This document shows positions 1 through 50,914 of a stretch of 50,914 nt of DNA, piece by piece (within the stretch, counting starts at the first letter, position 1; each line of letters starts with the position of its first letter). This DNA comes from Paludibacteraceae bacterium. Its GTDB lineage: Bacteria; Bacteroidota; Bacteroidia; Bacteroidales; Paludibacteraceae. The translations under genes were made by a program, and so were the position numbers. Under the pieces are notes generated by a model. That model saw only the letters and a list, made by a program, of their open reading frames with translations, made no database searches and was not told the origin of the DNA. The DNA lies in NCBI GenBank assembly GCA_017446455.1, contig JAFSQV010000067.1:1-50914 (forward strand), written 5' to 3'.

Positions 1-321
1 GAAGCCCTCGAGTGGCGCACACGTTTCCTCTATCATTATTTTGCGGTCTTCAAGGGCGGCGCCAAGCCCGAACCGGGCATGAAACCCTATTCACGCTTCT
101 ACCAATACACCTACGTCGCCATCTATCGCCAACTCAAGGAAGAAGCCCGCAAAACCAAAGAGGAAGCCGCCGACGTTACTTTCGAGCCCATTATAGACCG
201 GAGACCGCTCCGTGCTCGTAATTCGTTTCCTTTGCAGCGTACGCTCCACGCATATAGTGTAGCCGAGGAACCGATCCCTTCCATCCCTCTTTGGCAGAAT
301 TTTGGCAAAATTGTGACCTGA
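1..321 (+). CDS. 3' end of an unrecognised protein (partial)
   Basis: An open frame runs from base 1 to a TGA at 319-321, giving the last 106 residues of a protein whose start lies outside the window. The segment is rich in aromatic and basic residues (WRTRFLYHYF, PYSRFYQYTYVAIYRQ), then a charged stretch (KEEARKTKEEA) and a less ordered tail. No signal sequence, membrane helix or known motif is visible. An internal ATG at 79 is unlikely to be the start because the frame is open and similar in composition upstream. The promoter of the next gene begins about four bases after the stop, so this gene ends the upstream transcription unit. I do not recognise the family. Confidence 0.55.
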   Translation, partial: EALEWRTRFLYHYFAVFKGGAKPEPGMKPYSRFYQYTYVAIYRQLKEEARKTKEEAADVTFEPIIDRRPLRARNSFPLQRTLHAYSVAEEPIPSIPLWQNFGKIVT

Positions 322-324
322 GAC

Positions 325-355
325 TTGCATATGTGAAAAAATTGTAGTAATTTTG
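325..355 (+). promoter_or_regulatory. Bacteroidota promoter for the 375-5661 operon
   Basis: A TTG at 325-327 (in TTGCATAT) is followed after 20 bases by TAATTTTG at 348-355. This fits the -33/-7 (TTG, TAnnTTTG) consensus known for the primary sigma factor of Bacteroides and Flavobacterium. The start codon lies about 20 bases downstream, so the 5' leader is very short. Confidence 0.75.
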
Positions 356-374
356 CAGCGCAAAATTGTTGAAC

Positions 375-1502
375 ATGAAGAAGATGTTATTATTGGCCGC
401 AGTGTGCGTGTCGATGACGCTGGCGGCGCAGAAACAGAATGAGGCCTATCTGGCCTATATTGAGCAATGGAAGGAGACTGCTATCCAGCAGCAGATAGAC
501 TACGACATCCCGGCGGCTATCACGATGGCGCAGGCGCTGTTGGAGTCCGGAGCCGGACAGAGTGAGTTGGCCGTGAATGCCAAGAACCATTTCGGCATCA
601 AGTGCACGAGTGATTGGTTCGGCGGCGTGTATTACCACGATGACGAGACGACAGGCGAATGTTTCCGTCAATACTATGACGCGGCGGAGTCGTTCAAGGA
701 CCACTCGGTGTTCCTGCATCGTCCGCGTTATACCAGCTGCTATGAGATTGCTCCGCAGGACTATGAGGCTTGGGCCTATCGCCTGCGCGACTGCGGCTAC
801 GCAACCGATTACCTCTACGCACCGAAACTGGTGAAGATCATCGAGACCTATCGTCTGGATACCTTGACGGAGGTGGCGCTGCGGATGGCAAAGAAGAGCC
901 AAGAGCCGGCAGCAAGTGTAACGCCAGAAGCGCAGGCAAAAGCAGCCGCAGACAACAGTGTAAGCGCGGCAAAGCCGCAAGCGAAGCCCGCTACGCGGAA
1001 ACGTCCGCTGAAGGCCACCGTAGTGCGGAGATCCGATCCGATCATGGTCATTCATAATGATCCGGAACCGCCATACGTGGAGCCGTTGACAGCCAAACAA
1101 GAGCGTGACAGCTTCATGCTCATGCATGCTATGCATAAGCAAAACGGTGTGTCGTATGTCATTGCCCACGAAGGCGACACCTATGCGAATGTGGCTTTCC
1201 GCCTGAACGTACGTGAACGCGACCTGCGCGAAGACAACGATGCCCTCGGACGCGAGTTGCAGAAAGGCGACCGCATCTACCTGTCCTCCAAGAAGAAGGT
1301 CGGCGATAAAGACTTCGTCTGGTCGCACACAGGGCTTTCGCTCTGGGAGTTGAGCCAGAACGAAGGTGTGACTATCGAGTCCATACAGAAACTGAATGGC
1401 CTGGAACCGTCAATTCGTGTCTTCCGTACACGCCAGAAGATCTACTTGAAGAAGGTGAAAGAAGACTCGAAAGCGGCCGTAGGTTTAGGCATAGGAGAAT
1501 AG
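375..1502 (+). CDS. Secreted glucosaminidase (GH73-like) with LysM domains
   Basis: Probable peptidoglycan hydrolase cutting the glycan strand (N-acetylglucosaminidase). I chose the ATG at 375 because it opens a good signal peptide (MKKMLLLAAVCVSMTLAAQ); a TTG nine bases upstream is the longer alternative. Residues about 25-160 match the glucosaminidase/FlgJ-like fold, with the catalytic-Glu motif LLESGAGQSELA, then NHFGIKC and later YATDYLYAPKLVKIIE. A low-complexity Ala/Lys/Pro linker follows, then two LysM-like modules near the C-terminus (YVIAHEGDTYANVAFRLNV and WELSQNEGVTIESIQKLNGL). Length is 375 residues. It is the first gene after the promoter at 325-355 and is one base from the next gene. 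The protein should act in the periplasm or at the cell wall. Confidence 0.88.
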   Translation: MKKMLLLAAVCVSMTLAAQKQNEAYLAYIEQWKETAIQQQIDYDIPAAITMAQALLESGAGQSELAVNAKNHFGIKCTSDWFGGVYYHDDETTGECFRQYYDAAESFKDHSVFLHRPRYTSCYEIAPQDYEAWAYRLRDCGYATDYLYAPKLVKIIETYRLDTLTEVALRMAKKSQEPAASVTPEAQAKAAADNSVSAAKPQAKPATRKRPLKATVVRRSDPIMVIHNDPEPPYVEPLTAKQERDSFMLMHAMHKQNGVSYVIAHEGDTYANVAFRLNVRERDLREDNDALGRELQKGDRIYLSSKKKVGDKDFVWSHTGLSLWELSQNEGVTIESIQKLNGLEPSIRVFRTRQKIYLKKVKEDSKAAVGLGIGE

Positions 1503-1503
1503 C

Positions 1504-1791
1504 ATGAAGAACGGAGCGGACATATCGGAAGCACTGGTTGACTTCCTGCGCGAGAGCGGACTGGAACAGTCGGTTCTGGACGTGCAGATCGAGGAAGTAT
1601 GGCCGCGCGTGATGGGAGAGACCGTTAAGAAGTTGACACGTAGCATCGAGGTGCGCGAAGGGGTGCTGTACGTACATGTCAACTCCGCTGCCCTCAAGAC
1701 CCAACTCTTCGAGAACCGCTTCGAACTGATTCGGAAACTCAACGAGGCTGTCGGTGCTCCGGCACTCAAGGATTGCAGGATTTTAGGTTGA
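1504..1791 (+). CDS. DUF721 / DciA-like protein
   Basis: A 95-residue protein of the DUF721 family. It has the usual N-terminal helix region (EALVDFLRESGLEQSVLDVQI), the conserved EEVWPRVMGETVKK segment, and the strand-rich part LYVHVNSAALKTQLFENR typical of the family. DciA, the best studied DUF721 protein, is an ancestral loader of the replicative helicase DnaB; that role here is inferred from the family. The start is one base after the upstream stop, and the stop overlaps the probable start of mutS2, so the three genes should be co-translated. Confidence 0.8.
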   Translation: MKNGADISEALVDFLRESGLEQSVLDVQIEEVWPRVMGETVKKLTRSIEVREGVLYVHVNSAALKTQLFENRFELIRKLNEAVGAPALKDCRILG

Positions 1792-4049
1792 TTTACCCCG
1801 CTAACATAGAACAGAAGATTGACTTCACGGTGATCCGTGAGGAGCTACGTCGTCGCTGCGCTTCGCCTTTGGGACGCGAGCGCGTGGAGGCAATGGGGAT
1901 GGAGACGGATTTTGCGAAGGTGCAACACCTGTTGTCCCTCACCGACCAGATGCGTATGGCGCAGAGTGACCCGATGCTCAGCTTTCCTCGCGGCACGATC
2001 CATGACATGCGTGAATCCATCGCTCGCATCCGCATCGCAGGACTGTTTCTCGATGAAGCGGAGTTGGACGACCTGCGCAAGACCCTTTCCTTCGCGGCGG
2101 ACTTGGAGACGTTCTTCGCTTCGCTCGACGAGCAGCGCTACCCGCTGTTAAAAGAACTAGGAAACCTAGGAGGTCTAGGGACCCTAGGAAGCCTAGTGGG
2201 CGAGATCGACCGCATATTAGATCGCTATGGCAAGTTAGCGGACCATGCTTCGCCAGAGTTGGCACAGATACGCCGTGAGTTGGCGAATGCGCAAGGAAGC
2301 GTCAGTCGTACGCTCGCTTCGATCCTTCGCCAAGCGAAAGCGGACGGTCTGGTAGATGCCGACGCGGCACCGACGCTACGCGAAGGACGCTTGGTGATCC
2401 CTGTTCCGCCCGGGTACAAGCGTAAGATAGGCGGTATAGTGCATGACGAGTCGGCGACGGGTAAGACGGTTTATATCGAACCCCAGCAAGTGGTCGATGC
2501 CAACAACCGCATTCGCGAGCTAGAAGGCGCGGAGCGGCGCGAGCGCGTGCGGATCTTACAAGCTATTACCGACAAGTTGCGTCCGCAGACAGAACTGATA
2601 TTATCAAACCAGCGGATGTTAGCCGAAGTGGATTTTCTGAGCGCAAAAGTGTCGCTCTCCGAGACCTTACATGCCATCCGTCCGGAACTGCATGATGAAC
2701 CTCTCATAGACTGGAGCGACGCCCGTCATCCGGTGTTATGGCTTCATTATGCGCCGCAGAACAAGCCGGTGGTGCCGCTCTCGGTGCGCCTGAAAGCAAG
2801 TGAGAACCGCGTGCTGGTCATCAGCGGGCCGAATGCCGGCGGCAAATCCGTCTGCCTGAAAACCGTAGCGCTGCTCCAATACATGCTGCAATGCGGTTTG
2901 TTAGTGCCGGTAGCGGAGCAGAGTAGGGCGGGTCTGTTTACCCACTTGATGATCGACATTGGCGATGAGCAGTCGATACAAGACGAACTGTCCACCTATT
3001 CCTCGCACCTAAGGAATATGAAGTATTTCCTGCGCAATGCGGATGCGAAGACGCTCTTCCTGATCGACGAAATGGGTTCGGGCACCGAGCCTCTGATAGG
3101 CGGTGCGTTAGCAGAGTCGATGTTACGCGAGTTAGTAAGTAAACAAGCCTTTGGCTTGGTGACCACCCACTATACGAACCTCAAGCATTTTGCAGAACAG
3201 ACACCGGGTGTGGTGAATGGCGCGATGCTGTATGACCGCGGCGCGATGCGTCCGCTCTTCCAACTCTCCATCGGTCAGGCCGGCAGTTCGTTCGCTATCG
3301 AGATAGCCCGCCAAACGGGACTGGGCGAGTCCATCATTCAGTATGCGACGGACCTGGTCGGCGAAGAGCATATCGACTACGACAAGCAGTTGCAGGACAT
3401 CGCGCGGGACAAGCGCTACTGGGAGAACAAGCGACAGTCCATTCGTCAGAAAGAGAAAGAGCTGGAGGTAAAGATAGCCGATTACGAAGCACGCCTGTCG
3501 GGTGTCAAGCAGCAGAAAAAAGCTATCCTCGATGCCGCGCGCGAACAAGCTGCGGAGTTGCTACAACAGTCGAATGCAACCATCGAGCGAACCATCCGTG
3601 AGATCAAAGAGGCCAAGGCCGACAAGCAGAAGACCAAAGAGGCACGCGCCAAAGTAGAGGCGATGAAAGAGCAAGTAGGCAAGCCGAAAGCGCTGAAGGA
3701 CTTTAAAGACTTGAAAGTGCTGAAGAACACCGTTCCTGTCGCGCCTTCTTCGACTGCTTCTATCGTTCGTCAGCGCACGCTGTCTTTCTCCCGCACACTC
3801 GATTTGCGGGGCTATCGGGCCGATGAGGCCTTGGAAAAACTCATCGCGTACATGGATGACGCATTGATGGTAGGAGCGGGCGAGGTGACCATCCTGCACG
3901 GCACCGGCACCGGCGCGTTGAAACAACTGACGCGCGATTACCTCAATGATCTGAACCGCCGGCGTCGCAAACGCGGACAAATAGCCCTCGACTTCGGAGA
4001 CGGAGACGTGAACCACGGAGGAGCGGGACTCACGGTAGTGAAATTATAA
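1788..4049 (+). CDS. mutS2: Endonuclease MutS2
   Basis: MutS2 family ATPase with a C-terminal Smr nuclease domain. The family acts on recombination intermediates and, in some bacteria, on collided ribosomes. Visible motifs are Walker A GPNAGGKS (about residue 347), Walker B LFLIDEMGSGTEP (about 425), a long charged coiled coil (about 520-640), and the Smr motifs LDLRGYRADEAL and LHGTGTGAL at the end. I chose the TTG at 1788 because it gives the family-typical beginning MIYPANIEQKIDF and a 4-base TTGA overlap with the preceding stop; a TTG at 1773 is the longer alternative. Length is about 753 residues. Two short-period arrays lie in frame: five CTAG units of 9 bp at 2157-2196 in the N-terminal region, and four 9-bp units at 3693-3728 in the linker before Smr. 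Confidence 0.93.
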   Translation: MIYPANIEQKIDFTVIREELRRRCASPLGRERVEAMGMETDFAKVQHLLSLTDQMRMAQSDPMLSFPRGTIHDMRESIARIRIAGLFLDEAELDDLRKTLSFAADLETFFASLDEQRYPLLKELGNLGGLGTLGSLVGEIDRILDRYGKLADHASPELAQIRRELANAQGSVSRTLASILRQAKADGLVDADAAPTLREGRLVIPVPPGYKRKIGGIVHDESATGKTVYIEPQQVVDANNRIRELEGAERRERVRILQAITDKLRPQTELILSNQRMLAEVDFLSAKVSLSETLHAIRPELHDEPLIDWSDARHPVLWLHYAPQNKPVVPLSVRLKASENRVLVISGPNAGGKSVCLKTVALLQYMLQCGLLVPVAEQSRAGLFTHLMIDIGDEQSIQDELSTYSSHLRNMKYFLRNADAKTLFLIDEMGSGTEPLIGGALAESMLRELVSKQAFGLVTTHYTNLKHFAEQTPGVVNGAMLYDRGAMRPLFQLSIGQAGSSFAIEIARQTGLGESIIQYATDLVGEEHIDYDKQLQDIARDKRYWENKRQSIRQKEKELEVKIADYEARLSGVKQQKKAILDAAREQAAELLQQSNATIERTIREIKEAKADKQKTKEARAKVEAMKEQVGKPKALKDFKDLKVLKNTVPVAPSSTASIVRQRTLSFSRTLDLRGYRADEALEKLIAYMDDALMVGAGEVTILHGTGTGALKQLTRDYLNDLNRRRRKRGQIALDFGDGDVNHGGAGLTVVKL
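2157..2196 (+). repeat. In-frame CTAG array, 9-bp period, inside mutS2
   Basis: CTAG occurs at 2157, 2166, 2175, 2184 and 2193, exactly 9 bases apart, usually continued as CTAGG. The period keeps frame and codes for repeating xLG triplets (NLG, GLG, TLG). The same arrangement, five CTAGs exactly 9 bp apart, occurs at 12586-12625 in another gene. Confidence 0.85.
3693..3728 (+). repeat. 9-bp array inside the mutS2 linker
   Basis: Four 9-bp units (CTGAAGGAC, then TTTAAAGAC, TTGAAAGTG and CTGAAGAAC) code for LKD, FKD, LKV and LKN. They lie in frame between the coiled coil and the Smr domain. The units are diverged, so simple amino-acid bias is an alternative explanation. Confidence 0.5.
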
Positions 4050-4060
4050 CGGTACGATAT

Positions 4061-4771
4061 ATGAAAAAAATCTTATTCCTTCTCTTGGTTTTATGCCCGC
4101 TGGGACTGATGGCTGCCAATCCGGGTTTCGGAGACCGCAGGTACAGCCTGTCGGGCATGGTAGAGTACAGTTACAACAAGACGTGGGGACACCATGCGAA
4201 TTTTGATATTCAGTCCCTGATGCCTATCAACTCGCATTTCGAGATGGAAGCGCGCTTGCAGTTCTCCACGGCGAACGTCTATTCAGGTGCGTTGCAACTC
4301 CGTCCGAAATTCGAATTGCCGGTAGGTGAACTGTTTGTGGAGACAGACGTCTATTACCGCGCCATCGCGCGCAACCGTATCGGCGATATCACCGCGGCCT
4401 TGGGTGTGGGCTATCGCATGGACTACGTGTCCGTCACTTTGGGCGTATTCAGTCGCGTGATAGACGATTGGGACCGCTCGTGGTATAATGACGAGAGTTT
4501 TGTATGCGAACCGTTTAACCTGCTGTACCGTTTGGAAGTCTTCTGCCGCCCGCAGAATAACAACTGGAACCTGTCGTTTATGTTCAGTAATATCGATGAC
4601 TACCAAATGGAGCGAATGTGGCAGCCGCTCTTCGGCATCGGCGCCTGGTATGACATCAACGAGCATTGGCGTTTGAACTTCATGGCGCAATGCAAACCTA
4701 CGGGTATGTTCCATCTCGATGCTACGTTCTACGGCGCTACCGGCCGTGTTGGTTTCACCTATAGATTCTAA
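4061..4771 (+). CDS. Putative outer-membrane beta-barrel protein
   Basis: A 236-residue protein with a clear signal peptide (MKKILFLLLVLCPLGLMAANPG). The mature part is rich in alternating aromatic/polar strands, for example SLSGMVEYSYNKTWG, YRMDYVSVTLGVFSR and WRLNFMAQCKPTG. It ends in GRVGFTYRF; a terminal phenylalanine in such a strand is typical of BAM-inserted barrels. I recognise no specific family. It starts 11 bases after mutS2 and lies 5 bases before the phosphoesterase gene, so it is in the same operon. Confidence 0.7.
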   Translation: MKKILFLLLVLCPLGLMAANPGFGDRRYSLSGMVEYSYNKTWGHHANFDIQSLMPINSHFEMEARLQFSTANVYSGALQLRPKFELPVGELFVETDVYYRAIARNRIGDITAALGVGYRMDYVSVTLGVFSRVIDDWDRSWYNDESFVCEPFNLLYRLEVFCRPQNNNWNLSFMFSNIDDYQMERMWQPLFGIGAWYDINEHWRLNFMAQCKPTGMFHLDATFYGATGRVGFTYRF

Positions 4772-4776
4772 GTCGT

Positions 4777-5661
4777 ATGAAAAAGAGTATTTGCATAATA
4801 GCTTCCGTGCTTCTCTTCGCTGCTTGCGCGAATGAAAACAGCACGTTGGACATGAAAGGTATGTTCTCGCCGAACGGGGAGACGATCGATGCGCGCTTTG
4901 AGCAGTCCTTGGCGTATAACGCTGCGCGCGGCGAGATACACATGGATATGCAGGCTGATGACTATACGATCTACGTCTGCACGGACAGCCATATCACGCG
5001 TAAGACCCATCGTAACTTGGATTATTTCGTAGCGCAATATAGAGCCGCTGCGGCTCCGAAAATCGCTCTGCACTTAGGCGACGTGATTGATGCGCAGAAG
5101 AACTTCCCCTGCGCCGACAGCATTCTGCATTTTGCCGGTCAGACGATAGCCGACACATTGTTTGTCACCCCCGGCAACCACGATATTTACTTCAAGCAGT
5201 GGCCTATCTACCGCGATTTCTTTAAGTCTTCCGTCTATTGGTTCGACACCCGTAACGGCGAAAAGAAACTGGACTTGTTTATTTGTCTGGACAGCGCCGA
5301 AGGAGAATTGGGCGTGAAGCAGATGAATTGGCTGCGGTCGCTGTTGGACGAGAAGTCGAAAGAAGGCTATCGTCGCATCATCGTCTTCAGCCACACCCAT
5401 CTATGGAAGCTGGATGCATCGCAAGGGCACACCTCCAATATGGCACTGGAGGCGACGTATGAATTCACGTCCTTGCTTTCGCAGTATGGCGTAGAATACT
5501 ACTGGTGCGGTCACCAGCATGCGCGTCAAGTAGTTCGCTTCAAGGGCGTGACGTACATGGTGCTCAATGCCACCAAAGATAGCGAAAGCGGTCAGTCGTA
5601 CATGATTGCCCATATGGGCGAGAACGTCTCGTACGACTATATTGATTTTCCGAAAGAGTGA
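4777..5661 (+). CDS. Metallophosphoesterase lipoprotein
   Basis: Calcineurin-like phosphoesterase, 294 residues, anchored as a lipoprotein (lipobox LFAAC, Cys17). All the metal-binding motifs of the fold can be seen: DSH at 70-72, GDVID at 101-105, GNHD at 133-136, FSHTH at 204-208 and GHQH at 245-248. Substrate cannot be read from sequence; phosphodiesters or phosphomonoesters are both possible. The Cys is followed by ANENS without an obvious inner-membrane retention Asp. It closes the operon and its TGA stop directly abuts the stop of the convergent LRR gene, forming TGATCA at 5659-5664. Confidence 0.85.
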   Translation: MKKSICIIASVLLFAACANENSTLDMKGMFSPNGETIDARFEQSLAYNAARGEIHMDMQADDYTIYVCTDSHITRKTHRNLDYFVAQYRAAAAPKIALHLGDVIDAQKNFPCADSILHFAGQTIADTLFVTPGNHDIYFKQWPIYRDFFKSSVYWFDTRNGEKKLDLFICLDSAEGELGVKQMNWLRSLLDEKSKEGYRRIIVFSHTHLWKLDASQGHTSNMALEATYEFTSLLSQYGVEYYWCGHQHARQVVRFKGVTYMVLNATKDSESGQSYMIAHMGENVSYDYIDFPKE

Positions 5662-7377
5662 TCAGGGCTTGGTGCCTTTGAACGCATTCTTGTCGATCTC
5701 CACGGAAGGGGGAAAGGCAGGAGCTCGCATATTGGAGCAGTCCCTAAAGGCGCCTGCTCCGATTTTTTGTATCGTAACAGGGAATGAGGCCCGGCGCAGG
5801 CTGCGACACTCGGCAAACGCTTCTTCGCCTATGGTCTTTACGGAGTCGGGGACGATAATCTCGCGCAAACTCGAGCAATGATAGAAAGCGTACGAACAGA
5901 TCTCTTTAAGAGGCGCAGGAAGGGTTATTTGATCCAATAGTTTGCATTCTGCAAAAGCCCCTTCTTCAATCATGTGTATATGATCCACCAGCGCGATAGA
6001 ACGCAGTTGCTGGCAGTTGCGGAAGGCATGTGCTCCGATGCGGAAAGTGGTCTTAGGAATATTAATCTTCTCCAGCGCCAGACAACCATCGAAGGCTTCA
6101 TCGCCCACAGCGTAGAGACCTTCGGGCAAAGTAACGCGGTATAGGTGCGTACAGCCTTGGCACAACTGTTTCGACAGGGAGTTGATGCGCGCAGGAATCA
6201 ACAGCTCGCGTATCGTCGAACACCCCGCGAAAGCGGCCTCGCCGATGAAGGTGAGTGTTTCCGGCAGTTTGATCTGCTCTAGGCCTGAACAGCCGGCAAA
6301 GACACCATTGTCAATGCGGCGTAGGTGCGACGGAAGATGCAGTTGCTTGATATTGCGACAAGCGAAGAAAGAACCTTGTTCCAATACCTCAATCTCTTCG
6401 CCTAATACCTGTTCGCGCAGGTTGATACATTCATAGAAGGCACCCATGCCGAGCGACTTGAGGGTAGAGGGCAACGTAGCCGTTTTTAGCAAGCCGCATT
6501 TATAAAAAGCGAAATTCCCGACCTCTTTGACGGAGGAAGGAATGATGACTTCCATCAAGTTCTCGCACTGATAAAAAGCCGCTGTAGGGATGGCTGTGAC
6601 GGTCTCGGGAATAGTAACAGACTTCAGCGTCTTTCTGTTAGCAAAAGCCCGCTCGGCTATCAGGCGAATAGGGATCTTGTTTTTGAAGACATACTTCGCC
6701 GGCAAGTCATTATTCGTTGCTACGAGGCAATCGTTGATGATGAGGGCGCCTTTCTTCCATTTTTTCTCATTATTATAAATACCGCTTCCCGTAAATGCCT
6801 CTTCACCGATAGAAGTGACGGTAGTAGGAATGATAATCTTCTCCAGGTTCTTGCAGTCCCGGAAGGTCTCATGGTCGATGCGTGTAACGGACGATGGCAG
6901 TTCGATGCGCAGGAGCGTCTTATTACCTTGGAAGGCTCCGGCAGCGATGATACGTGTTCCCTCAGGAACAACGAAACGCGGTTTGATACTCTTATTGGTA
7001 GCGATGAGGATAGAGTCTAACCATAGACAACCATCCTTCCAATTCGTTTTGTTGAGCATGATACCGGTCCCATCAAAGGCAGAACGATAGACGCGTTGAA
7101 GGGTCTTGGGTAGTACGATAGCCGTCAGTCCTTTGCAACCTTTGAACGCGCGATCGCCAATAGCCACCACCGTATAGGAATGTTGCCCGGCTACGATGTG
7201 CTCCGGGATAAAGACTTCACCCGTCGCACGCGGGTTGAGCGTGACTTCCGCTGTCAGGTGGTTCTCGTCAATGGTATAACGAATATCCTGATAGAGAGCG
7301 TCGCCGGCATTAACGCGCCATGCGACGACCAGTAGCGTCATACACAGCGCCACTCGTTTCAATAAACAATTTGCCAT
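5662..7377 (-). CDS. BspA-like leucine-rich repeat surface protein
   Basis: A 571-residue secreted protein built almost wholly of LRR_5 (BspA/TpLRR-type) repeats of about 23 residues, of the form IGEEAFxxCxxLxxIxIPxxVxxIG. I chose the ATG at 7375-7377 because it opens a signal peptide (MANCLLKRVALCMTLLVVA, cleavage near VNA). This start lies inside the upstream pectate lyase gene and gives a 68-base overlap; the ATG 36 bases later would leave too short a signal. The C-terminus (IDKNAFKGTKP) has no T9SS tail. Two repeats are interrupted by a distinctive segment around KWKKGALIINDCLVATNN and NWKDGCLWLDSILIATN. BspA-like proteins are often adhesins in Bacteroidales; that role is inferred. It is the last gene of the long minus-strand run. 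Confidence 0.85.
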   Translation of the reverse strand: MANCLLKRVALCMTLLVVAWRVNAGDALYQDIRYTIDENHLTAEVTLNPRATGEVFIPEHIVAGQHSYTVVAIGDRAFKGCKGLTAIVLPKTLQRVYRSAFDGTGIMLNKTNWKDGCLWLDSILIATNKSIKPRFVVPEGTRIIAAGAFQGNKTLLRIELPSSVTRIDHETFRDCKNLEKIIIPTTVTSIGEEAFTGSGIYNNEKKWKKGALIINDCLVATNNDLPAKYVFKNKIPIRLIAERAFANRKTLKSVTIPETVTAIPTAAFYQCENLMEVIIPSSVKEVGNFAFYKCGLLKTATLPSTLKSLGMGAFYECINLREQVLGEEIEVLEQGSFFACRNIKQLHLPSHLRRIDNGVFAGCSGLEQIKLPETLTFIGEAAFAGCSTIRELLIPARINSLSKQLCQGCTHLYRVTLPEGLYAVGDEAFDGCLALEKINIPKTTFRIGAHAFRNCQQLRSIALVDHIHMIEEGAFAECKLLDQITLPAPLKEICSYAFYHCSSLREIIVPDSVKTIGEEAFAECRSLRRASFPVTIQKIGAGAFRDCSNMRAPAFPPSVEIDKNAFKGTKP

Positions 7378-9445
7378 TATATAGATATTTATGATTAACA
7401 GGGTTGCTATTTGCCACATCTTCGATACCCGTCGGTGCATCTATGCCGAGCAGGTACAGAATCGCGTTCTCAATGAGTTGCTTGCCCTCTGAGGTGAGAT
7501 AGGATGTAGAGTACTCGGAGACGCCGATCATTACCATGCGTTGGGAGAGCACGGTGCCGTTACAATTCGTGCCGGCGGGAAAATCCGCGATAGTGGTATA
7601 GGTAGACTGTGAAACAGGCGTTCCGAGCAGTTCAAAACCCGTGGTATTCGTCCATCCGGAGATAGCAGTCACGGCGTTGGTGTTGACTTTTGAGAAGAGC
7701 GGTAACTCATTGTTGGTGAGCGTCAGCCCTCGAAAAAGCGGATGTTCCGGAGCTGTAACGGTGATACTTAAGTCGGCCGTGTTCGCTGCCGTTCCCCAAT
7801 TCCATGCGGTATTCTTAAGGAGAAAGGGTTTGAGCAGCACGATAGGTTTGTCATAACCTTTGAGTGCCGCAAATCCGGCTGCATTGCTGTTGGGCTTGCT
7901 GCTTAGGACCAGTGCTTCATAGCTGCTATAGTCTACCGAAGGATCGGTGGCATCGGTCTCCACGACCCATAGTTGTTCGTTTGCCCGCAGGTGCTTGAGT
8001 AGCGGTTTGTCTTCCGCCGCACCGATGAGCGTGACAAAGGCTACGGCGTGCGTGCCTTCGGGTTGCACCGCGGGAATGGTATCTTCCTCTTCCGGTTGAT
8101 GTTCCTCACCCGGCGCTTCGTAGCAACCGATATCCGGTGCGTCGCCGTTATAGCCAAGGTTGACGTCTATACCTGCATCGATAAGTGCGGAACCTTCGGC
8201 TAAATGCAGACAATCGTCTTCGTTGAGTTCGCTGTTCCCGTTGCGCGGCGCAAGAATATGGGCGGTATCCAACGAGAGGAAGTCAGCATCTTTTACCGTG
8301 AATCCGTTCCAACTGTTATGGTCAATTGCTACGACGTTCTGCGCCTTGTAGCTGTCATTATTCTGGCTTTTGTAAGAGAGGCAGTTCTGAATGGTATTCG
8401 TGCCATACGCGGTGGTGAAACCGTAGTTGGTGTTATTGGCATAGGAGGTGTTGTTATACAGCCACATCGTTCCGCCGTTGTTGTTTTGGTCAAAACCGCG
8501 GGCATAGTTGCCTACCGCCAAGCAGTGGTGAATGAGCAGTTTGTGGTCCGTGAATTGTCCGCCCATCTTAAAGCCATTTCCGTTTCCCTGGCACGGGTAT
8601 TTCTCGAGTGTGATGGCGACGGTATTACCATAGCGATCAACGACCTGCGTACCTACTTTGGAGTCAAACCATGCTTTGTCTACACCCAACGCACGCGGAT
8701 TTTGGCTCATGTCGTAGTACGGCGCACCGTTCTGGTAGCAGATACAGTGCTCAATGACCGTATTGGAAGTGCTGACACGCTGGAAGAAATCCCATCCGTC
8801 GTCGCTGTTATTCCATGCGCGGCAACCGATATAGTGGTTTCCCGCTCCGGTGAACTGCTTATCCGCAAAACCATCGGCATTGCCGCCAAAGTTAGCCGTC
8901 GCGCCGGACATCGTCTCGTAGTCAAAATTATCGTGACTGTCCACATTCTTGATGATGTTGTTGCCACCATTCTTCATCTGGCAACCGGTGTCAGCCGAAC
9001 CGTATATGTCGAGGTTCTCAAAGAGGTTATAACTACCTTCGTTATGCAGGTTGTTCTTGCCCGAATAGCGCAGCGTGAGGTTTTTGATATGCAGGTAAGA
9101 GGTGGTACTCTTGACTTGCAACCCGCGTGTGCCGTAGGGCGTAGAACGGAAGTCGAGTATCGCCGCATAGGTACCGCCGCGACTGATGCCTTCGTAGCCG
9201 GAGATGACGATACGATTGGACGCAGAGCCGCTCAGGTTCTGAACGGCTGTATTGCCCAAGTCATACTGGCCGCTGAATAGATAGAGCGTGTCGCCGGGAT
9301 TGCTCAATAACTTCAATCCCTTCGCAAAGGAAATAGGATTGCTGAACGATCCGTCTCCGTTGCCGTCAGGCGAAGCATAGTAGGTGGCCGCACTCAGGCT
9401 AAGGCTCAGCAGCAAGGCTGTGATGAAAAAGAATAAACGTCTCAT
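7310..9445 (-). CDS. Pectate lyase, PL9-like, with T9SS sorting tail
   Basis: Secreted polysaccharide lyase of 711 residues. The ATG at 9443-9445 opens a signal peptide (MRRLFFFITALLLSLSLSA). Residues about 20-440 are a right-handed beta-helix with the PL9 signature NADGFADKQ followed by CRAWNNSDDGWDFFQ, the region holding Ca-binding and catalytic residues in Pel9A. Residues about 465-660 form a second module, with PIVLLKPFLL, HPLFRGL and YLTSEGKQLIENAILYLL, that also occurs in the 1388-residue protein at 41246-45412. The C-terminus (GIEDVANSN, then YLYNGKLFIE and YDATGRRMAR) is a type A T9SS sorting domain. Its start overlaps the GT2 stop by four bases (ATGA). Expected substrate is demethylated pectin (polygalacturonate), acted on outside the cell. 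Confidence 0.87.
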   Translation of the reverse strand: MRRLFFFITALLLSLSLSAATYYASPDGNGDGSFSNPISFAKGLKLLSNPGDTLYLFSGQYDLGNTAVQNLSGSASNRIVISGYEGISRGGTYAAILDFRSTPYGTRGLQVKSTTSYLHIKNLTLRYSGKNNLHNEGSYNLFENLDIYGSADTGCQMKNGGNNIIKNVDSHDNFDYETMSGATANFGGNADGFADKQFTGAGNHYIGCRAWNNSDDGWDFFQRVSTSNTVIEHCICYQNGAPYYDMSQNPRALGVDKAWFDSKVGTQVVDRYGNTVAITLEKYPCQGNGNGFKMGGQFTDHKLLIHHCLAVGNYARGFDQNNNGGTMWLYNNTSYANNTNYGFTTAYGTNTIQNCLSYKSQNNDSYKAQNVVAIDHNSWNGFTVKDADFLSLDTAHILAPRNGNSELNEDDCLHLAEGSALIDAGIDVNLGYNGDAPDIGCYEAPGEEHQPEEEDTIPAVQPEGTHAVAFVTLIGAAEDKPLLKHLRANEQLWVVETDATDPSVDYSSYEALVLSSKPNSNAAGFAALKGYDKPIVLLKPFLLKNTAWNWGTAANTADLSITVTAPEHPLFRGLTLTNNELPLFSKVNTNAVTAISGWTNTTGFELLGTPVSQSTYTTIADFPAGTNCNGTVLSQRMVMIGVSEYSTSYLTSEGKQLIENAILYLLGIDAPTGIEDVANSNPVNHKYLYNGKLFIETSGAVYDATGRRMAR

Positions 9446-10134
9446 CGTAGTATAAAATGAAGTTGTAAACGCAGTATAGTGTACCAAAGAATCAGTTTGC
9501 CTCTAAGGCTCGCCCCTTTGGCTTTGTCTTGTAAGGCGCGCACAACGGCTTTGCGTGCTTCGGGATGAGGCACGGAGGTCGTACTGGTGGGATTGGCGGT
9601 ATAGATATACCCGGCATAGTCGATGCGTTGGCAACAGGCGTTACGTAGCCAAAGGTCTGCGGAGAAGAGTACATCTTCGTAGATGAATCCCGGCGCAAAC
9701 TGCAGCCGGGCAATCGTTTCGCGGCGATACAGACGCATACAGGGCGATGTGAACTGATATTGGTGGCAAGGTGTCTTGGCTTTTGTGCGCGTGTAGCCGC
9801 TCTGCACATAGTCCACACCGTCGATAGCCGACAAGTGTCGTTCACACCAGTCGGGTTCTAACAGGTCGTCCGCATCCACAAAAGCGATATACTCGCCGTG
9901 CGTCTTCGCCATACCGAGGTTTCGCGCTACGGATTGGCCGGCGTGCGGTTGCGGTAACACCAAGACGCGCTTGTCTTGTTTTGCGAAGGTCTTGGCAATC
10001 GCTAAACTGCCGTCGGTGCTACCGTCGTCCACTAAGGCTATCTCAATGTCCGGATACGTCTGTGCTAACAGACTCTCCACACATGCCTTGAGGTAGTGCT
10101 CGGCGTTAAATATGGGTACTATAATACTGATCAT
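9442..10134 (-). CDS. Family 2 glycosyltransferase
   Basis: GT-A fold glycosyltransferase of 230 residues. The ATG at 10132-10134 gives the canonical beginning MISIIVPIFNAEHYL; longer in-frame starts add an atypical tail. Motifs are VDDGSTDGS, the ARNLGMAKTHGEYIAFVD segment, and the metal-binding DADD. It ends in a hydrophobic segment (LILWYTILRLQLHFILR), perhaps membrane-associated. It overlaps the GT4 gene by 29 bases and the lyase gene by four. With GT4, the dehydratase and the WecA-like transferase upstream, it probably adds a sugar to a lipid-linked surface glycan; donor and acceptor cannot be told. Confidence 0.87.
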   Translation of the reverse strand: MISIIVPIFNAEHYLKACVESLLAQTYPDIEIALVDDGSTDGSLAIAKTFAKQDKRVLVLPQPHAGQSVARNLGMAKTHGEYIAFVDADDLLEPDWCERHLSAIDGVDYVQSGYTRTKAKTPCHQYQFTSPCMRLYRRETIARLQFAPGFIYEDVLFSADLWLRNACCQRIDYAGYIYTANPTSTTSVPHPEARKAVVRALQDKAKGASLRGKLILWYTILRLQLHFILR

Positions 10135-11191
10135 ATTGTGCTTCTCGTGCAAAGGATTCTCTATGTTGCGTAGCCTGCCGCGTAAAACCATGTTGTTGCC
10201 ATTCCTCCAACCGCTCGCGGATAAAGGTCTTGATATTCTCTACATCGTCCGTAGCGATGCCGGCGTTGGTGTAAGCTATCAGTTCGGCTAACGAACCTTT
10301 GTCGGAGGGTACGCACAGGATGGGTTTCTCGCATCCTAAAGCTTCGTAGAACTTGGTGGTCAACATGCCGTGTGTGCGTTCGCTTGTCAGCACAAGCATG
10401 ATCCCGCTGCGGCGAATCGCGTTGCCTAAGGCATCATGGGCGACAGGATGGTTCTGAGGTGTATGAAGGTCTATCGCAATGCCCATTTCTTGGGCTATTT
10501 GTTGCACCTTATGTAGCGCCGGTTTTTGCCACTCAAAGAGAGAACCGATATAGGTAATCGTAAAACGATCGGTTTTGAGATTCTTCGGATAAAATTGCGT
10601 TGCGTCATAGCCGTTATAGACAACCGAGACGTTCGGGTTGAACGGACGAATAAAGTCCGCATGCCACGGGGAAACGGTAGTTATGGCCTGTGCGGCACGT
10701 AGCACTTTATTGCGTCGGCGGATATGAATGGCGCGATAGAGACGCCGGAAAGGCATGGTCCACCAGGTGCGATGATGGTATTGGTACGTGGAGTCTTCCA
10801 CTTGTTCGTCCAAATCGCGTATGTCGCAGTAGAGAGGCACGTTCATCGCTTGTGCGATGCGTTGTGCAGCCCCTAATGGGAAGTCGCTGAAGGCAGAGCA
10901 AAGTACGAGATCGAAGTCCGGCTGCGTAGCCAGATATTTACGTGCAAAAGCCCGGTTGTGCCAATCGGTAAGCAATGTCCAGACGGTTTTAATAAACCAA
11001 TCGAAGGTCCTCCCGCTATACATGCGGATAGTCTCTATCGGATAGGAGTGCGCAAAAGCCAAGTCTCCGTATTCTTCGGTCAACAGCGTCACCTCGTATC
11101 CTTTCTGCACGAAGTACTCGCACAGAGAACGCACGCGGGGCAAGTAGCCCGGGGCGGCAGGAGGATCAGATACAATTAATAATCTTTTCAT
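10106..11191 (-). CDS. Family 4-type glycosyltransferase
   Basis: GT-B fold glycosyltransferase of 361 residues, starting at the ATG 11189-11191 (MKRLLIVSDPPAAPGYLPR). The N-terminal half has GYEVTLLTEEYG and DLVLCSAFSDFPLG typical of GT4-like domains. The C-terminal half carries VVYNGYD, FTITYIGSLFEWQK and the donor-site segment TTKFYEALGCEKPILCVPSD. It overlaps the upstream deacetylase-like gene by 26 bases. Its neighbours suggest assembly of an O-antigen, capsule or protein glycan. The longer frame to 11278 reads through coding sequence of the upstream gene and is unlikely to be used. Confidence 0.85.
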   Translation of the reverse strand: MKRLLIVSDPPAAPGYLPRVRSLCEYFVQKGYEVTLLTEEYGDLAFAHSYPIETIRMYSGRTFDWFIKTVWTLLTDWHNRAFARKYLATQPDFDLVLCSAFSDFPLGAAQRIAQAMNVPLYCDIRDLDEQVEDSTYQYHHRTWWTMPFRRLYRAIHIRRRNKVLRAAQAITTVSPWHADFIRPFNPNVSVVYNGYDATQFYPKNLKTDRFTITYIGSLFEWQKPALHKVQQIAQEMGIAIDLHTPQNHPVAHDALGNAIRRSGIMLVLTSERTHGMLTTKFYEALGCEKPILCVPSDKGSLAELIAYTNAGIATDDVENIKTFIRERLEEWQQHGFTRQATQHRESFAREAQYDQYYSTHI

Positions 11192-12335
11192 ACAGCGAGG
11201 CATGATAGGAGCCATCATTGATGTTGCTGTTGTGCCATAAGATGCAGAGATCGCCATGATGCATACGCACTCTCTCAATCAGGCGTTCGCACAGGAAATA
11301 GGCCTCGTCTTCGGTGAGGTCCATGTAGTTCTCATTGCTGAGCGTGGTATCCATGATCATCAGCGGATGCAGCGTGAGATTGGTCAGTTTATACGAAGCG
11401 GGATTGATCCACCGCACGGCACGCGTGGTCTGCAGGCGGAAACCGGCCTCATCGGCAAAACCCGTTGTGAAATCGTCCGTATAACCGGCTTTCACGAGCT
11501 GTTGGAGTTGGCGCAGTGAAGTACGCAAGTAATGGGTACGGAACATGCGGCTGTATTCGATCTCAGGTATGTCGCCGTAGTAACTGCCGTGTACACCCAG
11601 ATAGACGTTGTTGTGACGCAACATGTGCTTCAATTGCTTAAAATCGCGTCCCCAACGCGCGTATTGTGGAGCGTCGTAGCCGAATCCGTTGGTGCGTTTG
11701 ACGAAATAGATGACATCGGCATTTTTTACTTTCGCATCTTGCTCAATGAACCATGGGAACGTATAATACGGATCGTTATGAATGTCGCGCAAAGCGGCCC
11801 ATACTTGTTTTCCCTCTCCGCGTTTGAGTCCTCCTATGATTCCCCGCAGCGAGCGATATTTCGAAATGGCATCAATATCGTGCGTCAGGTATATATGACC
11901 GAATCCCGGAGTAGGAAGCGGGCAGTTCAGAAGTTTGAGCAGTTGGCGCGCGTATTCATCCAATAACGGAACCTGCAAACGACCATTGTGTCCCAGGATG
12001 GAGAACCGGGCGGCAAAGCGATCGTGTTCATCCCGCTCGGTGTTATAACTCTCTTCGGCACGCGAGATAAAGAAGAACGTATTGTACACGATGTCCGTGC
12101 GGATGATGGCTTTCCCTTTCGCGGGTTGCTCCACTTGCACCTTTCCCATGTCGGGTAATACGATATAATTGCCGAATTTCCCGTTGGGTACAATAATCAC
12201 GTCGTGATCCTCCAGCGCTTTTTCATCCGCTGTGTACGCCACACGCGCTGCGGCTTCGCTGTCTCCGTAGCAAAGCCAAGTGATGATGTACTCAATCACC
12301 TCGTCTAATTTTCGCTTAGTAGTTCTTTGTTCCAT
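11166..12335 (-). CDS. Polysaccharide deacetylase-like protein
   Basis: A 389-residue protein resembling the polysaccharide-deacetylase superfamily proteins that carry an N-terminal DUF7033-type region in Bacteroidota glycan clusters. The NodB-like motifs are YLTHDID (acid/metal Asp pair), GVHGSYYGD (second metal motif) and, near the end, MDTTLS and ILWHNSNIN (His-containing motif 5). No signal peptide is seen, so the protein is probably cytoplasmic. The gene starts 18 bases after the ABC-F stop and overlaps GT4. Whether it is an active deacetylase is not certain from sequence. Confidence 0.75.
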   Translation of the reverse strand: MEQRTTKRKLDEVIEYIITWLCYGDSEAAARVAYTADEKALEDHDVIIVPNGKFGNYIVLPDMGKVQVEQPAKGKAIIRTDIVYNTFFFISRAEESYNTERDEHDRFAARFSILGHNGRLQVPLLDEYARQLLKLLNCPLPTPGFGHIYLTHDIDAISKYRSLRGIIGGLKRGEGKQVWAALRDIHNDPYYTFPWFIEQDAKVKNADVIYFVKRTNGFGYDAPQYARWGRDFKQLKHMLRHNNVYLGVHGSYYGDIPEIEYSRMFRTHYLRTSLRQLQQLVKAGYTDDFTTGFADEAGFRLQTTRAVRWINPASYKLTNLTLHPLMIMDTTLSNENYMDLTEDEAYFLCERLIERVRMHHGDLCILWHNSNINDGSYHASLYEKIINCI

Positions 12336-12353
12336 AGGACACGATTTTTTGAA

Positions 12354-14129
12354 TTATTCATTCAAAATTTCCCATTCGTATAATTTTTGTTCTATTTGGT
12401 GTTTGATTGATTCGTATTTTTGGAAGTTCTCCTGCGTCTGATTTTCCGGCAGGGAGAGGAGTTGCTCCATTTCCGCCTGTTGCGTCTCCAAGGCTGCGAT
12501 AGCTTCTTCGGTCTCGGCTATCTGCCGCTCTTTCTTGCGTTTCTCCGCCGCTGCGGCTTTTTGAGCAGCGTAGTCGATAGCGCCACTAGGAGAACTAGGA
12601 ACCCTAGGAGAACTAGGAATACTAGATTTCTCCAACTCCTGCAGGTTGGTTATTTTCCTTGCGCGCAGGTAGTCGTAGATGCCGCCGAGGTGTTCTTTGA
12701 CGCGTCCGCCGCCGAACTCATAGACTTTTGTGACGAGTCCGTTGAGGAAATCGCGGTCATGGCTGACGCATATGAGTGTGCCGTCGAAGGCCTGTAGCGC
12801 AGCTTTGAGTACATCTTTGGATTGCATGTCCAGGTGGTTCGTCGGCTCGTCGAGAATGAGCAGGTTGCAGGGTTCGAGTAGCAAGCGTATCATCGCCAAG
12901 CGGCTTCTTTCACCGCCGGAGAGCACTTTGACTTTTTTGTCGGAGGCTTCGCCGCCAAACATAAAAGCGCCGAGGATGTCGCGAATCTTTGTGCGGATAT
13001 CTCCTACTGCCACATAGTCGATCGTTTCAAAGACGGTCTTGTCTTCGTCCAGCAGCGCCGCCTGGTTCTGGGCGAAATAGCCGATTTTGACATTGTGACC
13101 GATCTTGAGGTTACCCAAGTAGTCGAGTTGGCCCATGATACACTTGACGAGCGTCGTTTTTCCTTCGCCGTTCTTACCGACAAAGGCTACTTTCTCGCCG
13201 CGGCGGATAGTGAAAGTGACGTCATGGAAGACGGTATGTGCACCGAAATCTTTGCGCAAGTCTTCGATGATGAGCGGGAAGTCTCCGCTACGCGGGGCAG
13301 GTGGGAAACGCAGGTTGAGACGTGAGGTGTCTTCGAGGTCCACTTCCAGTCGTTCGAGTTTCTCGAGTTGCTTGATACGACTCTGCACTTGCACGGCTTT
13401 GGTCGCTTTGTAGCGGAAACGCTCGATGAACTCTTCGGTGTCCTGAATCATCTTTTGCTGGTTCTGGTACGCCCGGACTTGTTGTTCGTGCCGTTCCTTA
13501 CGTAATTCAACAAAGCGAGTATAATTAACATTGTAATCATAGATTCGTCCGAGTGTTATTTCGATGGTTCGCCCACACACATTATCGATAAACGCGCGGT
13601 CGTGGCTGACCATGAGTACGGCAGACGGGCTGGCTTTGAGGAAGTCCTCCAACCACTGGATGGACTCGATGTCGAGGTGGTTCGTCGGCTCGTCAAGCAG
13701 TAATAAGTCCGGATGGCGCAAGAGAATCTTCGCCAATTCAATACGCATTCGCCATCCGCCGGAGAACTCGCTGCAAGGACGCTCGAAATCCTTACGCTCG
13801 AAGCCCAAACCGATAATCGTCCTGTCCATCTCAGCGATGAAGCGCGCTTCATCTTCTCCCGCGAAAACGGTCATCACTTCTTCGCGCAGTGTGCGGTCGT
13901 CATGGAAGAGCATGACTTGCGGCAGGTAGCCGATGGTCATGTCTGCTTCGCGGGCGATACGTCCGCTGGTAGGTTGGTACTCGCCGGCGATGAGTCGCAG
14001 GAGAGTGGTCTTTCCCGCACCGTTCTTGCCTACCAGCGCTACACGTTCCTTACGGTTGATAAGGAAAGTGATGTCGTCCAATACGGGACGCGCCGAGAAC
14101 TCCATACTTACGTGATCAATGGTCAGCAT
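12354..14129 (-). CDS. ABC-F family ATPase
   Basis: Tandem-ATPase ABC-F protein of 591 residues without membrane domains, the type that binds ribosomes (EttA, Uup, YheS relatives). The ATG at 14127-14129 gives MLTIDHVSMEF; a TTG six bases upstream is less likely. ABC1 has GKNGAGKTT, SGGWRMRIELAK and LLLLDEPTNHLD. A charged linker of about 75 residues follows (RYKATKAVQVQSRIKQLEKL). ABC2 has GKNGEGKTT, LSGGERSRLAMI and LLILDEPTNHLD. The C-terminal coiled coil (KKERQIAETEEAIAALE) is Uup-like. Between ABC2 and this coil lies the CTAG array, translated as a Ser/Pro-rich spacer (SIPSSPRVPSSPSG). The start overlaps the WecA-like gene by 14 bases. Confidence 0.92.
   Translation of the reverse strand: MLTIDHVSMEFSARPVLDDITFLINRKERVALVGKNGAGKTTLLRLIAGEYQPTSGRIAREADMTIGYLPQVMLFHDDRTLREEVMTVFAGEDEARFIAEMDRTIIGLGFERKDFERPCSEFSGGWRMRIELAKILLRHPDLLLLDEPTNHLDIESIQWLEDFLKASPSAVLMVSHDRAFIDNVCGRTIEITLGRIYDYNVNYTRFVELRKERHEQQVRAYQNQQKMIQDTEEFIERFRYKATKAVQVQSRIKQLEKLERLEVDLEDTSRLNLRFPPAPRSGDFPLIIEDLRKDFGAHTVFHDVTFTIRRGEKVAFVGKNGEGKTTLVKCIMGQLDYLGNLKIGHNVKIGYFAQNQAALLDEDKTVFETIDYVAVGDIRTKIRDILGAFMFGGEASDKKVKVLSGGERSRLAMIRLLLEPCNLLILDEPTNHLDMQSKDVLKAALQAFDGTLICVSHDRDFLNGLVTKVYEFGGGRVKEHLGGIYDYLRARKITNLQELEKSSIPSSPRVPSSPSGAIDYAAQKAAAAEKRKKERQIAETEEAIAALETQQAEMEQLLSLPENQTQENFQKYESIKHQIEQKLYEWEILNE
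12586..12625 (-). repeat. In-frame CTAG array, 9-bp period, inside the ABC-F gene
   Basis: CTAG occurs at 12586, 12595, 12604, 12613 and 12622, exactly 9 bases apart, as in mutS2 at 2157-2196. It codes for Ser/Pro-rich residues of about 501-514 in the spacer between ABC2 and the C-terminal coiled coil. Confidence 0.87.
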
Positions 14130-15195
14130 GCGCAAGAACGATTTGACGGTTAATAACTCTCCAAAGGAGCAGGGTCAGTATAGTCGCTAAGCCGAAATCG
14201 GCGGATAATAGCAACCAGTTGTTCCAATTGCGTCCGAGGATGCCCAATCCGATGAAGACGATACTCGCGCTGAGTAATACGCAAGTTGTCTGTATGTGGT
14301 TCAACCCTGTGCGCAACAACAAGTGATGAATGTGGTTCTTATCCGGTTCTAAGAGCGGTCGGCGTTGCTTGATACGCGTGAGACTGACGCGGATGGCATC
14401 GAAGAGCGGAATGGTCAGCACACAAACAGCTACGGCCGGTGCGGCAGTCATATGCAATGCTTCGGGCACAAGATGGTAGGCGTTGATCTCGCAGAAACGG
14501 AAGACAAAGGCGGTGATGAGATAGCCCAACAACAGGCTGCCCGAATCGCCCATGAAGATCTTGTCCCGTTTGCCGAACACGTTAAAGAGGAAGAACACCG
14601 CCAATACGCCGATCATGCAGATAGCCATGTTGGACCAGACTGTTTCGCCTGCTAAACCGAAATAGATGGCGAAGAACAGGCAGTACAGAATACCCAAGCC
14701 GCTGGCCAAGCCGTCGATGCCGTCAATGAGATTTATCGCATTGATGATGGTCAAAAGGATGCCGAGCGAGAGGATATAACTGGGGATGATTCCTATCTCT
14801 GCAATGCCGAAGAGTCCATGTAGGTGGGTGATGCGGATGTCGGCAAAACCGATTAAGGCTATGCCGGCCAGCGTCTCTCCTAAGAGTTTGGCGGATGGGC
14901 GTAAGACCAGTACATCATCCGTAAAACCTACTACCATGATAAGGAATAATCCGATCAGAAAGAACGGATTTTGCTCTATTGGCGTACACAGCAAATAGGT
15001 CAACATAAACGCGAAACAGATATTCAGCCCGCCGATATTAGGCACCTCTCCGTTATGGCTCATGCGCTTGTTCGGGCGCACAACAAAACCCTTTGTCTTC
15101 GCCACACGAATGACCACAGGCATGAAGAGCGCGCCGAGTATAAAACTCAGCAAACCGATCCAATAACTATGTGCTATCAGCGCCTGTTGCATCAT
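14116..15195 (-). CDS. Undecaprenyl-phosphate sugar-1-phosphate transferase (WecA/MraY family)
   Basis: Polytopic membrane protein of 359 residues that transfers a UDP-HexNAc-1-phosphate to undecaprenyl phosphate, the first membrane step of surface glycan synthesis. Family motifs seen are the DD pair in GFTDDVLVLRPSAK, NLIDGIDGLASG, FMGDSGSLLLG and the cytoplasmic PDKNHIHHLLLRTG, which is more like WecA/TagO than MraY. About ten hydrophobic helices. The ATG at 15193-15195 overlaps the stop of the dehydratase gene by four bases. With the dehydratase just upstream, the initiating sugar may be a modified HexNAc, though this is inference. Confidence 0.88.
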   Translation of the reverse strand: MMQQALIAHSYWIGLLSFILGALFMPVVIRVAKTKGFVVRPNKRMSHNGEVPNIGGLNICFAFMLTYLLCTPIEQNPFFLIGLFLIMVVGFTDDVLVLRPSAKLLGETLAGIALIGFADIRITHLHGLFGIAEIGIIPSYILSLGILLTIINAINLIDGIDGLASGLGILYCLFFAIYFGLAGETVWSNMAICMIGVLAVFFLFNVFGKRDKIFMGDSGSLLLGYLITAFVFRFCEINAYHLVPEALHMTAAPAVAVCVLTIPLFDAIRVSLTRIKQRRPLLEPDKNHIHHLLLRTGLNHIQTTCVLLSASIVFIGLGILGRNWNNWLLLSADFGLATILTLLLWRVINRQIVLAHADH

Positions 15196-17105
15196 TGCGG
15201 GTCAAGTTGCTCGTACACAGAGTTCTTACTGATATATTCCGGTACCAGTTGTTTCATCATCTTGACGGTGGTAAAGGCTTTGTCTTGATGACTCGTCTCA
15301 ATCAATTGGTCGATGAGTTTGCTTACTTGGTTATAGTCAAACTCGCGAACACGGGCAATCATGATTTTGCTGTTGCTTGTCGGGAGAGTCAACTCCTTTT
15401 GGTTCAACAACTCTTCGTATAATTTCTCGCCCGGGCGCAGCCCTGTGAAGACAATCGGAATATCTTTCTCCGGCGTGTATCCTGCCAAGCGAATCATGTT
15501 TCGCGCCAGATCCAGGATCTTCACCGCTTTGCCCATGTCGAAGACGAAGATCTCGCCGCCGTTTCCTAAAGTGCTGGCTTCCATAACCAGACAACAGGCC
15601 TCGGGGATGGTCATGAAGTAACGGATGATATCCGGATGGGTCACCGTGACCGGTCCTCCGGCAGCTATCTGCTTTTGGAAATAGGGGATGACCGACCCGT
15701 TACTGCCGAGCACATTGCCGAACCGCGTAGTGATGAACTTCGTGCATTGCGGGTTCTCTTTTTGCAGTTTATGGAAGAGGGATTGTACGTATATCTCCGC
15801 GATACGTTTGCTGGCACCCATGATGTTCGTCGGGTTAACAGCTTTGTCGGTGGAGATCATCACGAAGCGCTCCGTTCCGTATTTGACCGCCATGTCGGCC
15901 ATATTCTTCGTGCCGAGTACGTTCGCGCGTACTGCCTCGTTAGGATAACTCTCCATGAGCGGCACATGCTTGTACGCGGCCGCATGATAGACCACATCCG
16001 GACGTAACTCGCTGAAGATCTGCTCGATACGTTCTCTGTCTCGCACGTCTGCAATAACCGGAATAAACCGCGCTTCCGGGAATTGCTTTTGTAAGTCTAA
16101 ACTCAAGTCATGCAGCGGAGACTCAGCAATCTCCAAGAGGATGGTGGCTTGAGGACCGTATTTCTGAATTTGGCGAACGAGTTCGCTACCGATACTTCCT
16201 GCTGCGCCGCTGACCATTACTACTTTGCCTTGGATGATTTGGCGCACATTCTCGGTGCTCACTTCTATCTGCGGACGTTCCAACAGATCTTCGATACGGA
16301 TGGCATCGATGCGACCGATATGTTGCGCGTCAATATCGTTCGGGTTCTCCACACTGGTGAAATAGGGAGTAGTCAAAATGCGGATGTTATGGTCAATGAA
16401 GATCTGTAAATCCTTGGCCGGGTTGATCTCGCGCATCTTAAGCGGCGAGACAATGACGTGCCGGATATTACGTGCCTTCATCCAATCGAAGAGTTTCTCG
16501 TTGAGTTGTAACACCGGTAAGCCGGCTAGTTCAAAACCATGCTCGCCGTCGGAGATGAATCCTTCGGGGCGATAGGGTGTATTGCCGGCAGAACGCAGCA
16601 TCTTAGCAATGGAGATACCTGCATATTTCGTACCGAAGATCAGTACACGCGGACTGCCGTTTCCGTATTGCTGCAGGACCTCACCGAAGGTCTTTACGGC
16701 TACACGCAAAGTGAAAAGCAACACAAAAGCTACCGGAACATAGATAGCCACGATGGTATTGAAGATAGGATGACTTCCGGTGGTCCAATCCATCGCATAG
16801 TTAAAGAGCACAATCACCGCGCCGGTCGATACGTTTGCCAATAGCACCTTCACCATATCGATGAACGTGGAATAACGCAGGATGCCGGAGTAGGTATTAA
16901 ATGCCCCAAAGGCGAGCATTTGTATCAGGATAATCACGAGATATTGTTGCCCAATGGGCAATATCTGCGGATTATCCGAAGCGTAGTTGAAATAACTACT
17001 TCCGATCCATACACTAATCCAAAAAGCGATTGTGCAAAGTAACAGATCCAGTAATAAAACGCCCCAACGGGGTAGGTACCCCATATCAAACTTTAAGCTT
17101 TTCAT
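15192..17105 (-). CDS. Nucleotide-sugar 4,6-dehydratase (CapD/PglF/WbpM family)
   Basis: Membrane-anchored UDP-HexNAc dehydratase of 637 residues. Four to five helices fill residues about 10-125, followed by a nucleotide-binding CoA-type domain (RVLIFGTKYAGISIAKML) and a C-terminal SDR domain with GAAGSIGSELVRQI, YHAAAYKHVPLME and STDKAVNPTN. The usual SDR Tyr-x3-Lys is replaced by MGASK, as in WbpM, PglF and FlaA1 proteins. The reaction makes a 4-keto-6-deoxy sugar for later amination or transfer. It overlaps uvrA by 20 bases and the WecA-like gene by four, so a repair gene and glycan genes are coupled in one run. Confidence 0.9.
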   Translation of the reverse strand: MKSLKFDMGYLPRWGVLLLDLLLCTIAFWISVWIGSSYFNYASDNPQILPIGQQYLVIILIQMLAFGAFNTYSGILRYSTFIDMVKVLLANVSTGAVIVLFNYAMDWTTGSHPIFNTIVAIYVPVAFVLLFTLRVAVKTFGEVLQQYGNGSPRVLIFGTKYAGISIAKMLRSAGNTPYRPEGFISDGEHGFELAGLPVLQLNEKLFDWMKARNIRHVIVSPLKMREINPAKDLQIFIDHNIRILTTPYFTSVENPNDIDAQHIGRIDAIRIEDLLERPQIEVSTENVRQIIQGKVVMVSGAAGSIGSELVRQIQKYGPQATILLEIAESPLHDLSLDLQKQFPEARFIPVIADVRDRERIEQIFSELRPDVVYHAAAYKHVPLMESYPNEAVRANVLGTKNMADMAVKYGTERFVMISTDKAVNPTNIMGASKRIAEIYVQSLFHKLQKENPQCTKFITTRFGNVLGSNGSVIPYFQKQIAAGGPVTVTHPDIIRYFMTIPEACCLVMEASTLGNGGEIFVFDMGKAVKILDLARNMIRLAGYTPEKDIPIVFTGLRPGEKLYEELLNQKELTLPTSNSKIMIARVREFDYNQVSKLIDQLIETSHQDKAFTTVKMMKQLVPEYISKNSVYEQLDPQ

Positions 17106-19866
17106 GTTGTGTTTTTATAATTTCGGCAAGGTATTTGCCGGTGTAACTTTCTTTGCATTGCGCGACTTCTTCCGGAGTGCCGGCACATACGATACGTCCG
17201 CCTTGCGTGCCGCCTTCAGGACCTAAGTCAATCACGTGGTCTGCCGCCAAAACAACTGCCGGATTGTGCTCGATGATAATCACTGTGTGGCCTTTGCTGA
17301 TTAGGCGGTTTAAGGCATTGAGCAGCACTTCGATATCTTTATGATGCAGGCCCGTGGTGGGTTCGTCAAAGACGAAAATCGTCGGCTTGTTATCTTCGGA
17401 GGCCAAGAACGAGGCCAGCTTCACGCGCTGGCTCTCGCCGCCTGAGAGTGTGCTGCTGCTTTGTCCCAATTGCACATAGCCGATACCGACGTCTTGCAGC
17501 GGTTTGAGTCGCTTTACGATCTTTGTGCACTCCGGGTCTTCGCTGAAGAAATCCACCGCTTGGTTCACCGTCATGCAGAGGATGTCGTATATCGACTTGC
17601 CGCGGTAATGAACGTCGAGGATGTCTTGTTTGAACCGCTTTCCGTGGCATTGCTCGCATTCCAACACGAGGTCCGCCATGAACTGCATCTCAATCGTGAT
17701 GGTTCCTTCGCCTTGACAGGTCTCGCAGCGTCCGCCAGGGGTGTTAAACGAGAAATGCGAAGGGCTCAGGCCCAACTGCTTGGCTAAGGGCTGCTCGGCA
17801 TAGAGACGGCGTATCTCGTCGTACGCTTTGAGATAGGTTACGGGATTGCTGCGGCTGGAGCGGCTCAGCGGATTCTGGTCCACAAACTCGATATCTTGCA
17901 TCAAGTGCAGACTGCCGTGCAGTTGGCCGAAATCACCCGTGTGCTCAGCGAATACTCCACCGTAGTGTTTCTTCAGCGCTGGGTAGAGCACTTTGCTCAC
18001 CAGACTCGATTTGCCGCTTCCACTCACACCCGTCACTACGGTCATTACGTGCAGCGGAAAACGCACCGTGAGGTTTTGTAGGTTGTTTTCGCACGCCCCT
18101 TCTACCTCGATATAGTTGTTCCAATGCCGCCGCTGCGTCGGGATAGTATAGGTGAAGAGTTCCGGTCGCGGTTTGCCTTCATACACCACTTCTCCGCCCA
18201 AGCGACCGGCTTTCGGACCTATCTCAATAATATGATCGGCCGCTGCGATGATATCTTCGTCGTGCTCCACGACCACAATCGTGTTGCCTAAGTCGCGCAA
18301 CTCCTTTAGGACATGAATCAGACGCTCTGTGTCGCGCGGATGGAGTCCGATAGAGGGTTCGTCCAGCACGTAGAGTGAACCTACGAGACTGCTGCCTAAG
18401 GACTTGGCCAATTGGATACGTTGACTCTCGCCGCCCGACAGGGTGTTACTCATTCGGTTGAGCGTCAGGTAACTCAATCCTACGTCTTGCATGAACTGCA
18501 AGCGTTTGTCTATCTCCACGAGTAGTATCTCGGCCGTCTGGCGCTCGATATCCGTCAACTCGATGTGCCGGAACCACTCCTGTAGTTCGGATAGCGGCAT
18601 AGTGCAGAGTGCTTGGATGTTCTTGCCGTTGATAAGCACGTAACTTGTCTCTTTCCGAAGGTGTAACCCGTGGCATGCGGGGCAGGTCGTGCGACCTTTA
18701 TACCGCGCCAAGAGCACTTTGTATTGCAAGCGGTTGTATTGCTTGGACTCCAATTCATGGAAGAAATCATTCAGCCCGCGGAAGTATTCGTTTCCGGTCC
18801 AAATCAGGTGTTTCTGTTCTTGCGTCAAGGCATAGAAAGGCGTGTGAATAGGGAATCCGAACTTCGCGGCATTCATCACCAGCGCATCCTGCCATTCTTT
18901 CATCTTCTCGCCCTGCCAGCATGCGATAGCCTGTTCGTAAATCGACTTCGACTTGTCGGGAACGACTAAGTCCGGATCGATGCCGGTCACTACGCCGATT
19001 CCTTTGCACTCAGGGCAAGCGCCTACGGGATTGTTGAAATCGAAGAGGTGCTCGCTGGGTTCGATAAACTGTATTCCGTCTGCCTCGAAGCGCTCGGAGA
19101 ACACTTTTGTCCTTGGTACATTATCCTTTGTCCCTTGTACATTGTCCCTTCGTACATTAACTTGGCATTCGCCCTTCCCTTCAAAGAACGCAGTCTGCAC
19201 ACTGTCCGCAAAGCGGTTACTCGTCGCTTGCTCGTGATCTACTACCACGCGATCCACTAGCAGATACGCGTCGTGTCCTTCTGCCTGTTTCCAGGTCTCG
19301 GCATCCAGACGCACCGTGTCGCCGTCAATGAGCAAGCGGCTAAAACCCTGACTGAGCCACAAAGCTAACTGCTCTCGCAGCGTTCGCCCTTCCGGCAGAA
19401 TGATGGGACTCAGCAGGTACAAGCGTGTTCCTTTCGGTTGTTGCTCCATGTAGGCGACCACATCGCGGATCGTGTTTTTCTTCACTTCTTCCCCGCTCAC
19501 GGGCGAGTACGTCCTGCCTACGCGCGCGTACAAAAGCTTCAAATAGTCGTAAATCTCCGTCACGGTGCCTACCGTGGAACGGGGATTGCGACTACTTACT
19601 TTCTGTTGAATAGCGATAGCCGGTGGGATACCTTCAATCTTCTCTACGTCGGGTTTCTGCATACGCCCCATAAATTGGCGCGCGTATGCACTAAGACTCT
19701 CCACGTATCGCCGCTGGCCCTCCGCATACAAGGTATCGAACGCCAGCGAACTCTTGCCGCTGCCGCTCACACCCGTCACCACAACCAACTTATTGCGCGG
19801 TATATCTACCGTCACATGTTTCAGGTTGTGGGTGTCCGCTCCTTCTATGCGAATTATTTCCTGCAA
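17086..19866 (-). CDS. uvrA: Excinuclease ABC subunit A
   Basis: DNA damage sensor of nucleotide excision repair, 926 residues, close to the family length. It has Walker A motifs TGVSGSGKSSLAFDTLYAEG (residues about 31-50) and TGVSGSGKSSLVSKV, signature motifs LSGGESQRI and LSGGESQRVKLAS, Walker B LYVLDEPSIGLHPRD and FVFDEPTTGLHHKD, and zinc Cys pairs (CPECKG, CPACHG, CETCQG with CEQCHG). Residues about 237-253, in the insertion domain, are coded by the TTGTCCC/TTGTACA array at 19107-19156 (NVQGTKDNVPRTK). It overlaps both neighbours (13 bases upstream, 20 downstream). Confidence 0.96.
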   Translation of the reverse strand: MQEIIRIEGADTHNLKHVTVDIPRNKLVVVTGVSGSGKSSLAFDTLYAEGQRRYVESLSAYARQFMGRMQKPDVEKIEGIPPAIAIQQKVSSRNPRSTVGTVTEIYDYLKLLYARVGRTYSPVSGEEVKKNTIRDVVAYMEQQPKGTRLYLLSPIILPEGRTLREQLALWLSQGFSRLLIDGDTVRLDAETWKQAEGHDAYLLVDRVVVDHEQATSNRFADSVQTAFFEGKGECQVNVRRDNVQGTKDNVPRTKVFSERFEADGIQFIEPSEHLFDFNNPVGACPECKGIGVVTGIDPDLVVPDKSKSIYEQAIACWQGEKMKEWQDALVMNAAKFGFPIHTPFYALTQEQKHLIWTGNEYFRGLNDFFHELESKQYNRLQYKVLLARYKGRTTCPACHGLHLRKETSYVLINGKNIQALCTMPLSELQEWFRHIELTDIERQTAEILLVEIDKRLQFMQDVGLSYLTLNRMSNTLSGGESQRIQLAKSLGSSLVGSLYVLDEPSIGLHPRDTERLIHVLKELRDLGNTIVVVEHDEDIIAAADHIIEIGPKAGRLGGEVVYEGKPRPELFTYTIPTQRRHWNNYIEVEGACENNLQNLTVRFPLHVMTVVTGVSGSGKSSLVSKVLYPALKKHYGGVFAEHTGDFGQLHGSLHLMQDIEFVDQNPLSRSSRSNPVTYLKAYDEIRRLYAEQPLAKQLGLSPSHFSFNTPGGRCETCQGEGTITIEMQFMADLVLECEQCHGKRFKQDILDVHYRGKSIYDILCMTVNQAVDFFSEDPECTKIVKRLKPLQDVGIGYVQLGQSSSTLSGGESQRVKLASFLASEDNKPTIFVFDEPTTGLHHKDIEVLLNALNRLISKGHTVIIIEHNPAVVLAADHVIDLGPEGGTQGGRIVCAGTPEEVAQCKESYTGKYLAEIIKTQHEKLKV
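19107..19156 (-). repeat. In-frame heptamer array (TTGTCCC/TTGTACA family) inside uvrA
   Basis: On the plus strand the stretch divides into consecutive 7-bp units such as TTGTCCT, TGGTACA, TTATCCT, TTGTCCC (twice) and TTGTACA, ending in one 8-bp unit. Related units occur in rimO at 22021-22056 and, in opposite orientation, at 46981-47033. Confidence 0.85.
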
Positions 19867-21011
19867 GCTTCTTCTGCCTCTCGAAGTATCCGCTTATACG
19901 CTGCACTGGTGGTGTCCATCTGCGCTTTCGTTAGTTTCGGAACGCGAATAGGAGTACCTACATCGATATTATCGGGATTGGAAATATGATCTTTATTCGC
20001 TTCGTAGATGTACGGCCAATAGGCCTTGCTGCCATAGAAGCGTTTTGCCATCCACGTCAGGCGACTCGCCTCGTGCATAGGCTCGATCGTGATAAGACCA
20101 TCATATATGTCCTCACGCACCGTCGGTTGTTCTACCTTCTCCTCCTCTTCCTCCGCTTCATCGGTAATTGCCATGAATTCTGCCAAGATTTGCTCCGGTG
20201 TCAACTCCTCTTCTCCGGCTTCCACTTCTTCAACTACCTCATTGGGGGCAGTAACAGGCTCCGGTTCGGGTTTCGTAACGATTGGTGCAATCGGTGCAAC
20301 TTGTTCCGTTTGCGCCTTATTCGGGATGAAAGAATCAATCAGATTGCCCAATTGGCTACGCAGGAAGAAATACCCCACTAAGAGCAACGCTAGCAGAATC
20401 ACCACACAAATCATCGTGTCGCGCAAGAAATGATTCTTTTTCTCCGGTTTTGCAGGCTCCGGTTCTAGAGCGGGCTGTGCCTGAGGTGCGTAGAACACCG
20501 GTTCGGGCTCTTTTGCGGGTTCTTCCTGAACTTCCGGTTCTTTTGCGGGTTCTTCCTGAATTTCCGGTTCTTTTACGGGCTCTTCTGCCTCCTTCGGACT
20601 CTGTCCGAGTTCTCCTAAGATATCAACAATCTCCTCGGCCTGCGATCCCAATTTCTTGATCGGGTCCACTTCGGAAACTTCGTTTTGCTTCCCTTCGGGT
20701 AAAGGCAGCGAGGAGACGCCTCCTCCGCGCTCGATCAACTCTTTCACACCTGCTTCGGGCACGAAAGCGACCTTGTTATATCCCTCGATGGTAATGGCTT
20801 CTCCGGTGGCTACATTCACACTCTTACGGGGTGCGACTGCTTGTAGTTTGAAGATGCCTAAACCGTTGATTTTTACTTGTTTATCGGTCTTTAGAGCCTC
20901 TACGATCTCTGCGTTCAATGCGGTCAGGAAAGCGTTTGCTTCTTTCTCACTCACTCCTGCGCGAGACGCCAAAGTGCGGCGTAACTCGGTCCAACTAAGT
21001 TTCTCTGCCAT
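19854..21011 (-). CDS. HU-like protein fused to a membrane anchor and a LysM-like domain
   Basis: A 385-residue fusion. Residues 1-95 are an HU/IHF-like DNA-binding domain (LRRTLASRAGVSEKEANAF, then VKINGLGIFKLQ and APRKSVNVATGE). An acidic Pro/Glu-rich linker with three 30-bp repeats (EEPAKEPE) follows. A single membrane helix (TMICVVILLALLLVGYFF) lies at about 205-222. After another acidic linker, residues about 310-365 are LysM-like (LTWMAKRFYGSKAYWPYIYEANKD, then IDVGTPIRVP). The layout would put the HU part in the cytoplasm and the LysM part in the periplasm, linking DNA with the envelope; this is inference. It starts three bases after the HU gene and overlaps uvrA by 13. Confidence 0.82.
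   Translation of the reverse strand: MAEKLSWTELRRTLASRAGVSEKEANAFLTALNAEIVEALKTDKQVKINGLGIFKLQAVAPRKSVNVATGEAITIEGYNKVAFVPEAGVKELIERGGGVSSLPLPEGKQNEVSEVDPIKKLGSQAEEIVDILGELGQSPKEAEEPVKEPEIQEEPAKEPEVQEEPAKEPEPVFYAPQAQPALEPEPAKPEKKNHFLRDTMICVVILLALLLVGYFFLRSQLGNLIDSFIPNKAQTEQVAPIAPIVTKPEPEPVTAPNEVVEEVEAGEEELTPEQILAEFMAITDEAEEEEEKVEQPTVREDIYDGLITIEPMHEASRLTWMAKRFYGSKAYWPYIYEANKDHISNPDNIDVGTPIRVPKLTKAQMDTTSAAYKRILREAEEACRK
20511..20590 (-). repeat. 30-bp tandem repeat in the HU-LysM linker
   Basis: Two near-identical 30-bp units at 20511-20540 and 20541-20570, differing in one base, are followed by a diverged partial third. They code for the acidic linker EEPAKEPEVQ-type repeats. Confidence 0.85.
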
Positions 21012-21014
21012 AGC

Positions 21015-21293
21015 TTAGATCTTTTTGAGTTCGTGTTTTAAGTTATCCACCGGGCGGAACACCAATTGGTTCTTTCCCGGACTTATCGTGCGCTCGCCTG
21101 TTCGCGGATGAACAATCGTACGCGGTGCACGTTCTTTCACCTCCAACGCACCAAATCCTTGCAGCGACACCGCTTTGCCTGCCATCAGGTTCTCACGCAG
21201 AATGGCATTGTTTGTGCTCAGCAGGTGTTCCACTTGCTTCTTGCTGAAACCGGTAGCAGTTGCTATCCGGCTGATTAAATCTTTCGTCAACAT
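21015..21293 (-). CDS. HU family DNA-binding protein
   Basis: A 92-residue stand-alone HU/IHF-type nucleoid protein. It starts MLTKDLISRIATATGFSKKQ. It has the core QGFGALEVKERAPRT and the DNA-arm segment HPRTGERTISPGKNQLVFRP, including the Pro that intercalates in family structures. It lies six bases after rimO and three bases before the HU-LysM fusion, so a free and a membrane-tethered HU-like protein are made from adjacent genes. Confidence 0.92.
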   Translation of the reverse strand: MLTKDLISRIATATGFSKKQVEHLLSTNNAILRENLMAGKAVSLQGFGALEVKERAPRTIVHPRTGERTISPGKNQLVFRPVDNLKHELKKI

Positions 21294-21299
21294 GATATC

Positions 21300-22688
21300 T
21301 TATGGTATTATTTTTCCGTATAAATCAAACTCTTCCGCCTTCGTGATCTCCACATTATAGAACTCTCCGACTTTCAACTCCTCCACTTCTTTCAACTCTA
21401 AACTCTCAATTTTCAACTTTTCTATCAGCACTTCGCAATCCACTTCGGGACTGTCGAATTGGGTACGACCAATCCAATAGTCGCCGTCTTGTCGGTCGAT
21501 TATTACGCGCTCGGTCTTTCCTACGAATTTGTTCATCAACTCCGCACTAATCTCCTGTTGGATAGCCATCAGTTCTGCAGCTCGCGCTTCCTTCACTTCC
21601 TGCGGCACGTCGTCTTTATAGTGTTTGTTTGCGTAGGTACCTTCTTCGTCGGAGTAGGCAAAACAACCCATTCGCTCAAACCGCATCGCTTTTATCCACG
21701 TCTTCAACGCTTCAAAATCTTCTTCTGTCTCGCCCGGATGACCCACCAGTAAAGTGGTTCGGATACAAATCCCCGGCACTTTGGCTCGAATCTTCTTTAT
21801 CAACGCATCTTGTTCTGCTTGCGTAATATGGCGCCGCATCAAACCCAACATGTGATCCGTGCAATGTTGCAAAGCAATGTCCAGATATTTGCATACATTC
21901 GCGTGTTTGGCCATTACGTCCAGGATGCCCTCCGGAAAATCGGTCGGGTAGGCATAATGTAGGCGAATCCATTCCACTCCCGGCACCTGCGCTATCTCAT
22001 CTATCAGTTCAGGCAATAGGTGTACCTTTGTACATTGTACATTGTCCCTTTGTACATTCAAATCCAGTCCGTAACTGCTCAAGTCCTGCGCGATGACGTT
22101 TAACTCCTTCACGCCTTGACTCACCAGCCATTTTACTTCCGCTAATATCTCCGCTTTCGGTCGACTTGTATGGCGTCCTGTGATTAGCGGAATGGCGCAA
22201 TAGGAACACATCCGGTTACAGCCCTCCGAAATCTTCAGATACGCATAGTGTTTGGGCGTGGTCAGTTTCCTCTCAAAATTGGAGCAACTTTCTACTTTAA
22301 ACCCTCCAACTTCTTTCAACTTTGAACTTTCAACTTTCAACTTTTCGGTAAGTTCGAGAAAGTCGAATTTACCGAAATAATAGTCCACCTCCGGCAGCTC
22401 GGCTTCGAGTTCCGCGCGGTAGCGCTCACTCAGACATCCCATCACGATCAACTTCCGCAGTTTGCCGTGCTTCTTTCGCTCGGCCATTTGGAGTATCATA
22501 TTGATGCTCTCTTCTTTGGCATCGCCGATAAATCCGCAGGTGTTGATGACACAGATTTCCCCTTTCGGATCTTGTGCATCATGCACGCACTTCCATCCGG
22601 CCGCTTCTAACTGCGGCATCACTCGCTCTGCGTCCACTAAGTTCTTAGAGCACCCCAGCGTTATAAAGTCAATAACTCCTTTTTGCAT
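21300..22688 (-). CDS. rimO: Ribosomal protein S12 methylthiotransferase RimO
   Basis: Radical-SAM methylthiotransferase of 462 residues that modifies an Asp of ribosomal protein S12. The N-terminal cluster cysteines are C13 (TLGCSKN), C51 (NTCGFIG) and C85 (MGCLSERY). The radical-SAM motif is C157, C161, C164 (GCNRMCSYC), and a TRAM domain ends the protein. Three in-frame heptamer arrays lengthen it: residues 114-133 (between the N-terminal and radical-SAM domains), 211-223, and about 422-440 in TRAM. The usual family length is about 430-440, which fits these being extra. The ATG at 22686-22688 is clear. Upstream is a structured repeat element and then recQ. Confidence 0.93.
   Translation of the reverse strand: MQKGVIDFITLGCSKNLVDAERVMPQLEAAGWKCVHDAQDPKGEICVINTCGFIGDAKEESINMILQMAERKKHGKLRKLIVMGCLSERYRAELEAELPEVDYYFGKFDFLELTEKLKVESSKLKEVGGFKVESCSNFERKLTTPKHYAYLKISEGCNRMCSYCAIPLITGRHTSRPKAEILAEVKWLVSQGVKELNVIAQDLSSYGLDLNVQRDNVQCTKVHLLPELIDEIAQVPGVEWIRLHYAYPTDFPEGILDVMAKHANVCKYLDIALQHCTDHMLGLMRRHITQAEQDALIKKIRAKVPGICIRTTLLVGHPGETEEDFEALKTWIKAMRFERMGCFAYSDEEGTYANKHYKDDVPQEVKEARAAELMAIQQEISAELMNKFVGKTERVIIDRQDGDYWIGRTQFDSPEVDCEVLIEKLKIESLELKEVEELKVGEFYNVEITKAEEFDLYGKIIP
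21371..21423 (-). repeat. CTTTCAA-family heptamer array in rimO (TRAM region), 53 bp
   Basis: Two heptamers, the 4-bp interruption ACTT at 21385-21388, then CTTTCAA followed by variants CTCTAAA, CTCTCAA and TTTTCAA and a closing CTTTTCT. Total is 53 bp, the same as the arrays at 37421 and 38467. It is translated in frame as KLKIESLELKEVEELKV. Confidence 0.88.
22021..22056 (-). repeat. TTGTACA/TTGTCCC heptamer array in rimO
   Basis: Units TGTACCT, TTGTACA (twice), TTGTCCC and an 8-bp TTTGTACA follow each other. It is translated on the minus strand as NVQRDNVQCTKV, very like the uvrA array's product. Confidence 0.87.
22288..22347 (-). repeat. CTTTCAA-family heptamer array in rimO (interdomain), 60 bp
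   Basis: Three heptamers, the interruption ACTT at 22309-22312, then CTTTCAA, CTTTGAA, CTTTCAA, CTTTCAA and a closing CTTTTCG. It is one unit longer than the 53-bp relatives and is translated in frame as LTEKLKVESSKLKEVGGFKV. Confidence 0.88.
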
Positions 22689-22753
22689 TTTGTCCTTTTG
22701 CTGTCCCCGCTCGTCGGGGATGTCTCCCCTTGCCGCGTGGCGCTCCCCTTGTC

Positions 22754-22935
22754 TTTATTTATGTTTATCGCTGACGCTGGCATGTCTGGAATGGTAAGCA
22801 ACCTTTGTTGCTGCGGGAATGGCTATCAAGGCGCGCTGCAAGCTTGCTTGTGAGAGCGTTTTGAGAGGCATTTACGCTTTGGGCGCGTGGCCCATAATTC
22901 CGAACATGATAGCGGCAGTGTTTATCTGTGTTTAT
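22754..22935. repeat. Structured intergenic element 1 (multi-hairpin, bounded by TTTAT direct repeats)
   Basis: The 254-bp rimO-recQ gap is mostly this 182-bp element. It begins with TTTATTTATGTTTAT (22754-22768) followed by CGCT, and ends with TTTATCTGTGTTTAT (22921-22935). The inside folds on itself: GGAAT 22788 with ATTCC 22897, CATGT 22781 with ACATG 22904, CGCT 22775 with AGCG 22911, CTG 22771 with CAG 22916. An inner hairpin AGCAA/TTGCT lies at 22797-22812. A second copy with the same ends but different arms lies at 34786-34958. The remainder, 22689-22753, holds a small GC hairpin (CCCCG/CGGGG near 22705-22719) and no promoter I can see. Confidence 0.7.
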
Positions 22936-22942
22936 TTACCAT

Positions 22943-25126
22943 TTAGTTGCCAAGTTCGCAGTGGAACTTCAATCGTACGAGCCTTACGTGCATTTCTTCG
23001 TAATAGTCTTCGCCCAACTCCTCCATCGCCTTGCGGATATTATCGTCGTCGGCGTTCTTGAAGTAGTCGTATATCTCTTCCTCCTCGTCGGGGTCCAGGA
23101 CTTCCTGAATGAAGTAGTTGATATCGATCTTTGTGCCGGAGAACACAATCGCCTCCAACTCGTCCATCATCTCCTCCATCGACATGCCGCAACTCTCCGC
23201 CAAATCGTCGAGGTCGACGCGTCGGTCGATAGCCTGAATGATCTGTTTCTTACGCGTCGACTTCTTCGCTACGGTGCGAATACGCATATCGTCCGGACGG
23301 ATGATTTCGTTTTCCTCCACGTACTCCTTGATGACGCGCAGGAACTCATCGCCATAACGCTTTGCTTTTGCGACACCTACGCCCGGGATGGTCAACAACT
23401 CCTCCATCGTGATGGGGTAGGTCGTAGCCATCGCTTCCAGACTCGGGTCTTGGAAGATCACAAACGGCGGTACATCGTTTTTCTTCGCCACCTTACGGCG
23501 TATATCTTTTAATATCGCGAAGAGCACCTCATCCGCCGCTGCGCACGTGGCAGCTGCGCCGTCCATCAGGTCGTCCTCATCGTTCTGTACCTCAATCGGC
23601 ACTTCGAACTTACCGGGCTTACGGATGAATTTCGTACCTTCTTTGGTGAGTTTCAAATCGCCATACGAATCGACGTCTTTCTTCAGCATGCCGACTACCA
23701 AGGCTTGACGAATGATCGCGTGGAGCGTGCTCTCTTCTTCGTCACTTGCCGCACCGAAATTCTCCAACTCTTCATGGTGGTAACTCAGCACTTCCGCCGT
23801 CTGGTTTCCATGCAGGATATCGACGATATGTTCCGCTTTCTGCTTCTCTTTTACCTGCTGAATGGTCTCCAGAATCAACTGCAGCAACTCACTTGCATCA
23901 ACCTGCTTGTAGGTCTTACGGCAGTTGTCGCAGTTACCGCATTTCTCCTCTGTATATTCCTCGCCGAAATAGTGCAGCAGCAGTTTGCGTCGGCAGATGG
24001 TGGACTCCGCATAACTTTGGGTCTCAAACAGCAACTGGTTGCCGATGCCGATCTCTTTGGGCGTCTTGTCTTTTTGGAAGCGACGCAGACGCTCGATATC
24101 ATCTGGGCTGTAGAAACAGATACACTGTCCTTCGCCGCCGTCTCGGCCTGCGCGACCCGTCTCCTGGTAATATCCCTCAAGCGATTTCGGGATGTCGTAG
24201 TGTACTACAAAGCGTACGTCCGGTTTGTCGATACCCATACCGAAGGCGATGGTCGCTACGATGACCTGCACTTCCTCCATCAGGAACGCATCCTGGTTCG
24301 CGGAGCGTGTCGCTGCGTCCATACCCGCGTGGTAGGGCCGCGCGGAGATACCGTTCACTTTCAGCACTTCTGCCAAGTCCTCCACTTCCTTGCGAGCCAG
24401 ACAGTAAACAATACCGCTCTTGCCTTCCATACTGCGTATGTAACGCACAAGATCCTTATCTACATCTGCCGTCTTTGGCCGTACTTCGTAATATAGGTTC
24501 GGACGATTAAAACTCGACTTGAAAACGGTTGCGTCCGGCATGCCGAGGTTCTTCTGGATATCCTTCTGCACCTTCGGTGTCGCCGTAGCCGTCAAGGCAA
24601 TGATCGGTGCCTTGCCGATGCGTTGCACCATACTGCGGATCTGGCTGTACTCCGGACGGAAATCGTGTCCCCACTCCGAGATACAATGCGCCTCATCGAC
24701 GGCATAAAAACTAATCTTCACGCCCTGCAGGAAGTCCACGTTCTCATTCTTCTGCAAACTTTCCGGCGCCAGATATAATAACTTCGTTCGTCCGCTCAAC
24801 ACATCGTCCTTCACTGCATTGATCTCCGGACGACTCAGACTCGAATTGATGAAATGCGCCACACCCGGCTCTTCCGAGTAGTTACGCATTGCATCTACCT
24901 GGTTCTTCATCAACGCAATAAGCGGCGAGATAACAATCGCCACGCCATCCATGATCAACGAGGGTAATTGGTAACAGAGACTCTTTCCTCCACCGGTCGG
25001 CATCAATACAAAGGTATCGTGACCATCCATCACATTGCGGATGATCGCCTCCTGATTGCCTTTGAACGTGTCAAAACCAAAATGCTCCCTCAGAGCTCCC
25101 ACTAACTGTTCATGTGTTACTTCCAT
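22943..25126 (-). CDS. recQ: ATP-dependent DNA helicase RecQ
   Basis: 3'-5' helicase of 727 residues. Helicase motifs are MPTGGGKSLCYQLP (Walker A, residues about 41-54), VDEAHCISEWGHDFRPEY (DEAH box), LTATATPKVQ, and QETGRAGRDGGEGQC (motif VI). A zinc-binding Cys set (CRRKLLL, then CGNCDNC) and winged-helix RQC domain follow. The HRDC-like domain lies at about 565-640 (LLTIPGVGVAKAKRYGDEFL). A long acidic C-terminal extension to residue 727 is common in Bacteroidota RecQ. The start at 25126 is preceded by its own promoter. This is the first gene of the minus-strand run, and no promoter is evident between it and rimO. Confidence 0.95.
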   Translation of the reverse strand: MEVTHEQLVGALREHFGFDTFKGNQEAIIRNVMDGHDTFVLMPTGGGKSLCYQLPSLIMDGVAIVISPLIALMKNQVDAMRNYSEEPGVAHFINSSLSRPEINAVKDDVLSGRTKLLYLAPESLQKNENVDFLQGVKISFYAVDEAHCISEWGHDFRPEYSQIRSMVQRIGKAPIIALTATATPKVQKDIQKNLGMPDATVFKSSFNRPNLYYEVRPKTADVDKDLVRYIRSMEGKSGIVYCLARKEVEDLAEVLKVNGISARPYHAGMDAATRSANQDAFLMEEVQVIVATIAFGMGIDKPDVRFVVHYDIPKSLEGYYQETGRAGRDGGEGQCICFYSPDDIERLRRFQKDKTPKEIGIGNQLLFETQSYAESTICRRKLLLHYFGEEYTEEKCGNCDNCRKTYKQVDASELLQLILETIQQVKEKQKAEHIVDILHGNQTAEVLSYHHEELENFGAASDEEESTLHAIIRQALVVGMLKKDVDSYGDLKLTKEGTKFIRKPGKFEVPIEVQNDEDDLMDGAAATCAAADEVLFAILKDIRRKVAKKNDVPPFVIFQDPSLEAMATTYPITMEELLTIPGVGVAKAKRYGDEFLRVIKEYVEENEIIRPDDMRIRTVAKKSTRKKQIIQAIDRRVDLDDLAESCGMSMEEMMDELEAIVFSGTKIDINYFIQEVLDPDEEEEIYDYFKNADDDNIRKAMEELGEDYYEEMHVRLVRLKFHCELGN

Positions 25127-25162
25127 ACTTGTGCTTTTCCTTCACTTTCTCAATTTGGGCTA

Positions 25163-25193
25163 CAAAAGTACGAATAATTTTTTATATGTGCAA
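25163..25193 (-). promoter_or_regulatory. recQ promoter
   Basis: Read on the minus strand, TTG (25193-25191, in TTGCACAT) is followed after 20 bases by TACTTTTG (25170-25163). This is the TTG-N20-TAnnTTTG form seen at the other promoters here. Confidence 0.7.
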
Positions 25194-25275
25194 TACCCTT
25201 CGCGATTTTTTGCAAAAAATACGTAATTTTTCTTATCTCTTTTCACTTTCATCGCATATTTAACAAATCAAACAG

Positions 25276-25298
25276 TATTATATACATAGTATATAATA
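25276..25298. promoter_or_regulatory. Perfect 10-bp inverted repeat (TATTATATAC / GTATATAATA)
   Basis: Arms at 25276-25285 and 25289-25298 with spacer ATA. The core TATAC-ATA-GTATA recurs, in mirror form, at 45450-45470 in another divergent intergenic region. It could be a dimeric-regulator operator; no regulator gene is in the window. Confidence 0.5.
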
Positions 25299-25311
25299 CA
25301 TAGAACAGCGG

Positions 25312-25330
25312 AAAAAAGGGAACCTTTTTT
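25312..25330. terminator. A/T-rich inverted repeat with T-run
   Basis: AAAAAAGG (25312-25319), spacer GAA, CCTTTTTT (25323-25330). The perfect 8-bp stem ends in a T-run and could serve as a weak bidirectional terminator or as part of a palindrome cluster. Confidence 0.4.
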
Positions 25331-25360
25331 CGTTGATAGCGGGCTCATTCGAATACCCAT

Positions 25361-25381
25361 TGTAGTTACTTTGTAACTACA
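25361..25381. promoter_or_regulatory. Perfect 9-bp inverted repeat (TGTAGTTAC / GTAACTACA)
   Basis: Arms 25361-25369 and 25373-25381 with spacer TTT. It is the third perfect palindrome within 106 bp of the recQ-MFS gap. It lies about 215 bp upstream of the MFS promoter. Function unknown. Confidence 0.5.
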
Positions 25382-25410
25382 CGTGTATGAGAATGATGAA
25401 CGCGCAGTGC

Positions 25411-25454
25411 GTGATAAGTGCGTGATAAGTGCGCGGTAAGTACGCGGTAAGTAC
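25411..25454 (+). repeat. 11-bp tandem array (GTGATAAGTGC / GCGGTAAGTAC)
   Basis: Two copies of GTGATAAGTGC (25411-25432) are followed by two copies of GCGGTAAGTAC (25433-25454), 44 bp in all. The rest of the 545-bp recQ-MFS gap (25127-25671) holds the two promoters and three palindromes listed separately; I see no gene in it. Confidence 0.88.
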
Positions 25455-25596
25455 GAGATTATTGGGATTCGGTAGGGGAGCTGTCAAGGTCCTTTCAGGG
25501 ACCGCTACATCTCGGGGCTATCCGGCAATAAGCACGCTATATTTCCTTCAAATTAAGAAAAAAATAACATTTTTTACAAAAAAATGCATATACCTC

Positions 25597-25627
25597 TTGC
25601 GTATTCCAGAAAAATGTTGTAATTTTG
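25597..25627 (+). promoter_or_regulatory. Promoter of the glycan-uptake operon (MFS to SusD)
   Basis: TTG at 25597-25599 (TTGCGTAT) and TAATTTTG at 25620-25627, with 20 bases between. The start codon is 44 bases downstream. Confidence 0.72.
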
Positions 25628-25671
25628 CGGCCGATTTGTAAAGTTTACTTGACAAAATACCATAAAACAAC

Positions 25672-27015
25672 ATGCAGAAACGAAATTTATCCTTTGCGCA
25701 ACTCTTCAATCTGAGTTTTGGATTTTTCGGAGTACAGATTGCTTATGCGCTGCAGAGCGCTAACATCTCCCGTATTTTTGCGACCCTTGGCGCAGATCCT
25801 CACACCTTGAGTTTCTTCTGGATTCTCCCGCCGTTGATGGGTATGATTGTTCAGCCGCTGGTCGGCAAGTATAGCGACAAGACATGGAATCGTCTGGGTC
25901 GTCGTAAACCCTATTTGCTCGTGGGCGCGCTCATTGCGGTTGCGGTGATGCTGTTGCTTCCGAACGCCGGTGACTTTACGTTTACCCAATCGGTCTTCTT
26001 GGGCCTGAATGCCGCAATGTGGTTTGGTCTGTTCAGCCTTATGTTCCTTGATACCTCGATTAATATCGCGATGCAGCCGTTCAAGATGATGGTGGGCGAT
26101 ATGGTCAATGAGGAGCAGAAGGGTACGGCCTACGCTATCCAATCGGCGCTCTGTAACGCCGGTTCGGTGGTAGGATACCTCTTCCCGATCTTCTTTACTT
26201 GGATCGGTATTGCTAACGAGGCGCCGGAGGGTGTTATTCCTGATTCCGTGAAGTGGTCCTTCTACGCAGGTGCAGCGATTCTCATCCTCTGCTCGCTTTA
26301 TACCTTCGCTACCGTGAAGGAGTTGAACCCGCAGGAGTATGCGGAGTTCCACGGTATTGACCCGAAGAAGAAAGACGAGGAGGACAAAGAAAAAGGATTC
26401 ATTGATTTGCTCAAAGAGGCTCCGTCCGCTTTCTGGACCGTTGGTTTGGTTCAGTTCTTCTGCTGGGCGGCCTTCATGTATATGTGGACCTATTCGAATG
26501 GTGCGATTGCCGCTAACTGTTATGGCTGGGACGGCATCAATGCGGCTGATGCTGCATTCCAGAACGCGGGCAACTGGGTAGGCGTGGTCTTCTGTGTACA
26601 GGCTGTAGGTTCGCTCCTTTGGGCGGCTTTCCTTCCGAAGCTCGAGCATTGGTTTGGTAACAAGGGCGCATACGCGATCTCGTTGCTCGTCGGCGCTGTC
26701 GGATTTATCTCCGTCTATTTTGTAACGAACGCATATGTCCTCTGGCTCAGTTACGCGCTCATCGGTGCAGCGTGGGCAGCAATGCTGGCTTTGCCCTTCA
26801 CGATTGTGACCAATGCCATCAAGGGCGGTAACATGGGATACTACCTCGGCTTGTTCAACTGTACGATCTGCGTGCCGCAGATTGTCGCAGCCCTCTGCGG
26901 AGGTTTACTCCTTAAATATATATGCGCGCACGTACAAGCAGGTATGCTGGTGGTAGCCGGTGTGCTTCTCGTCTTGGGTGCTTGCTCCGTCTTCTTAATC
27001 AAAGAGAAGGAATAA
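25672..27015 (+). CDS. MFS sugar transporter (SLC45/sucrose-maltose-like)
   Basis: A 447-residue inner-membrane protein with about 12 helices. The cytoplasmic loop GKYSDKTWNRLGRRKPYLL and the beginning FAQLFNLSFGFFGVQIAYALQSANISRIF are typical of SLC45-like sugar transporters found in Bacteroidota glycan loci. A charged central loop (DPKKKDEEDKEKGF) separates the halves. It probably imports the oligosaccharide or disaccharide released by the outer-membrane system; the specific sugar is not visible, but galactose-handling genes lie nearby. It is followed by a CTAG array and a lipoprotein gene. Confidence 0.87.
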   Translation: MQKRNLSFAQLFNLSFGFFGVQIAYALQSANISRIFATLGADPHTLSFFWILPPLMGMIVQPLVGKYSDKTWNRLGRRKPYLLVGALIAVAVMLLLPNAGDFTFTQSVFLGLNAAMWFGLFSLMFLDTSINIAMQPFKMMVGDMVNEEQKGTAYAIQSALCNAGSVVGYLFPIFFTWIGIANEAPEGVIPDSVKWSFYAGAAILILCSLYTFATVKELNPQEYAEFHGIDPKKKDEEDKEKGFIDLLKEAPSAFWTVGLVQFFCWAAFMYMWTYSNGAIAANCYGWDGINAADAAFQNAGNWVGVVFCVQAVGSLLWAAFLPKLEHWFGNKGAYAISLLVGAVGFISVYFVTNAYVLWLSYALIGAAWAAMLALPFTIVTNAIKGGNMGYYLGLFNCTICVPQIVAALCGGLLLKYICAHVQAGMLVVAGVLLVLGACSVFLIKEKE

Positions 27016-27018
27016 TCC

Positions 27019-27066
27019 CTAGTTCTCTAGGATTTCTAGGATGTCTAGGACTTCTAGGACCTCTAG
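27019..27066. repeat. Intergenic CTAG array (six copies, 8/9-bp period)
   Basis: CTAG at 27019, 27027, 27036, 27045, 27054 and 27063: one 8-bp step and then four 9-bp steps. It begins three bases after the MFS stop (27013-27015) and fills most of the gap to the lipoprotein start at 27099. Confidence 0.88.
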
Positions 27067-27098
27067 TTAAAATAACTAACAAACTAAAATATCTATTT

Positions 27099-28082
27099 AT
27101 GAAAAACAAACTACTTGTAAGTGTATTCGCAGTGGCGATAGCAGTTTTTGCTTTCACTTCTTGCGAGCCCAAGTCTAATGTGACGGAGGTTTGTACCGAC
27201 CTGCTGAAGGGAACGTTGCATGGCGTGGCTGCCGCTTCGGGTGATGCCCCGAGCGCTACGCGCGGTTTTGTGAAAATCGACGGTTCGACGCTCCTCCTCG
27301 CTGAGTATGAATTCCCGTCTAAAGACGTGAATGATTCGCGCTTGTTGTATCGCGAAATCGCGTTCGGCGATGGTTCCTTCGTTCCGAAGAAAGTGGACAC
27401 ACTGAGTTATGAGTATGGTGAGTGGCAAGACCAGAACACCGTCTTTACCTTGCTCGTTACGCCGAAGGCGGGTGATCCGTACATTCTGAAGTATCGTGGC
27501 GATGCCCTCATCGCACCGGATGGACGTGCTTTCGGAGGTTCTACGTCTTTGAGCTCTGCGCGTGTGGAGAAACTGGAGAAAGTGATTGGAACCTTCCCCA
27601 ATACCGATTGGGAGGCCACTTTCCGAGGCGAATTTGTAACGGACAGCGTTTTTAGAGATTCCATCAGAGTAACCTTCGTGCCGCCGATGTCGTTTAAGTA
27701 CGATACTATCAAGGTCTTCGACCATATGGATACGGTCAGTGCGGATACGACGTGCTACTACAAGTTGATCTTTAACCGTGAGCCGGGTACATTTGCCAAT
27801 ACCGGACATTACTATCGTAAGCAATTCCGTTCGACCTACGATCGCGAAACCAAAGAAACGACGATTGTTAGCGAGAGCGTAAACGTATATGAGTATGACT
27901 TCCGTTGGATGTTTAGCGAGTTGGCTACAGACGCGAAGTTTACGGTGCAGTTGACTAACACCTCGCAGCCGGGCGTAGAGGGAGAGAAACTGAGTATTGC
28001 CAGATATACGCTGGATTCTCTCGGCGTAGCATCTGAGTTTGCGCTTGGCGGTTTGACTTATAAGCGTCCCGTACAACCTTAA
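27099..28082 (+). CDS. Putative surface lipoprotein of the SusCD locus
   Basis: A 327-residue lipoprotein. The ATG at 27099 opens MKNKLLVSVFAVAIAVFAFTSC with lipobox FTSC (Cys22). Longer in-frame starts read through the MFS gene and the CTAG array and are rejected. The mature part is mainly beta-strand-like, with DGSTLLLAEYEFPSKDVNDS, WEATFRGEFVTD, and repeated Thr/Tyr strands. I recognise no family. Its position between the transporter and SusC suggests a glycan-binding or accessory surface lipoprotein. Confidence 0.7.
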   Translation: MKNKLLVSVFAVAIAVFAFTSCEPKSNVTEVCTDLLKGTLHGVAAASGDAPSATRGFVKIDGSTLLLAEYEFPSKDVNDSRLLYREIAFGDGSFVPKKVDTLSYEYGEWQDQNTVFTLLVTPKAGDPYILKYRGDALIAPDGRAFGGSTSLSSARVEKLEKVIGTFPNTDWEATFRGEFVTDSVFRDSIRVTFVPPMSFKYDTIKVFDHMDTVSADTTCYYKLIFNREPGTFANTGHYYRKQFRSTYDRETKETTIVSESVNVYEYDFRWMFSELATDAKFTVQLTNTSQPGVEGEKLSIARYTLDSLGVASEFALGGLTYKRPVQP

Positions 28083-28114
28083 TCTGATATGAACTGACAA
28101 AATCATTTGCAACA

Positions 28115-31100
28115 ATGAAAAATTTCAATATATTTCGTACTATTTCCTTCGCCCTACTGCTGATGCTGGGTACTGCGGCTGCGGTCGCACAAACAGCCAG
28201 CGGTACAGTAATTGACGCGGCGAACGGTGAACCGATTATTGGTGCCTCCATTCTTGAGGTTGGTACTACCAATGGTACAATTACCGATTGGGATGGTAAC
28301 TTTACCTTAAATGTACAGCCGGGCGCTAAACTCGCCATCTCCTATATGGGTTATAAGACTCTGGAATTGGTTGCTGCGCCGAATATGGCAGTGAAACTTG
28401 CTGAGGACACCGAGGTACTCGAAGAAGTCGTTGTCGTTGGTTACGGTGTCGTTAAGAAAAACGATGCTACCGGATCCGTAACGGCAATCAAACCCGATGA
28501 GATGAACAAAGGTCTTGTTACCAACGCACAAGACATGCTTGCAGGTAAGATCGCCGGTGTGAATGTGGCTACCGATGGAGGTACTCCTGGTGGCGGCGCT
28601 ACAATCCGTATCCGTGGTGGATCGTCTCTGAACGCATCCAACGACCCGCTTATCGTCATCGATGGTCTGGCTATGGATAACAACAGCATGCCGGGTGTTT
28701 CGAACCCGCTGTCGATGGTCAACCCGTCCGATATCGAGACCTTCACCGTCCTTAAGGATGCTTCCGCAACCGCTATCTACGGTAGCCGTGCTTCCAACGG
28801 TGTCATCTTGATTACCACCAAGAAAGGTAAAGCAGGTCAAAAACTGAAAGTGAACTACGATGCGAACGTTAGCTTCGGTAACGTGCTGAAACACCTTACC
28901 GTCATGACCGCGGATGAGTTGCGCGCTTATGCAACCGCTTCCGGACGTAAAGGCACAGAGAATGCGTACCTGATGAACGATAATATCGATTGGTTCAGCC
29001 AGATTTATCGCACCGCCGTTTCTACGGACCATAACGTTTCCATCACCGGTGGTTTCAAAGATAAGAGACAAATCGTGGATATGCCGTATCGTGCTTCCGT
29101 AGGTTATACCCTCAATAACGGTGCGGTGAAGGGTTCGCAGATGCAGCGTGTTACTGCTTCGCTCAGTTTGAGTCCGTCCTTCCTGGATAACCACCTCAGC
29201 TTTAACCTCAATGCGAAGGGAATGTATATCTACAACCAGTATGAGCCGGGTATCTCAGGTGCTTACCTCGATAAGGATCCGACCGAGCCGATCTACTCCA
29301 CCGGAGACTTGACCAACATCTACGGTGATCCGATCTTAGCCGGTGAGGCTTACGGAAAGAGTTACTACGTAACCAAAGAAGAACTCGATGCGCACTGGGA
29401 TGGATTCTTCCAGCCGCTGGGTACGTCTACCAGCGAACTTGGTCCGTATGATGACCCGAACTGGATGTACAGCCTCAAGGGCCAAGCCAACCCGCTGGCA
29501 CAGTTGAAGCATCAGTCCAACACGTCGAATGCCGGTCAGTTCGTAGGTAACTTGGACGCTACCTATAAGATCCATGGCTTTGAGGACCTCGTGCTCCACG
29601 CCAACTTCGGTGCCGACTATATCTTCTCGAAACGTCAGGAGAATAACAATATGCTCGGAACAGCCAGCCACTATACCGGCTGGAAGTCTTATGAGCAGAA
29701 GATGAAATATAACCTCCAGTTCAATGCGTATGCACAGTATGCTCACGATTGGGAGGATGCGCATCAGCACTTCGACATCATGGCCGGTTATGAGTGGCAG
29801 CACTTCTATAACGAGTATCTGAGCAACGGTGCCGGTGTATATCCGATGACCTATCAAGGTACTACCGGCGTTCCCGGAGAGCCCGCATATGCTACGCATT
29901 CTGAGGGTAAGGGTGAGAACTTCCTCGTTTCCTTCTTCGGACGTGCTAACTGGTGGGGATGGAACCAAATCGGTCTTACCGCTACGCTGCGTGCCGACGG
30001 TTCCAGCCGTTTCGCAAGAGATCATCGTTGGGGTATCTTCCCCTCTGTAGCTGTCAGCTGGAAGATCAAAGAGACCTTAATGAAAGATGTAAACTGGATC
30101 AATGACTTCAAACTCCGTCTCGGTTATGGTATCACCGGTCAGCAAGACGGTATTGGCGATTACGCATACATGCCGACTTATACCCAGACCACCGGTCACA
30201 CCTCGTATTATCCGGTTGGCGGTGGCAACTATGCAACCGAGAATAACGATGTGCAAACAGTAGACGCAGTCGTAGATTCACACGGTGACACCTTGTATAT
30301 CTCCGACCGTCCGAATGCATATAACATGAAGTTGACTTGGGAGAAAACCACCACCTATAACGTAGGTCTTGATTTTGCCTTCCTCAACAACCGTATTTCC
30401 GGATCGCTCGATTATTACTTCCGTAACACGACCGACTTGTTGAACAACGTCATCGTTCCGATGGGTACCAACTTCCGTAAGCGTGTAACCTCGAACGTAG
30501 GTTCGCTCCAGAACCAAGGTATCGAGTTCGCCATCAATGCAGTCATACTGGATTACGGCAAGCGCTTCAAATGGGACTTCGGATATAACGTAACTTGGAA
30601 CCAGAATAAGATCACGAACCTCAACGGCGAAGATAAAATGATTGACGGTTGGGGCTACGGTGGTGAAGGTCTTGGTGGTAAATCCATTACCAAGTTCGCG
30701 GTAGGTTATGCAACCAATACCTTCTATCTCTACGAGGCGCGTAAGGGCACGCGTGACGACGGTTCGCAGTATTGGTATATCATTGACCAGCCGACCGAAT
30801 TGGTTGACGGCCAATTGGTTCCGGACGGTAAGATTGACGAGCAGGACAAGGTCTTCAAGCACAACCCGGTTGCTCCGGTAACCATGGGCTTCCAGATGAA
30901 GTTCCAGTTCTATGGCTTCGACCTCGGTATGTCTTTCCGCGCAAATATCGGAAACTATGTGTTCAACAATGTGATTTCTACACGTCTGCAGAATGTACCT
31001 TCCGGACAGTTGTCGCGTAACGGATACTACAGCAACCTGCCGGTTGATGTATTCAACACTTACTATGTAGACGGCTATAACCGAGTTATCTACGATGCAG

Positions 31101-31366
31101 AAGGTAAGAGCATCATCGGTGCTGCCGACGCAAGTATCACCGATCGCTTCTTGGAGAACGCTTCCTTCCTCCGTTGTGATAACATCACGCTCGGTTACTC
31201 GTTCCAGAAGAACAAGATCTCGGGACGTGCATTCTGCACCGTTTCGAATCCCTTCGTGATCACGAAGTACTCGGGTCTGGATCCGGAAATCGGTCTCGGT
31301 GGTGTGGATAACTCCATCTACCCGCGTTCGATGACTACCGTACTCGGTATTAACCTGCAATTCTAA
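28115..31366 (+). CDS. SusC/RagA-type TonB-dependent receptor
   Basis: An outer-membrane TonB-dependent transporter of 1083 residues. It has a signal peptide (MKNFNIFRTISFALLLMLG), an N-terminal carboxypeptidase-D-like domain (GTVIDAANGEPIIGASI), the TonB box region (LEEVVVVGYGVVKK), and a plug with AGVNV, IRIRGGSSLNASNDPL and YGSRASNGVILITTKKGK. A 22-strand barrel follows, ending in SMTTVLGINLQF. It pairs with the SusD-like lipoprotein 30 bases downstream to import glycan fragments. It starts 32 bases after the lipoprotein gene in the same operon. Confidence 0.96.
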   Translation: MKNFNIFRTISFALLLMLGTAAAVAQTASGTVIDAANGEPIIGASILEVGTTNGTITDWDGNFTLNVQPGAKLAISYMGYKTLELVAAPNMAVKLAEDTEVLEEVVVVGYGVVKKNDATGSVTAIKPDEMNKGLVTNAQDMLAGKIAGVNVATDGGTPGGGATIRIRGGSSLNASNDPLIVIDGLAMDNNSMPGVSNPLSMVNPSDIETFTVLKDASATAIYGSRASNGVILITTKKGKAGQKLKVNYDANVSFGNVLKHLTVMTADELRAYATASGRKGTENAYLMNDNIDWFSQIYRTAVSTDHNVSITGGFKDKRQIVDMPYRASVGYTLNNGAVKGSQMQRVTASLSLSPSFLDNHLSFNLNAKGMYIYNQYEPGISGAYLDKDPTEPIYSTGDLTNIYGDPILAGEAYGKSYYVTKEELDAHWDGFFQPLGTSTSELGPYDDPNWMYSLKGQANPLAQLKHQSNTSNAGQFVGNLDATYKIHGFEDLVLHANFGADYIFSKRQENNNMLGTASHYTGWKSYEQKMKYNLQFNAYAQYAHDWEDAHQHFDIMAGYEWQHFYNEYLSNGAGVYPMTYQGTTGVPGEPAYATHSEGKGENFLVSFFGRANWWGWNQIGLTATLRADGSSRFARDHRWGIFPSVAVSWKIKETLMKDVNWINDFKLRLGYGITGQQDGIGDYAYMPTYTQTTGHTSYYPVGGGNYATENNDVQTVDAVVDSHGDTLYISDRPNAYNMKLTWEKTTTYNVGLDFAFLNNRISGSLDYYFRNTTDLLNNVIVPMGTNFRKRVTSNVGSLQNQGIEFAINAVILDYGKRFKWDFGYNVTWNQNKITNLNGEDKMIDGWGYGGEGLGGKSITKFAVGYATNTFYLYEARKGTRDDGSQYWYIIDQPTELVDGQLVPDGKIDEQDKVFKHNPVAPVTMGFQMKFQFYGFDLGMSFRANIGNYVFNNVISTRLQNVPSGQLSRNGYYSNLPVDVFNTYYVDGYNRVIYDAEGKSIIGAADASITDRFLENASFLRCDNITLGYSFQKNKISGRAFCTVSNPFVITKYSGLDPEIGLGGVDNSIYPRSMTTVLGINLQF

Positions 31367-31370
31367 TAAC

Positions 31371-31391
31371 ATCGTAAATCGTAAATCATAT
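31371..31391 (+). repeat. Short heptamer array (ATCGTAA) between susC and susD homologues
   Basis: ATCGTAA occurs twice (31371-31384) followed by the variant ATCATAT (31385-31391). It occupies most of the 30-bp gap and ends five bases before the SusD start codon. Confidence 0.65.
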
Positions 31392-31396
31392 ATATT

Positions 31397-33163
31397 ATGA
31401 GAAGTATTTTGAAATATATGGCTCTGGCTTGTGTCGCAGTGGGAATGGCTTCCTGCGTACAAGACCTGAATACCGAGCCGATTGATCCGAACTCTTCGAC
31501 TTCCTTTAACCAGGATCGTATGTTCACCAAGTGCTACGCCTGCATGGCTGTCATTGGTCAGTCCGACCCGGGAAGTGACTCGGATGTAGAAGATATGGAT
31601 GCCGGTATGTCCGGTTTCTACCGTACTATCTGGTATTGCAACGACCTGACGACAGATGAGGCATTCTGGATTTGGGACGATGCAGAGTCCAGAGGCCTTC
31701 CGACAACCAACTGGACGGGTACCAGCGATATGATCCGCGGTATCTATACCCGTCTGAACCTCAACATCAAGTATTGCAACCACTATCTGGCTTATGCTTC
31801 CGACAAGACCCAGGAAGATCAATATCGTCGCGCAGAGGTAAGATGGATCCGTGCGCTGCACTACTTCTATCAGATGGACTTGTTCCTCTACTCGCCGTTT
31901 GTTATTACCGAGTCGAGTGACTACCCGCACTTCTTGCCGCGTCACGAACTCTATGCATGGTTAGTAACGGAGTTGGAGGATATCATCGCACGCCTGCCTG
32001 AGGTCCGTGTCACCAGATACCGTGTAGATAAAGCAGCAGCCCAGTTACTCTTGGCGCGTATCTACCTCAATGCGGATGTATATAACAAGTACAACGCCGA
32101 GTGGGTGAACGACCAGAACTGGCAGAATGCCTACGAAATGGCTTCGGCGGTTATTGCGAACAATCAGTATGGTCTTGTGAAGGACGAGATCGTTACGGAT
32201 TCGGGCTTTGTGTATTCCGCATACCAGCGACTCTTCATGGGTGATAACGACCGTGCAGATGTGATGAAAGAGGCTATCTTCCAGATCTATCAGGATGGTT
32301 TGTATACCCAGAGTCACGCCGGTGGTAAGTTCTTGATTGCCGGCCCGCGTTACGGCGGTATGAATGCCTGGGGTATTGAAGAAGAGTGGCACGCACTGCG
32401 TCCTTCGCCGACCTTGGTAGATAAGTTCCTCTCGCCGCTGGGTAGTGTGGATCGCACCGCAGCAGAGTTGATCATCTATGACGAGTTTGATATGCCTGAG
32501 CAGTTGAAAGATGACCGTGCTATCTTGTGCTCCTATGGTATGAATACTACCGATCATAAGAACTTCACGCTGAAAGGCGGCATGACCGTAGGTGCCAATG
32601 AGTGCTTCTATGACTGCTGGGCAGGACTGAAATTCACAGGCGTATATTCTTCGGCTGCGAAGCCGCAATACTCGCCGCGTCAGAGCCCTGGTTGGCCGGA
32701 TACCGATATTCCGCTGATGCGTTTAGCTGAGGCGTATATGATCCAGGCAGAAGCTCTCTTCCGTCAAGGAAAGACTTCTGATGCATTGAATATTATCAAT
32801 AACACGATTCGTGCTCGTGCGCATGCCGATGCGTTGCCTTCGCTGAATGAAGAGATCTTGCTCGATGAATGGAGCCGTGAGTTCTGGTTTGAGGGACGTC
32901 GTCGTATGGATCTCATCCGTTTTGGACGCTTCTTCGGTCCGGAGTCTGACCAATATCGTTTCCACTGGGAAGGACGTATGGGCAAGGCAGATATGCCGCC
33001 CGCAGTTAACAGCCCGTTCTTCGTAGCCGGAACTCCGGAGTACATGAACTGGTTCCCGGTTCCCTCCGAGGATAAACGCGCTAACCCGAACTTCAAGAAA
33101 GACGTAGAAGGCGATCCGAACAATAAGTTCGCCGCAGAGGGTGGTGACGGTTATACCTATTAA
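31397..33163 (+). CDS. SusD/RagB-type glycan-binding lipoprotein
   Basis: A surface lipoprotein of 588 residues that forms the lid of the SusC transporter. Lipobox MASC (Cys21) follows MRSILKYMALACVAVG. TPR-like helices are in the first half (YRRAEVRWIRALHYFYQMD, YRVDKAAAQLLLARIYLNAD). The C-terminal SusD signature includes PLMRLAEAYMIQAEALFRQG and EILLDEWSREFWFEGRRRMD, then the RFGRF segment. Glycan specificity cannot be read. Confidence 0.95.
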   Translation: MRSILKYMALACVAVGMASCVQDLNTEPIDPNSSTSFNQDRMFTKCYACMAVIGQSDPGSDSDVEDMDAGMSGFYRTIWYCNDLTTDEAFWIWDDAESRGLPTTNWTGTSDMIRGIYTRLNLNIKYCNHYLAYASDKTQEDQYRRAEVRWIRALHYFYQMDLFLYSPFVITESSDYPHFLPRHELYAWLVTELEDIIARLPEVRVTRYRVDKAAAQLLLARIYLNADVYNKYNAEWVNDQNWQNAYEMASAVIANNQYGLVKDEIVTDSGFVYSAYQRLFMGDNDRADVMKEAIFQIYQDGLYTQSHAGGKFLIAGPRYGGMNAWGIEEEWHALRPSPTLVDKFLSPLGSVDRTAAELIIYDEFDMPEQLKDDRAILCSYGMNTTDHKNFTLKGGMTVGANECFYDCWAGLKFTGVYSSAAKPQYSPRQSPGWPDTDIPLMRLAEAYMIQAEALFRQGKTSDALNIINNTIRARAHADALPSLNEEILLDEWSREFWFEGRRRMDLIRFGRFFGPESDQYRFHWEGRMGKADMPPAVNSPFFVAGTPEYMNWFPVPSEDKRANPNFKKDVEGDPNNKFAAEGGDGYTY

Positions 33164-33217
33164 TAGCAAACTAATGAACATTATATTCATTATTTAATTA
33201 ACATTTATTAACCAATT

Positions 33218-33281
33218 ATGAAGTTTCGTGCTAGTCGAGTGTAAGCTCGCTTACGCAACTCGACGAAGCCGAAACTCCATG
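33218..33281. repeat. 64-bp imperfect palindrome between SusD and the CBM-like gene
   Basis: Nested arms pair: AGTTTCG 33222-33228 with CGAAACT 33270-33276, GTCGAGT 33234-33240 with ACTCGAC 33258-33264, GTAAGC 33241-33246 with GCTTAC 33249-33254, leaving a 2-base tip. The surrounding DNA is strongly A/T-rich while the palindrome is not. AATTATGAAG, the context of the downstream start codon, occurs both just before the palindrome and at the real start at 33315. Confidence 0.7.
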
Positions 33282-33314
33282 ATTAAAAAATTAACCATTT
33301 AAAATTTTTTAATT

Positions 33315-34670
33315 ATGAAGAAATTTTATGCTTTTTTGGCAGCTGCGCTGATGAGTGCATTTGCCTTTGCATCGAAGGACGTTGTTCCGTCGGATGAAGT
33401 GCTCCAGGGCTACTACGACGAGGGTAAGGTATGCGTTTGCTTCTTCGTTCCGGCCGACATGGCTTGTAACGACATCGTTCTGACCGGTTCTTTCAACGGT
33501 TGGAAGAGTAGTGCGGCTGATTGCGTGCCTACTGAGCCGGTAGAGGGTTATGATGGCTGGTATGTAGGTTCTTTCGAGCCCGAAGCTGAGCCGAGTGCGA
33601 CGGATGGTATTTGCGCTAAGCCGGTAATGCTGGACGTTGACGGTAACTTCAACTGGGAGTATCAGGTAGGTGCAGCTACGGCAATCCGCGGTGGTGTGCA
33701 AGTTGTAGAAGGTGCTTATGCAGGTGAGATTGACATGAAGCACTATGGTACCGACGCTCCGAACGTATTCACGGTAGATGCATGGAAGCAGAACCCGTGT
33801 GATGCTGTTTACCACGTTTACACCATTACCGTTATCAGCGATGGTTGCGGCGGCTTGGCAGTTCCGTACGTTGTTGGCGGTATGACTGGATGGGGCTTCA
33901 CCCAAATGCAATTGGATGTAGAGAAGACCATGGAAAATATGGTTCCGACCTATGTTTACACCAAGAAAATGGCTGAGAAAACTCCGTACCAAGTTGTTGC
34001 AGGCTTGCTGAATGCAGAGACCGGTGCGATCGAGGTTGAGCCGGGTTGGAACGATGATTCGTATCTCCAGAAATTAATCGATGAGAAATGGGTTCGTATC
34101 CCGGGTGAGGATGGTGACAACCTCCTGACGCACGAGGATCCGAATATCCTCTTCGACCTTCGCGCAGAGGATCTCCGCTGGGCTCGTTGCGCTCCTGCTG
34201 AGCCGGCTGAGGTAGTTGCTTTCGCTGTTAAACTCCCGACAGAGAATATTCCTGCTGCAGTTGAGGTTATCGGTGGATTTGACGATTGGCAGGGTACTGC
34301 GCTGACTTGGAATCCTTCGACCGACTACTTTGAGGCAACCTTCGAGGCTAAAGCTTCTCAGTTCTTCAAGTTCCGTACAGCTGGTACTTGGGATGATCAA
34401 GAGCTTGAACTCTATGATGAAGGAGAGGATACATGGCGCTTAATCAAAGACAACGAGTTAGTATTTGGTCAACTCTGGGAGGATGCTGCAGAAGGCAAGA
34501 GCCTCGTTCTTGACTTCAGCGACCCGGAGAAGTATCGTTGGCTCGTAAAAGAGCAAGGTATCGAGAACATTACCCTGACCGAGAAGGCTCAGAAAGTGGT
34601 TGTTGACGGTGTTCTCTACATCGTTCGTGACAACAAGATGTTCAACGTACAAGGTACCCAAGTTCGCTAA
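33315..34670 (+). CDS. Secreted protein with FNGW-like modules and T9SS tail
   Basis: A 451-residue exported protein. The signal peptide is MKKFYAFLAAALMSAFAFAS. Three segments resemble the core strand of CBM48/SusE-type beta-sandwich modules: LTGSFNGWKSS (about 57-67), VGGMTGWGF (about 187-195) and IGGFDDWQG (about 317-325). The last 35 residues (GIENITLTEKAQKVVVDG, then LYIVRDNKMFNVQGTQVR) are a T9SS type A sorting domain, so the protein should end up outside the cell or on its surface. It follows SusD in the same direction and may help capture the glycan. No catalytic motif is evident. Confidence 0.75.
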   Translation: MKKFYAFLAAALMSAFAFASKDVVPSDEVLQGYYDEGKVCVCFFVPADMACNDIVLTGSFNGWKSSAADCVPTEPVEGYDGWYVGSFEPEAEPSATDGICAKPVMLDVDGNFNWEYQVGAATAIRGGVQVVEGAYAGEIDMKHYGTDAPNVFTVDAWKQNPCDAVYHVYTITVISDGCGGLAVPYVVGGMTGWGFTQMQLDVEKTMENMVPTYVYTKKMAEKTPYQVVAGLLNAETGAIEVEPGWNDDSYLQKLIDEKWVRIPGEDGDNLLTHEDPNILFDLRAEDLRWARCAPAEPAEVVAFAVKLPTENIPAAVEVIGGFDDWQGTALTWNPSTDYFEATFEAKASQFFKFRTAGTWDDQELELYDEGEDTWRLIKDNELVFGQLWEDAAEGKSLVLDFSDPEKYRWLVKEQGIENITLTEKAQKVVVDGVLYIVRDNKMFNVQGTQVR

Positions 34671-34689
34671 AAACCAGAAAAATAGTCTA

Positions 34690-34717
34690 CTAGTCTACTA
34701 GAATACTAGTCCTCTAG
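34690..34717. repeat. Intergenic CTAG array, 8-bp period
   Basis: CTAG at 34690, 34698, 34706 and 34714, exactly 8 bases apart, with a related TAGT/CTA context on both sides. It starts 19 bases after the stop of the CBM-like gene. The coding copies have a 9-bp period; this non-coding copy has 8. Confidence 0.85.
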
Positions 34718-34731
34718 TCAACTATTAAATA

Positions 34732-34767
34732 AAACAGCCCGGGCATCTGCTCGGGCTGTTTCTTTTA
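34732..34767 (+). terminator. Rho-independent terminator of the glycan-uptake operon
   Basis: AAACAGCCCG (34732-34741) pairs with CGGGCTGTTT (34752-34761), a 10-bp stem with a 10-base loop, followed by a T-rich tract (TTTCTTTT). Confidence 0.88.
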
Positions 34768-34785
34768 TCGGTATTGGCTATGAAT

Positions 34786-34958
34786 TTTATTTATGTTTAT
34801 CGCTAAGCGGAACTTAGGGCATTTACATCCTTCGGATGTGATGGTTCGCCCTGACGGGCTACGTTAAGTTTACTTATAAGTAGGCGCGGTGGGGCGAAAC
34901 ATCGTATTCGCTGTAAGCGATATGCCCTAAGTTACGGTTAGGGTTTATCTGTGTTTAT
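34786..34958. repeat. Structured intergenic element 2 (multi-hairpin, bounded by TTTAT direct repeats)
   Basis: A 173-bp element with the same ends as the one at 22754-22935: TTTATTTATGTTTAT then CGCT (34786-34804), and TTTATCTGTGTTTAT (34944-34958). The outer stem AACTTAGGGCAT 34811-34822 pairs perfectly with ATGCCCTAAGTT 34922-34933. Inner hairpins are ACATCC/GGATGT (34825-34839), GCCC/GGGC (34848-34859) and TCGCT/AGCGA (34908-34920). Its right boundary supplies the stop codon of the beta-galactosidase gene (34955-34957). Confidence 0.72.
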
Positions 34959-37420
34959 TTACATAAAATATAGTTTCCTTTTGCGCCTTTCCGGATAATG
35001 AACGTGCATTGACCGGCGAAGGCGTGCATCTGCGGTTCTACGAACGAGTCTAAGCAGGCTGCATCACCGTTTGCGGCAGCTACAAACCCACTGCCTTCGT
35101 ACTTGATCAGGTTATTGGCTTTCGGGCATAGGTTGCCGTTTTTGTCGACCACCTTCACCGTCATGTAGCACAGTTCCTCGGGATTCTCCTCTTTGTTCGC
35201 CCAGACGATCTCCAAATGATCCGGCTCACCGGCGGTCTTCACTGTCTCGCGCGCAGCCTCTTTGCCTTTTTCATCGAACGCCACTACGGTAATCTCTCCT
35301 GCTTCGAATGGCACATCAAACCACATCAGCCGGTAGCGTGGCAACAGTTCCGGACGCGGCGCACTGCCCCAAACGGGAATATCAAACTCACCCACCTTCG
35401 GCATGGCACTCACGCCTTCGATCGTTTCGCCTTTTGCCAGGCGCTCGGTCTCTTCCGGAGTTGCAAAGCGTAACTTGCCGTAGCTCTTGCCGTTGACGAA
35501 CAACTCCGCGCTCGGATAAGTCGTATAGCAGAAGACAGGTACTAAATCGCCTTCGCTCCAGTTCCAATGCGGCAACACATGCAATGTCGGCTCCTCTTTG
35601 TTCCATTGACTGCGATAGAGCCAGAAGCGGTCCTTCGGCAGCGAAGCCAAATCGATGATTCCGAAATAACTGCTGTGGCTTGGCCAAGCGTCTGTGTCGT
35701 ACGGTGAGGGTTCACCTAAATAGTCAAAACCCGTCCAAACGAACTGACCAATTGTCCAGTTATAATCGTCCTGCAACTGAAAATCCTGCTCCGGCAGACC
35801 TGACCAAGGACAATACTCGACATCATAACCGCTACTCTGGAAATCATCATACATGGCGAAGTCCTTGAGCACGGCAGGAATCTTATATACGCCGCGGCTC
35901 GAGACGGTGGAGGCGGTCTCGGAACCCAGAATCATCTTCTGCGGCAAGTTCTCATATCCCTCTTCATACCGGCTCGTGCGATAATTGAAGCCCGGCAACT
36001 CTACCGCTGCGCCAAAACCGTTATGGATCACGTGCATCGCTTGGTCCATGCCGTTAGTAACAGGGCGAGTAGGGTCGAGTTGGTGAAAGAGTTCTTGGAG
36101 TTTCGTCACGATCTCAATGCCGTCCGGCAGCACTTGGTTCCATACCTCATTACCGCTCGACCAAAGCATCACGCTGGCGTTATTGCGATAGTGCTTTACC
36201 ATATTCGTGATGTCCCATTTCCACCACTCGTTGAATTCCTTATTATAGTCATTCTCCGTCTTGCCCCAGTTCCATACATCGAACGGCTCGATCATCATCA
36301 TCATTCCCATTTCATCGCAGAGCTCTACGAGTTCCGGTGCGGGCATGTTATGACTCGTGCGGATGGCGTCGCAGCCCATCTCCTTCAGCATTGTAATTTG
36401 GTGGCGTAAAGCGTCCTTATCAACCGCCGCGCCCAACGGACCTAAGTCATGGTGATTGCAGACTCCTTTGAATTTACGCGTCTCGCCGTTGAGTTGGAAG
36501 CCATGTTCCGGCGTATACGAAATCGCGCGAATACCAAAGCGTGTGTTGACTTCGTCAACAAGTTCCCCTTCTTCCTTTAACCTTTCACCTTTCATCTTAT
36601 ACACCCGCGTGCGCGCAATGTATAGATTCGGCGTCTCGGGACTCCATAACTGCGGATTCATCACTTCGGCTATGCTCTGTTTGCCTTCGGCCTTCGCTAC
36701 CACTTTGCCCTTATAGAGTATATCGGTCAGAATGCTGATACCTTCTCCTGTAATCTCGTCCACGCCGTTCTGTAGCTCTACATCGATGGTCACTTGCGCA
36801 AATTCCTTGCTCACTTTCGGCGTGCGAATCAGTACACCGAAAGTAGGGATATGAATAGGGTTGGTCTCTATGAGGTGCACATTGCGGTACAAACCTGCGC
36901 CCGGATACCAACGGCTCTGTTGCGGTTTGTTCTCCAAGAAGACATCGATATCGACGCTGTCGCCGGTGATGAGTTGCGGCAATATATAGCAATCGAAGGT
37001 GTTATAGCCGTAAGGCCAATAGACCATCTCTTCGCCATTCACATACACGTCAGCGTGACTCATCGCGCCGTCAAAGACGAGCGTGTAGAACTTATCCTTA
37101 TTCACTTTTACGCGCGTGTGGTAGTGGCCCTTGCCCATCCATGGCAGACCACCGCTACGACCGGTTTTCCAGGTCGGTTCACTCTCGCCGTTCTGTACGA
37201 CAATCACTTCCTGCAAATCGTTCGCGCGATCGAAAGGACCGCTGATGGCCCAATCGTGCGGAATAGTGACGTCCTGCCAAATAGGGTTTTCCGTCGTGTC
37301 TTGGGTGAACTGCCATGCGCGAATCAACGTGTCCGTGCGCACTTGTTTCGTCGAACAGCCACAAAACACCATGCTACCGATTAGCAGCATGGTGTTTACG
37401 ATATTGAAATTAACTTTCAT
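34955..37420 (-). CDS. GH2 beta-galactosidase, lipoprotein
   Basis: Family GH2 glycoside hydrolase of 821 residues. Its N-terminus has a lipoprotein-type signal (MLLIGSMVFCGC, Cys22). The sugar-binding domain has PHDWAISGPFDRAN and SHADVYVNGEEMVYWPYGYN. The TIM barrel has NHHDLGPLGAA and AIRTSHNMPAPELVELCDEMG, with acid/base Glu425 in SSGNEVWNQ and probable nucleophile Glu501 in LGSETAS. C-terminal Ig-like domains include a segment typical of Bacteroidota beta-galactosidases (YLMTVKVVDKNGNL-like). An array of CCTTTCA-like heptamers at 36565-36599 lies in frame (KMKGERLKEEGELVDE). It is the last gene of the galK-galM unit and probably releases galactose in the periplasm or at the surface. Beta-glucuronidase-like specificity cannot be fully excluded. 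Confidence 0.88.
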   Translation of the reverse strand: MKVNFNIVNTMLLIGSMVFCGCSTKQVRTDTLIRAWQFTQDTTENPIWQDVTIPHDWAISGPFDRANDLQEVIVVQNGESEPTWKTGRSGGLPWMGKGHYHTRVKVNKDKFYTLVFDGAMSHADVYVNGEEMVYWPYGYNTFDCYILPQLITGDSVDIDVFLENKPQQSRWYPGAGLYRNVHLIETNPIHIPTFGVLIRTPKVSKEFAQVTIDVELQNGVDEITGEGISILTDILYKGKVVAKAEGKQSIAEVMNPQLWSPETPNLYIARTRVYKMKGERLKEEGELVDEVNTRFGIRAISYTPEHGFQLNGETRKFKGVCNHHDLGPLGAAVDKDALRHQITMLKEMGCDAIRTSHNMPAPELVELCDEMGMMMMIEPFDVWNWGKTENDYNKEFNEWWKWDITNMVKHYRNNASVMLWSSGNEVWNQVLPDGIEIVTKLQELFHQLDPTRPVTNGMDQAMHVIHNGFGAAVELPGFNYRTSRYEEGYENLPQKMILGSETASTVSSRGVYKIPAVLKDFAMYDDFQSSGYDVEYCPWSGLPEQDFQLQDDYNWTIGQFVWTGFDYLGEPSPYDTDAWPSHSSYFGIIDLASLPKDRFWLYRSQWNKEEPTLHVLPHWNWSEGDLVPVFCYTTYPSAELFVNGKSYGKLRFATPEETERLAKGETIEGVSAMPKVGEFDIPVWGSAPRPELLPRYRLMWFDVPFEAGEITVVAFDEKGKEAARETVKTAGEPDHLEIVWANKEENPEELCYMTVKVVDKNGNLCPKANNLIKYEGSGFVAAANGDAACLDSFVEPQMHAFAGQCTFIIRKGAKGNYILCK
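36565..36599 (-). repeat. CCTTTCA-type heptamer array inside the beta-galactosidase gene
   Basis: Units CCTTCTT, CCTTTAA, CCTTTCA, CCTTTCA and TCTTATA follow at 7-bp steps. It is translated in frame as a charged linker (KMKGERLKEEG). Confidence 0.7.
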
Positions 37421-37473
37421 CTTTTAACTATAAAACTTCTTTCAACTTTCAACCTTCAACTTTAAACTTTACA
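37421..37473 (-). repeat. CTTTCAA-family heptamer array between galM and the beta-galactosidase gene, 53 bp
   Basis: Two heptamers (CTTTTAA, CTATAAA), the interruption ACTT at 37435-37438, then CTTTCAA, CTTTCAA, CCTTCAA, CTTTAAA and CTTTACA. It abuts the start codon of the downstream gene (37418-37420) and contains the galM stop (37469-37471), so it is the whole translation-initiation leader. Confidence 0.9.
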
Positions 37474-38464
37474 GAAATCTGTATTCGGTTATTTCGTCTA
37501 ATTTATCACCCGGGCGAAGTACTACATCGGGAAAATCGTCATGGTGAATGCTGTCGGGCCAGTTCTGTGCCTCCAGACATACCGCGTGTTGCTCATCGTA
37601 GATGGTACCACTCTTGCCTTCGTTGCGCTCAATCCAGTTGCCGGTATAGACTTGCAGACCCTTCATGGTCGTCCAACACTCCATCGTGCGTCCGTCAGCC
37701 TCCAGCGTGCAAGCGTGACGTAGCTCTTTCGGCGCATCGCCGGCGCAGAGACAGAAGTTGTTGTCTATTCCTTTCCAGGGCGCAAAGAACGGATCATTCA
37801 TTCGGTCGCCGAGACGCACAGGTTGTCTAAAGTCCATCGGTGTACCCTCCACGGGAACAATCTCTCCGGTCGGACAAGTGAACTCATCGAACGGCGTGAA
37901 TTGCTCGGCATGGACTTGCAGCACGTGATCATCTACACGTCCGCTGTCTTCGCCCGCCAAGTTGAAGTACGAGTGGTTAGTCAACGCCACAAGCGTCGGC
38001 GCGTCAGTTTTCGCCTCGTAATGAATGACGAGTCGGTTGTCTTTCGTTGCCGTATAGGTCACCCATACATCCAGATTGCCGGGATAACCTTCTTCGCCAT
38101 CCTTCGCGCGGTAATGGAGTGTGATTTCGTGTGCACACTGCGCCGTGACGTCCCAGATCTTCGCGTTGAAGCCTTCGAGTCCGCCGTGCAGACTGTTCGG
38201 GCCGTTATTGATTGGCAGATGATATGTCTCGCCGTCCAACTCAAAGACCCCGTCTTTGATACGGTTGGCTACGCGTCCGCAGATCGCGTTGAAATACGTC
38301 TCTTTCGTGCGCCACTCTTCGGCGGTTCGGAAACCCAATACGATGTCTTTGACTTCGCCTTTGCGGTTGGCTACCAGCAGCTTCGTGATCTTCGCGCCGA
38401 GATTGGAAACCTCAACTTTCAGTCCGCCGCTACTCTTTATCGTATAGAATCGTACAAAACTCAT
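37469..38464 (-). CDS. galM: Aldose 1-epimerase (galactose mutarotase)
   Basis: GalM-type mutarotase of 331 residues, interconverting alpha and beta anomers of galactose for GalK. The ATG at 38462-38464 begins MSFVRFYTIKSSGG; a TTG nine bases upstream lies within the repeat array. Motifs are GFRTAEEWRTKETYFNAICGRVANRI, NNGPNSLHGG (catalytic His), LTNHSYFNLAG (second His region), and QVYTGNWIERNEG, with the catalytic-base segment CLEAQNWPDSIHHDDFP. The gaps to both neighbours consist of CTTTCAA arrays. Cytoplasmic. Confidence 0.93.
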   Translation of the reverse strand: MSFVRFYTIKSSGGLKVEVSNLGAKITKLLVANRKGEVKDIVLGFRTAEEWRTKETYFNAICGRVANRIKDGVFELDGETYHLPINNGPNSLHGGLEGFNAKIWDVTAQCAHEITLHYRAKDGEEGYPGNLDVWVTYTATKDNRLVIHYEAKTDAPTLVALTNHSYFNLAGEDSGRVDDHVLQVHAEQFTPFDEFTCPTGEIVPVEGTPMDFRQPVRLGDRMNDPFFAPWKGIDNNFCLCAGDAPKELRHACTLEADGRTMECWTTMKGLQVYTGNWIERNEGKSGTIYDEQHAVCLEAQNWPDSIHHDDFPDVVLRPGDKLDEITEYRFL

Positions 38465-38466
38465 AA

Positions 38467-38519
38467 CTTTCAACTATACAACTTCTTTCAACTCTCAACT
38501 CTCAACGTTCAACTTTGAT
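38467..38519 (-). repeat. CTTTCAA-family heptamer array between galK and galM, 53 bp
   Basis: Two heptamers (CTTTCAA, CTATACA), the interruption ACTT at 38481-38484, then CTTTCAA, CTCTCAA, CTCTCAA, CGTTCAA and CTTTGAT. It has the same build and length as the array at 37421-37473. Its outer end codes for the last residues of GalK (SKLNVES). Confidence 0.9.
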
Positions 38520-39685
38520 ACGCCGTCGCCGATTTCGGCAACATAGAAGTCAGCCTTCAAGCCCGTCTTTTCTTCGTATTCTTTACCTACAAAAGCTTTG
38601 AAGGTCTCGATAGCTTCGTCGCGTACAAGGCTGACGGTACAACCGCCAAAACCTCCACCGGTCATTCGGCTACCGAGCACGCCTTCTACTTGCCAAGCTG
38701 CTTCGGCGAGGGTGTCCAACTCTTTGCCGGTTACCTCGTAGTCGTCGCGCAGCGAGACGTGACTCGCGGTCATCAGTTCGCCGAACAGTTCGATCTTGCC
38801 TTGCTTGAGCGCCTCTACTGCTTCGGCGGTACGTGCTACTTCGCCTACCACGTGGCGTGCACGCTTCTTAGCAATCGGATCAGTGACAGCGTCTTGTACC
38901 GCCGCCCAATCTTCCGGAGTCAGTTCGGCGAGGAACTTAATCGGTTTCACTTTGCTGATCTGCTCTACAGCGGTCTTGCATTGACGTACGCGGTCGTTGT
39001 ATGCGCCGCTGTCCAGGTGGTGCGGGCTATGGGTGTTGGAAATGACGACCTTGATGCCCTCTAATTTCACCGGCACATGCTCAAACTCGAGTGTGTCGCA
39101 GTTGAGGTAAATGGCATGGTCTTTCTTGCCCTGCGCACTGGCGAATTGGTCCATTACGCCGCACATCACACCTGCGTACTCATGCTCGCAAGCCTGACCG
39201 ATGAGCGCTAACTCCGTGCGGTATTTCTTATCGTCCGCAAGCGTCCAACCCATCTCTTCGGTGAAGGCGCGTGCAGTGACCACTTCCATGGCAGCACTAC
39301 TACTCAGACCCGCACCGGCAGGTACGTTGCCGAAATAGAGCAGGTCATAGCCGCTCTGCAGTTTTGCTTCGGGATGACGGCGCGCGATGATGTCGATACA
39401 TCCCAAGGCGTAGTTACACCAAGCGCGGTCTGCCTGCGGTTTAATCGCGTTGATAGCGATCTCGTACGTCTGCGGCATGTTCAGCGATTTGAACCGCAGC
39501 ACTTTGCCGGCATTCGGAGCGATTAACAGCCATGCGCCGAAACTCAACGCGCAGGGGAAGACACATCCGCCATTATAGTCCGTGTGCTCACCGATCAGAT
39601 TGACGCGCCCGGGGGCAAAAAAGATTTTCTCTGCCTTGCGGCCGTAGGCTTGTTCAAAAGCCTGATTCATTTCTTGTGTAGTCAT
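38495..39685 (-). CDS. galK: Galactokinase
   Basis: GHMP-family galactokinase of 396 residues, phosphorylating galactose to galactose-1-phosphate. The ATG at 39683-39685 (MTTQEMNQAFEQAYGRKAEKI) is chosen because the promoter lies just upstream; the longer frame has an unlikely A/T-rich, Phe/Cys-rich extension. Motifs are GRVNLIGEHTDYNGG (family signature), PAGAGLSSSAAMEV (ATP loop), MDQFAS (catalytic Asp region) and RMTGGGFGGCTVSL. The C-terminal residues come from a CTTTCAA array. First gene of the galactose unit. Confidence 0.95.
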   Translation of the reverse strand: MTTQEMNQAFEQAYGRKAEKIFFAPGRVNLIGEHTDYNGGCVFPCALSFGAWLLIAPNAGKVLRFKSLNMPQTYEIAINAIKPQADRAWCNYALGCIDIIARRHPEAKLQSGYDLLYFGNVPAGAGLSSSAAMEVVTARAFTEEMGWTLADDKKYRTELALIGQACEHEYAGVMCGVMDQFASAQGKKDHAIYLNCDTLEFEHVPVKLEGIKVVISNTHSPHHLDSGAYNDRVRQCKTAVEQISKVKPIKFLAELTPEDWAAVQDAVTDPIAKKRARHVVGEVARTAEAVEALKQGKIELFGELMTASHVSLRDDYEVTGKELDTLAEAAWQVEGVLGSRMTGGGFGGCTVSLVRDEAIETFKAFVGKEYEEKTGLKADFYVAEIGDGVSKLNVES

Positions 39686-39719
39686 AGTGGAGAGGTATTT
39701 AATTGTACTAATTTGCGCA

Positions 39720-39750
39720 CAAAGATACGAAAAAAAATGCATATATGCAA
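39720..39750 (-). promoter_or_regulatory. galK promoter with TGCATATATGCA palindrome
   Basis: On the minus strand TTG (39750-39748, in TTGCATAT) and TATCTTTG (39727-39720) are 20 bases apart. The -33 region lies in the perfect 12-bp palindrome TGCATATATGCA (39738-39749). Confidence 0.72.
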
Positions 39751-39789
39751 AAAAAATGCACTTTTCTTGAAAAAAACATGTGCAAACTG

Positions 39790-39820
39790 TTGCAACTTTC
39801 GGAAAAAAGTTGTAACTTTG
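39790..39820 (+). promoter_or_regulatory. Promoter of the 39853-41234 operon
   Basis: TTG at 39790-39792 (TTGCAACT) and TAACTTTG at 39813-39820, 20 bases apart. It is divergent from the galK promoter with about 40 bp between the -33 elements. Confidence 0.7.
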
Positions 39821-39852
39821 CAGCACAATTTGAAACTTTAACTTTTTAGGCC

Positions 39853-40602
39853 ATGAATAATTTGGAAATTTTACTCTATTCGCTCCTCTTCATCCTCATC
39901 GGACTGATGTTGGTTTCGTTCTTCTTGGTATGGACGTGGTTTGATGCCCGCGACCGTCTGAAAGTGGTTCGTGAGATCACGCGTGATGAGACTATCCGTG
40001 CGATTCGCCGTAGTCAAAACAAGTGCCGTATCCTCTTGTATACGCTTTTGGCGCTCGCTCTTGCGTATATTCCTATTCCGTTTGCGCTGGAGGACTATTA
40101 TAGCAGTTTGGCATATCCGGGCGTAGTGATCGTGGCTGCGTTGCTGATGCTCTTCGGTCTGCGTTCCCGCGCGAAGATGTACCTGCGTTCGATTGACGAT
40201 TATATCAATGAGAACGAGGAGCACGTGCGTGAAGCAGCGGCTGAGCGCGAGCGTGTGCGTGACGAGTGGAGACGTCAAGCGCCGGAACTGAACCCGCAGG
40301 CGCAGGCTATTATTCACGAGAACTTAGGCGACAACTACGAGGTTTGGTATAACCATGATATCCTCGTAGGCCGTAACGTGCTTGCCAATAGAGAGTTGGA
40401 GCTCTTGTATGCTCAAGGTGTTATCCTGCCGTTCAAGGAGATTATGGAGGTCCGTCCGGGGCGTAAGGATCTGAAGCTCGTGACCAGCAATAGTATGCAC
40501 CCCTTCGTTACGATTGACTTTGGTGCCCTGCCTATCAATCCGGAGACGGGTAATAAGTATATGGACGAGATTGCTGAGAAATTGACTAAAATTCTTCCAT
40601 AA
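39853..40602 (+). CDS. Membrane protein of unknown function
   Basis: A 249-residue protein with an N-terminal helix (YSLLFILIGLMLVSFFLVW), a basic cytoplasmic stretch, and two more helices (LLYTLLALALAYIPIPFA and VVIVAALLMLFGL). A charged helical region (NENEEHVREAAAERERVRDE) and a soluble C-terminal domain of about 90 residues (EVWYNHDILVGRNVLANREL, then VRPGRKDLKLVTSN) follow. I do not recognise the family; the C-terminal part could be PH-like. Its TAATG junction couples it to the hemolysin-III gene. Confidence 0.75.
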   Translation: MNNLEILLYSLLFILIGLMLVSFFLVWTWFDARDRLKVVREITRDETIRAIRRSQNKCRILLYTLLALALAYIPIPFALEDYYSSLAYPGVVIVAALLMLFGLRSRAKMYLRSIDDYINENEEHVREAAAERERVRDEWRRQAPELNPQAQAIIHENLGDNYEVWYNHDILVGRNVLANRELELLYAQGVILPFKEIMEVRPGRKDLKLVTSNSMHPFVTIDFGALPINPETGNKYMDEIAEKLTKILP

Positions 40603-41234
40603 TGAGTGCTGAAGAAAGAGCCAATACTTGGACACATCTGATTGCTTTTGTGGCTACGCTTTTCATAGCGTGGCCACTTCTTCGTTTGGCCTACCAATCC
40701 CAAATCTCACATCATAATTTTGAAATGGTAGGAACAGCATTGTTCCTCTTCGGCATGTTCCTTATGTACGGCGCTTCTACGCTGTACCATGCCGTCTCTG
40801 AGCCGGAGCATAAACGTCGTCTGCGGGTGTTCGACCATATATCGATCTACGTCATGATAGCGGGTTCGTACTCGCTCATATGCCTCTCCGTTATTGGCGG
40901 ATGGGTAGGTTGGACGCTGTTCGTTTTTTTATGGGCTTGTGTCATCGCCGGCATCATCGGCAAGTCCATAGCCCTCGGTAAGTACCCGCGCCTGTCACTG
41001 CTGTTGTATCTGATGATGGGGTGGGTGGCGTTACTGGTATTAGTGCCTATGTGGCGCAACATGCCGCATGAGGCCTTCTGGTATATAATAACCGAGGGCA
41101 TTTGTTATACCCTCGGTTCGTATTTTTTCCGTTTGGATGAAGAGCACGCGTTCTATCATGCGATCTGGCATGTGTTCATCATCCTCGGTTCAGCAGCGCA
41201 TACTGTCGCTACATGGATTATCCTGGCGGCCTAA
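40602..41234 (+). CDS. Hemolysin III / YqfA family membrane protein
   Basis: A seven-helix membrane protein of 210 residues of the hemolysin-III/PAQR-like family. Family residues are visible in TLYHAVSEPEHKRRLRVFDHISIYVMIAGSY (read as separate parts, with the conserved Ser-x3-His and Asp-His) and near the end HAIWHVFIILGSAAH, where His residues form the family's metal site. The beginning NTWTHLIAFVATL is also typical. Cellular role is poorly known; true haemolysis is not implied. Its start overlaps the preceding stop by one base (TAATG). Confidence 0.9.
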   Translation: MSAEERANTWTHLIAFVATLFIAWPLLRLAYQSQISHHNFEMVGTALFLFGMFLMYGASTLYHAVSEPEHKRRLRVFDHISIYVMIAGSYSLICLSVIGGWVGWTLFVFLWACVIAGIIGKSIALGKYPRLSLLLYLMMGWVALLVLVPMWRNMPHEAFWYIITEGICYTLGSYFFRLDEEHAFYHAIWHVFIILGSAAHTVATWIILAA

Positions 41235-41245
41235 GCCGCACAGGA

Positions 41246-44200
41246 TTATCGCATAATCTTGAAGGTCTGACCGGTCTCCGTCACGATGACATAGACGCCG
41301 CGCGGCACTACCATATGGTAGATGTCCTCGTTCGTCGTACTTACTTTGCGACCGAAGATATCGTAGATATTTACCCAATCGCCTACAGCATAGACATCCT
41401 CAATGCCTTCGGAAGTGAAGAAACGGATGGCTACCTCGTATACGCGGCGGTTGATATAATCGCTCACTTCATACGCTACAGGGAAACTCCAACTCTCCGA
41501 GAAGTCAACGACCTCACCAGAAGCCGGCGTCACATGCGTATATGTGCCATCCGCAAGGGTAATGGTCGGCTTGATGGCGTATTTGTCTACGTCAAAGTGT
41601 TCCTTGAGATCAATCTCAAAGGTAATCCTGTTCTTGCTTTGGTCGATATTTCCGCTAATACCGTCGATGATGAAACTGGTGATCTGTAAATTCGGCACGG
41701 TGAGACTCTGTTCGTCATTCAGCAGGTAGTTCACCACTGCTTTTACCAAGTCTTTACCGGCCGTCGTGAGATTCTTGCTGCTACTCATCGCTATCGGCAA
41801 GCAGATATATTTCTTGCCGCCGCGCATACCGGCCGGCACGTCGTGCAGGAACGTATACGGGTCTTTGCCATCGCTGTAGTAGTCGGTTTTGGAACGCGGC
41901 AGCGAAGTCGCCAAGCAGAATGTACCCGGAAGGTTGATATCAATCGGCATAAGGCCCTTCTCGTCAATCTCCGTGAGCACCTGAATCTTATCTCCGTGTT
42001 TCTTACCCAGCGCTTGGAAGATCGGGTGATCATCGCGTTGTACGGTGATGTACCGTCCGTTATCTGTCAAACTGCCATTGTCCGGATCGCCCCAACTGAG
42101 ACGCTCTTCGGCATAACTGAAGGCTTTCATATTCAGAACGGGCAGGATAGCGCTCCGTTGAGTCAACGCCAGCACTTCTTCGTTATTCGCATTGGCATCC
42201 TCCGAGATGAGAACCCATTTGTATCTCTGATAGTCCTCGTCGGAACGTAAGCCGCTGGATAGTGCTTTGCGGGGAACGAAGGTGAACTGGTCTTCGAGTA
42301 AAGCCACTATGCCATCCTTCGCGAGTATAGCATCTCTGTCACCGTTGGTGTACAAGTACAACACCAGGTTGTCGCCAACGACGGGAGGTAAGACTTTAAT
42401 GAGACCATCGACGCTGTTTCCGCCCTTGACGCTGATGGTGAAGGGGTAGTCTCCTTGCTGAGTCGGCGTACCACTGATGTAGTACTTGCCGTCTGCGCCA
42501 TGACCATCAATACCGTCGGGCTTGTTGCCTTTCCAATCAATGGTGATGTCGTCAGTACTTAAAGCATGGTAACTGAATTCCAACTCCTCCATTGCCTCGC
42601 CTTCATATACCTCTATCTCCGGCGTGCCTACAGCGTGAATGTCCGAGGTTACAGTGATCTTTCCGCTCGGCAGACGCTTGGTCTCGACGCCGTTACCGTC
42701 GAACGACGATACGTGGAACGGATATACACCTGCTGCGCAGTTCGCTACACCGGTCAGTTGGAGCGTATCGCCTATCTCAGTGGAACTCTTGACAATCAAA
42801 TCAATACCTGTAGCCGGTTGATCTTCCCAAATTACGCGGGTCTCGCCTAACTTATTGTATTTCGTGTAGTAGGTGATGGCGCGTATCTTCTCTGTTTGCG
42901 GCACTACTTGTGTCGAGTCATTTCCCTTGAGGTATTTCACCATCGGCACTTGTGCTACGCGAAGCGAGAAGCCACCAAACAAGTTTCCATCGCCTACCAG
43001 CGTAATCTTAATCACGTGCTCTGTGGCCGGAATGTCAAAACGACGAATGGTTGGGTCCGTAGATTGCTCCATGGTTTGCTCTACATCGTCAATGCTTACT
43101 TTGAAATACTTACAATCGCTCGGTTTGGAAGGATTCCATTTCTTATCCGCTGCATACAGCGAGAACTGGTCGTATCCGTTGATGTGCATCTCGATGGAGT
43201 TGGAACTTGTGACAGTGTGGCAACGCGTAGTAGCTTGCGTGAACTCATCTTTTGCTGCAAAGCCTGTTCCTTTATCGGTTCCAGAACCTGTGAACCAACC
43301 ATCGATAGCTTCGTAAGATGTATTAGTCTCGTTTTTGGTAATACCTCTCATTTTGTCCATCGGAGTGGTATGAATCGTCAGTTTCGTGCCTCCTTCATCT
43401 AAACGTCCGGCATAGAATACCTCATATTCGCGCTGTCCGAAGATGGTCAGCGGTTCTTCATATCCACCATTGGCTGCTGATTCTTCGTAAACACCCGGCT
43501 CGTGGAGCGTCAGCCCGGTCGAAGGAACCGGAGGAGTAGGTGTGTCATCTTTTTGAACCGTTACTTCGCAGGTAGCTTCAAAACCACCATCTTCAGTCTT
43601 GACAGTGATCTTGGCTGTGCCTTCCGCCTTGGCAGTTACTACGCCGGCAGCAACGGTCGCGGCCGCGGTATTGCTGCTGCTCCAGGATACATTCTGGTTC
43701 GTAGCGTCCGATGGACTAATCTGTGCTATTAAGGAAGATGTCTGACCGACCTTCAGCGTAAGGGAGGTCTTATCCAGTGCTACGCCCGTTACCGCTACAG
43801 TAGCCGGTTCTTCGCCCTCTTTGCTGAATGATACGGTGTAAGTCTTCTCCGTTGTTCCGTCTTCAGCGGTTACTTTCGCAGAAGCAGTGCCGGGAAGCGA
43901 TGTGGCTTGCGAGATATCGAGCTTCGCTTTTTCATCATTTAACTCGGCCTGAATAGACGGTGCGCCGCCAACATAGTCGGAAGGCAGGACAACGGAGTAA
44001 CTCAGTTTATCGGCGCTGAAGTCTGGTACAGACGTCTGGTCGCTTCCATAAGTCAGGCTCTTCAAGGTCGCATCATGTGAGAGCTCGGCAGGGGGGGCAT
44101 CGGTACTAAAGGTTATTTTGTATATACGCAGATATTGTGACTCATACGGATCTAAAGAGCCTTCAATTACTACATCTCCTGCCTCTACAGGAATATTAGC

Positions 44201-45412
44201 AGATTCCACTTTGGTGGTGTTCAACGTACCGATAGTAGTATTTACAACCCCGTTAATAGCCACGTAGCGAGCTACATCTTTCGAGCCTGTATTGCTGAAT
44301 TCAACTTGTACATAACCCGCAACCGTTGTCTTGAAACTAATCCATGGACCTTGGCAGTATTTGCCGTCGCGGATAGGATATTGACCGGCGAAACGTAGTG
44401 CCTGCGAGTTAAACTCAGCATTGTTATTGATGCCCTCTACATTTGCCAGTAAAACGGTGTCTTTGTCTTTCCGCGGAGTGGTGTCGTCTTTCCATTCGAT
44501 AGAACCGGTACCTGCCTTCGTCCAATCCCAAACGGTTGTGGCACTTACGGATACTTGCTCTAACGCCGTCTTCTCGGAAACTACGAGGTTGATGGTATTC
44601 GAAGCGACCCAATCCGAGTTATAATCATTCTTCGCGTACGCTTTAATTGCATATGTTCCGGCTGCCGGAGCGTAGTCGAATTTATTACTGGTGGCTCCGC
44701 CCTGCTCAATACCGTCAACCGTCCATTTATATGCAGTGGCTTTTTGGTCGGGAGAAGCAGTATACGAAGCTGTCTGACCTACATAAACAGCCTCCGGACC
44801 TGCAAGAGTTACAGAAGAGACCGGGTCTGTAGAAGGTGTAGCAGCACCTGCATAAACCGCTAAATAGGTGATGTTAAATGTTTGGTTGCCGGTTCCGGTG
44901 GAAGGAGTCCAGTTGCTTCCAGAACCAACTTCGGTACGTTCGCTATTGACTTTCATGCGTCGGTATAAGCGCACGGATTTGGTTCCTTCTGGAAGATGAA
45001 TTTCATTTTCTATACACTCGTGATCATAACCGGTATAGTGGACTTCAAGAATGTCAATAATCGTGTTATCAAACGGAGCAGAAGCGCACGCACAAAGAGG
45101 AGCAGCCCAATCGGTATTTCCGGTGTTATTACCGGAGCCGGAAATGATTATTTTGCTCAAGCCATCCGTGCTACTGATTTCAATCCACTGACTATCAGAA
45201 CCGGAAATGGACATAACATTCTCTTTCTCAGTAACACCACAAGGCTTTTTGCCCGTTAAAGCGGCTCCTTCAACACTGATTGTTACATTGTCATACGTTG
45301 TGTTCCAAGCGCCGATTTCAGAAGATTTAGCTGTCAATTCAATTGCAGGCGTTTGCGCCATCATTGCCACGCTTGCCATAACGGCTACGGCTAATGTGAA
45401 AATGTTTCTCAT
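41246..45412 (-). CDS. Large T9SS-exported multi-domain protein
   Basis: A 1388-residue secreted protein (signal peptide MRNIFTLAVAVMASVAMMAQ). In order I see: a beta-sandwich region (20-190); a PKD-like domain (about 197-280, YTASPDQKATAYKWTVDG); a second beta-sandwich; a cadherin-like domain (about 447-535, HDATLKSLTYGS); a Big_2 domain (about 538-618, GVALDKTSLTLKVGQ and SPSDATNQNVSWSSSN); another sandwich; an Ig-like domain near 960; a module at about 1040-1235 shared with the PL9 lyase (HPIFQALG, LTTAGKDLVKAVVNYLL); a strand-rich domain; and a T9SS tail (GIEDVYAVGDWVNIYDIFGR). No catalytic signature is certain. It may bind polysaccharide or serve as an adhesin. Confidence 0.8.
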   Translation of the reverse strand: MRNIFTLAVAVMASVAMMAQTPAIELTAKSSEIGAWNTTYDNVTISVEGAALTGKKPCGVTEKENVMSISGSDSQWIEISSTDGLSKIIISGSGNNTGNTDWAAPLCACASAPFDNTIIDILEVHYTGYDHECIENEIHLPEGTKSVRLYRRMKVNSERTEVGSGSNWTPSTGTGNQTFNITYLAVYAGAATPSTDPVSSVTLAGPEAVYVGQTASYTASPDQKATAYKWTVDGIEQGGATSNKFDYAPAAGTYAIKAYAKNDYNSDWVASNTINLVVSEKTALEQVSVSATTVWDWTKAGTGSIEWKDDTTPRKDKDTVLLANVEGINNNAEFNSQALRFAGQYPIRDGKYCQGPWISFKTTVAGYVQVEFSNTGSKDVARYVAINGVVNTTIGTLNTTKVESANIPVEAGDVVIEGSLDPYESQYLRIYKITFSTDAPPAELSHDATLKSLTYGSDQTSVPDFSADKLSYSVVLPSDYVGGAPSIQAELNDEKAKLDISQATSLPGTASAKVTAEDGTTEKTYTVSFSKEGEEPATVAVTGVALDKTSLTLKVGQTSSLIAQISPSDATNQNVSWSSSNTAAATVAAGVVTAKAEGTAKITVKTEDGGFEATCEVTVQKDDTPTPPVPSTGLTLHEPGVYEESAANGGYEEPLTIFGQREYEVFYAGRLDEGGTKLTIHTTPMDKMRGITKNETNTSYEAIDGWFTGSGTDKGTGFAAKDEFTQATTRCHTVTSSNSIEMHINGYDQFSLYAADKKWNPSKPSDCKYFKVSIDDVEQTMEQSTDPTIRRFDIPATEHVIKITLVGDGNLFGGFSLRVAQVPMVKYLKGNDSTQVVPQTEKIRAITYYTKYNKLGETRVIWEDQPATGIDLIVKSSTEIGDTLQLTGVANCAAGVYPFHVSSFDGNGVETKRLPSGKITVTSDIHAVGTPEIEVYEGEAMEELEFSYHALSTDDITIDWKGNKPDGIDGHGADGKYYISGTPTQQGDYPFTISVKGGNSVDGLIKVLPPVVGDNLVLYLYTNGDRDAILAKDGIVALLEDQFTFVPRKALSSGLRSDEDYQRYKWVLISEDANANNEEVLALTQRSAILPVLNMKAFSYAEERLSWGDPDNGSLTDNGRYITVQRDDHPIFQALGKKHGDKIQVLTEIDEKGLMPIDINLPGTFCLATSLPRSKTDYYSDGKDPYTFLHDVPAGMRGGKKYICLPIAMSSSKNLTTAGKDLVKAVVNYLLNDEQSLTVPNLQITSFIIDGISGNIDQSKNRITFEIDLKEHFDVDKYAIKPTITLADGTYTHVTPASGEVVDFSESWSFPVAYEVSDYINRRVYEVAIRFFTSEGIEDVYAVGDWVNIYDIFGRKVSTTNEDIYHMVVPRGVYVIVTETGQTFKIMR

Positions 45413-45449
45413 ATTGGATGTTTAATTTATTATTTTCTAAAATCACTGG

Positions 45450-45470
45450 ATAATATACTATGTATATTAT
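45450..45470. promoter_or_regulatory. Perfect 9-bp inverted repeat (ATAATATAC / GTATATTAT)
   Basis: Arms at 45450-45458 and 45462-45470, spacer TAT. It lies in the 5' leader of the 41246-45412 gene and shares the core TATAC-ATA-GTATA (on the other strand) with the palindrome at 25276-25298. Confidence 0.5.
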
Positions 45471-45501
45471 ATGGTGCGGTGGGATACGTTAAAGCCAGCA
45501 C

Positions 45502-45545
45502 GCGATCAGCAGACACTAAGCAAGCAATCAGTGAGCGATCGGTAT
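45502..45545. repeat. Degenerate 11-bp array
   Basis: GCGATC at 45502, GCAATC at 45524 and GCGATC at 45535 are 22 and 11 bases apart; the units can be written GCGATCAGCAG, ACACTAAGCAA, GCAATCAGTGA and GCGATCGGTAT. As with the array at 25411, it lies near a TATATAC palindrome. The rest of the 356-bp gap (45413-45768) contains the two promoters and this palindrome. Confidence 0.5.
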
Positions 45546-45575
45546 GCGCACATTACCGGATATTAAATCACGCTG

Positions 45576-45583
45576 CAAAAGTA
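45576..45583 (-). promoter_or_regulatory. Probable -7 element for the 41246-45412 gene
   Basis: On the minus strand TACTTTTG (45583-45576) followed by CAGC fits the -7 element. No TTG is found 19-21 bases upstream, only an A/T-rich CATATGC stretch, so the call is weaker. The leader to the ATG would be about 160 nt and includes the 11-bp array and palindrome. Confidence 0.45.
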
Positions 45584-45677
45584 CTACTTTTTTTGCATAT
45601 GAGTGTGCATATATTCAAAAAAAATGTGGAAAAATTGACGTATTTGCCGAAAAAGTTCGCGCGCGTACATTATTTAT

Positions 45678-45708
45678 TTGCGTATGTGAATTTATTTTTG
45701 TACCTTTG
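45678..45708 (+). promoter_or_regulatory. Promoter of the DUF3078-zapA-rny operon
   Basis: TTG at 45678-45680 (TTGCGTAT) and TACCTTTG at 45701-45708, 20 bases apart. Just after the expected start of transcription, CGGTTTT (45711-45717) can pair with AAAACCG (45723-45729) as a 5' hairpin. Confidence 0.72.
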
Positions 45709-45768
45709 TGCGGTTTTTTGAGAAAACCGAACAAACAACACGTATAACAAACAATATTTTTGAATAGT

Positions 45769-46980
45769 ATGCAGAAGAAATTTGTATTTATGGCGCTTGC
45801 TCTGGTGGCTGCGCTGACTATGACTGCTCAGAATGTGGATAAAGCGAAGGTGACCGGCAATGCGGACGCGGCGAAGAAAGCCGGTGCGGACCTTCAGAAG
45901 TTGGAGCAGGCTGACAAAGCATGGAAATTTGACGGTACGGTAGGGCTGAATGCTGCCGCTACGGGCTTGGTTAACTGGGCTGCCGGCGGTAAAAACAATG
46001 TGAATGGTATCGCATATGCCAAGTTACATCTCCTTTATCATAAGAATGCAATAGCGTGGGAGACGAACTTCGACACCGATTTTGGACTGACATGGATCCA
46101 ACAGAAAGAGGATCCCTTCCAGAAGTCGAGTGATAATATCAAACTCGCTACGAAATTCGGATGGGAGTTCCACAAAGATTTCTACTTGACTGTACTCGGT
46201 TCGTTCCAGAGCCAGTATGCGTTAGGACGCCAATATCAGGACGGCTATAACCCGATTATTTCCAAATGGCTGGCGCCTTCGTACACGGACATCTCTGTCG
46301 GTATTGACTACAAGCACAGCGTGAACGGAGCGGACTTCTCTGTCTATCTGTCTCCGATTGCGGGGCGTGTCACCACGGCATATACCGGTAATACGTGGAA
46401 CGAGCGTTATACCAAAGAGATGTGGCTGGCGAATAACACCACGCAGACTGAGGCTGACTGGACACCGGCTATTTATCAGGAATTGATGGATACGCACCAG
46501 GACTTGCGTAGTATGCTCCAGGATGGGCAAGGAACGATCGGATATGACCAGGACGGAAACAAAGTGTACCGTAATGCCCGTGCGGAGTTCGGTTTGAGTT
46601 TCAAAGGGTCTATCGCATATACCTATAAGGATTTCAAACTCAGCACGACGCTTGCTCTCTTCACCCCCTATCAAGGCAAGGGATTCAACGTGTATGAGAA
46701 ATGGTTGGAGCAGAACCCCGGTAAAGGCAGGGATGATTATTATCAAGCGGGCTATTACTTCGATTATTCGAACAACAACCGCCATTTCGGTATGTTTGAT
46801 GTCGATTGGGATGTGGCTTTGAGCTATCAGTTCCTCAAATGTCTCCAAGTAACGCTTCAGACGAGCCTCAAGTATTATCCGGGTACGCTGATCGCTGCCG
46901 AAGAGGGCGGTAACCCCATTGAGCGGGAGCGTGTACAGTTCAAAGGTATCATCGGCTTAGGTGTAGGCTATAGTTTTTAA
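45769..46980 (+). CDS. DUF3078 protein (putative outer-membrane barrel)
   Basis: A 403-residue protein. The ATG at 45769 opens a signal peptide (MQKKFVFMALALVAALTMTAQ); a TTG nine bases upstream is less likely. The family segment WKFDGTVGLNAAATGLVNWA, then GGKNNVNGIAYAKLHLLYHK, is characteristic of DUF3078 proteins of Bacteroidota. The remainder is strand-rich with regular aromatic residues and the C-terminus GIIGLGVGYSF ends in Phe, as for BAM-inserted barrels. Function unknown. It leads an operon with cell-division and RNA-decay genes. Confidence 0.82.
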   Translation: MQKKFVFMALALVAALTMTAQNVDKAKVTGNADAAKKAGADLQKLEQADKAWKFDGTVGLNAAATGLVNWAAGGKNNVNGIAYAKLHLLYHKNAIAWETNFDTDFGLTWIQQKEDPFQKSSDNIKLATKFGWEFHKDFYLTVLGSFQSQYALGRQYQDGYNPIISKWLAPSYTDISVGIDYKHSVNGADFSVYLSPIAGRVTTAYTGNTWNERYTKEMWLANNTTQTEADWTPAIYQELMDTHQDLRSMLQDGQGTIGYDQDGNKVYRNARAEFGLSFKGSIAYTYKDFKLSTTLALFTPYQGKGFNVYEKWLEQNPGKGRDDYYQAGYYFDYSNNNRHFGMFDVDWDVALSYQFLKCLQVTLQTSLKYYPGTLIAAEEGGNPIERERVQFKGIIGLGVGYSF

Positions 46981-47033
46981 GTACCAAGGAGGCCAAGTGG
47001 GCAGTACGAAGTACCAAGGGACAAAGTGCAAGG
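46981..47033 (+). repeat. Heptamer array (GTACCAA/GGGACAA) filling the gap before the coiled-coil gene, 53 bp
   Basis: The entire 53-bp spacer between the DUF3078 stop and the next ATG is made of 7-bp units such as GTACCAA (twice), GTACGAA, GGGACAA and AGTGCAA, with a 2-bp interruption at 47002-47003. GGGACAA is the reverse complement of TTGTCCC, so this is the same family as the uvrA and rimO arrays in the other orientation. Confidence 0.83.
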
Positions 47034-47309
47034 ATGCAGGCATTAGACGATCTTTCTCAAAACGTGCGTGTGTTACTGGAGCGCTATGAGGCGTTGCAGC
47101 AGGAGAATGCCACCTTGCGTCTGGACATCGAGAAACAACGGCAGGAACTGATTCGTACCCACAGCGAATTGCTCGAATTGCAGCAGAAGAACCGCCGCAT
47201 AGCCACAGTTAATGCCCTGACAGCAGTGGAAAGTCAGGAAGAAGCGTATAAGCGCATTAATGCACTTATTGCCCAAGTGGACCGCGCGATAGCGGCGCTG
47301 AAAAAATAA
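47034..47309 (+). CDS. Small coiled-coil protein next to ZapA (ZapB-like)
   Basis: A 91-residue protein that is nearly all heptad coiled coil (VRVLLERYEALQQENATLRL, then IEKQRQELIRTHSELLELQ). Small coiled-coil proteins of this kind sit directly upstream of zapA in many Bacteroidota and are considered division-associated, similar in style to ZapB; homology is not proven by sequence. It has no signal peptide. The start codon follows a repeat array that provides AAGG as the nearest ribosome-binding-like sequence. Confidence 0.72.
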   Translation: MQALDDLSQNVRVLLERYEALQQENATLRLDIEKQRQELIRTHSELLELQQKNRRIATVNALTAVESQEEAYKRINALIAQVDRAIAALKK

Positions 47310-47313
47310 CGGA

Positions 47314-47341
47314 ATACTGATTACTGAATGCTGAACCCTGA
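47314..47341 (+). repeat. CTGA heptamer array spanning the zapA start codon
   Basis: CTGA occurs at 47317, 47324, 47331 and 47338, exactly 7 bases apart (units ATACTGA, TTACTGA, ATGCTGA, ACCCTGA). The start codon at 47328 is the first three bases of the third unit, so the array forms the leader and first four codons. Confidence 0.75.
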
Positions 47342-47621
47342 CAAGCAACATATCAACCTTCGTCTCGATGCCCACGTAGTGGGACTCGATGTGCCGCGTG
47401 ATCAGGAACCTAACTACCGCGCGGCGGCGGAACTGTTGAATAAGCGCTATCAGTATTACCTCAAACTGCGCCCTAACGCTTCGGCGGAGCAACTATGGAT
47501 GTACACGGCTCTCGAAGTGGCAGTGGCGCTCCAATCCGATGTGCGCGAGAAATCCCTCGTGCCCGTCGAGAAAGAATTAAAGGAAATCAATCAACTTATT
47601 CTAAAAACGATAAATCAATGA
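47328..47621 (+). CDS. zapA: Cell division protein ZapA
   Basis: A 97-residue ZapA-family protein, a positive regulator of FtsZ-ring bundling. It begins with the strand [19 protein letters not shown], continues with the helix [20 protein letters not shown], and has the long C-terminal helix ([20 protein letters not shown]) used for tetramers. Its stop overlaps the rny start (ATGA at 47618-47621). The first residues (MLNPD) derive from a heptamer array. Confidence 0.83.
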
Positions 47622-49141
47622 TTACAGCAATTATTTGTGCAGTAGGCGGCCTCGTTCTCGGAGCCGGTATCTACTACCTCATCGCCCGAATGACTGCTTC
47701 TAACCTGCTCAAAAAAGCAGAGGAAGAAGCCGAGGTGATGAAAAAGAACAAGATTGTTGAGGCTAAAGAGAAATTTATCGCCCTGAAGTTAGAGCACGAC
47801 AATACCGTGCGTGAACAGGACAGACGCATACAGCAACAGGAGCAACGCTTGCAGCAACGCGAGCAGCAGCTCAACCAGCGTCAGGGTGATATACAGCGCA
47901 GCCTCAACGAAGTGAACCAGAAACTGCAAACCGTAGAGCAACGCCAACAGGCGCTTGACTACAAGCAGCAGGAAGTGGACAAACTTCACCACGAAGCGGA
48001 GAAACAACTCGAGCAACTGAGTGGCATGTCCGCCGAGGAAGCAAAGAAACAACTCGTCGAGGCCCTCAAAGACGAAGCGAAGACTTCCGCGATGTCGTAT
48101 ATCAACGAGATCATGGACAATGCCCGTCTGGAGGCCAACAAAGAGGCAAAGAAAATCATCATCCAGACCATCCAACGCGTGGCTTCCGAGACCGCCGCAG
48201 AGAATACCGTCTCCGTCTTCCATATTGAGAATGACGAAGTCAAAGGTCGTATCATCGGTCGCGAGGGACGTAATATCCGTGCCCTCGAAGCCGCAACGGG
48301 TGTGGAGATCGTTGTGGACGATACGCCGGAGGCTATCACCCTCTCGGCTTTCGATCCCGTACGCCGCGAGATAGCGCGTCTGGCGTTACACCAGTTGGTA
48401 CAGGACGGTCGTATTCACCCCGCGCGTATCGAAGAGGTGGTAGCGAAAGTGACCAAGCAAGTTGAGGAAGAGATTATCGAGATCGGTAAACGTACCACCA
48501 TAGACCTTGGCGTACACGGTTTGCACCCCGAACTCATTCGTCTCGTCGGAAAGATGAAATACCGCTCGTCGTACGGACAGAACCTGCTGCAGCACGCTCG
48601 CGAGACAGCGAACCTCTGTGCCGCGATGGCCGGCGAACTCGGTCTGAACGTCAAGGCGGCACGCCGAGCAGGTCTGCTGCATGACATCGGCAAAGTGGCA
48701 GACGATGATGTCGAACTGCCGCACGCAGAACTCGGTATGAAACTATGCGAGAAATACGGAGAGAAACCCGATATATGCAATGCCGTAGGTGCTCACCATG
48801 ACGAGTGCGAGATGACGAGTCTTATTGCGCCGATCGTGCAAGCATGTGATGCTATCTCCGGTGCCCGTCCGGGTGCCCGCCGCGAGATTGTGGAGAGTTA
48901 TGTGAAGCGTCTGAATGACCTCGAGAATATGGCGATGTCCTTCCCTGGTGTCGTGAAGACCTACGCACTGCAAGCCGGTCGCGAATTGCGTGTCATCGTA
49001 GGAGCGGATAAGATCTCCGATAAGGATACCGAACTCCTCTCGTTCGATCTCGCCAAGCGTATCCAGGACGAGATGACTTATCCGGGTCAGATCCGTGTTA
49101 CCGTCATCCGCGAGGTACGCGCCGTGAATGTGGCAAAATAG
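47618..49141 (+). CDS. rny: Ribonuclease Y
   Basis: Membrane-anchored endoribonuclease of 507 residues that starts mRNA decay. It begins with a helix ([20 protein letters not shown]), then a long coiled coil (about 30-180), very Gln/Glu/Arg-rich ([18 protein letters not shown]). The KH domain (about 200-260) has [18 protein letters not shown]. The HD domain has [14 protein letters not shown] and AVGAHHDE. The C-terminus [17 protein letters not shown], then [20 protein letters not shown], is canonical. The ATG at 47618 overlaps the zapA stop; longer in-frame starts read inside zapA. Confidence 0.95.
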
Positions 49142-49172
49142 CGGAGAGCCTCCGCAGGCGCATGGCCATGCG
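49141..49172. terminator. Two adjacent palindromes between convergent genes rny and trmN6
   Basis: GCGGAG 49141-49146 pairs with CTCCGC 49150-49155 across 3 bases; next to it CGCATGGCCATGCG (49159-49172) is a perfect 14-bp palindrome. They fill the 33-bp gap between the convergent stops. There is no T-run, so a bidirectional terminator is likely but not certain. Confidence 0.55.
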
Positions 49173-49174
49173 GG

Positions 49175-49873
49175 TTACAAATAAAAGTCTCTCGTGAGAT
49201 CCGAATAGGCGGCTGAACGGCCGCCTTTTTCGTCTTCTAAGACCAGCGTGTCTTCGGTATATCGATAGTCCGGTATTCCAGAGTCCCGAGAAAAGGCTAA
49301 TAATACCCGTTTCGCAGGCTTCCCTTCCTTAGAATATACGTGTGTGACGTGCGTCAGCGACAAGCGTTCAGCGGCAGCGAGTCCGCGCACTTCCGTCTCC
49401 GCGTCAGCAGGCAGGATAAGTGCTAATTGCCCGTCTTCTTTTAAGAGCCGTGCGCAATGATGAATGAGGTCGGTATAACTGAGCGTATCTGTGTGCCGCG
49501 CGGTCATGCGTCCTGTGTCCGGGTTCTTAAGACTGTTCTGGAAATAGGGAGGATTAGAAACAATCAAATCGTATGTTCCTTGCCAATCCTGCAGTTTCGC
49601 GCAATAGGTCTTTACGCCATTCTCACGAGCTTGTTCAACTGCCGCCTCGTCGATGTCGATGCCTTCCACTTCCGCCTCCGGGCAACGCTGCATCAGCATT
49701 CGTGCTATCAGTCCGCTTCCGGTGCCTACATCTAACACTCTGAAGAGTGTATTGGTGATTGGTGATTGGTAATTGGTGATTGGAGCCCACGCGCCAAGCA
49801 GTACGCCATCGGTTCCTACCTTCATGGCGCACTTCGAATCCTCGATAAAAAACTGTTTAAAGCGAAAGCTCAT
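49175..49873 (-). CDS. tRNA1(Val) adenine-37 N6-methyltransferase-like protein
   Basis: SAM-dependent methyltransferase of 232 residues of the TrmN6/YfiC type. The ATG at 49871-49873 begins MSFRFKQFFIEDSKCAMKVGTDGVLLGAWA, the family start. Motif I is VLDVGTGSGLIARML and the N6-adenine motif is SNPPYF. A heptamer array of ATTGGTG units is inserted in frame between GAWA and VLDVG (residues about 31-41), exactly where family members usually have a short loop. It overlaps the upstream membrane-protein gene by 17 bases. Confidence 0.87.
   Translation of the reverse strand: MSFRFKQFFIEDSKCAMKVGTDGVLLGAWAPITNYQSPITNTLFRVLDVGTGSGLIARMLMQRCPEAEVEGIDIDEAAVEQARENGVKTYCAKLQDWQGTYDLIVSNPPYFQNSLKNPDTGRMTARHTDTLSYTDLIHHCARLLKEDGQLALILPADAETEVRGLAAAERLSLTHVTHVYSKEGKPAKRVLLAFSRDSGIPDYRYTEDTLVLEDEKGGRSAAYSDLTRDFYL
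49751..49783 (-). repeat. In-frame ATTGGTG heptamer array inside the trmN6-like gene
   Basis: ATTGG starts at 49751, 49758, 49765, 49772 and 49779, exactly 7 bases apart; the units are ATTGGTG with one ATTGGTA. On the coding strand it reads CACCAAT-type units and gives ITNYQSPITN. Confidence 0.92.
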
Positions 49874-50588
49874 AGTGCTCGTGGTGGCAGCAACCATCAT
49901 GCTCGTGCTCGTGGTGTTCGATGATGCAATGGATGGTCAGATATACACCGAGAACCAGAAACAGCACGGCGCATATATGCCGAAACCATTTCTCGAAACC
50001 CTGCATCTTCTGCGTCAGTTTGCCGATGCTTACTGCGCTGTAACTTACCAGCCATGCAATCAGCATGATCGGCAGACCGGTACCGAGACCGAACACGATC
50101 GGCATAATCCAGTTCCACGTGCTCGGCAGCGTCAGCGTGATATCGATCATCGTCAGGAAATAAACCAAGCGGTGAGGACAGAAAGCAATCGCGAAGAAGA
50201 TACCGAGGATGAAGGACCAGAGCCAACTCTCCTTGCTATCCGTCTCTTTGAGCCATTTGCTGATGCCGTGGTCATGCTCGTGATGATGGTGCCCGCTGAA
50301 GAGTAACACGATGCCGCAAACCAACATAAAGCCCGCGAGTATCGGTTCGCCGTAGTGACCCAACACATGTTGAATGCCTTCGGTCTGTGCGCCCATCAGG
50401 AACGGAATACTCAGCAATACGTACGTCGCGAGTTTGCCCAGTACGAACATGAGTCCGTTCGTCAGCACGAGGCGTTTGTTGTTGATCTCCTTATCGATGT
50501 ACCCGATAGCGGTGATACTCGTCATCAGCGTGCATGGGTCCAATATCGTCAGCAAGCCTAATAAAAATGCGGTAAATACCTGTACCAT
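49857..50588 (-). CDS. CcdA/DsbD- or ArsG-like membrane protein with His-rich loops
   Basis: A 243-residue membrane protein with six to seven helices. The pair DPCT (residues about 17-20, in LTILDPCTLMTS) and FCPHRLVYF mark the two-Cys arrangement of the CcdA/DsbD superfamily, which moves reducing equivalents across the membrane; Bacteroidota members of this size are often annotated as ArsG-like permeases. A His-rich loop (GHHHHEHDHG) and a His/Cys-rich tail (EHHEHEHDGCCHHEHYE) suggest metal binding. Which substrate it handles cannot be told. It overlaps the methyltransferase gene by 17 bases and has its own promoter. Confidence 0.75.
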   Translation of the reverse strand: MVQVFTAFLLGLLTILDPCTLMTSITAIGYIDKEINNKRLVLTNGLMFVLGKLATYVLLSIPFLMGAQTEGIQHVLGHYGEPILAGFMLVCGIVLLFSGHHHHEHDHGISKWLKETDSKESWLWSFILGIFFAIAFCPHRLVYFLTMIDITLTLPSTWNWIMPIVFGLGTGLPIMLIAWLVSYSAVSIGKLTQKMQGFEKWFRHICAVLFLVLGVYLTIHCIIEHHEHEHDGCCHHEHYELSL

Positions 50589-50615
50589 AAATATTCCTTT
50601 TCACTTTTGCGGCTG

Positions 50616-50645
50616 CAAAGGTACATAAAAATTTGCATATATCAA
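50616..50645 (-). promoter_or_regulatory. Promoter of the 49857-50588 gene
   Basis: On the minus strand TTG (50645-50643, in TTGATAT) and TACCTTTG (50623-50616) with 19 bases between. It overlaps the divergent promoter at 50633-50663. Confidence 0.62.
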
Positions 50646-50663
50646 AATATTTTTGTAATTTTG
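50633..50663 (+). promoter_or_regulatory. Promoter of the terminal lipoprotein gene
   Basis: TTG at 50633-50635 (TTGCATAT) and TAATTTTG at 50656-50663, 20 bases apart. Its -33 element lies inside the divergent promoter. Confidence 0.72.
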
Positions 50664-50671
50664 CAGTCAGA

Positions 50672-50914
50672 ATGCAAAATAGAGGGATTATATTACTCTT
50701 GATAACAACGCTTTTGCTTTCCTGTTCGCCGAAGGCGCTGCGGGAAGCGGAAGAAGTGGTGGCGCAGGCGGACAGTCTGCGTGCGGCGGGACAGATGTAC
50801 GGCATTGATGCCGGCGACAGCGCAACCCTCGCGCAAGCCTATGAGACGCTGGGCTCCCTTTCACTTTTCAATTTTCATTTTTCACCTTCCTACGCCCACG
50901 CTTGCTATCATTAC
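50672..50914 (+). CDS. Lipoprotein, probably TPR-type (partial, 5' end only)
   Basis: The ATG at 50672 opens a lipoprotein signal (MQNRGIILLLITTLLLSC, Cys18) and the frame stays open to the window end (81 residues). REAEEVVAQADSLRAAG, AQAYETLGS and SYAHACYHY resemble the N-terminal part of large Bacteroidota TPR-containing lipoproteins, some of which carry a C-terminal regulator domain. A CTTTTCA-type heptamer array at 50857-50891 codes for LSLFNFHFSPS in the middle of that block. Too little is present to name the function. Confidence 0.65.
   Translation, partial: MQNRGIILLLITTLLLSCSPKALREAEEVVAQADSLRAAGQMYGIDAGDSATLAQAYETLGSLSLFNFHFSPSYAHACYHY
50857..50891 (+). repeat. CTTTTCA-type heptamer array in the terminal lipoprotein gene
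   Basis: CCTTTCA, CTTTTCA, ATTTTCA and TTTTTCA end in CA at 7-bp steps (50862, 50869, 50876, 50883), followed by CCTTCCT. It is in frame and probably an extra loop between two helices. Confidence 0.75.

Follow-up and report, generated by a model that had tools for sequence, protein, structure and literature searches.

Interrupted CTTTCAA arrays in a rumen Paludibacteraceae genome are one case of a wider, partly known kind of seven-base repeat

Four arrays of the heptamer CTTTCAA, each broken by the bases ACTT, lie in a 50,914-bp stretch of DNA (the window, meaning the whole stretch analysed) from an uncultured rumen bacterium of the Paludibacteraceae. Its draft genome is 1.84 Mb long and 80% complete (G000, the source genome). 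Are these arrays copies of a defined element, or did each arise in place by slippage? An earlier note on this DNA argued for copying, based on the shared position of the interruption. Re-reading of the sequence placed all four arrays at the coordinates it had claimed, with the 13-base core ACTTCTTTCAACT identical in each and exactly where it was said to be, and with the same orientation relative to the host genes. A search allowing one mismatch returned four matches in the window, every one exact, while 100 shuffles of the window gave a mean of 0.06 and none held four. By local score the arrays are 51-60 bp long. The features are listed below, with the core termed the joint.

21300..22688, minus strand: rimO, 462 aa, carrying two interrupted arrays and a third repeat of another family (22020-22057)
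21371..21423, minus strand: heptamer array with the interruption, within the TRAM-domain region of rimO (loop site 3) and in frame; GTTGAAA on the coding strand, translation KLKIESLELKEVEELKV
21385..21397, minus strand: 13-base joint ACTTCTTTCAACT (coding strand AGTTGAAAGAAGT), from the core match search
22020..22057, minus strand: 38-nt repeat of TGTACA/GGGACA type, a family other than that of the CTTTCAA arrays; in frame at rimO loop site 2
22288..22347, minus strand: heptamer array with the interruption, between the UPF0004 and Radical SAM domains of rimO (loop site 1) and in frame; translation KLKVESSKLKEVGGFKVES
22309..22321, minus strand: 13-base joint ACTTCTTTCAACT, from the core match search
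37421..37473, minus strand: heptamer array with the interruption, taking up the galM/beta-galactosidase joint between the stop of galM and the start codon that follows
37435..37447, minus strand: 13-base joint ACTTCTTTCAACT, from the core match search
37469..38473, minus strand: galM-like gene between the two intergenic arrays
38467..38519, minus strand: interrupted heptamer array filling the galK/galM joint, with the galK stop codon inside
38481..38493, minus strand: 13-base joint ACTTCTTTCAACT, from the core match search

Two arrays are in frame within a single 462-aa ORF, as had been proposed, and this ORF was identified as RimO by Pfam (UPF0004, Radical_SAM, TRAM_2) and by its match to PDB 4jc0 (E 1.2e-81). 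The site 3 array falls in a gap of the 4jc0 alignment, and the closest relative has another sequence there. The rimO search covered 101 genomes, 100 of which gave a match (for about six of them the match was of paralogue grade, with E from about 1e-43 to 1e-48). Of 30 loci retrieved 29 were read, L097 being left out as it was missed by the motif. At the corresponding places, the loops of other species contain different repeats or no repeat. The earlier note had asked whether distant rimO genes carry the same amino acids at the array sites; the orthologues have other sequences there. Arrays related to that at site 1 were present only in L072 and L074 among the 28 other species read, which would require a loss in G103, the nearest relative of the source genome. 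Outside the three sites, rimO of the source genome and G103 is 92% identical, with divergence concentrated around those sites, and recombination of long tracts was dropped as an explanation. The same applies to L074, whose site 1 shows 77-80% identity, no closer than the 77% background. At site 2, L072 has the identical 38 nt at the same place although the rest of its rimO is only 77% identical.

The other two arrays had been described as intergenic leaders. They do fill the galK-galM and galM-beta-galactosidase joints, but they are also part of the coding ends: galK stops within its array, with ...KLNVES as the last residues of the protein, and the start codon of the beta-galactosidase gene resembles a repeat unit in sequence. 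(The three gene names are putative assignments of the earlier note and agree with known sequences.) At the galM/beta-galactosidase joint, interrupted arrays occupy the same site in L107, L112 and L154, while orthologous gal joints in other species contain other units or no spacer. This comparison found 63 galM loci and listed 52, with L125, L130 and L134 lacking a flank and L155-L162 belonging to other phyla or distant organisms. The RNA of the four window arrays showed no fold beyond that of shuffles (z from -0.68 to 1.24), and a hairpin or terminator reading was dropped.

The joint is not confined to the window. In the 1.84 Mb draft, ACTTCTTTCAACT has 13 copies in 11 arrays, one of which (C57) contains three. 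Ten of 24 same-genus relatives carry it (72 copies, versus 3 of the reversed control), and in 16 genomes of other families it occurred only at chance level. The CTTTCAA pattern matched in 20 of 37 genus members, the source genome included, versus 1 of 24 genomes of other families; only counts by genus were used here because CTTTCAA reversed is a rotation of itself, making the reversed control uninformative. Among the genomes searched, joint and CTTTCAA unit are restricted to the genus. The ACTT interruption, recurring in 11 source arrays and 10 of 24 relatives, is non-random, as the note had held; it had named random unit numbers and the lack of a shared ACTT position as contrary evidence, and instead the joint recurs genome-wide. 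Its picture of a fixed 53-bp element with defined ends fared less well. The 11 interrupted arrays of the source genome span about 39-114 bp (local score), and neither constant outer ends nor target duplications were seen in the printed sites. Of the claim that a defined element was copied, the recurrent interruption at one position is supported and the 53-bp unit with set ends is not.

Read in the GTTGAAA sense, an interrupted array has AGTTGAAAGAAGT and then AGTTGAAAG, most often with five free bases in between (29 of 49 contexts). With up to two mismatches per unit, the arm on the CTTTCAA side has four units in 9 of 13 source joints and in 13 of 30 joints of relatives, these 30 being the loci obtained out of 48 copies of the 13-mer in six genomes. 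With one mismatch per unit these counts become 6 of 13 and 7 of 30, and the commonest arm in the relatives is one unit. Sharing of unit variants at matched positions did not exceed chance (31 vs 26.3, p 0.12; based on 10 of 13 joints, without two joints from C57 and that of C100), and was dropped as proof of direct copying. A longer motif present at some joints, GAAGNCGTCTAG, was rejected as an element core, with 16 copies versus 35 of its reversed control in the source genome and 24 same-genus relatives.

Our analysis also revealed that the interrupted arrays are a subtype of seven-base arrays with many unit sequences in this rumen Paludibacteraceae genus. Of 47 arrays in the source-genome pieces, 11 are interrupted and 36 lack the joint. 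Period 7 was the commonest in all four samples, and shuffles contained no run of this period. A 1.0 Mb sample of G103 held 68 arrays of 35 unit types, 25 of which occur once and one of which (AAAGGTG) occurs 13 times. Whole-copy number there has its mode at four (34 of 68 arrays), and lowering the threshold in two steps did not shift it (40 of 84 and then 45 of 113; score thresholds 10, 12 and 14). The mode rests mainly on in-gene arrays, 24 of 35 being 30-34 nt long, because joint arrays spread widely (22-67 nt) and the score disfavours two-copy arrays. Arrays inside ORFs account for 19 of 47 in the source genome and 35 of 68 in the G103 sample; a Pfam scan of array-bearing ORFs matched 8 of 10, including rimO, a class I tRNA synthetase, a ribosome-binding GTPase, IspD and signal peptidase.

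Placement of the arrays follows a rule. At same-strand gene joints of the source genome, 22 arrays lie in sense and 4 in antisense (p 0.0005), and in 19 of the 22 the upstream stop codon is inside the array or at most 5 nt away. For these counts and those from G103, gene starts were set by a plain ORF criterion that may misplace them at TTG codons within arrays. In a run of GTTGAAA, each frame meets a TGA every 21 nt. Among 25 joints of G103, stops were found only on the sense strand in 15, only on the antisense strand in 1, on both in 8 and on neither in 1; for its 35 in-gene arrays these numbers were 9, 18, 1 and 7 (15:1 vs 9:18, Fisher p 0.0001). The units themselves show neither mirror symmetry (8 of 52 types vs 6.5 expected) nor an excess of stop triplets on one strand only (29 of 52 vs 27.5 expected), and the latter indicates that units are ordinary and the bias lies only in placement. 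Selection is the probable cause of this orientation rule.

Arrays also turn over rapidly. Both flanks were available in the G103 sample for 17 of the 47 source arrays: 5 are the same, 5 are absent and 7 have another sequence (seven source/G103 pairs were aligned; the L066 pair did not align). In the five absences whole arrays are missing between flanks 94-98% identical, the size difference being a multiple of seven in three (42, 42, 35) and not in two (45, 47). One locus differs by a single unit. No copy of the 13-mer occurs in the 1.0 Mb of G103 read, and at the interrupted loci compared the array is absent or replaced in 4 of 4, which would fit a gain in the source lineage or a loss in G103. 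Position, orientation, length mode and replacement between species were all observed directly.

Taken together, we favour, at a probability of roughly 0.6, a lineage-specific class of filler that is recurrently inserted and exchanged and is filtered by reading frame and stop codons, the writing process being putative. Some process would write or copy blocks of about four seven-base units into places that tolerate extra DNA, such as operon gene joints and enzyme loops, and selection would then retain the blocks that fit. At joints the stop-bearing strand mostly faces the sense direction, giving stops in all three frames within 21 bases since seven is not a multiple of three, and the upstream gene often truly ends in the array, which also forms the leader of the gene after it. 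In-gene arrays more often show a stop-free strand or variants breaking the stop lattice. The interrupted build, in which units, AAGT, as a rule five free bases and more units follow one another, looks like two blocks joined out of register; this joint is found at 11 places in the source genome and is inherited across species at some sites. Dispersal may be by copying between arrays, through template switching or short-tract gene conversion. Against the filler reading are the wide length spread of joint arrays, the four-copy mode resting mainly on in-gene arrays, the two absences that are no multiple of seven, the lack of the 13-mer in the G103 sample, unit variants that joints do not share above chance, and the fact that no donor-recipient copying event was caught.

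A defined mobile element in its own right, in line with the view of the earlier note, appears unlikely; the interrupted array would then be small and non-autonomous, and a transposase or an enzyme of that kind would move it. The joint at 11 source arrays, the four-unit arm, the five-base spacing and array-free orthologous sites in the nearest relative speak for it, but 36 of 47 arrays of the class lack the joint, outer ends vary, and the printed sites show no inverted ends or target duplications. As for a mover, PF01797 (the REP-type transposase family) gave 0 matches in the source genome, where 80% completeness means that absence is no proof, and none in the 13-mer carriers G001, G006 and G012. 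G010, with the most copies (21), has one match over the cut-off, as do 5 of the 15 same-genus relatives searched, G010 included.

Ordinary slippage, by which a chance seven-base duplication, often across a stop codon, would grow in place with a polymerase footprint that favours 7, is in our opinion improbable. As reported in two papers, Mrazek (2007) found heptamers over-represented in many bacteria and proposed a polymerase footprint of 7 (PMC4692102, PMC4679880). The one-unit difference from G103 and the 25 single-occurrence unit types also agree with slippage. However, copy numbers do not fall steadily with length but peak at four (two-copy arrays being under-detected), AAAGGTG is dispersed, one odd joint is repeated at 11 loci, and five entire arrays are absent between flanks of 94-98% identity.

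A bolder reading, which we consider very doubtful, is active writing, in this genus, of roughly four-unit blocks of almost any sequence at tolerant sites, with block replacement and swaps between species that carry little flanking DNA. Such writing would suit a polymerase, a primase or a reverse transcriptase that re-aligns by seven bases. The 38 identical bases at rimO site 2 would be an example of the supposed swaps. If true, this genus would be a place to watch the birth of short repeats and test the bacterial preference for seven.

Highly improbable is a control sequence whose heptamers bind a protein or form a leader setting downstream translation: sense orientation, contact with start codons and the translational role suggested by the author of PMC4679880 for TAACTGA repeats favour it, but orthologous joints have other units or no spacer, about half of the G103 arrays are inside ORFs, and the RNA lacks a distinctive fold.

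The earlier note knew of no Bacteroidota family of this form. A literature search found no paper on the CTTTCAA/GTTGAAA unit, but similar TAACTGA arrays are described in Beggiatoaceae, Cyanobacteria and five Bacteroidetes, including Paludibacter propionicigenes (PMC4679880). Two to six copies make up a set in the main genome, and most sets lie between genes and some in ORFs; they point forward to the next start codon, have stops in all three frames, overlap upstream stop codons and show between-strain indels in 7-nt steps. The arrays studied here share the seven-base unit and much the same layout, including the forward orientation, the sense-strand stops in all three frames and the overlap with upstream stop codons. 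In contrast, their units are CTTTCAA/GTTGAAA and variants (0 of 52 types is a rotation of TAACTGA or its complement, by eye), differ between species at the same sites, lie in frame in core enzymes, and include a subtype with a recurrent out-of-register joint. According to PMC4679880, where bacterial genomes are rich in long simple repeats, heptamers are in most cases the commonest class, with no accepted reason. The GGGAATC and GGGGA(C/T)T heptamers of Xanthomonas and Nostoc are G-rich, tied to quadruplexes and located in regions called stable; those of Xanthomonas mostly have four units and are mainly intergenic (PMC4692102). Our arrays also peak at four, but they are quickly replaced and their units are not G-rich. 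Finding this mode in arrays that are not G-rich makes quadruplexes a weaker explanation for the number four.

Rickettsia palindromic elements, of about 100-150 bp, lie in frame inside conserved enzymes at tolerant places. The arrays in rimO and other genes do likewise, but the window arrays are shorter and have no stable fold. They also lack the palindromic fold of REP/RAYT systems, whose Y1 transposase is PF01797. The STRR heptanucleotide repeats of cyanobacteria comprise several heptamer families in one genome, as here, but with different units, and to our knowledge have no interrupted build. Their Calothrix case is cited in PMC4692102.

The finding is thus real, as an instance of a broader type of bacterial repeat that is known in part. 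Within the samples read, one genus offers more than 50 unit sequences, different units at the same orthologous sites, filled and empty sites between close relatives, and an orientation rule. It can now be tested which process gives seven its advantage, and to what extent stop codons and reading frame by themselves determine repeat placement. The arrays also explain odd stretches, such as KLKVESS, in predicted proteins of the group.

The four CTTTCAA arrays described in the earlier note were confirmed in the window, two in frame inside rimO and two at the galK-galM and galM-beta-galactosidase gene junctions. These arrays are real, and they are more regular than chance. The 13-mer ACTTCTTTCAACT, which spans the ACTT interruption (AAGT in the GTTGAAA sense) and is common to all four, has four copies in the window where 0.06 would be expected. 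The check proposed in the earlier note was run on the draft genome holding the window (100 contigs totalling 1,837,816 bases; completeness 80%) and on 40 relatives. In the own genome, 11 arrays hold 13 copies of the 13-mer. It was also found in 10 of 24 same-genus relatives, with 72 copies against 3 for a reversed control, while 16 genomes of other families gave only chance level (five copies in four genomes, against four control copies). Among the genomes searched, the CTTTCAA unit with its interruption is restricted to one genus. Scanning of the window and 27 stretches around matches by local score yielded 47 heptamer arrays in the own genome, in flavours including CTTTCAA, CTTTCAC, TTTTCAA and CTTTAAA; 11 carry the interruption.

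In the GTTGAAA sense the interruption reads AGTTGAAAGAAGT. Of 49 distinct contexts, which include orthologous ones and so are not all independent, 29 have exactly five free bases between it and the following AGTTGAAAG-like stretch; the distance is 12 (five plus one unit) in seven and takes other values in five, and eight have no such stretch. With up to two mismatches per unit, four units upstream is the mode both in the own genome (9 of 13) and in six relatives (13 of 30). At one mismatch or fewer, this mode is kept in the own genome (6 of 13), and in the relatives four units occur in 7 of 30, one unit being commonest (11 of 30). The build in the own genome is thus more regular than expected from chance slippage. 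The number of units downstream is free, and a fixed 53-bp element was therefore not borne out.

These arrays are one form of an already known kind. Period 7 was the commonest period in a de novo scan of all four samples (the window, 275 kb of the nearest relative, 55 galM neighbourhoods and 29 rimO neighbourhoods), from which 52 unit types were listed; shuffled sequences gave no run. G103, the relative whose RimO is most similar (89%), has 68 arrays of 35 unit types in 1.0 Mb, and four whole copies were commonest whichever of three thresholds was applied. Its in-gene arrays are tightly sized (30-34 nt in 24 of 35), and its junction arrays spread from 22 to 67 nt. The window has an array of another heptamer, ATTGGTG, with 4.7 copies at 49751-49783.

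PMC4679880 gives TAACTGA heptamers a three-frame stop logic and stop-codon overlaps, in a layout much like that seen here. The earlier claim that no such Bacteroidota family is described accordingly stands for the CTTTCAA unit, which did not turn up in titles and abstract openings searched for Bacteroidota or other heptamer arrays, but not for the layout. G-rich heptamers in Xanthomonas have four units in the majority, and a proposal that seven reflects the polymerase footprint is reported (PMC4692102). Our analysis adds that units differ at the same sites, that arrays stand in frame in core enzymes, that the interruption recurs, and that a four-unit mode occurs without G-richness.

Between same-strand genes, own arrays have GTTGAAA in sense 22 times and in antisense 4 times (p 0.0005), the 22 including the two gal arrays that had prompted the question. 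In G103, stop triplets at 25 junctions (all unit types) were sense-only in 15, antisense-only in 1, both in 8 and neither in 1; the corresponding counts for 35 in-gene arrays were 9, 18, 1 and 7 (15:1 vs 9:18, Fisher p 0.0001). Purine content separates less well, exceeding one half in 16 junctions and falling below it in 8. Stop codons therefore account for the orientation rule better than purine-rich leaders do. Since the interruption shifts the frame, it breaks the TGA lattice inside rimO. Its presence in 4 of 8 in-gene sense arrays vs 7 of the 39 remaining own arrays is no more than suggestive.

Both flanks of 17 of the 47 own arrays were found in the G103 sample. The array was kept at five loci, one with one unit more and one with different variants, absent at five (flanks 94-98% identical), and replaced by other sequence, partly other repeats, at seven (flanks 75 to 97%).

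Kept: L044, L045 first, L054 second, L060, L063 first
Absent, with shortfall: L045 second, 42 nt; L054 first, 42 nt; L055, 45 nt; L062, 47 nt; L068, 35 nt
Replaced: L052, L056, L059, L063 second, L069, rimO sites 1 and 3

The 17 include four interrupted arrays (L055, L062 and both in rimO), each of them absent or replaced in G103, and ACTTCTTTCAACT was not found in the 1.0 Mb sample. We infer a process that writes the repeat blocks as the mechanism.

Reading of 29 rimO genes showed three variable loops (sites 1 to 3), after FGKFDF, SYGLDL and DCEVLI; in a separate comparison, Thermotoga maritima RimO (4jc0) is gapped at all three. Rather than the same amino acids, which by the earlier note would have counted against copying, the orthologues' loops hold other heptamers (e.g. 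GTCGAAA, ATTGGTC, ATTGGAA, GCACAAT, AATTAAA, GGTTAGC), repeats of eight or nine bases, palindromic segments or sequence without repeats. Site 1 has repeats of the GTTGAAA type in the own genome and two relatives, L072 and L074; the AAG insertion is common to all three and suggests inheritance there. At site 2 (22020-22057), a 38-base TGTACA-type repeat is identical in L072, whose rimO is 77% identical to the own gene outside the loops, and is missing in G103, though G103 is closer.

A galM-like protein search matched 63 loci, the nearest titled uncultured rumen Bacteroidales and Paludibacteraceae (e.g. RUG372, RGIG4850). The galK-galM junction is an overlap or single-base spacer in at least 9 of 52 rows; other rows have spacers made from many different repeats. 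At the galM-beta-galactosidase junction, an interrupted GTTGAAA array is common to the own genome and three relatives (L107, L112, L154), and an ATGA stop/start overlap occurs in at least 12 of 52 rows. Upstream of galM in L184, L196 and L107, heptamer arrays are split by an insert, TTCTTATCTC..GAACGATC..GTATGGATAG, with variable inner parts.

Further repeats were seen in the window:

2157-2196, 12585-12625, 27026-27066 and 34672-34724: units of nine or eight/24 bases in tandem, in most cases with CTAG; a further repeat family of the own genome
19106-19158: GTACA/GGGACAA repeat akin to that of rimO site 2, in frame in a 926-aa ORF that we take to be UvrA-like
20502-20585: thirty-base direct repeats encoding an EPE-rich stretch of a 385-aa ORF
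25406-25459: tandem array of eleven-base units, AGTGCGCGATA; G103 has a similar 11-mer array at L182
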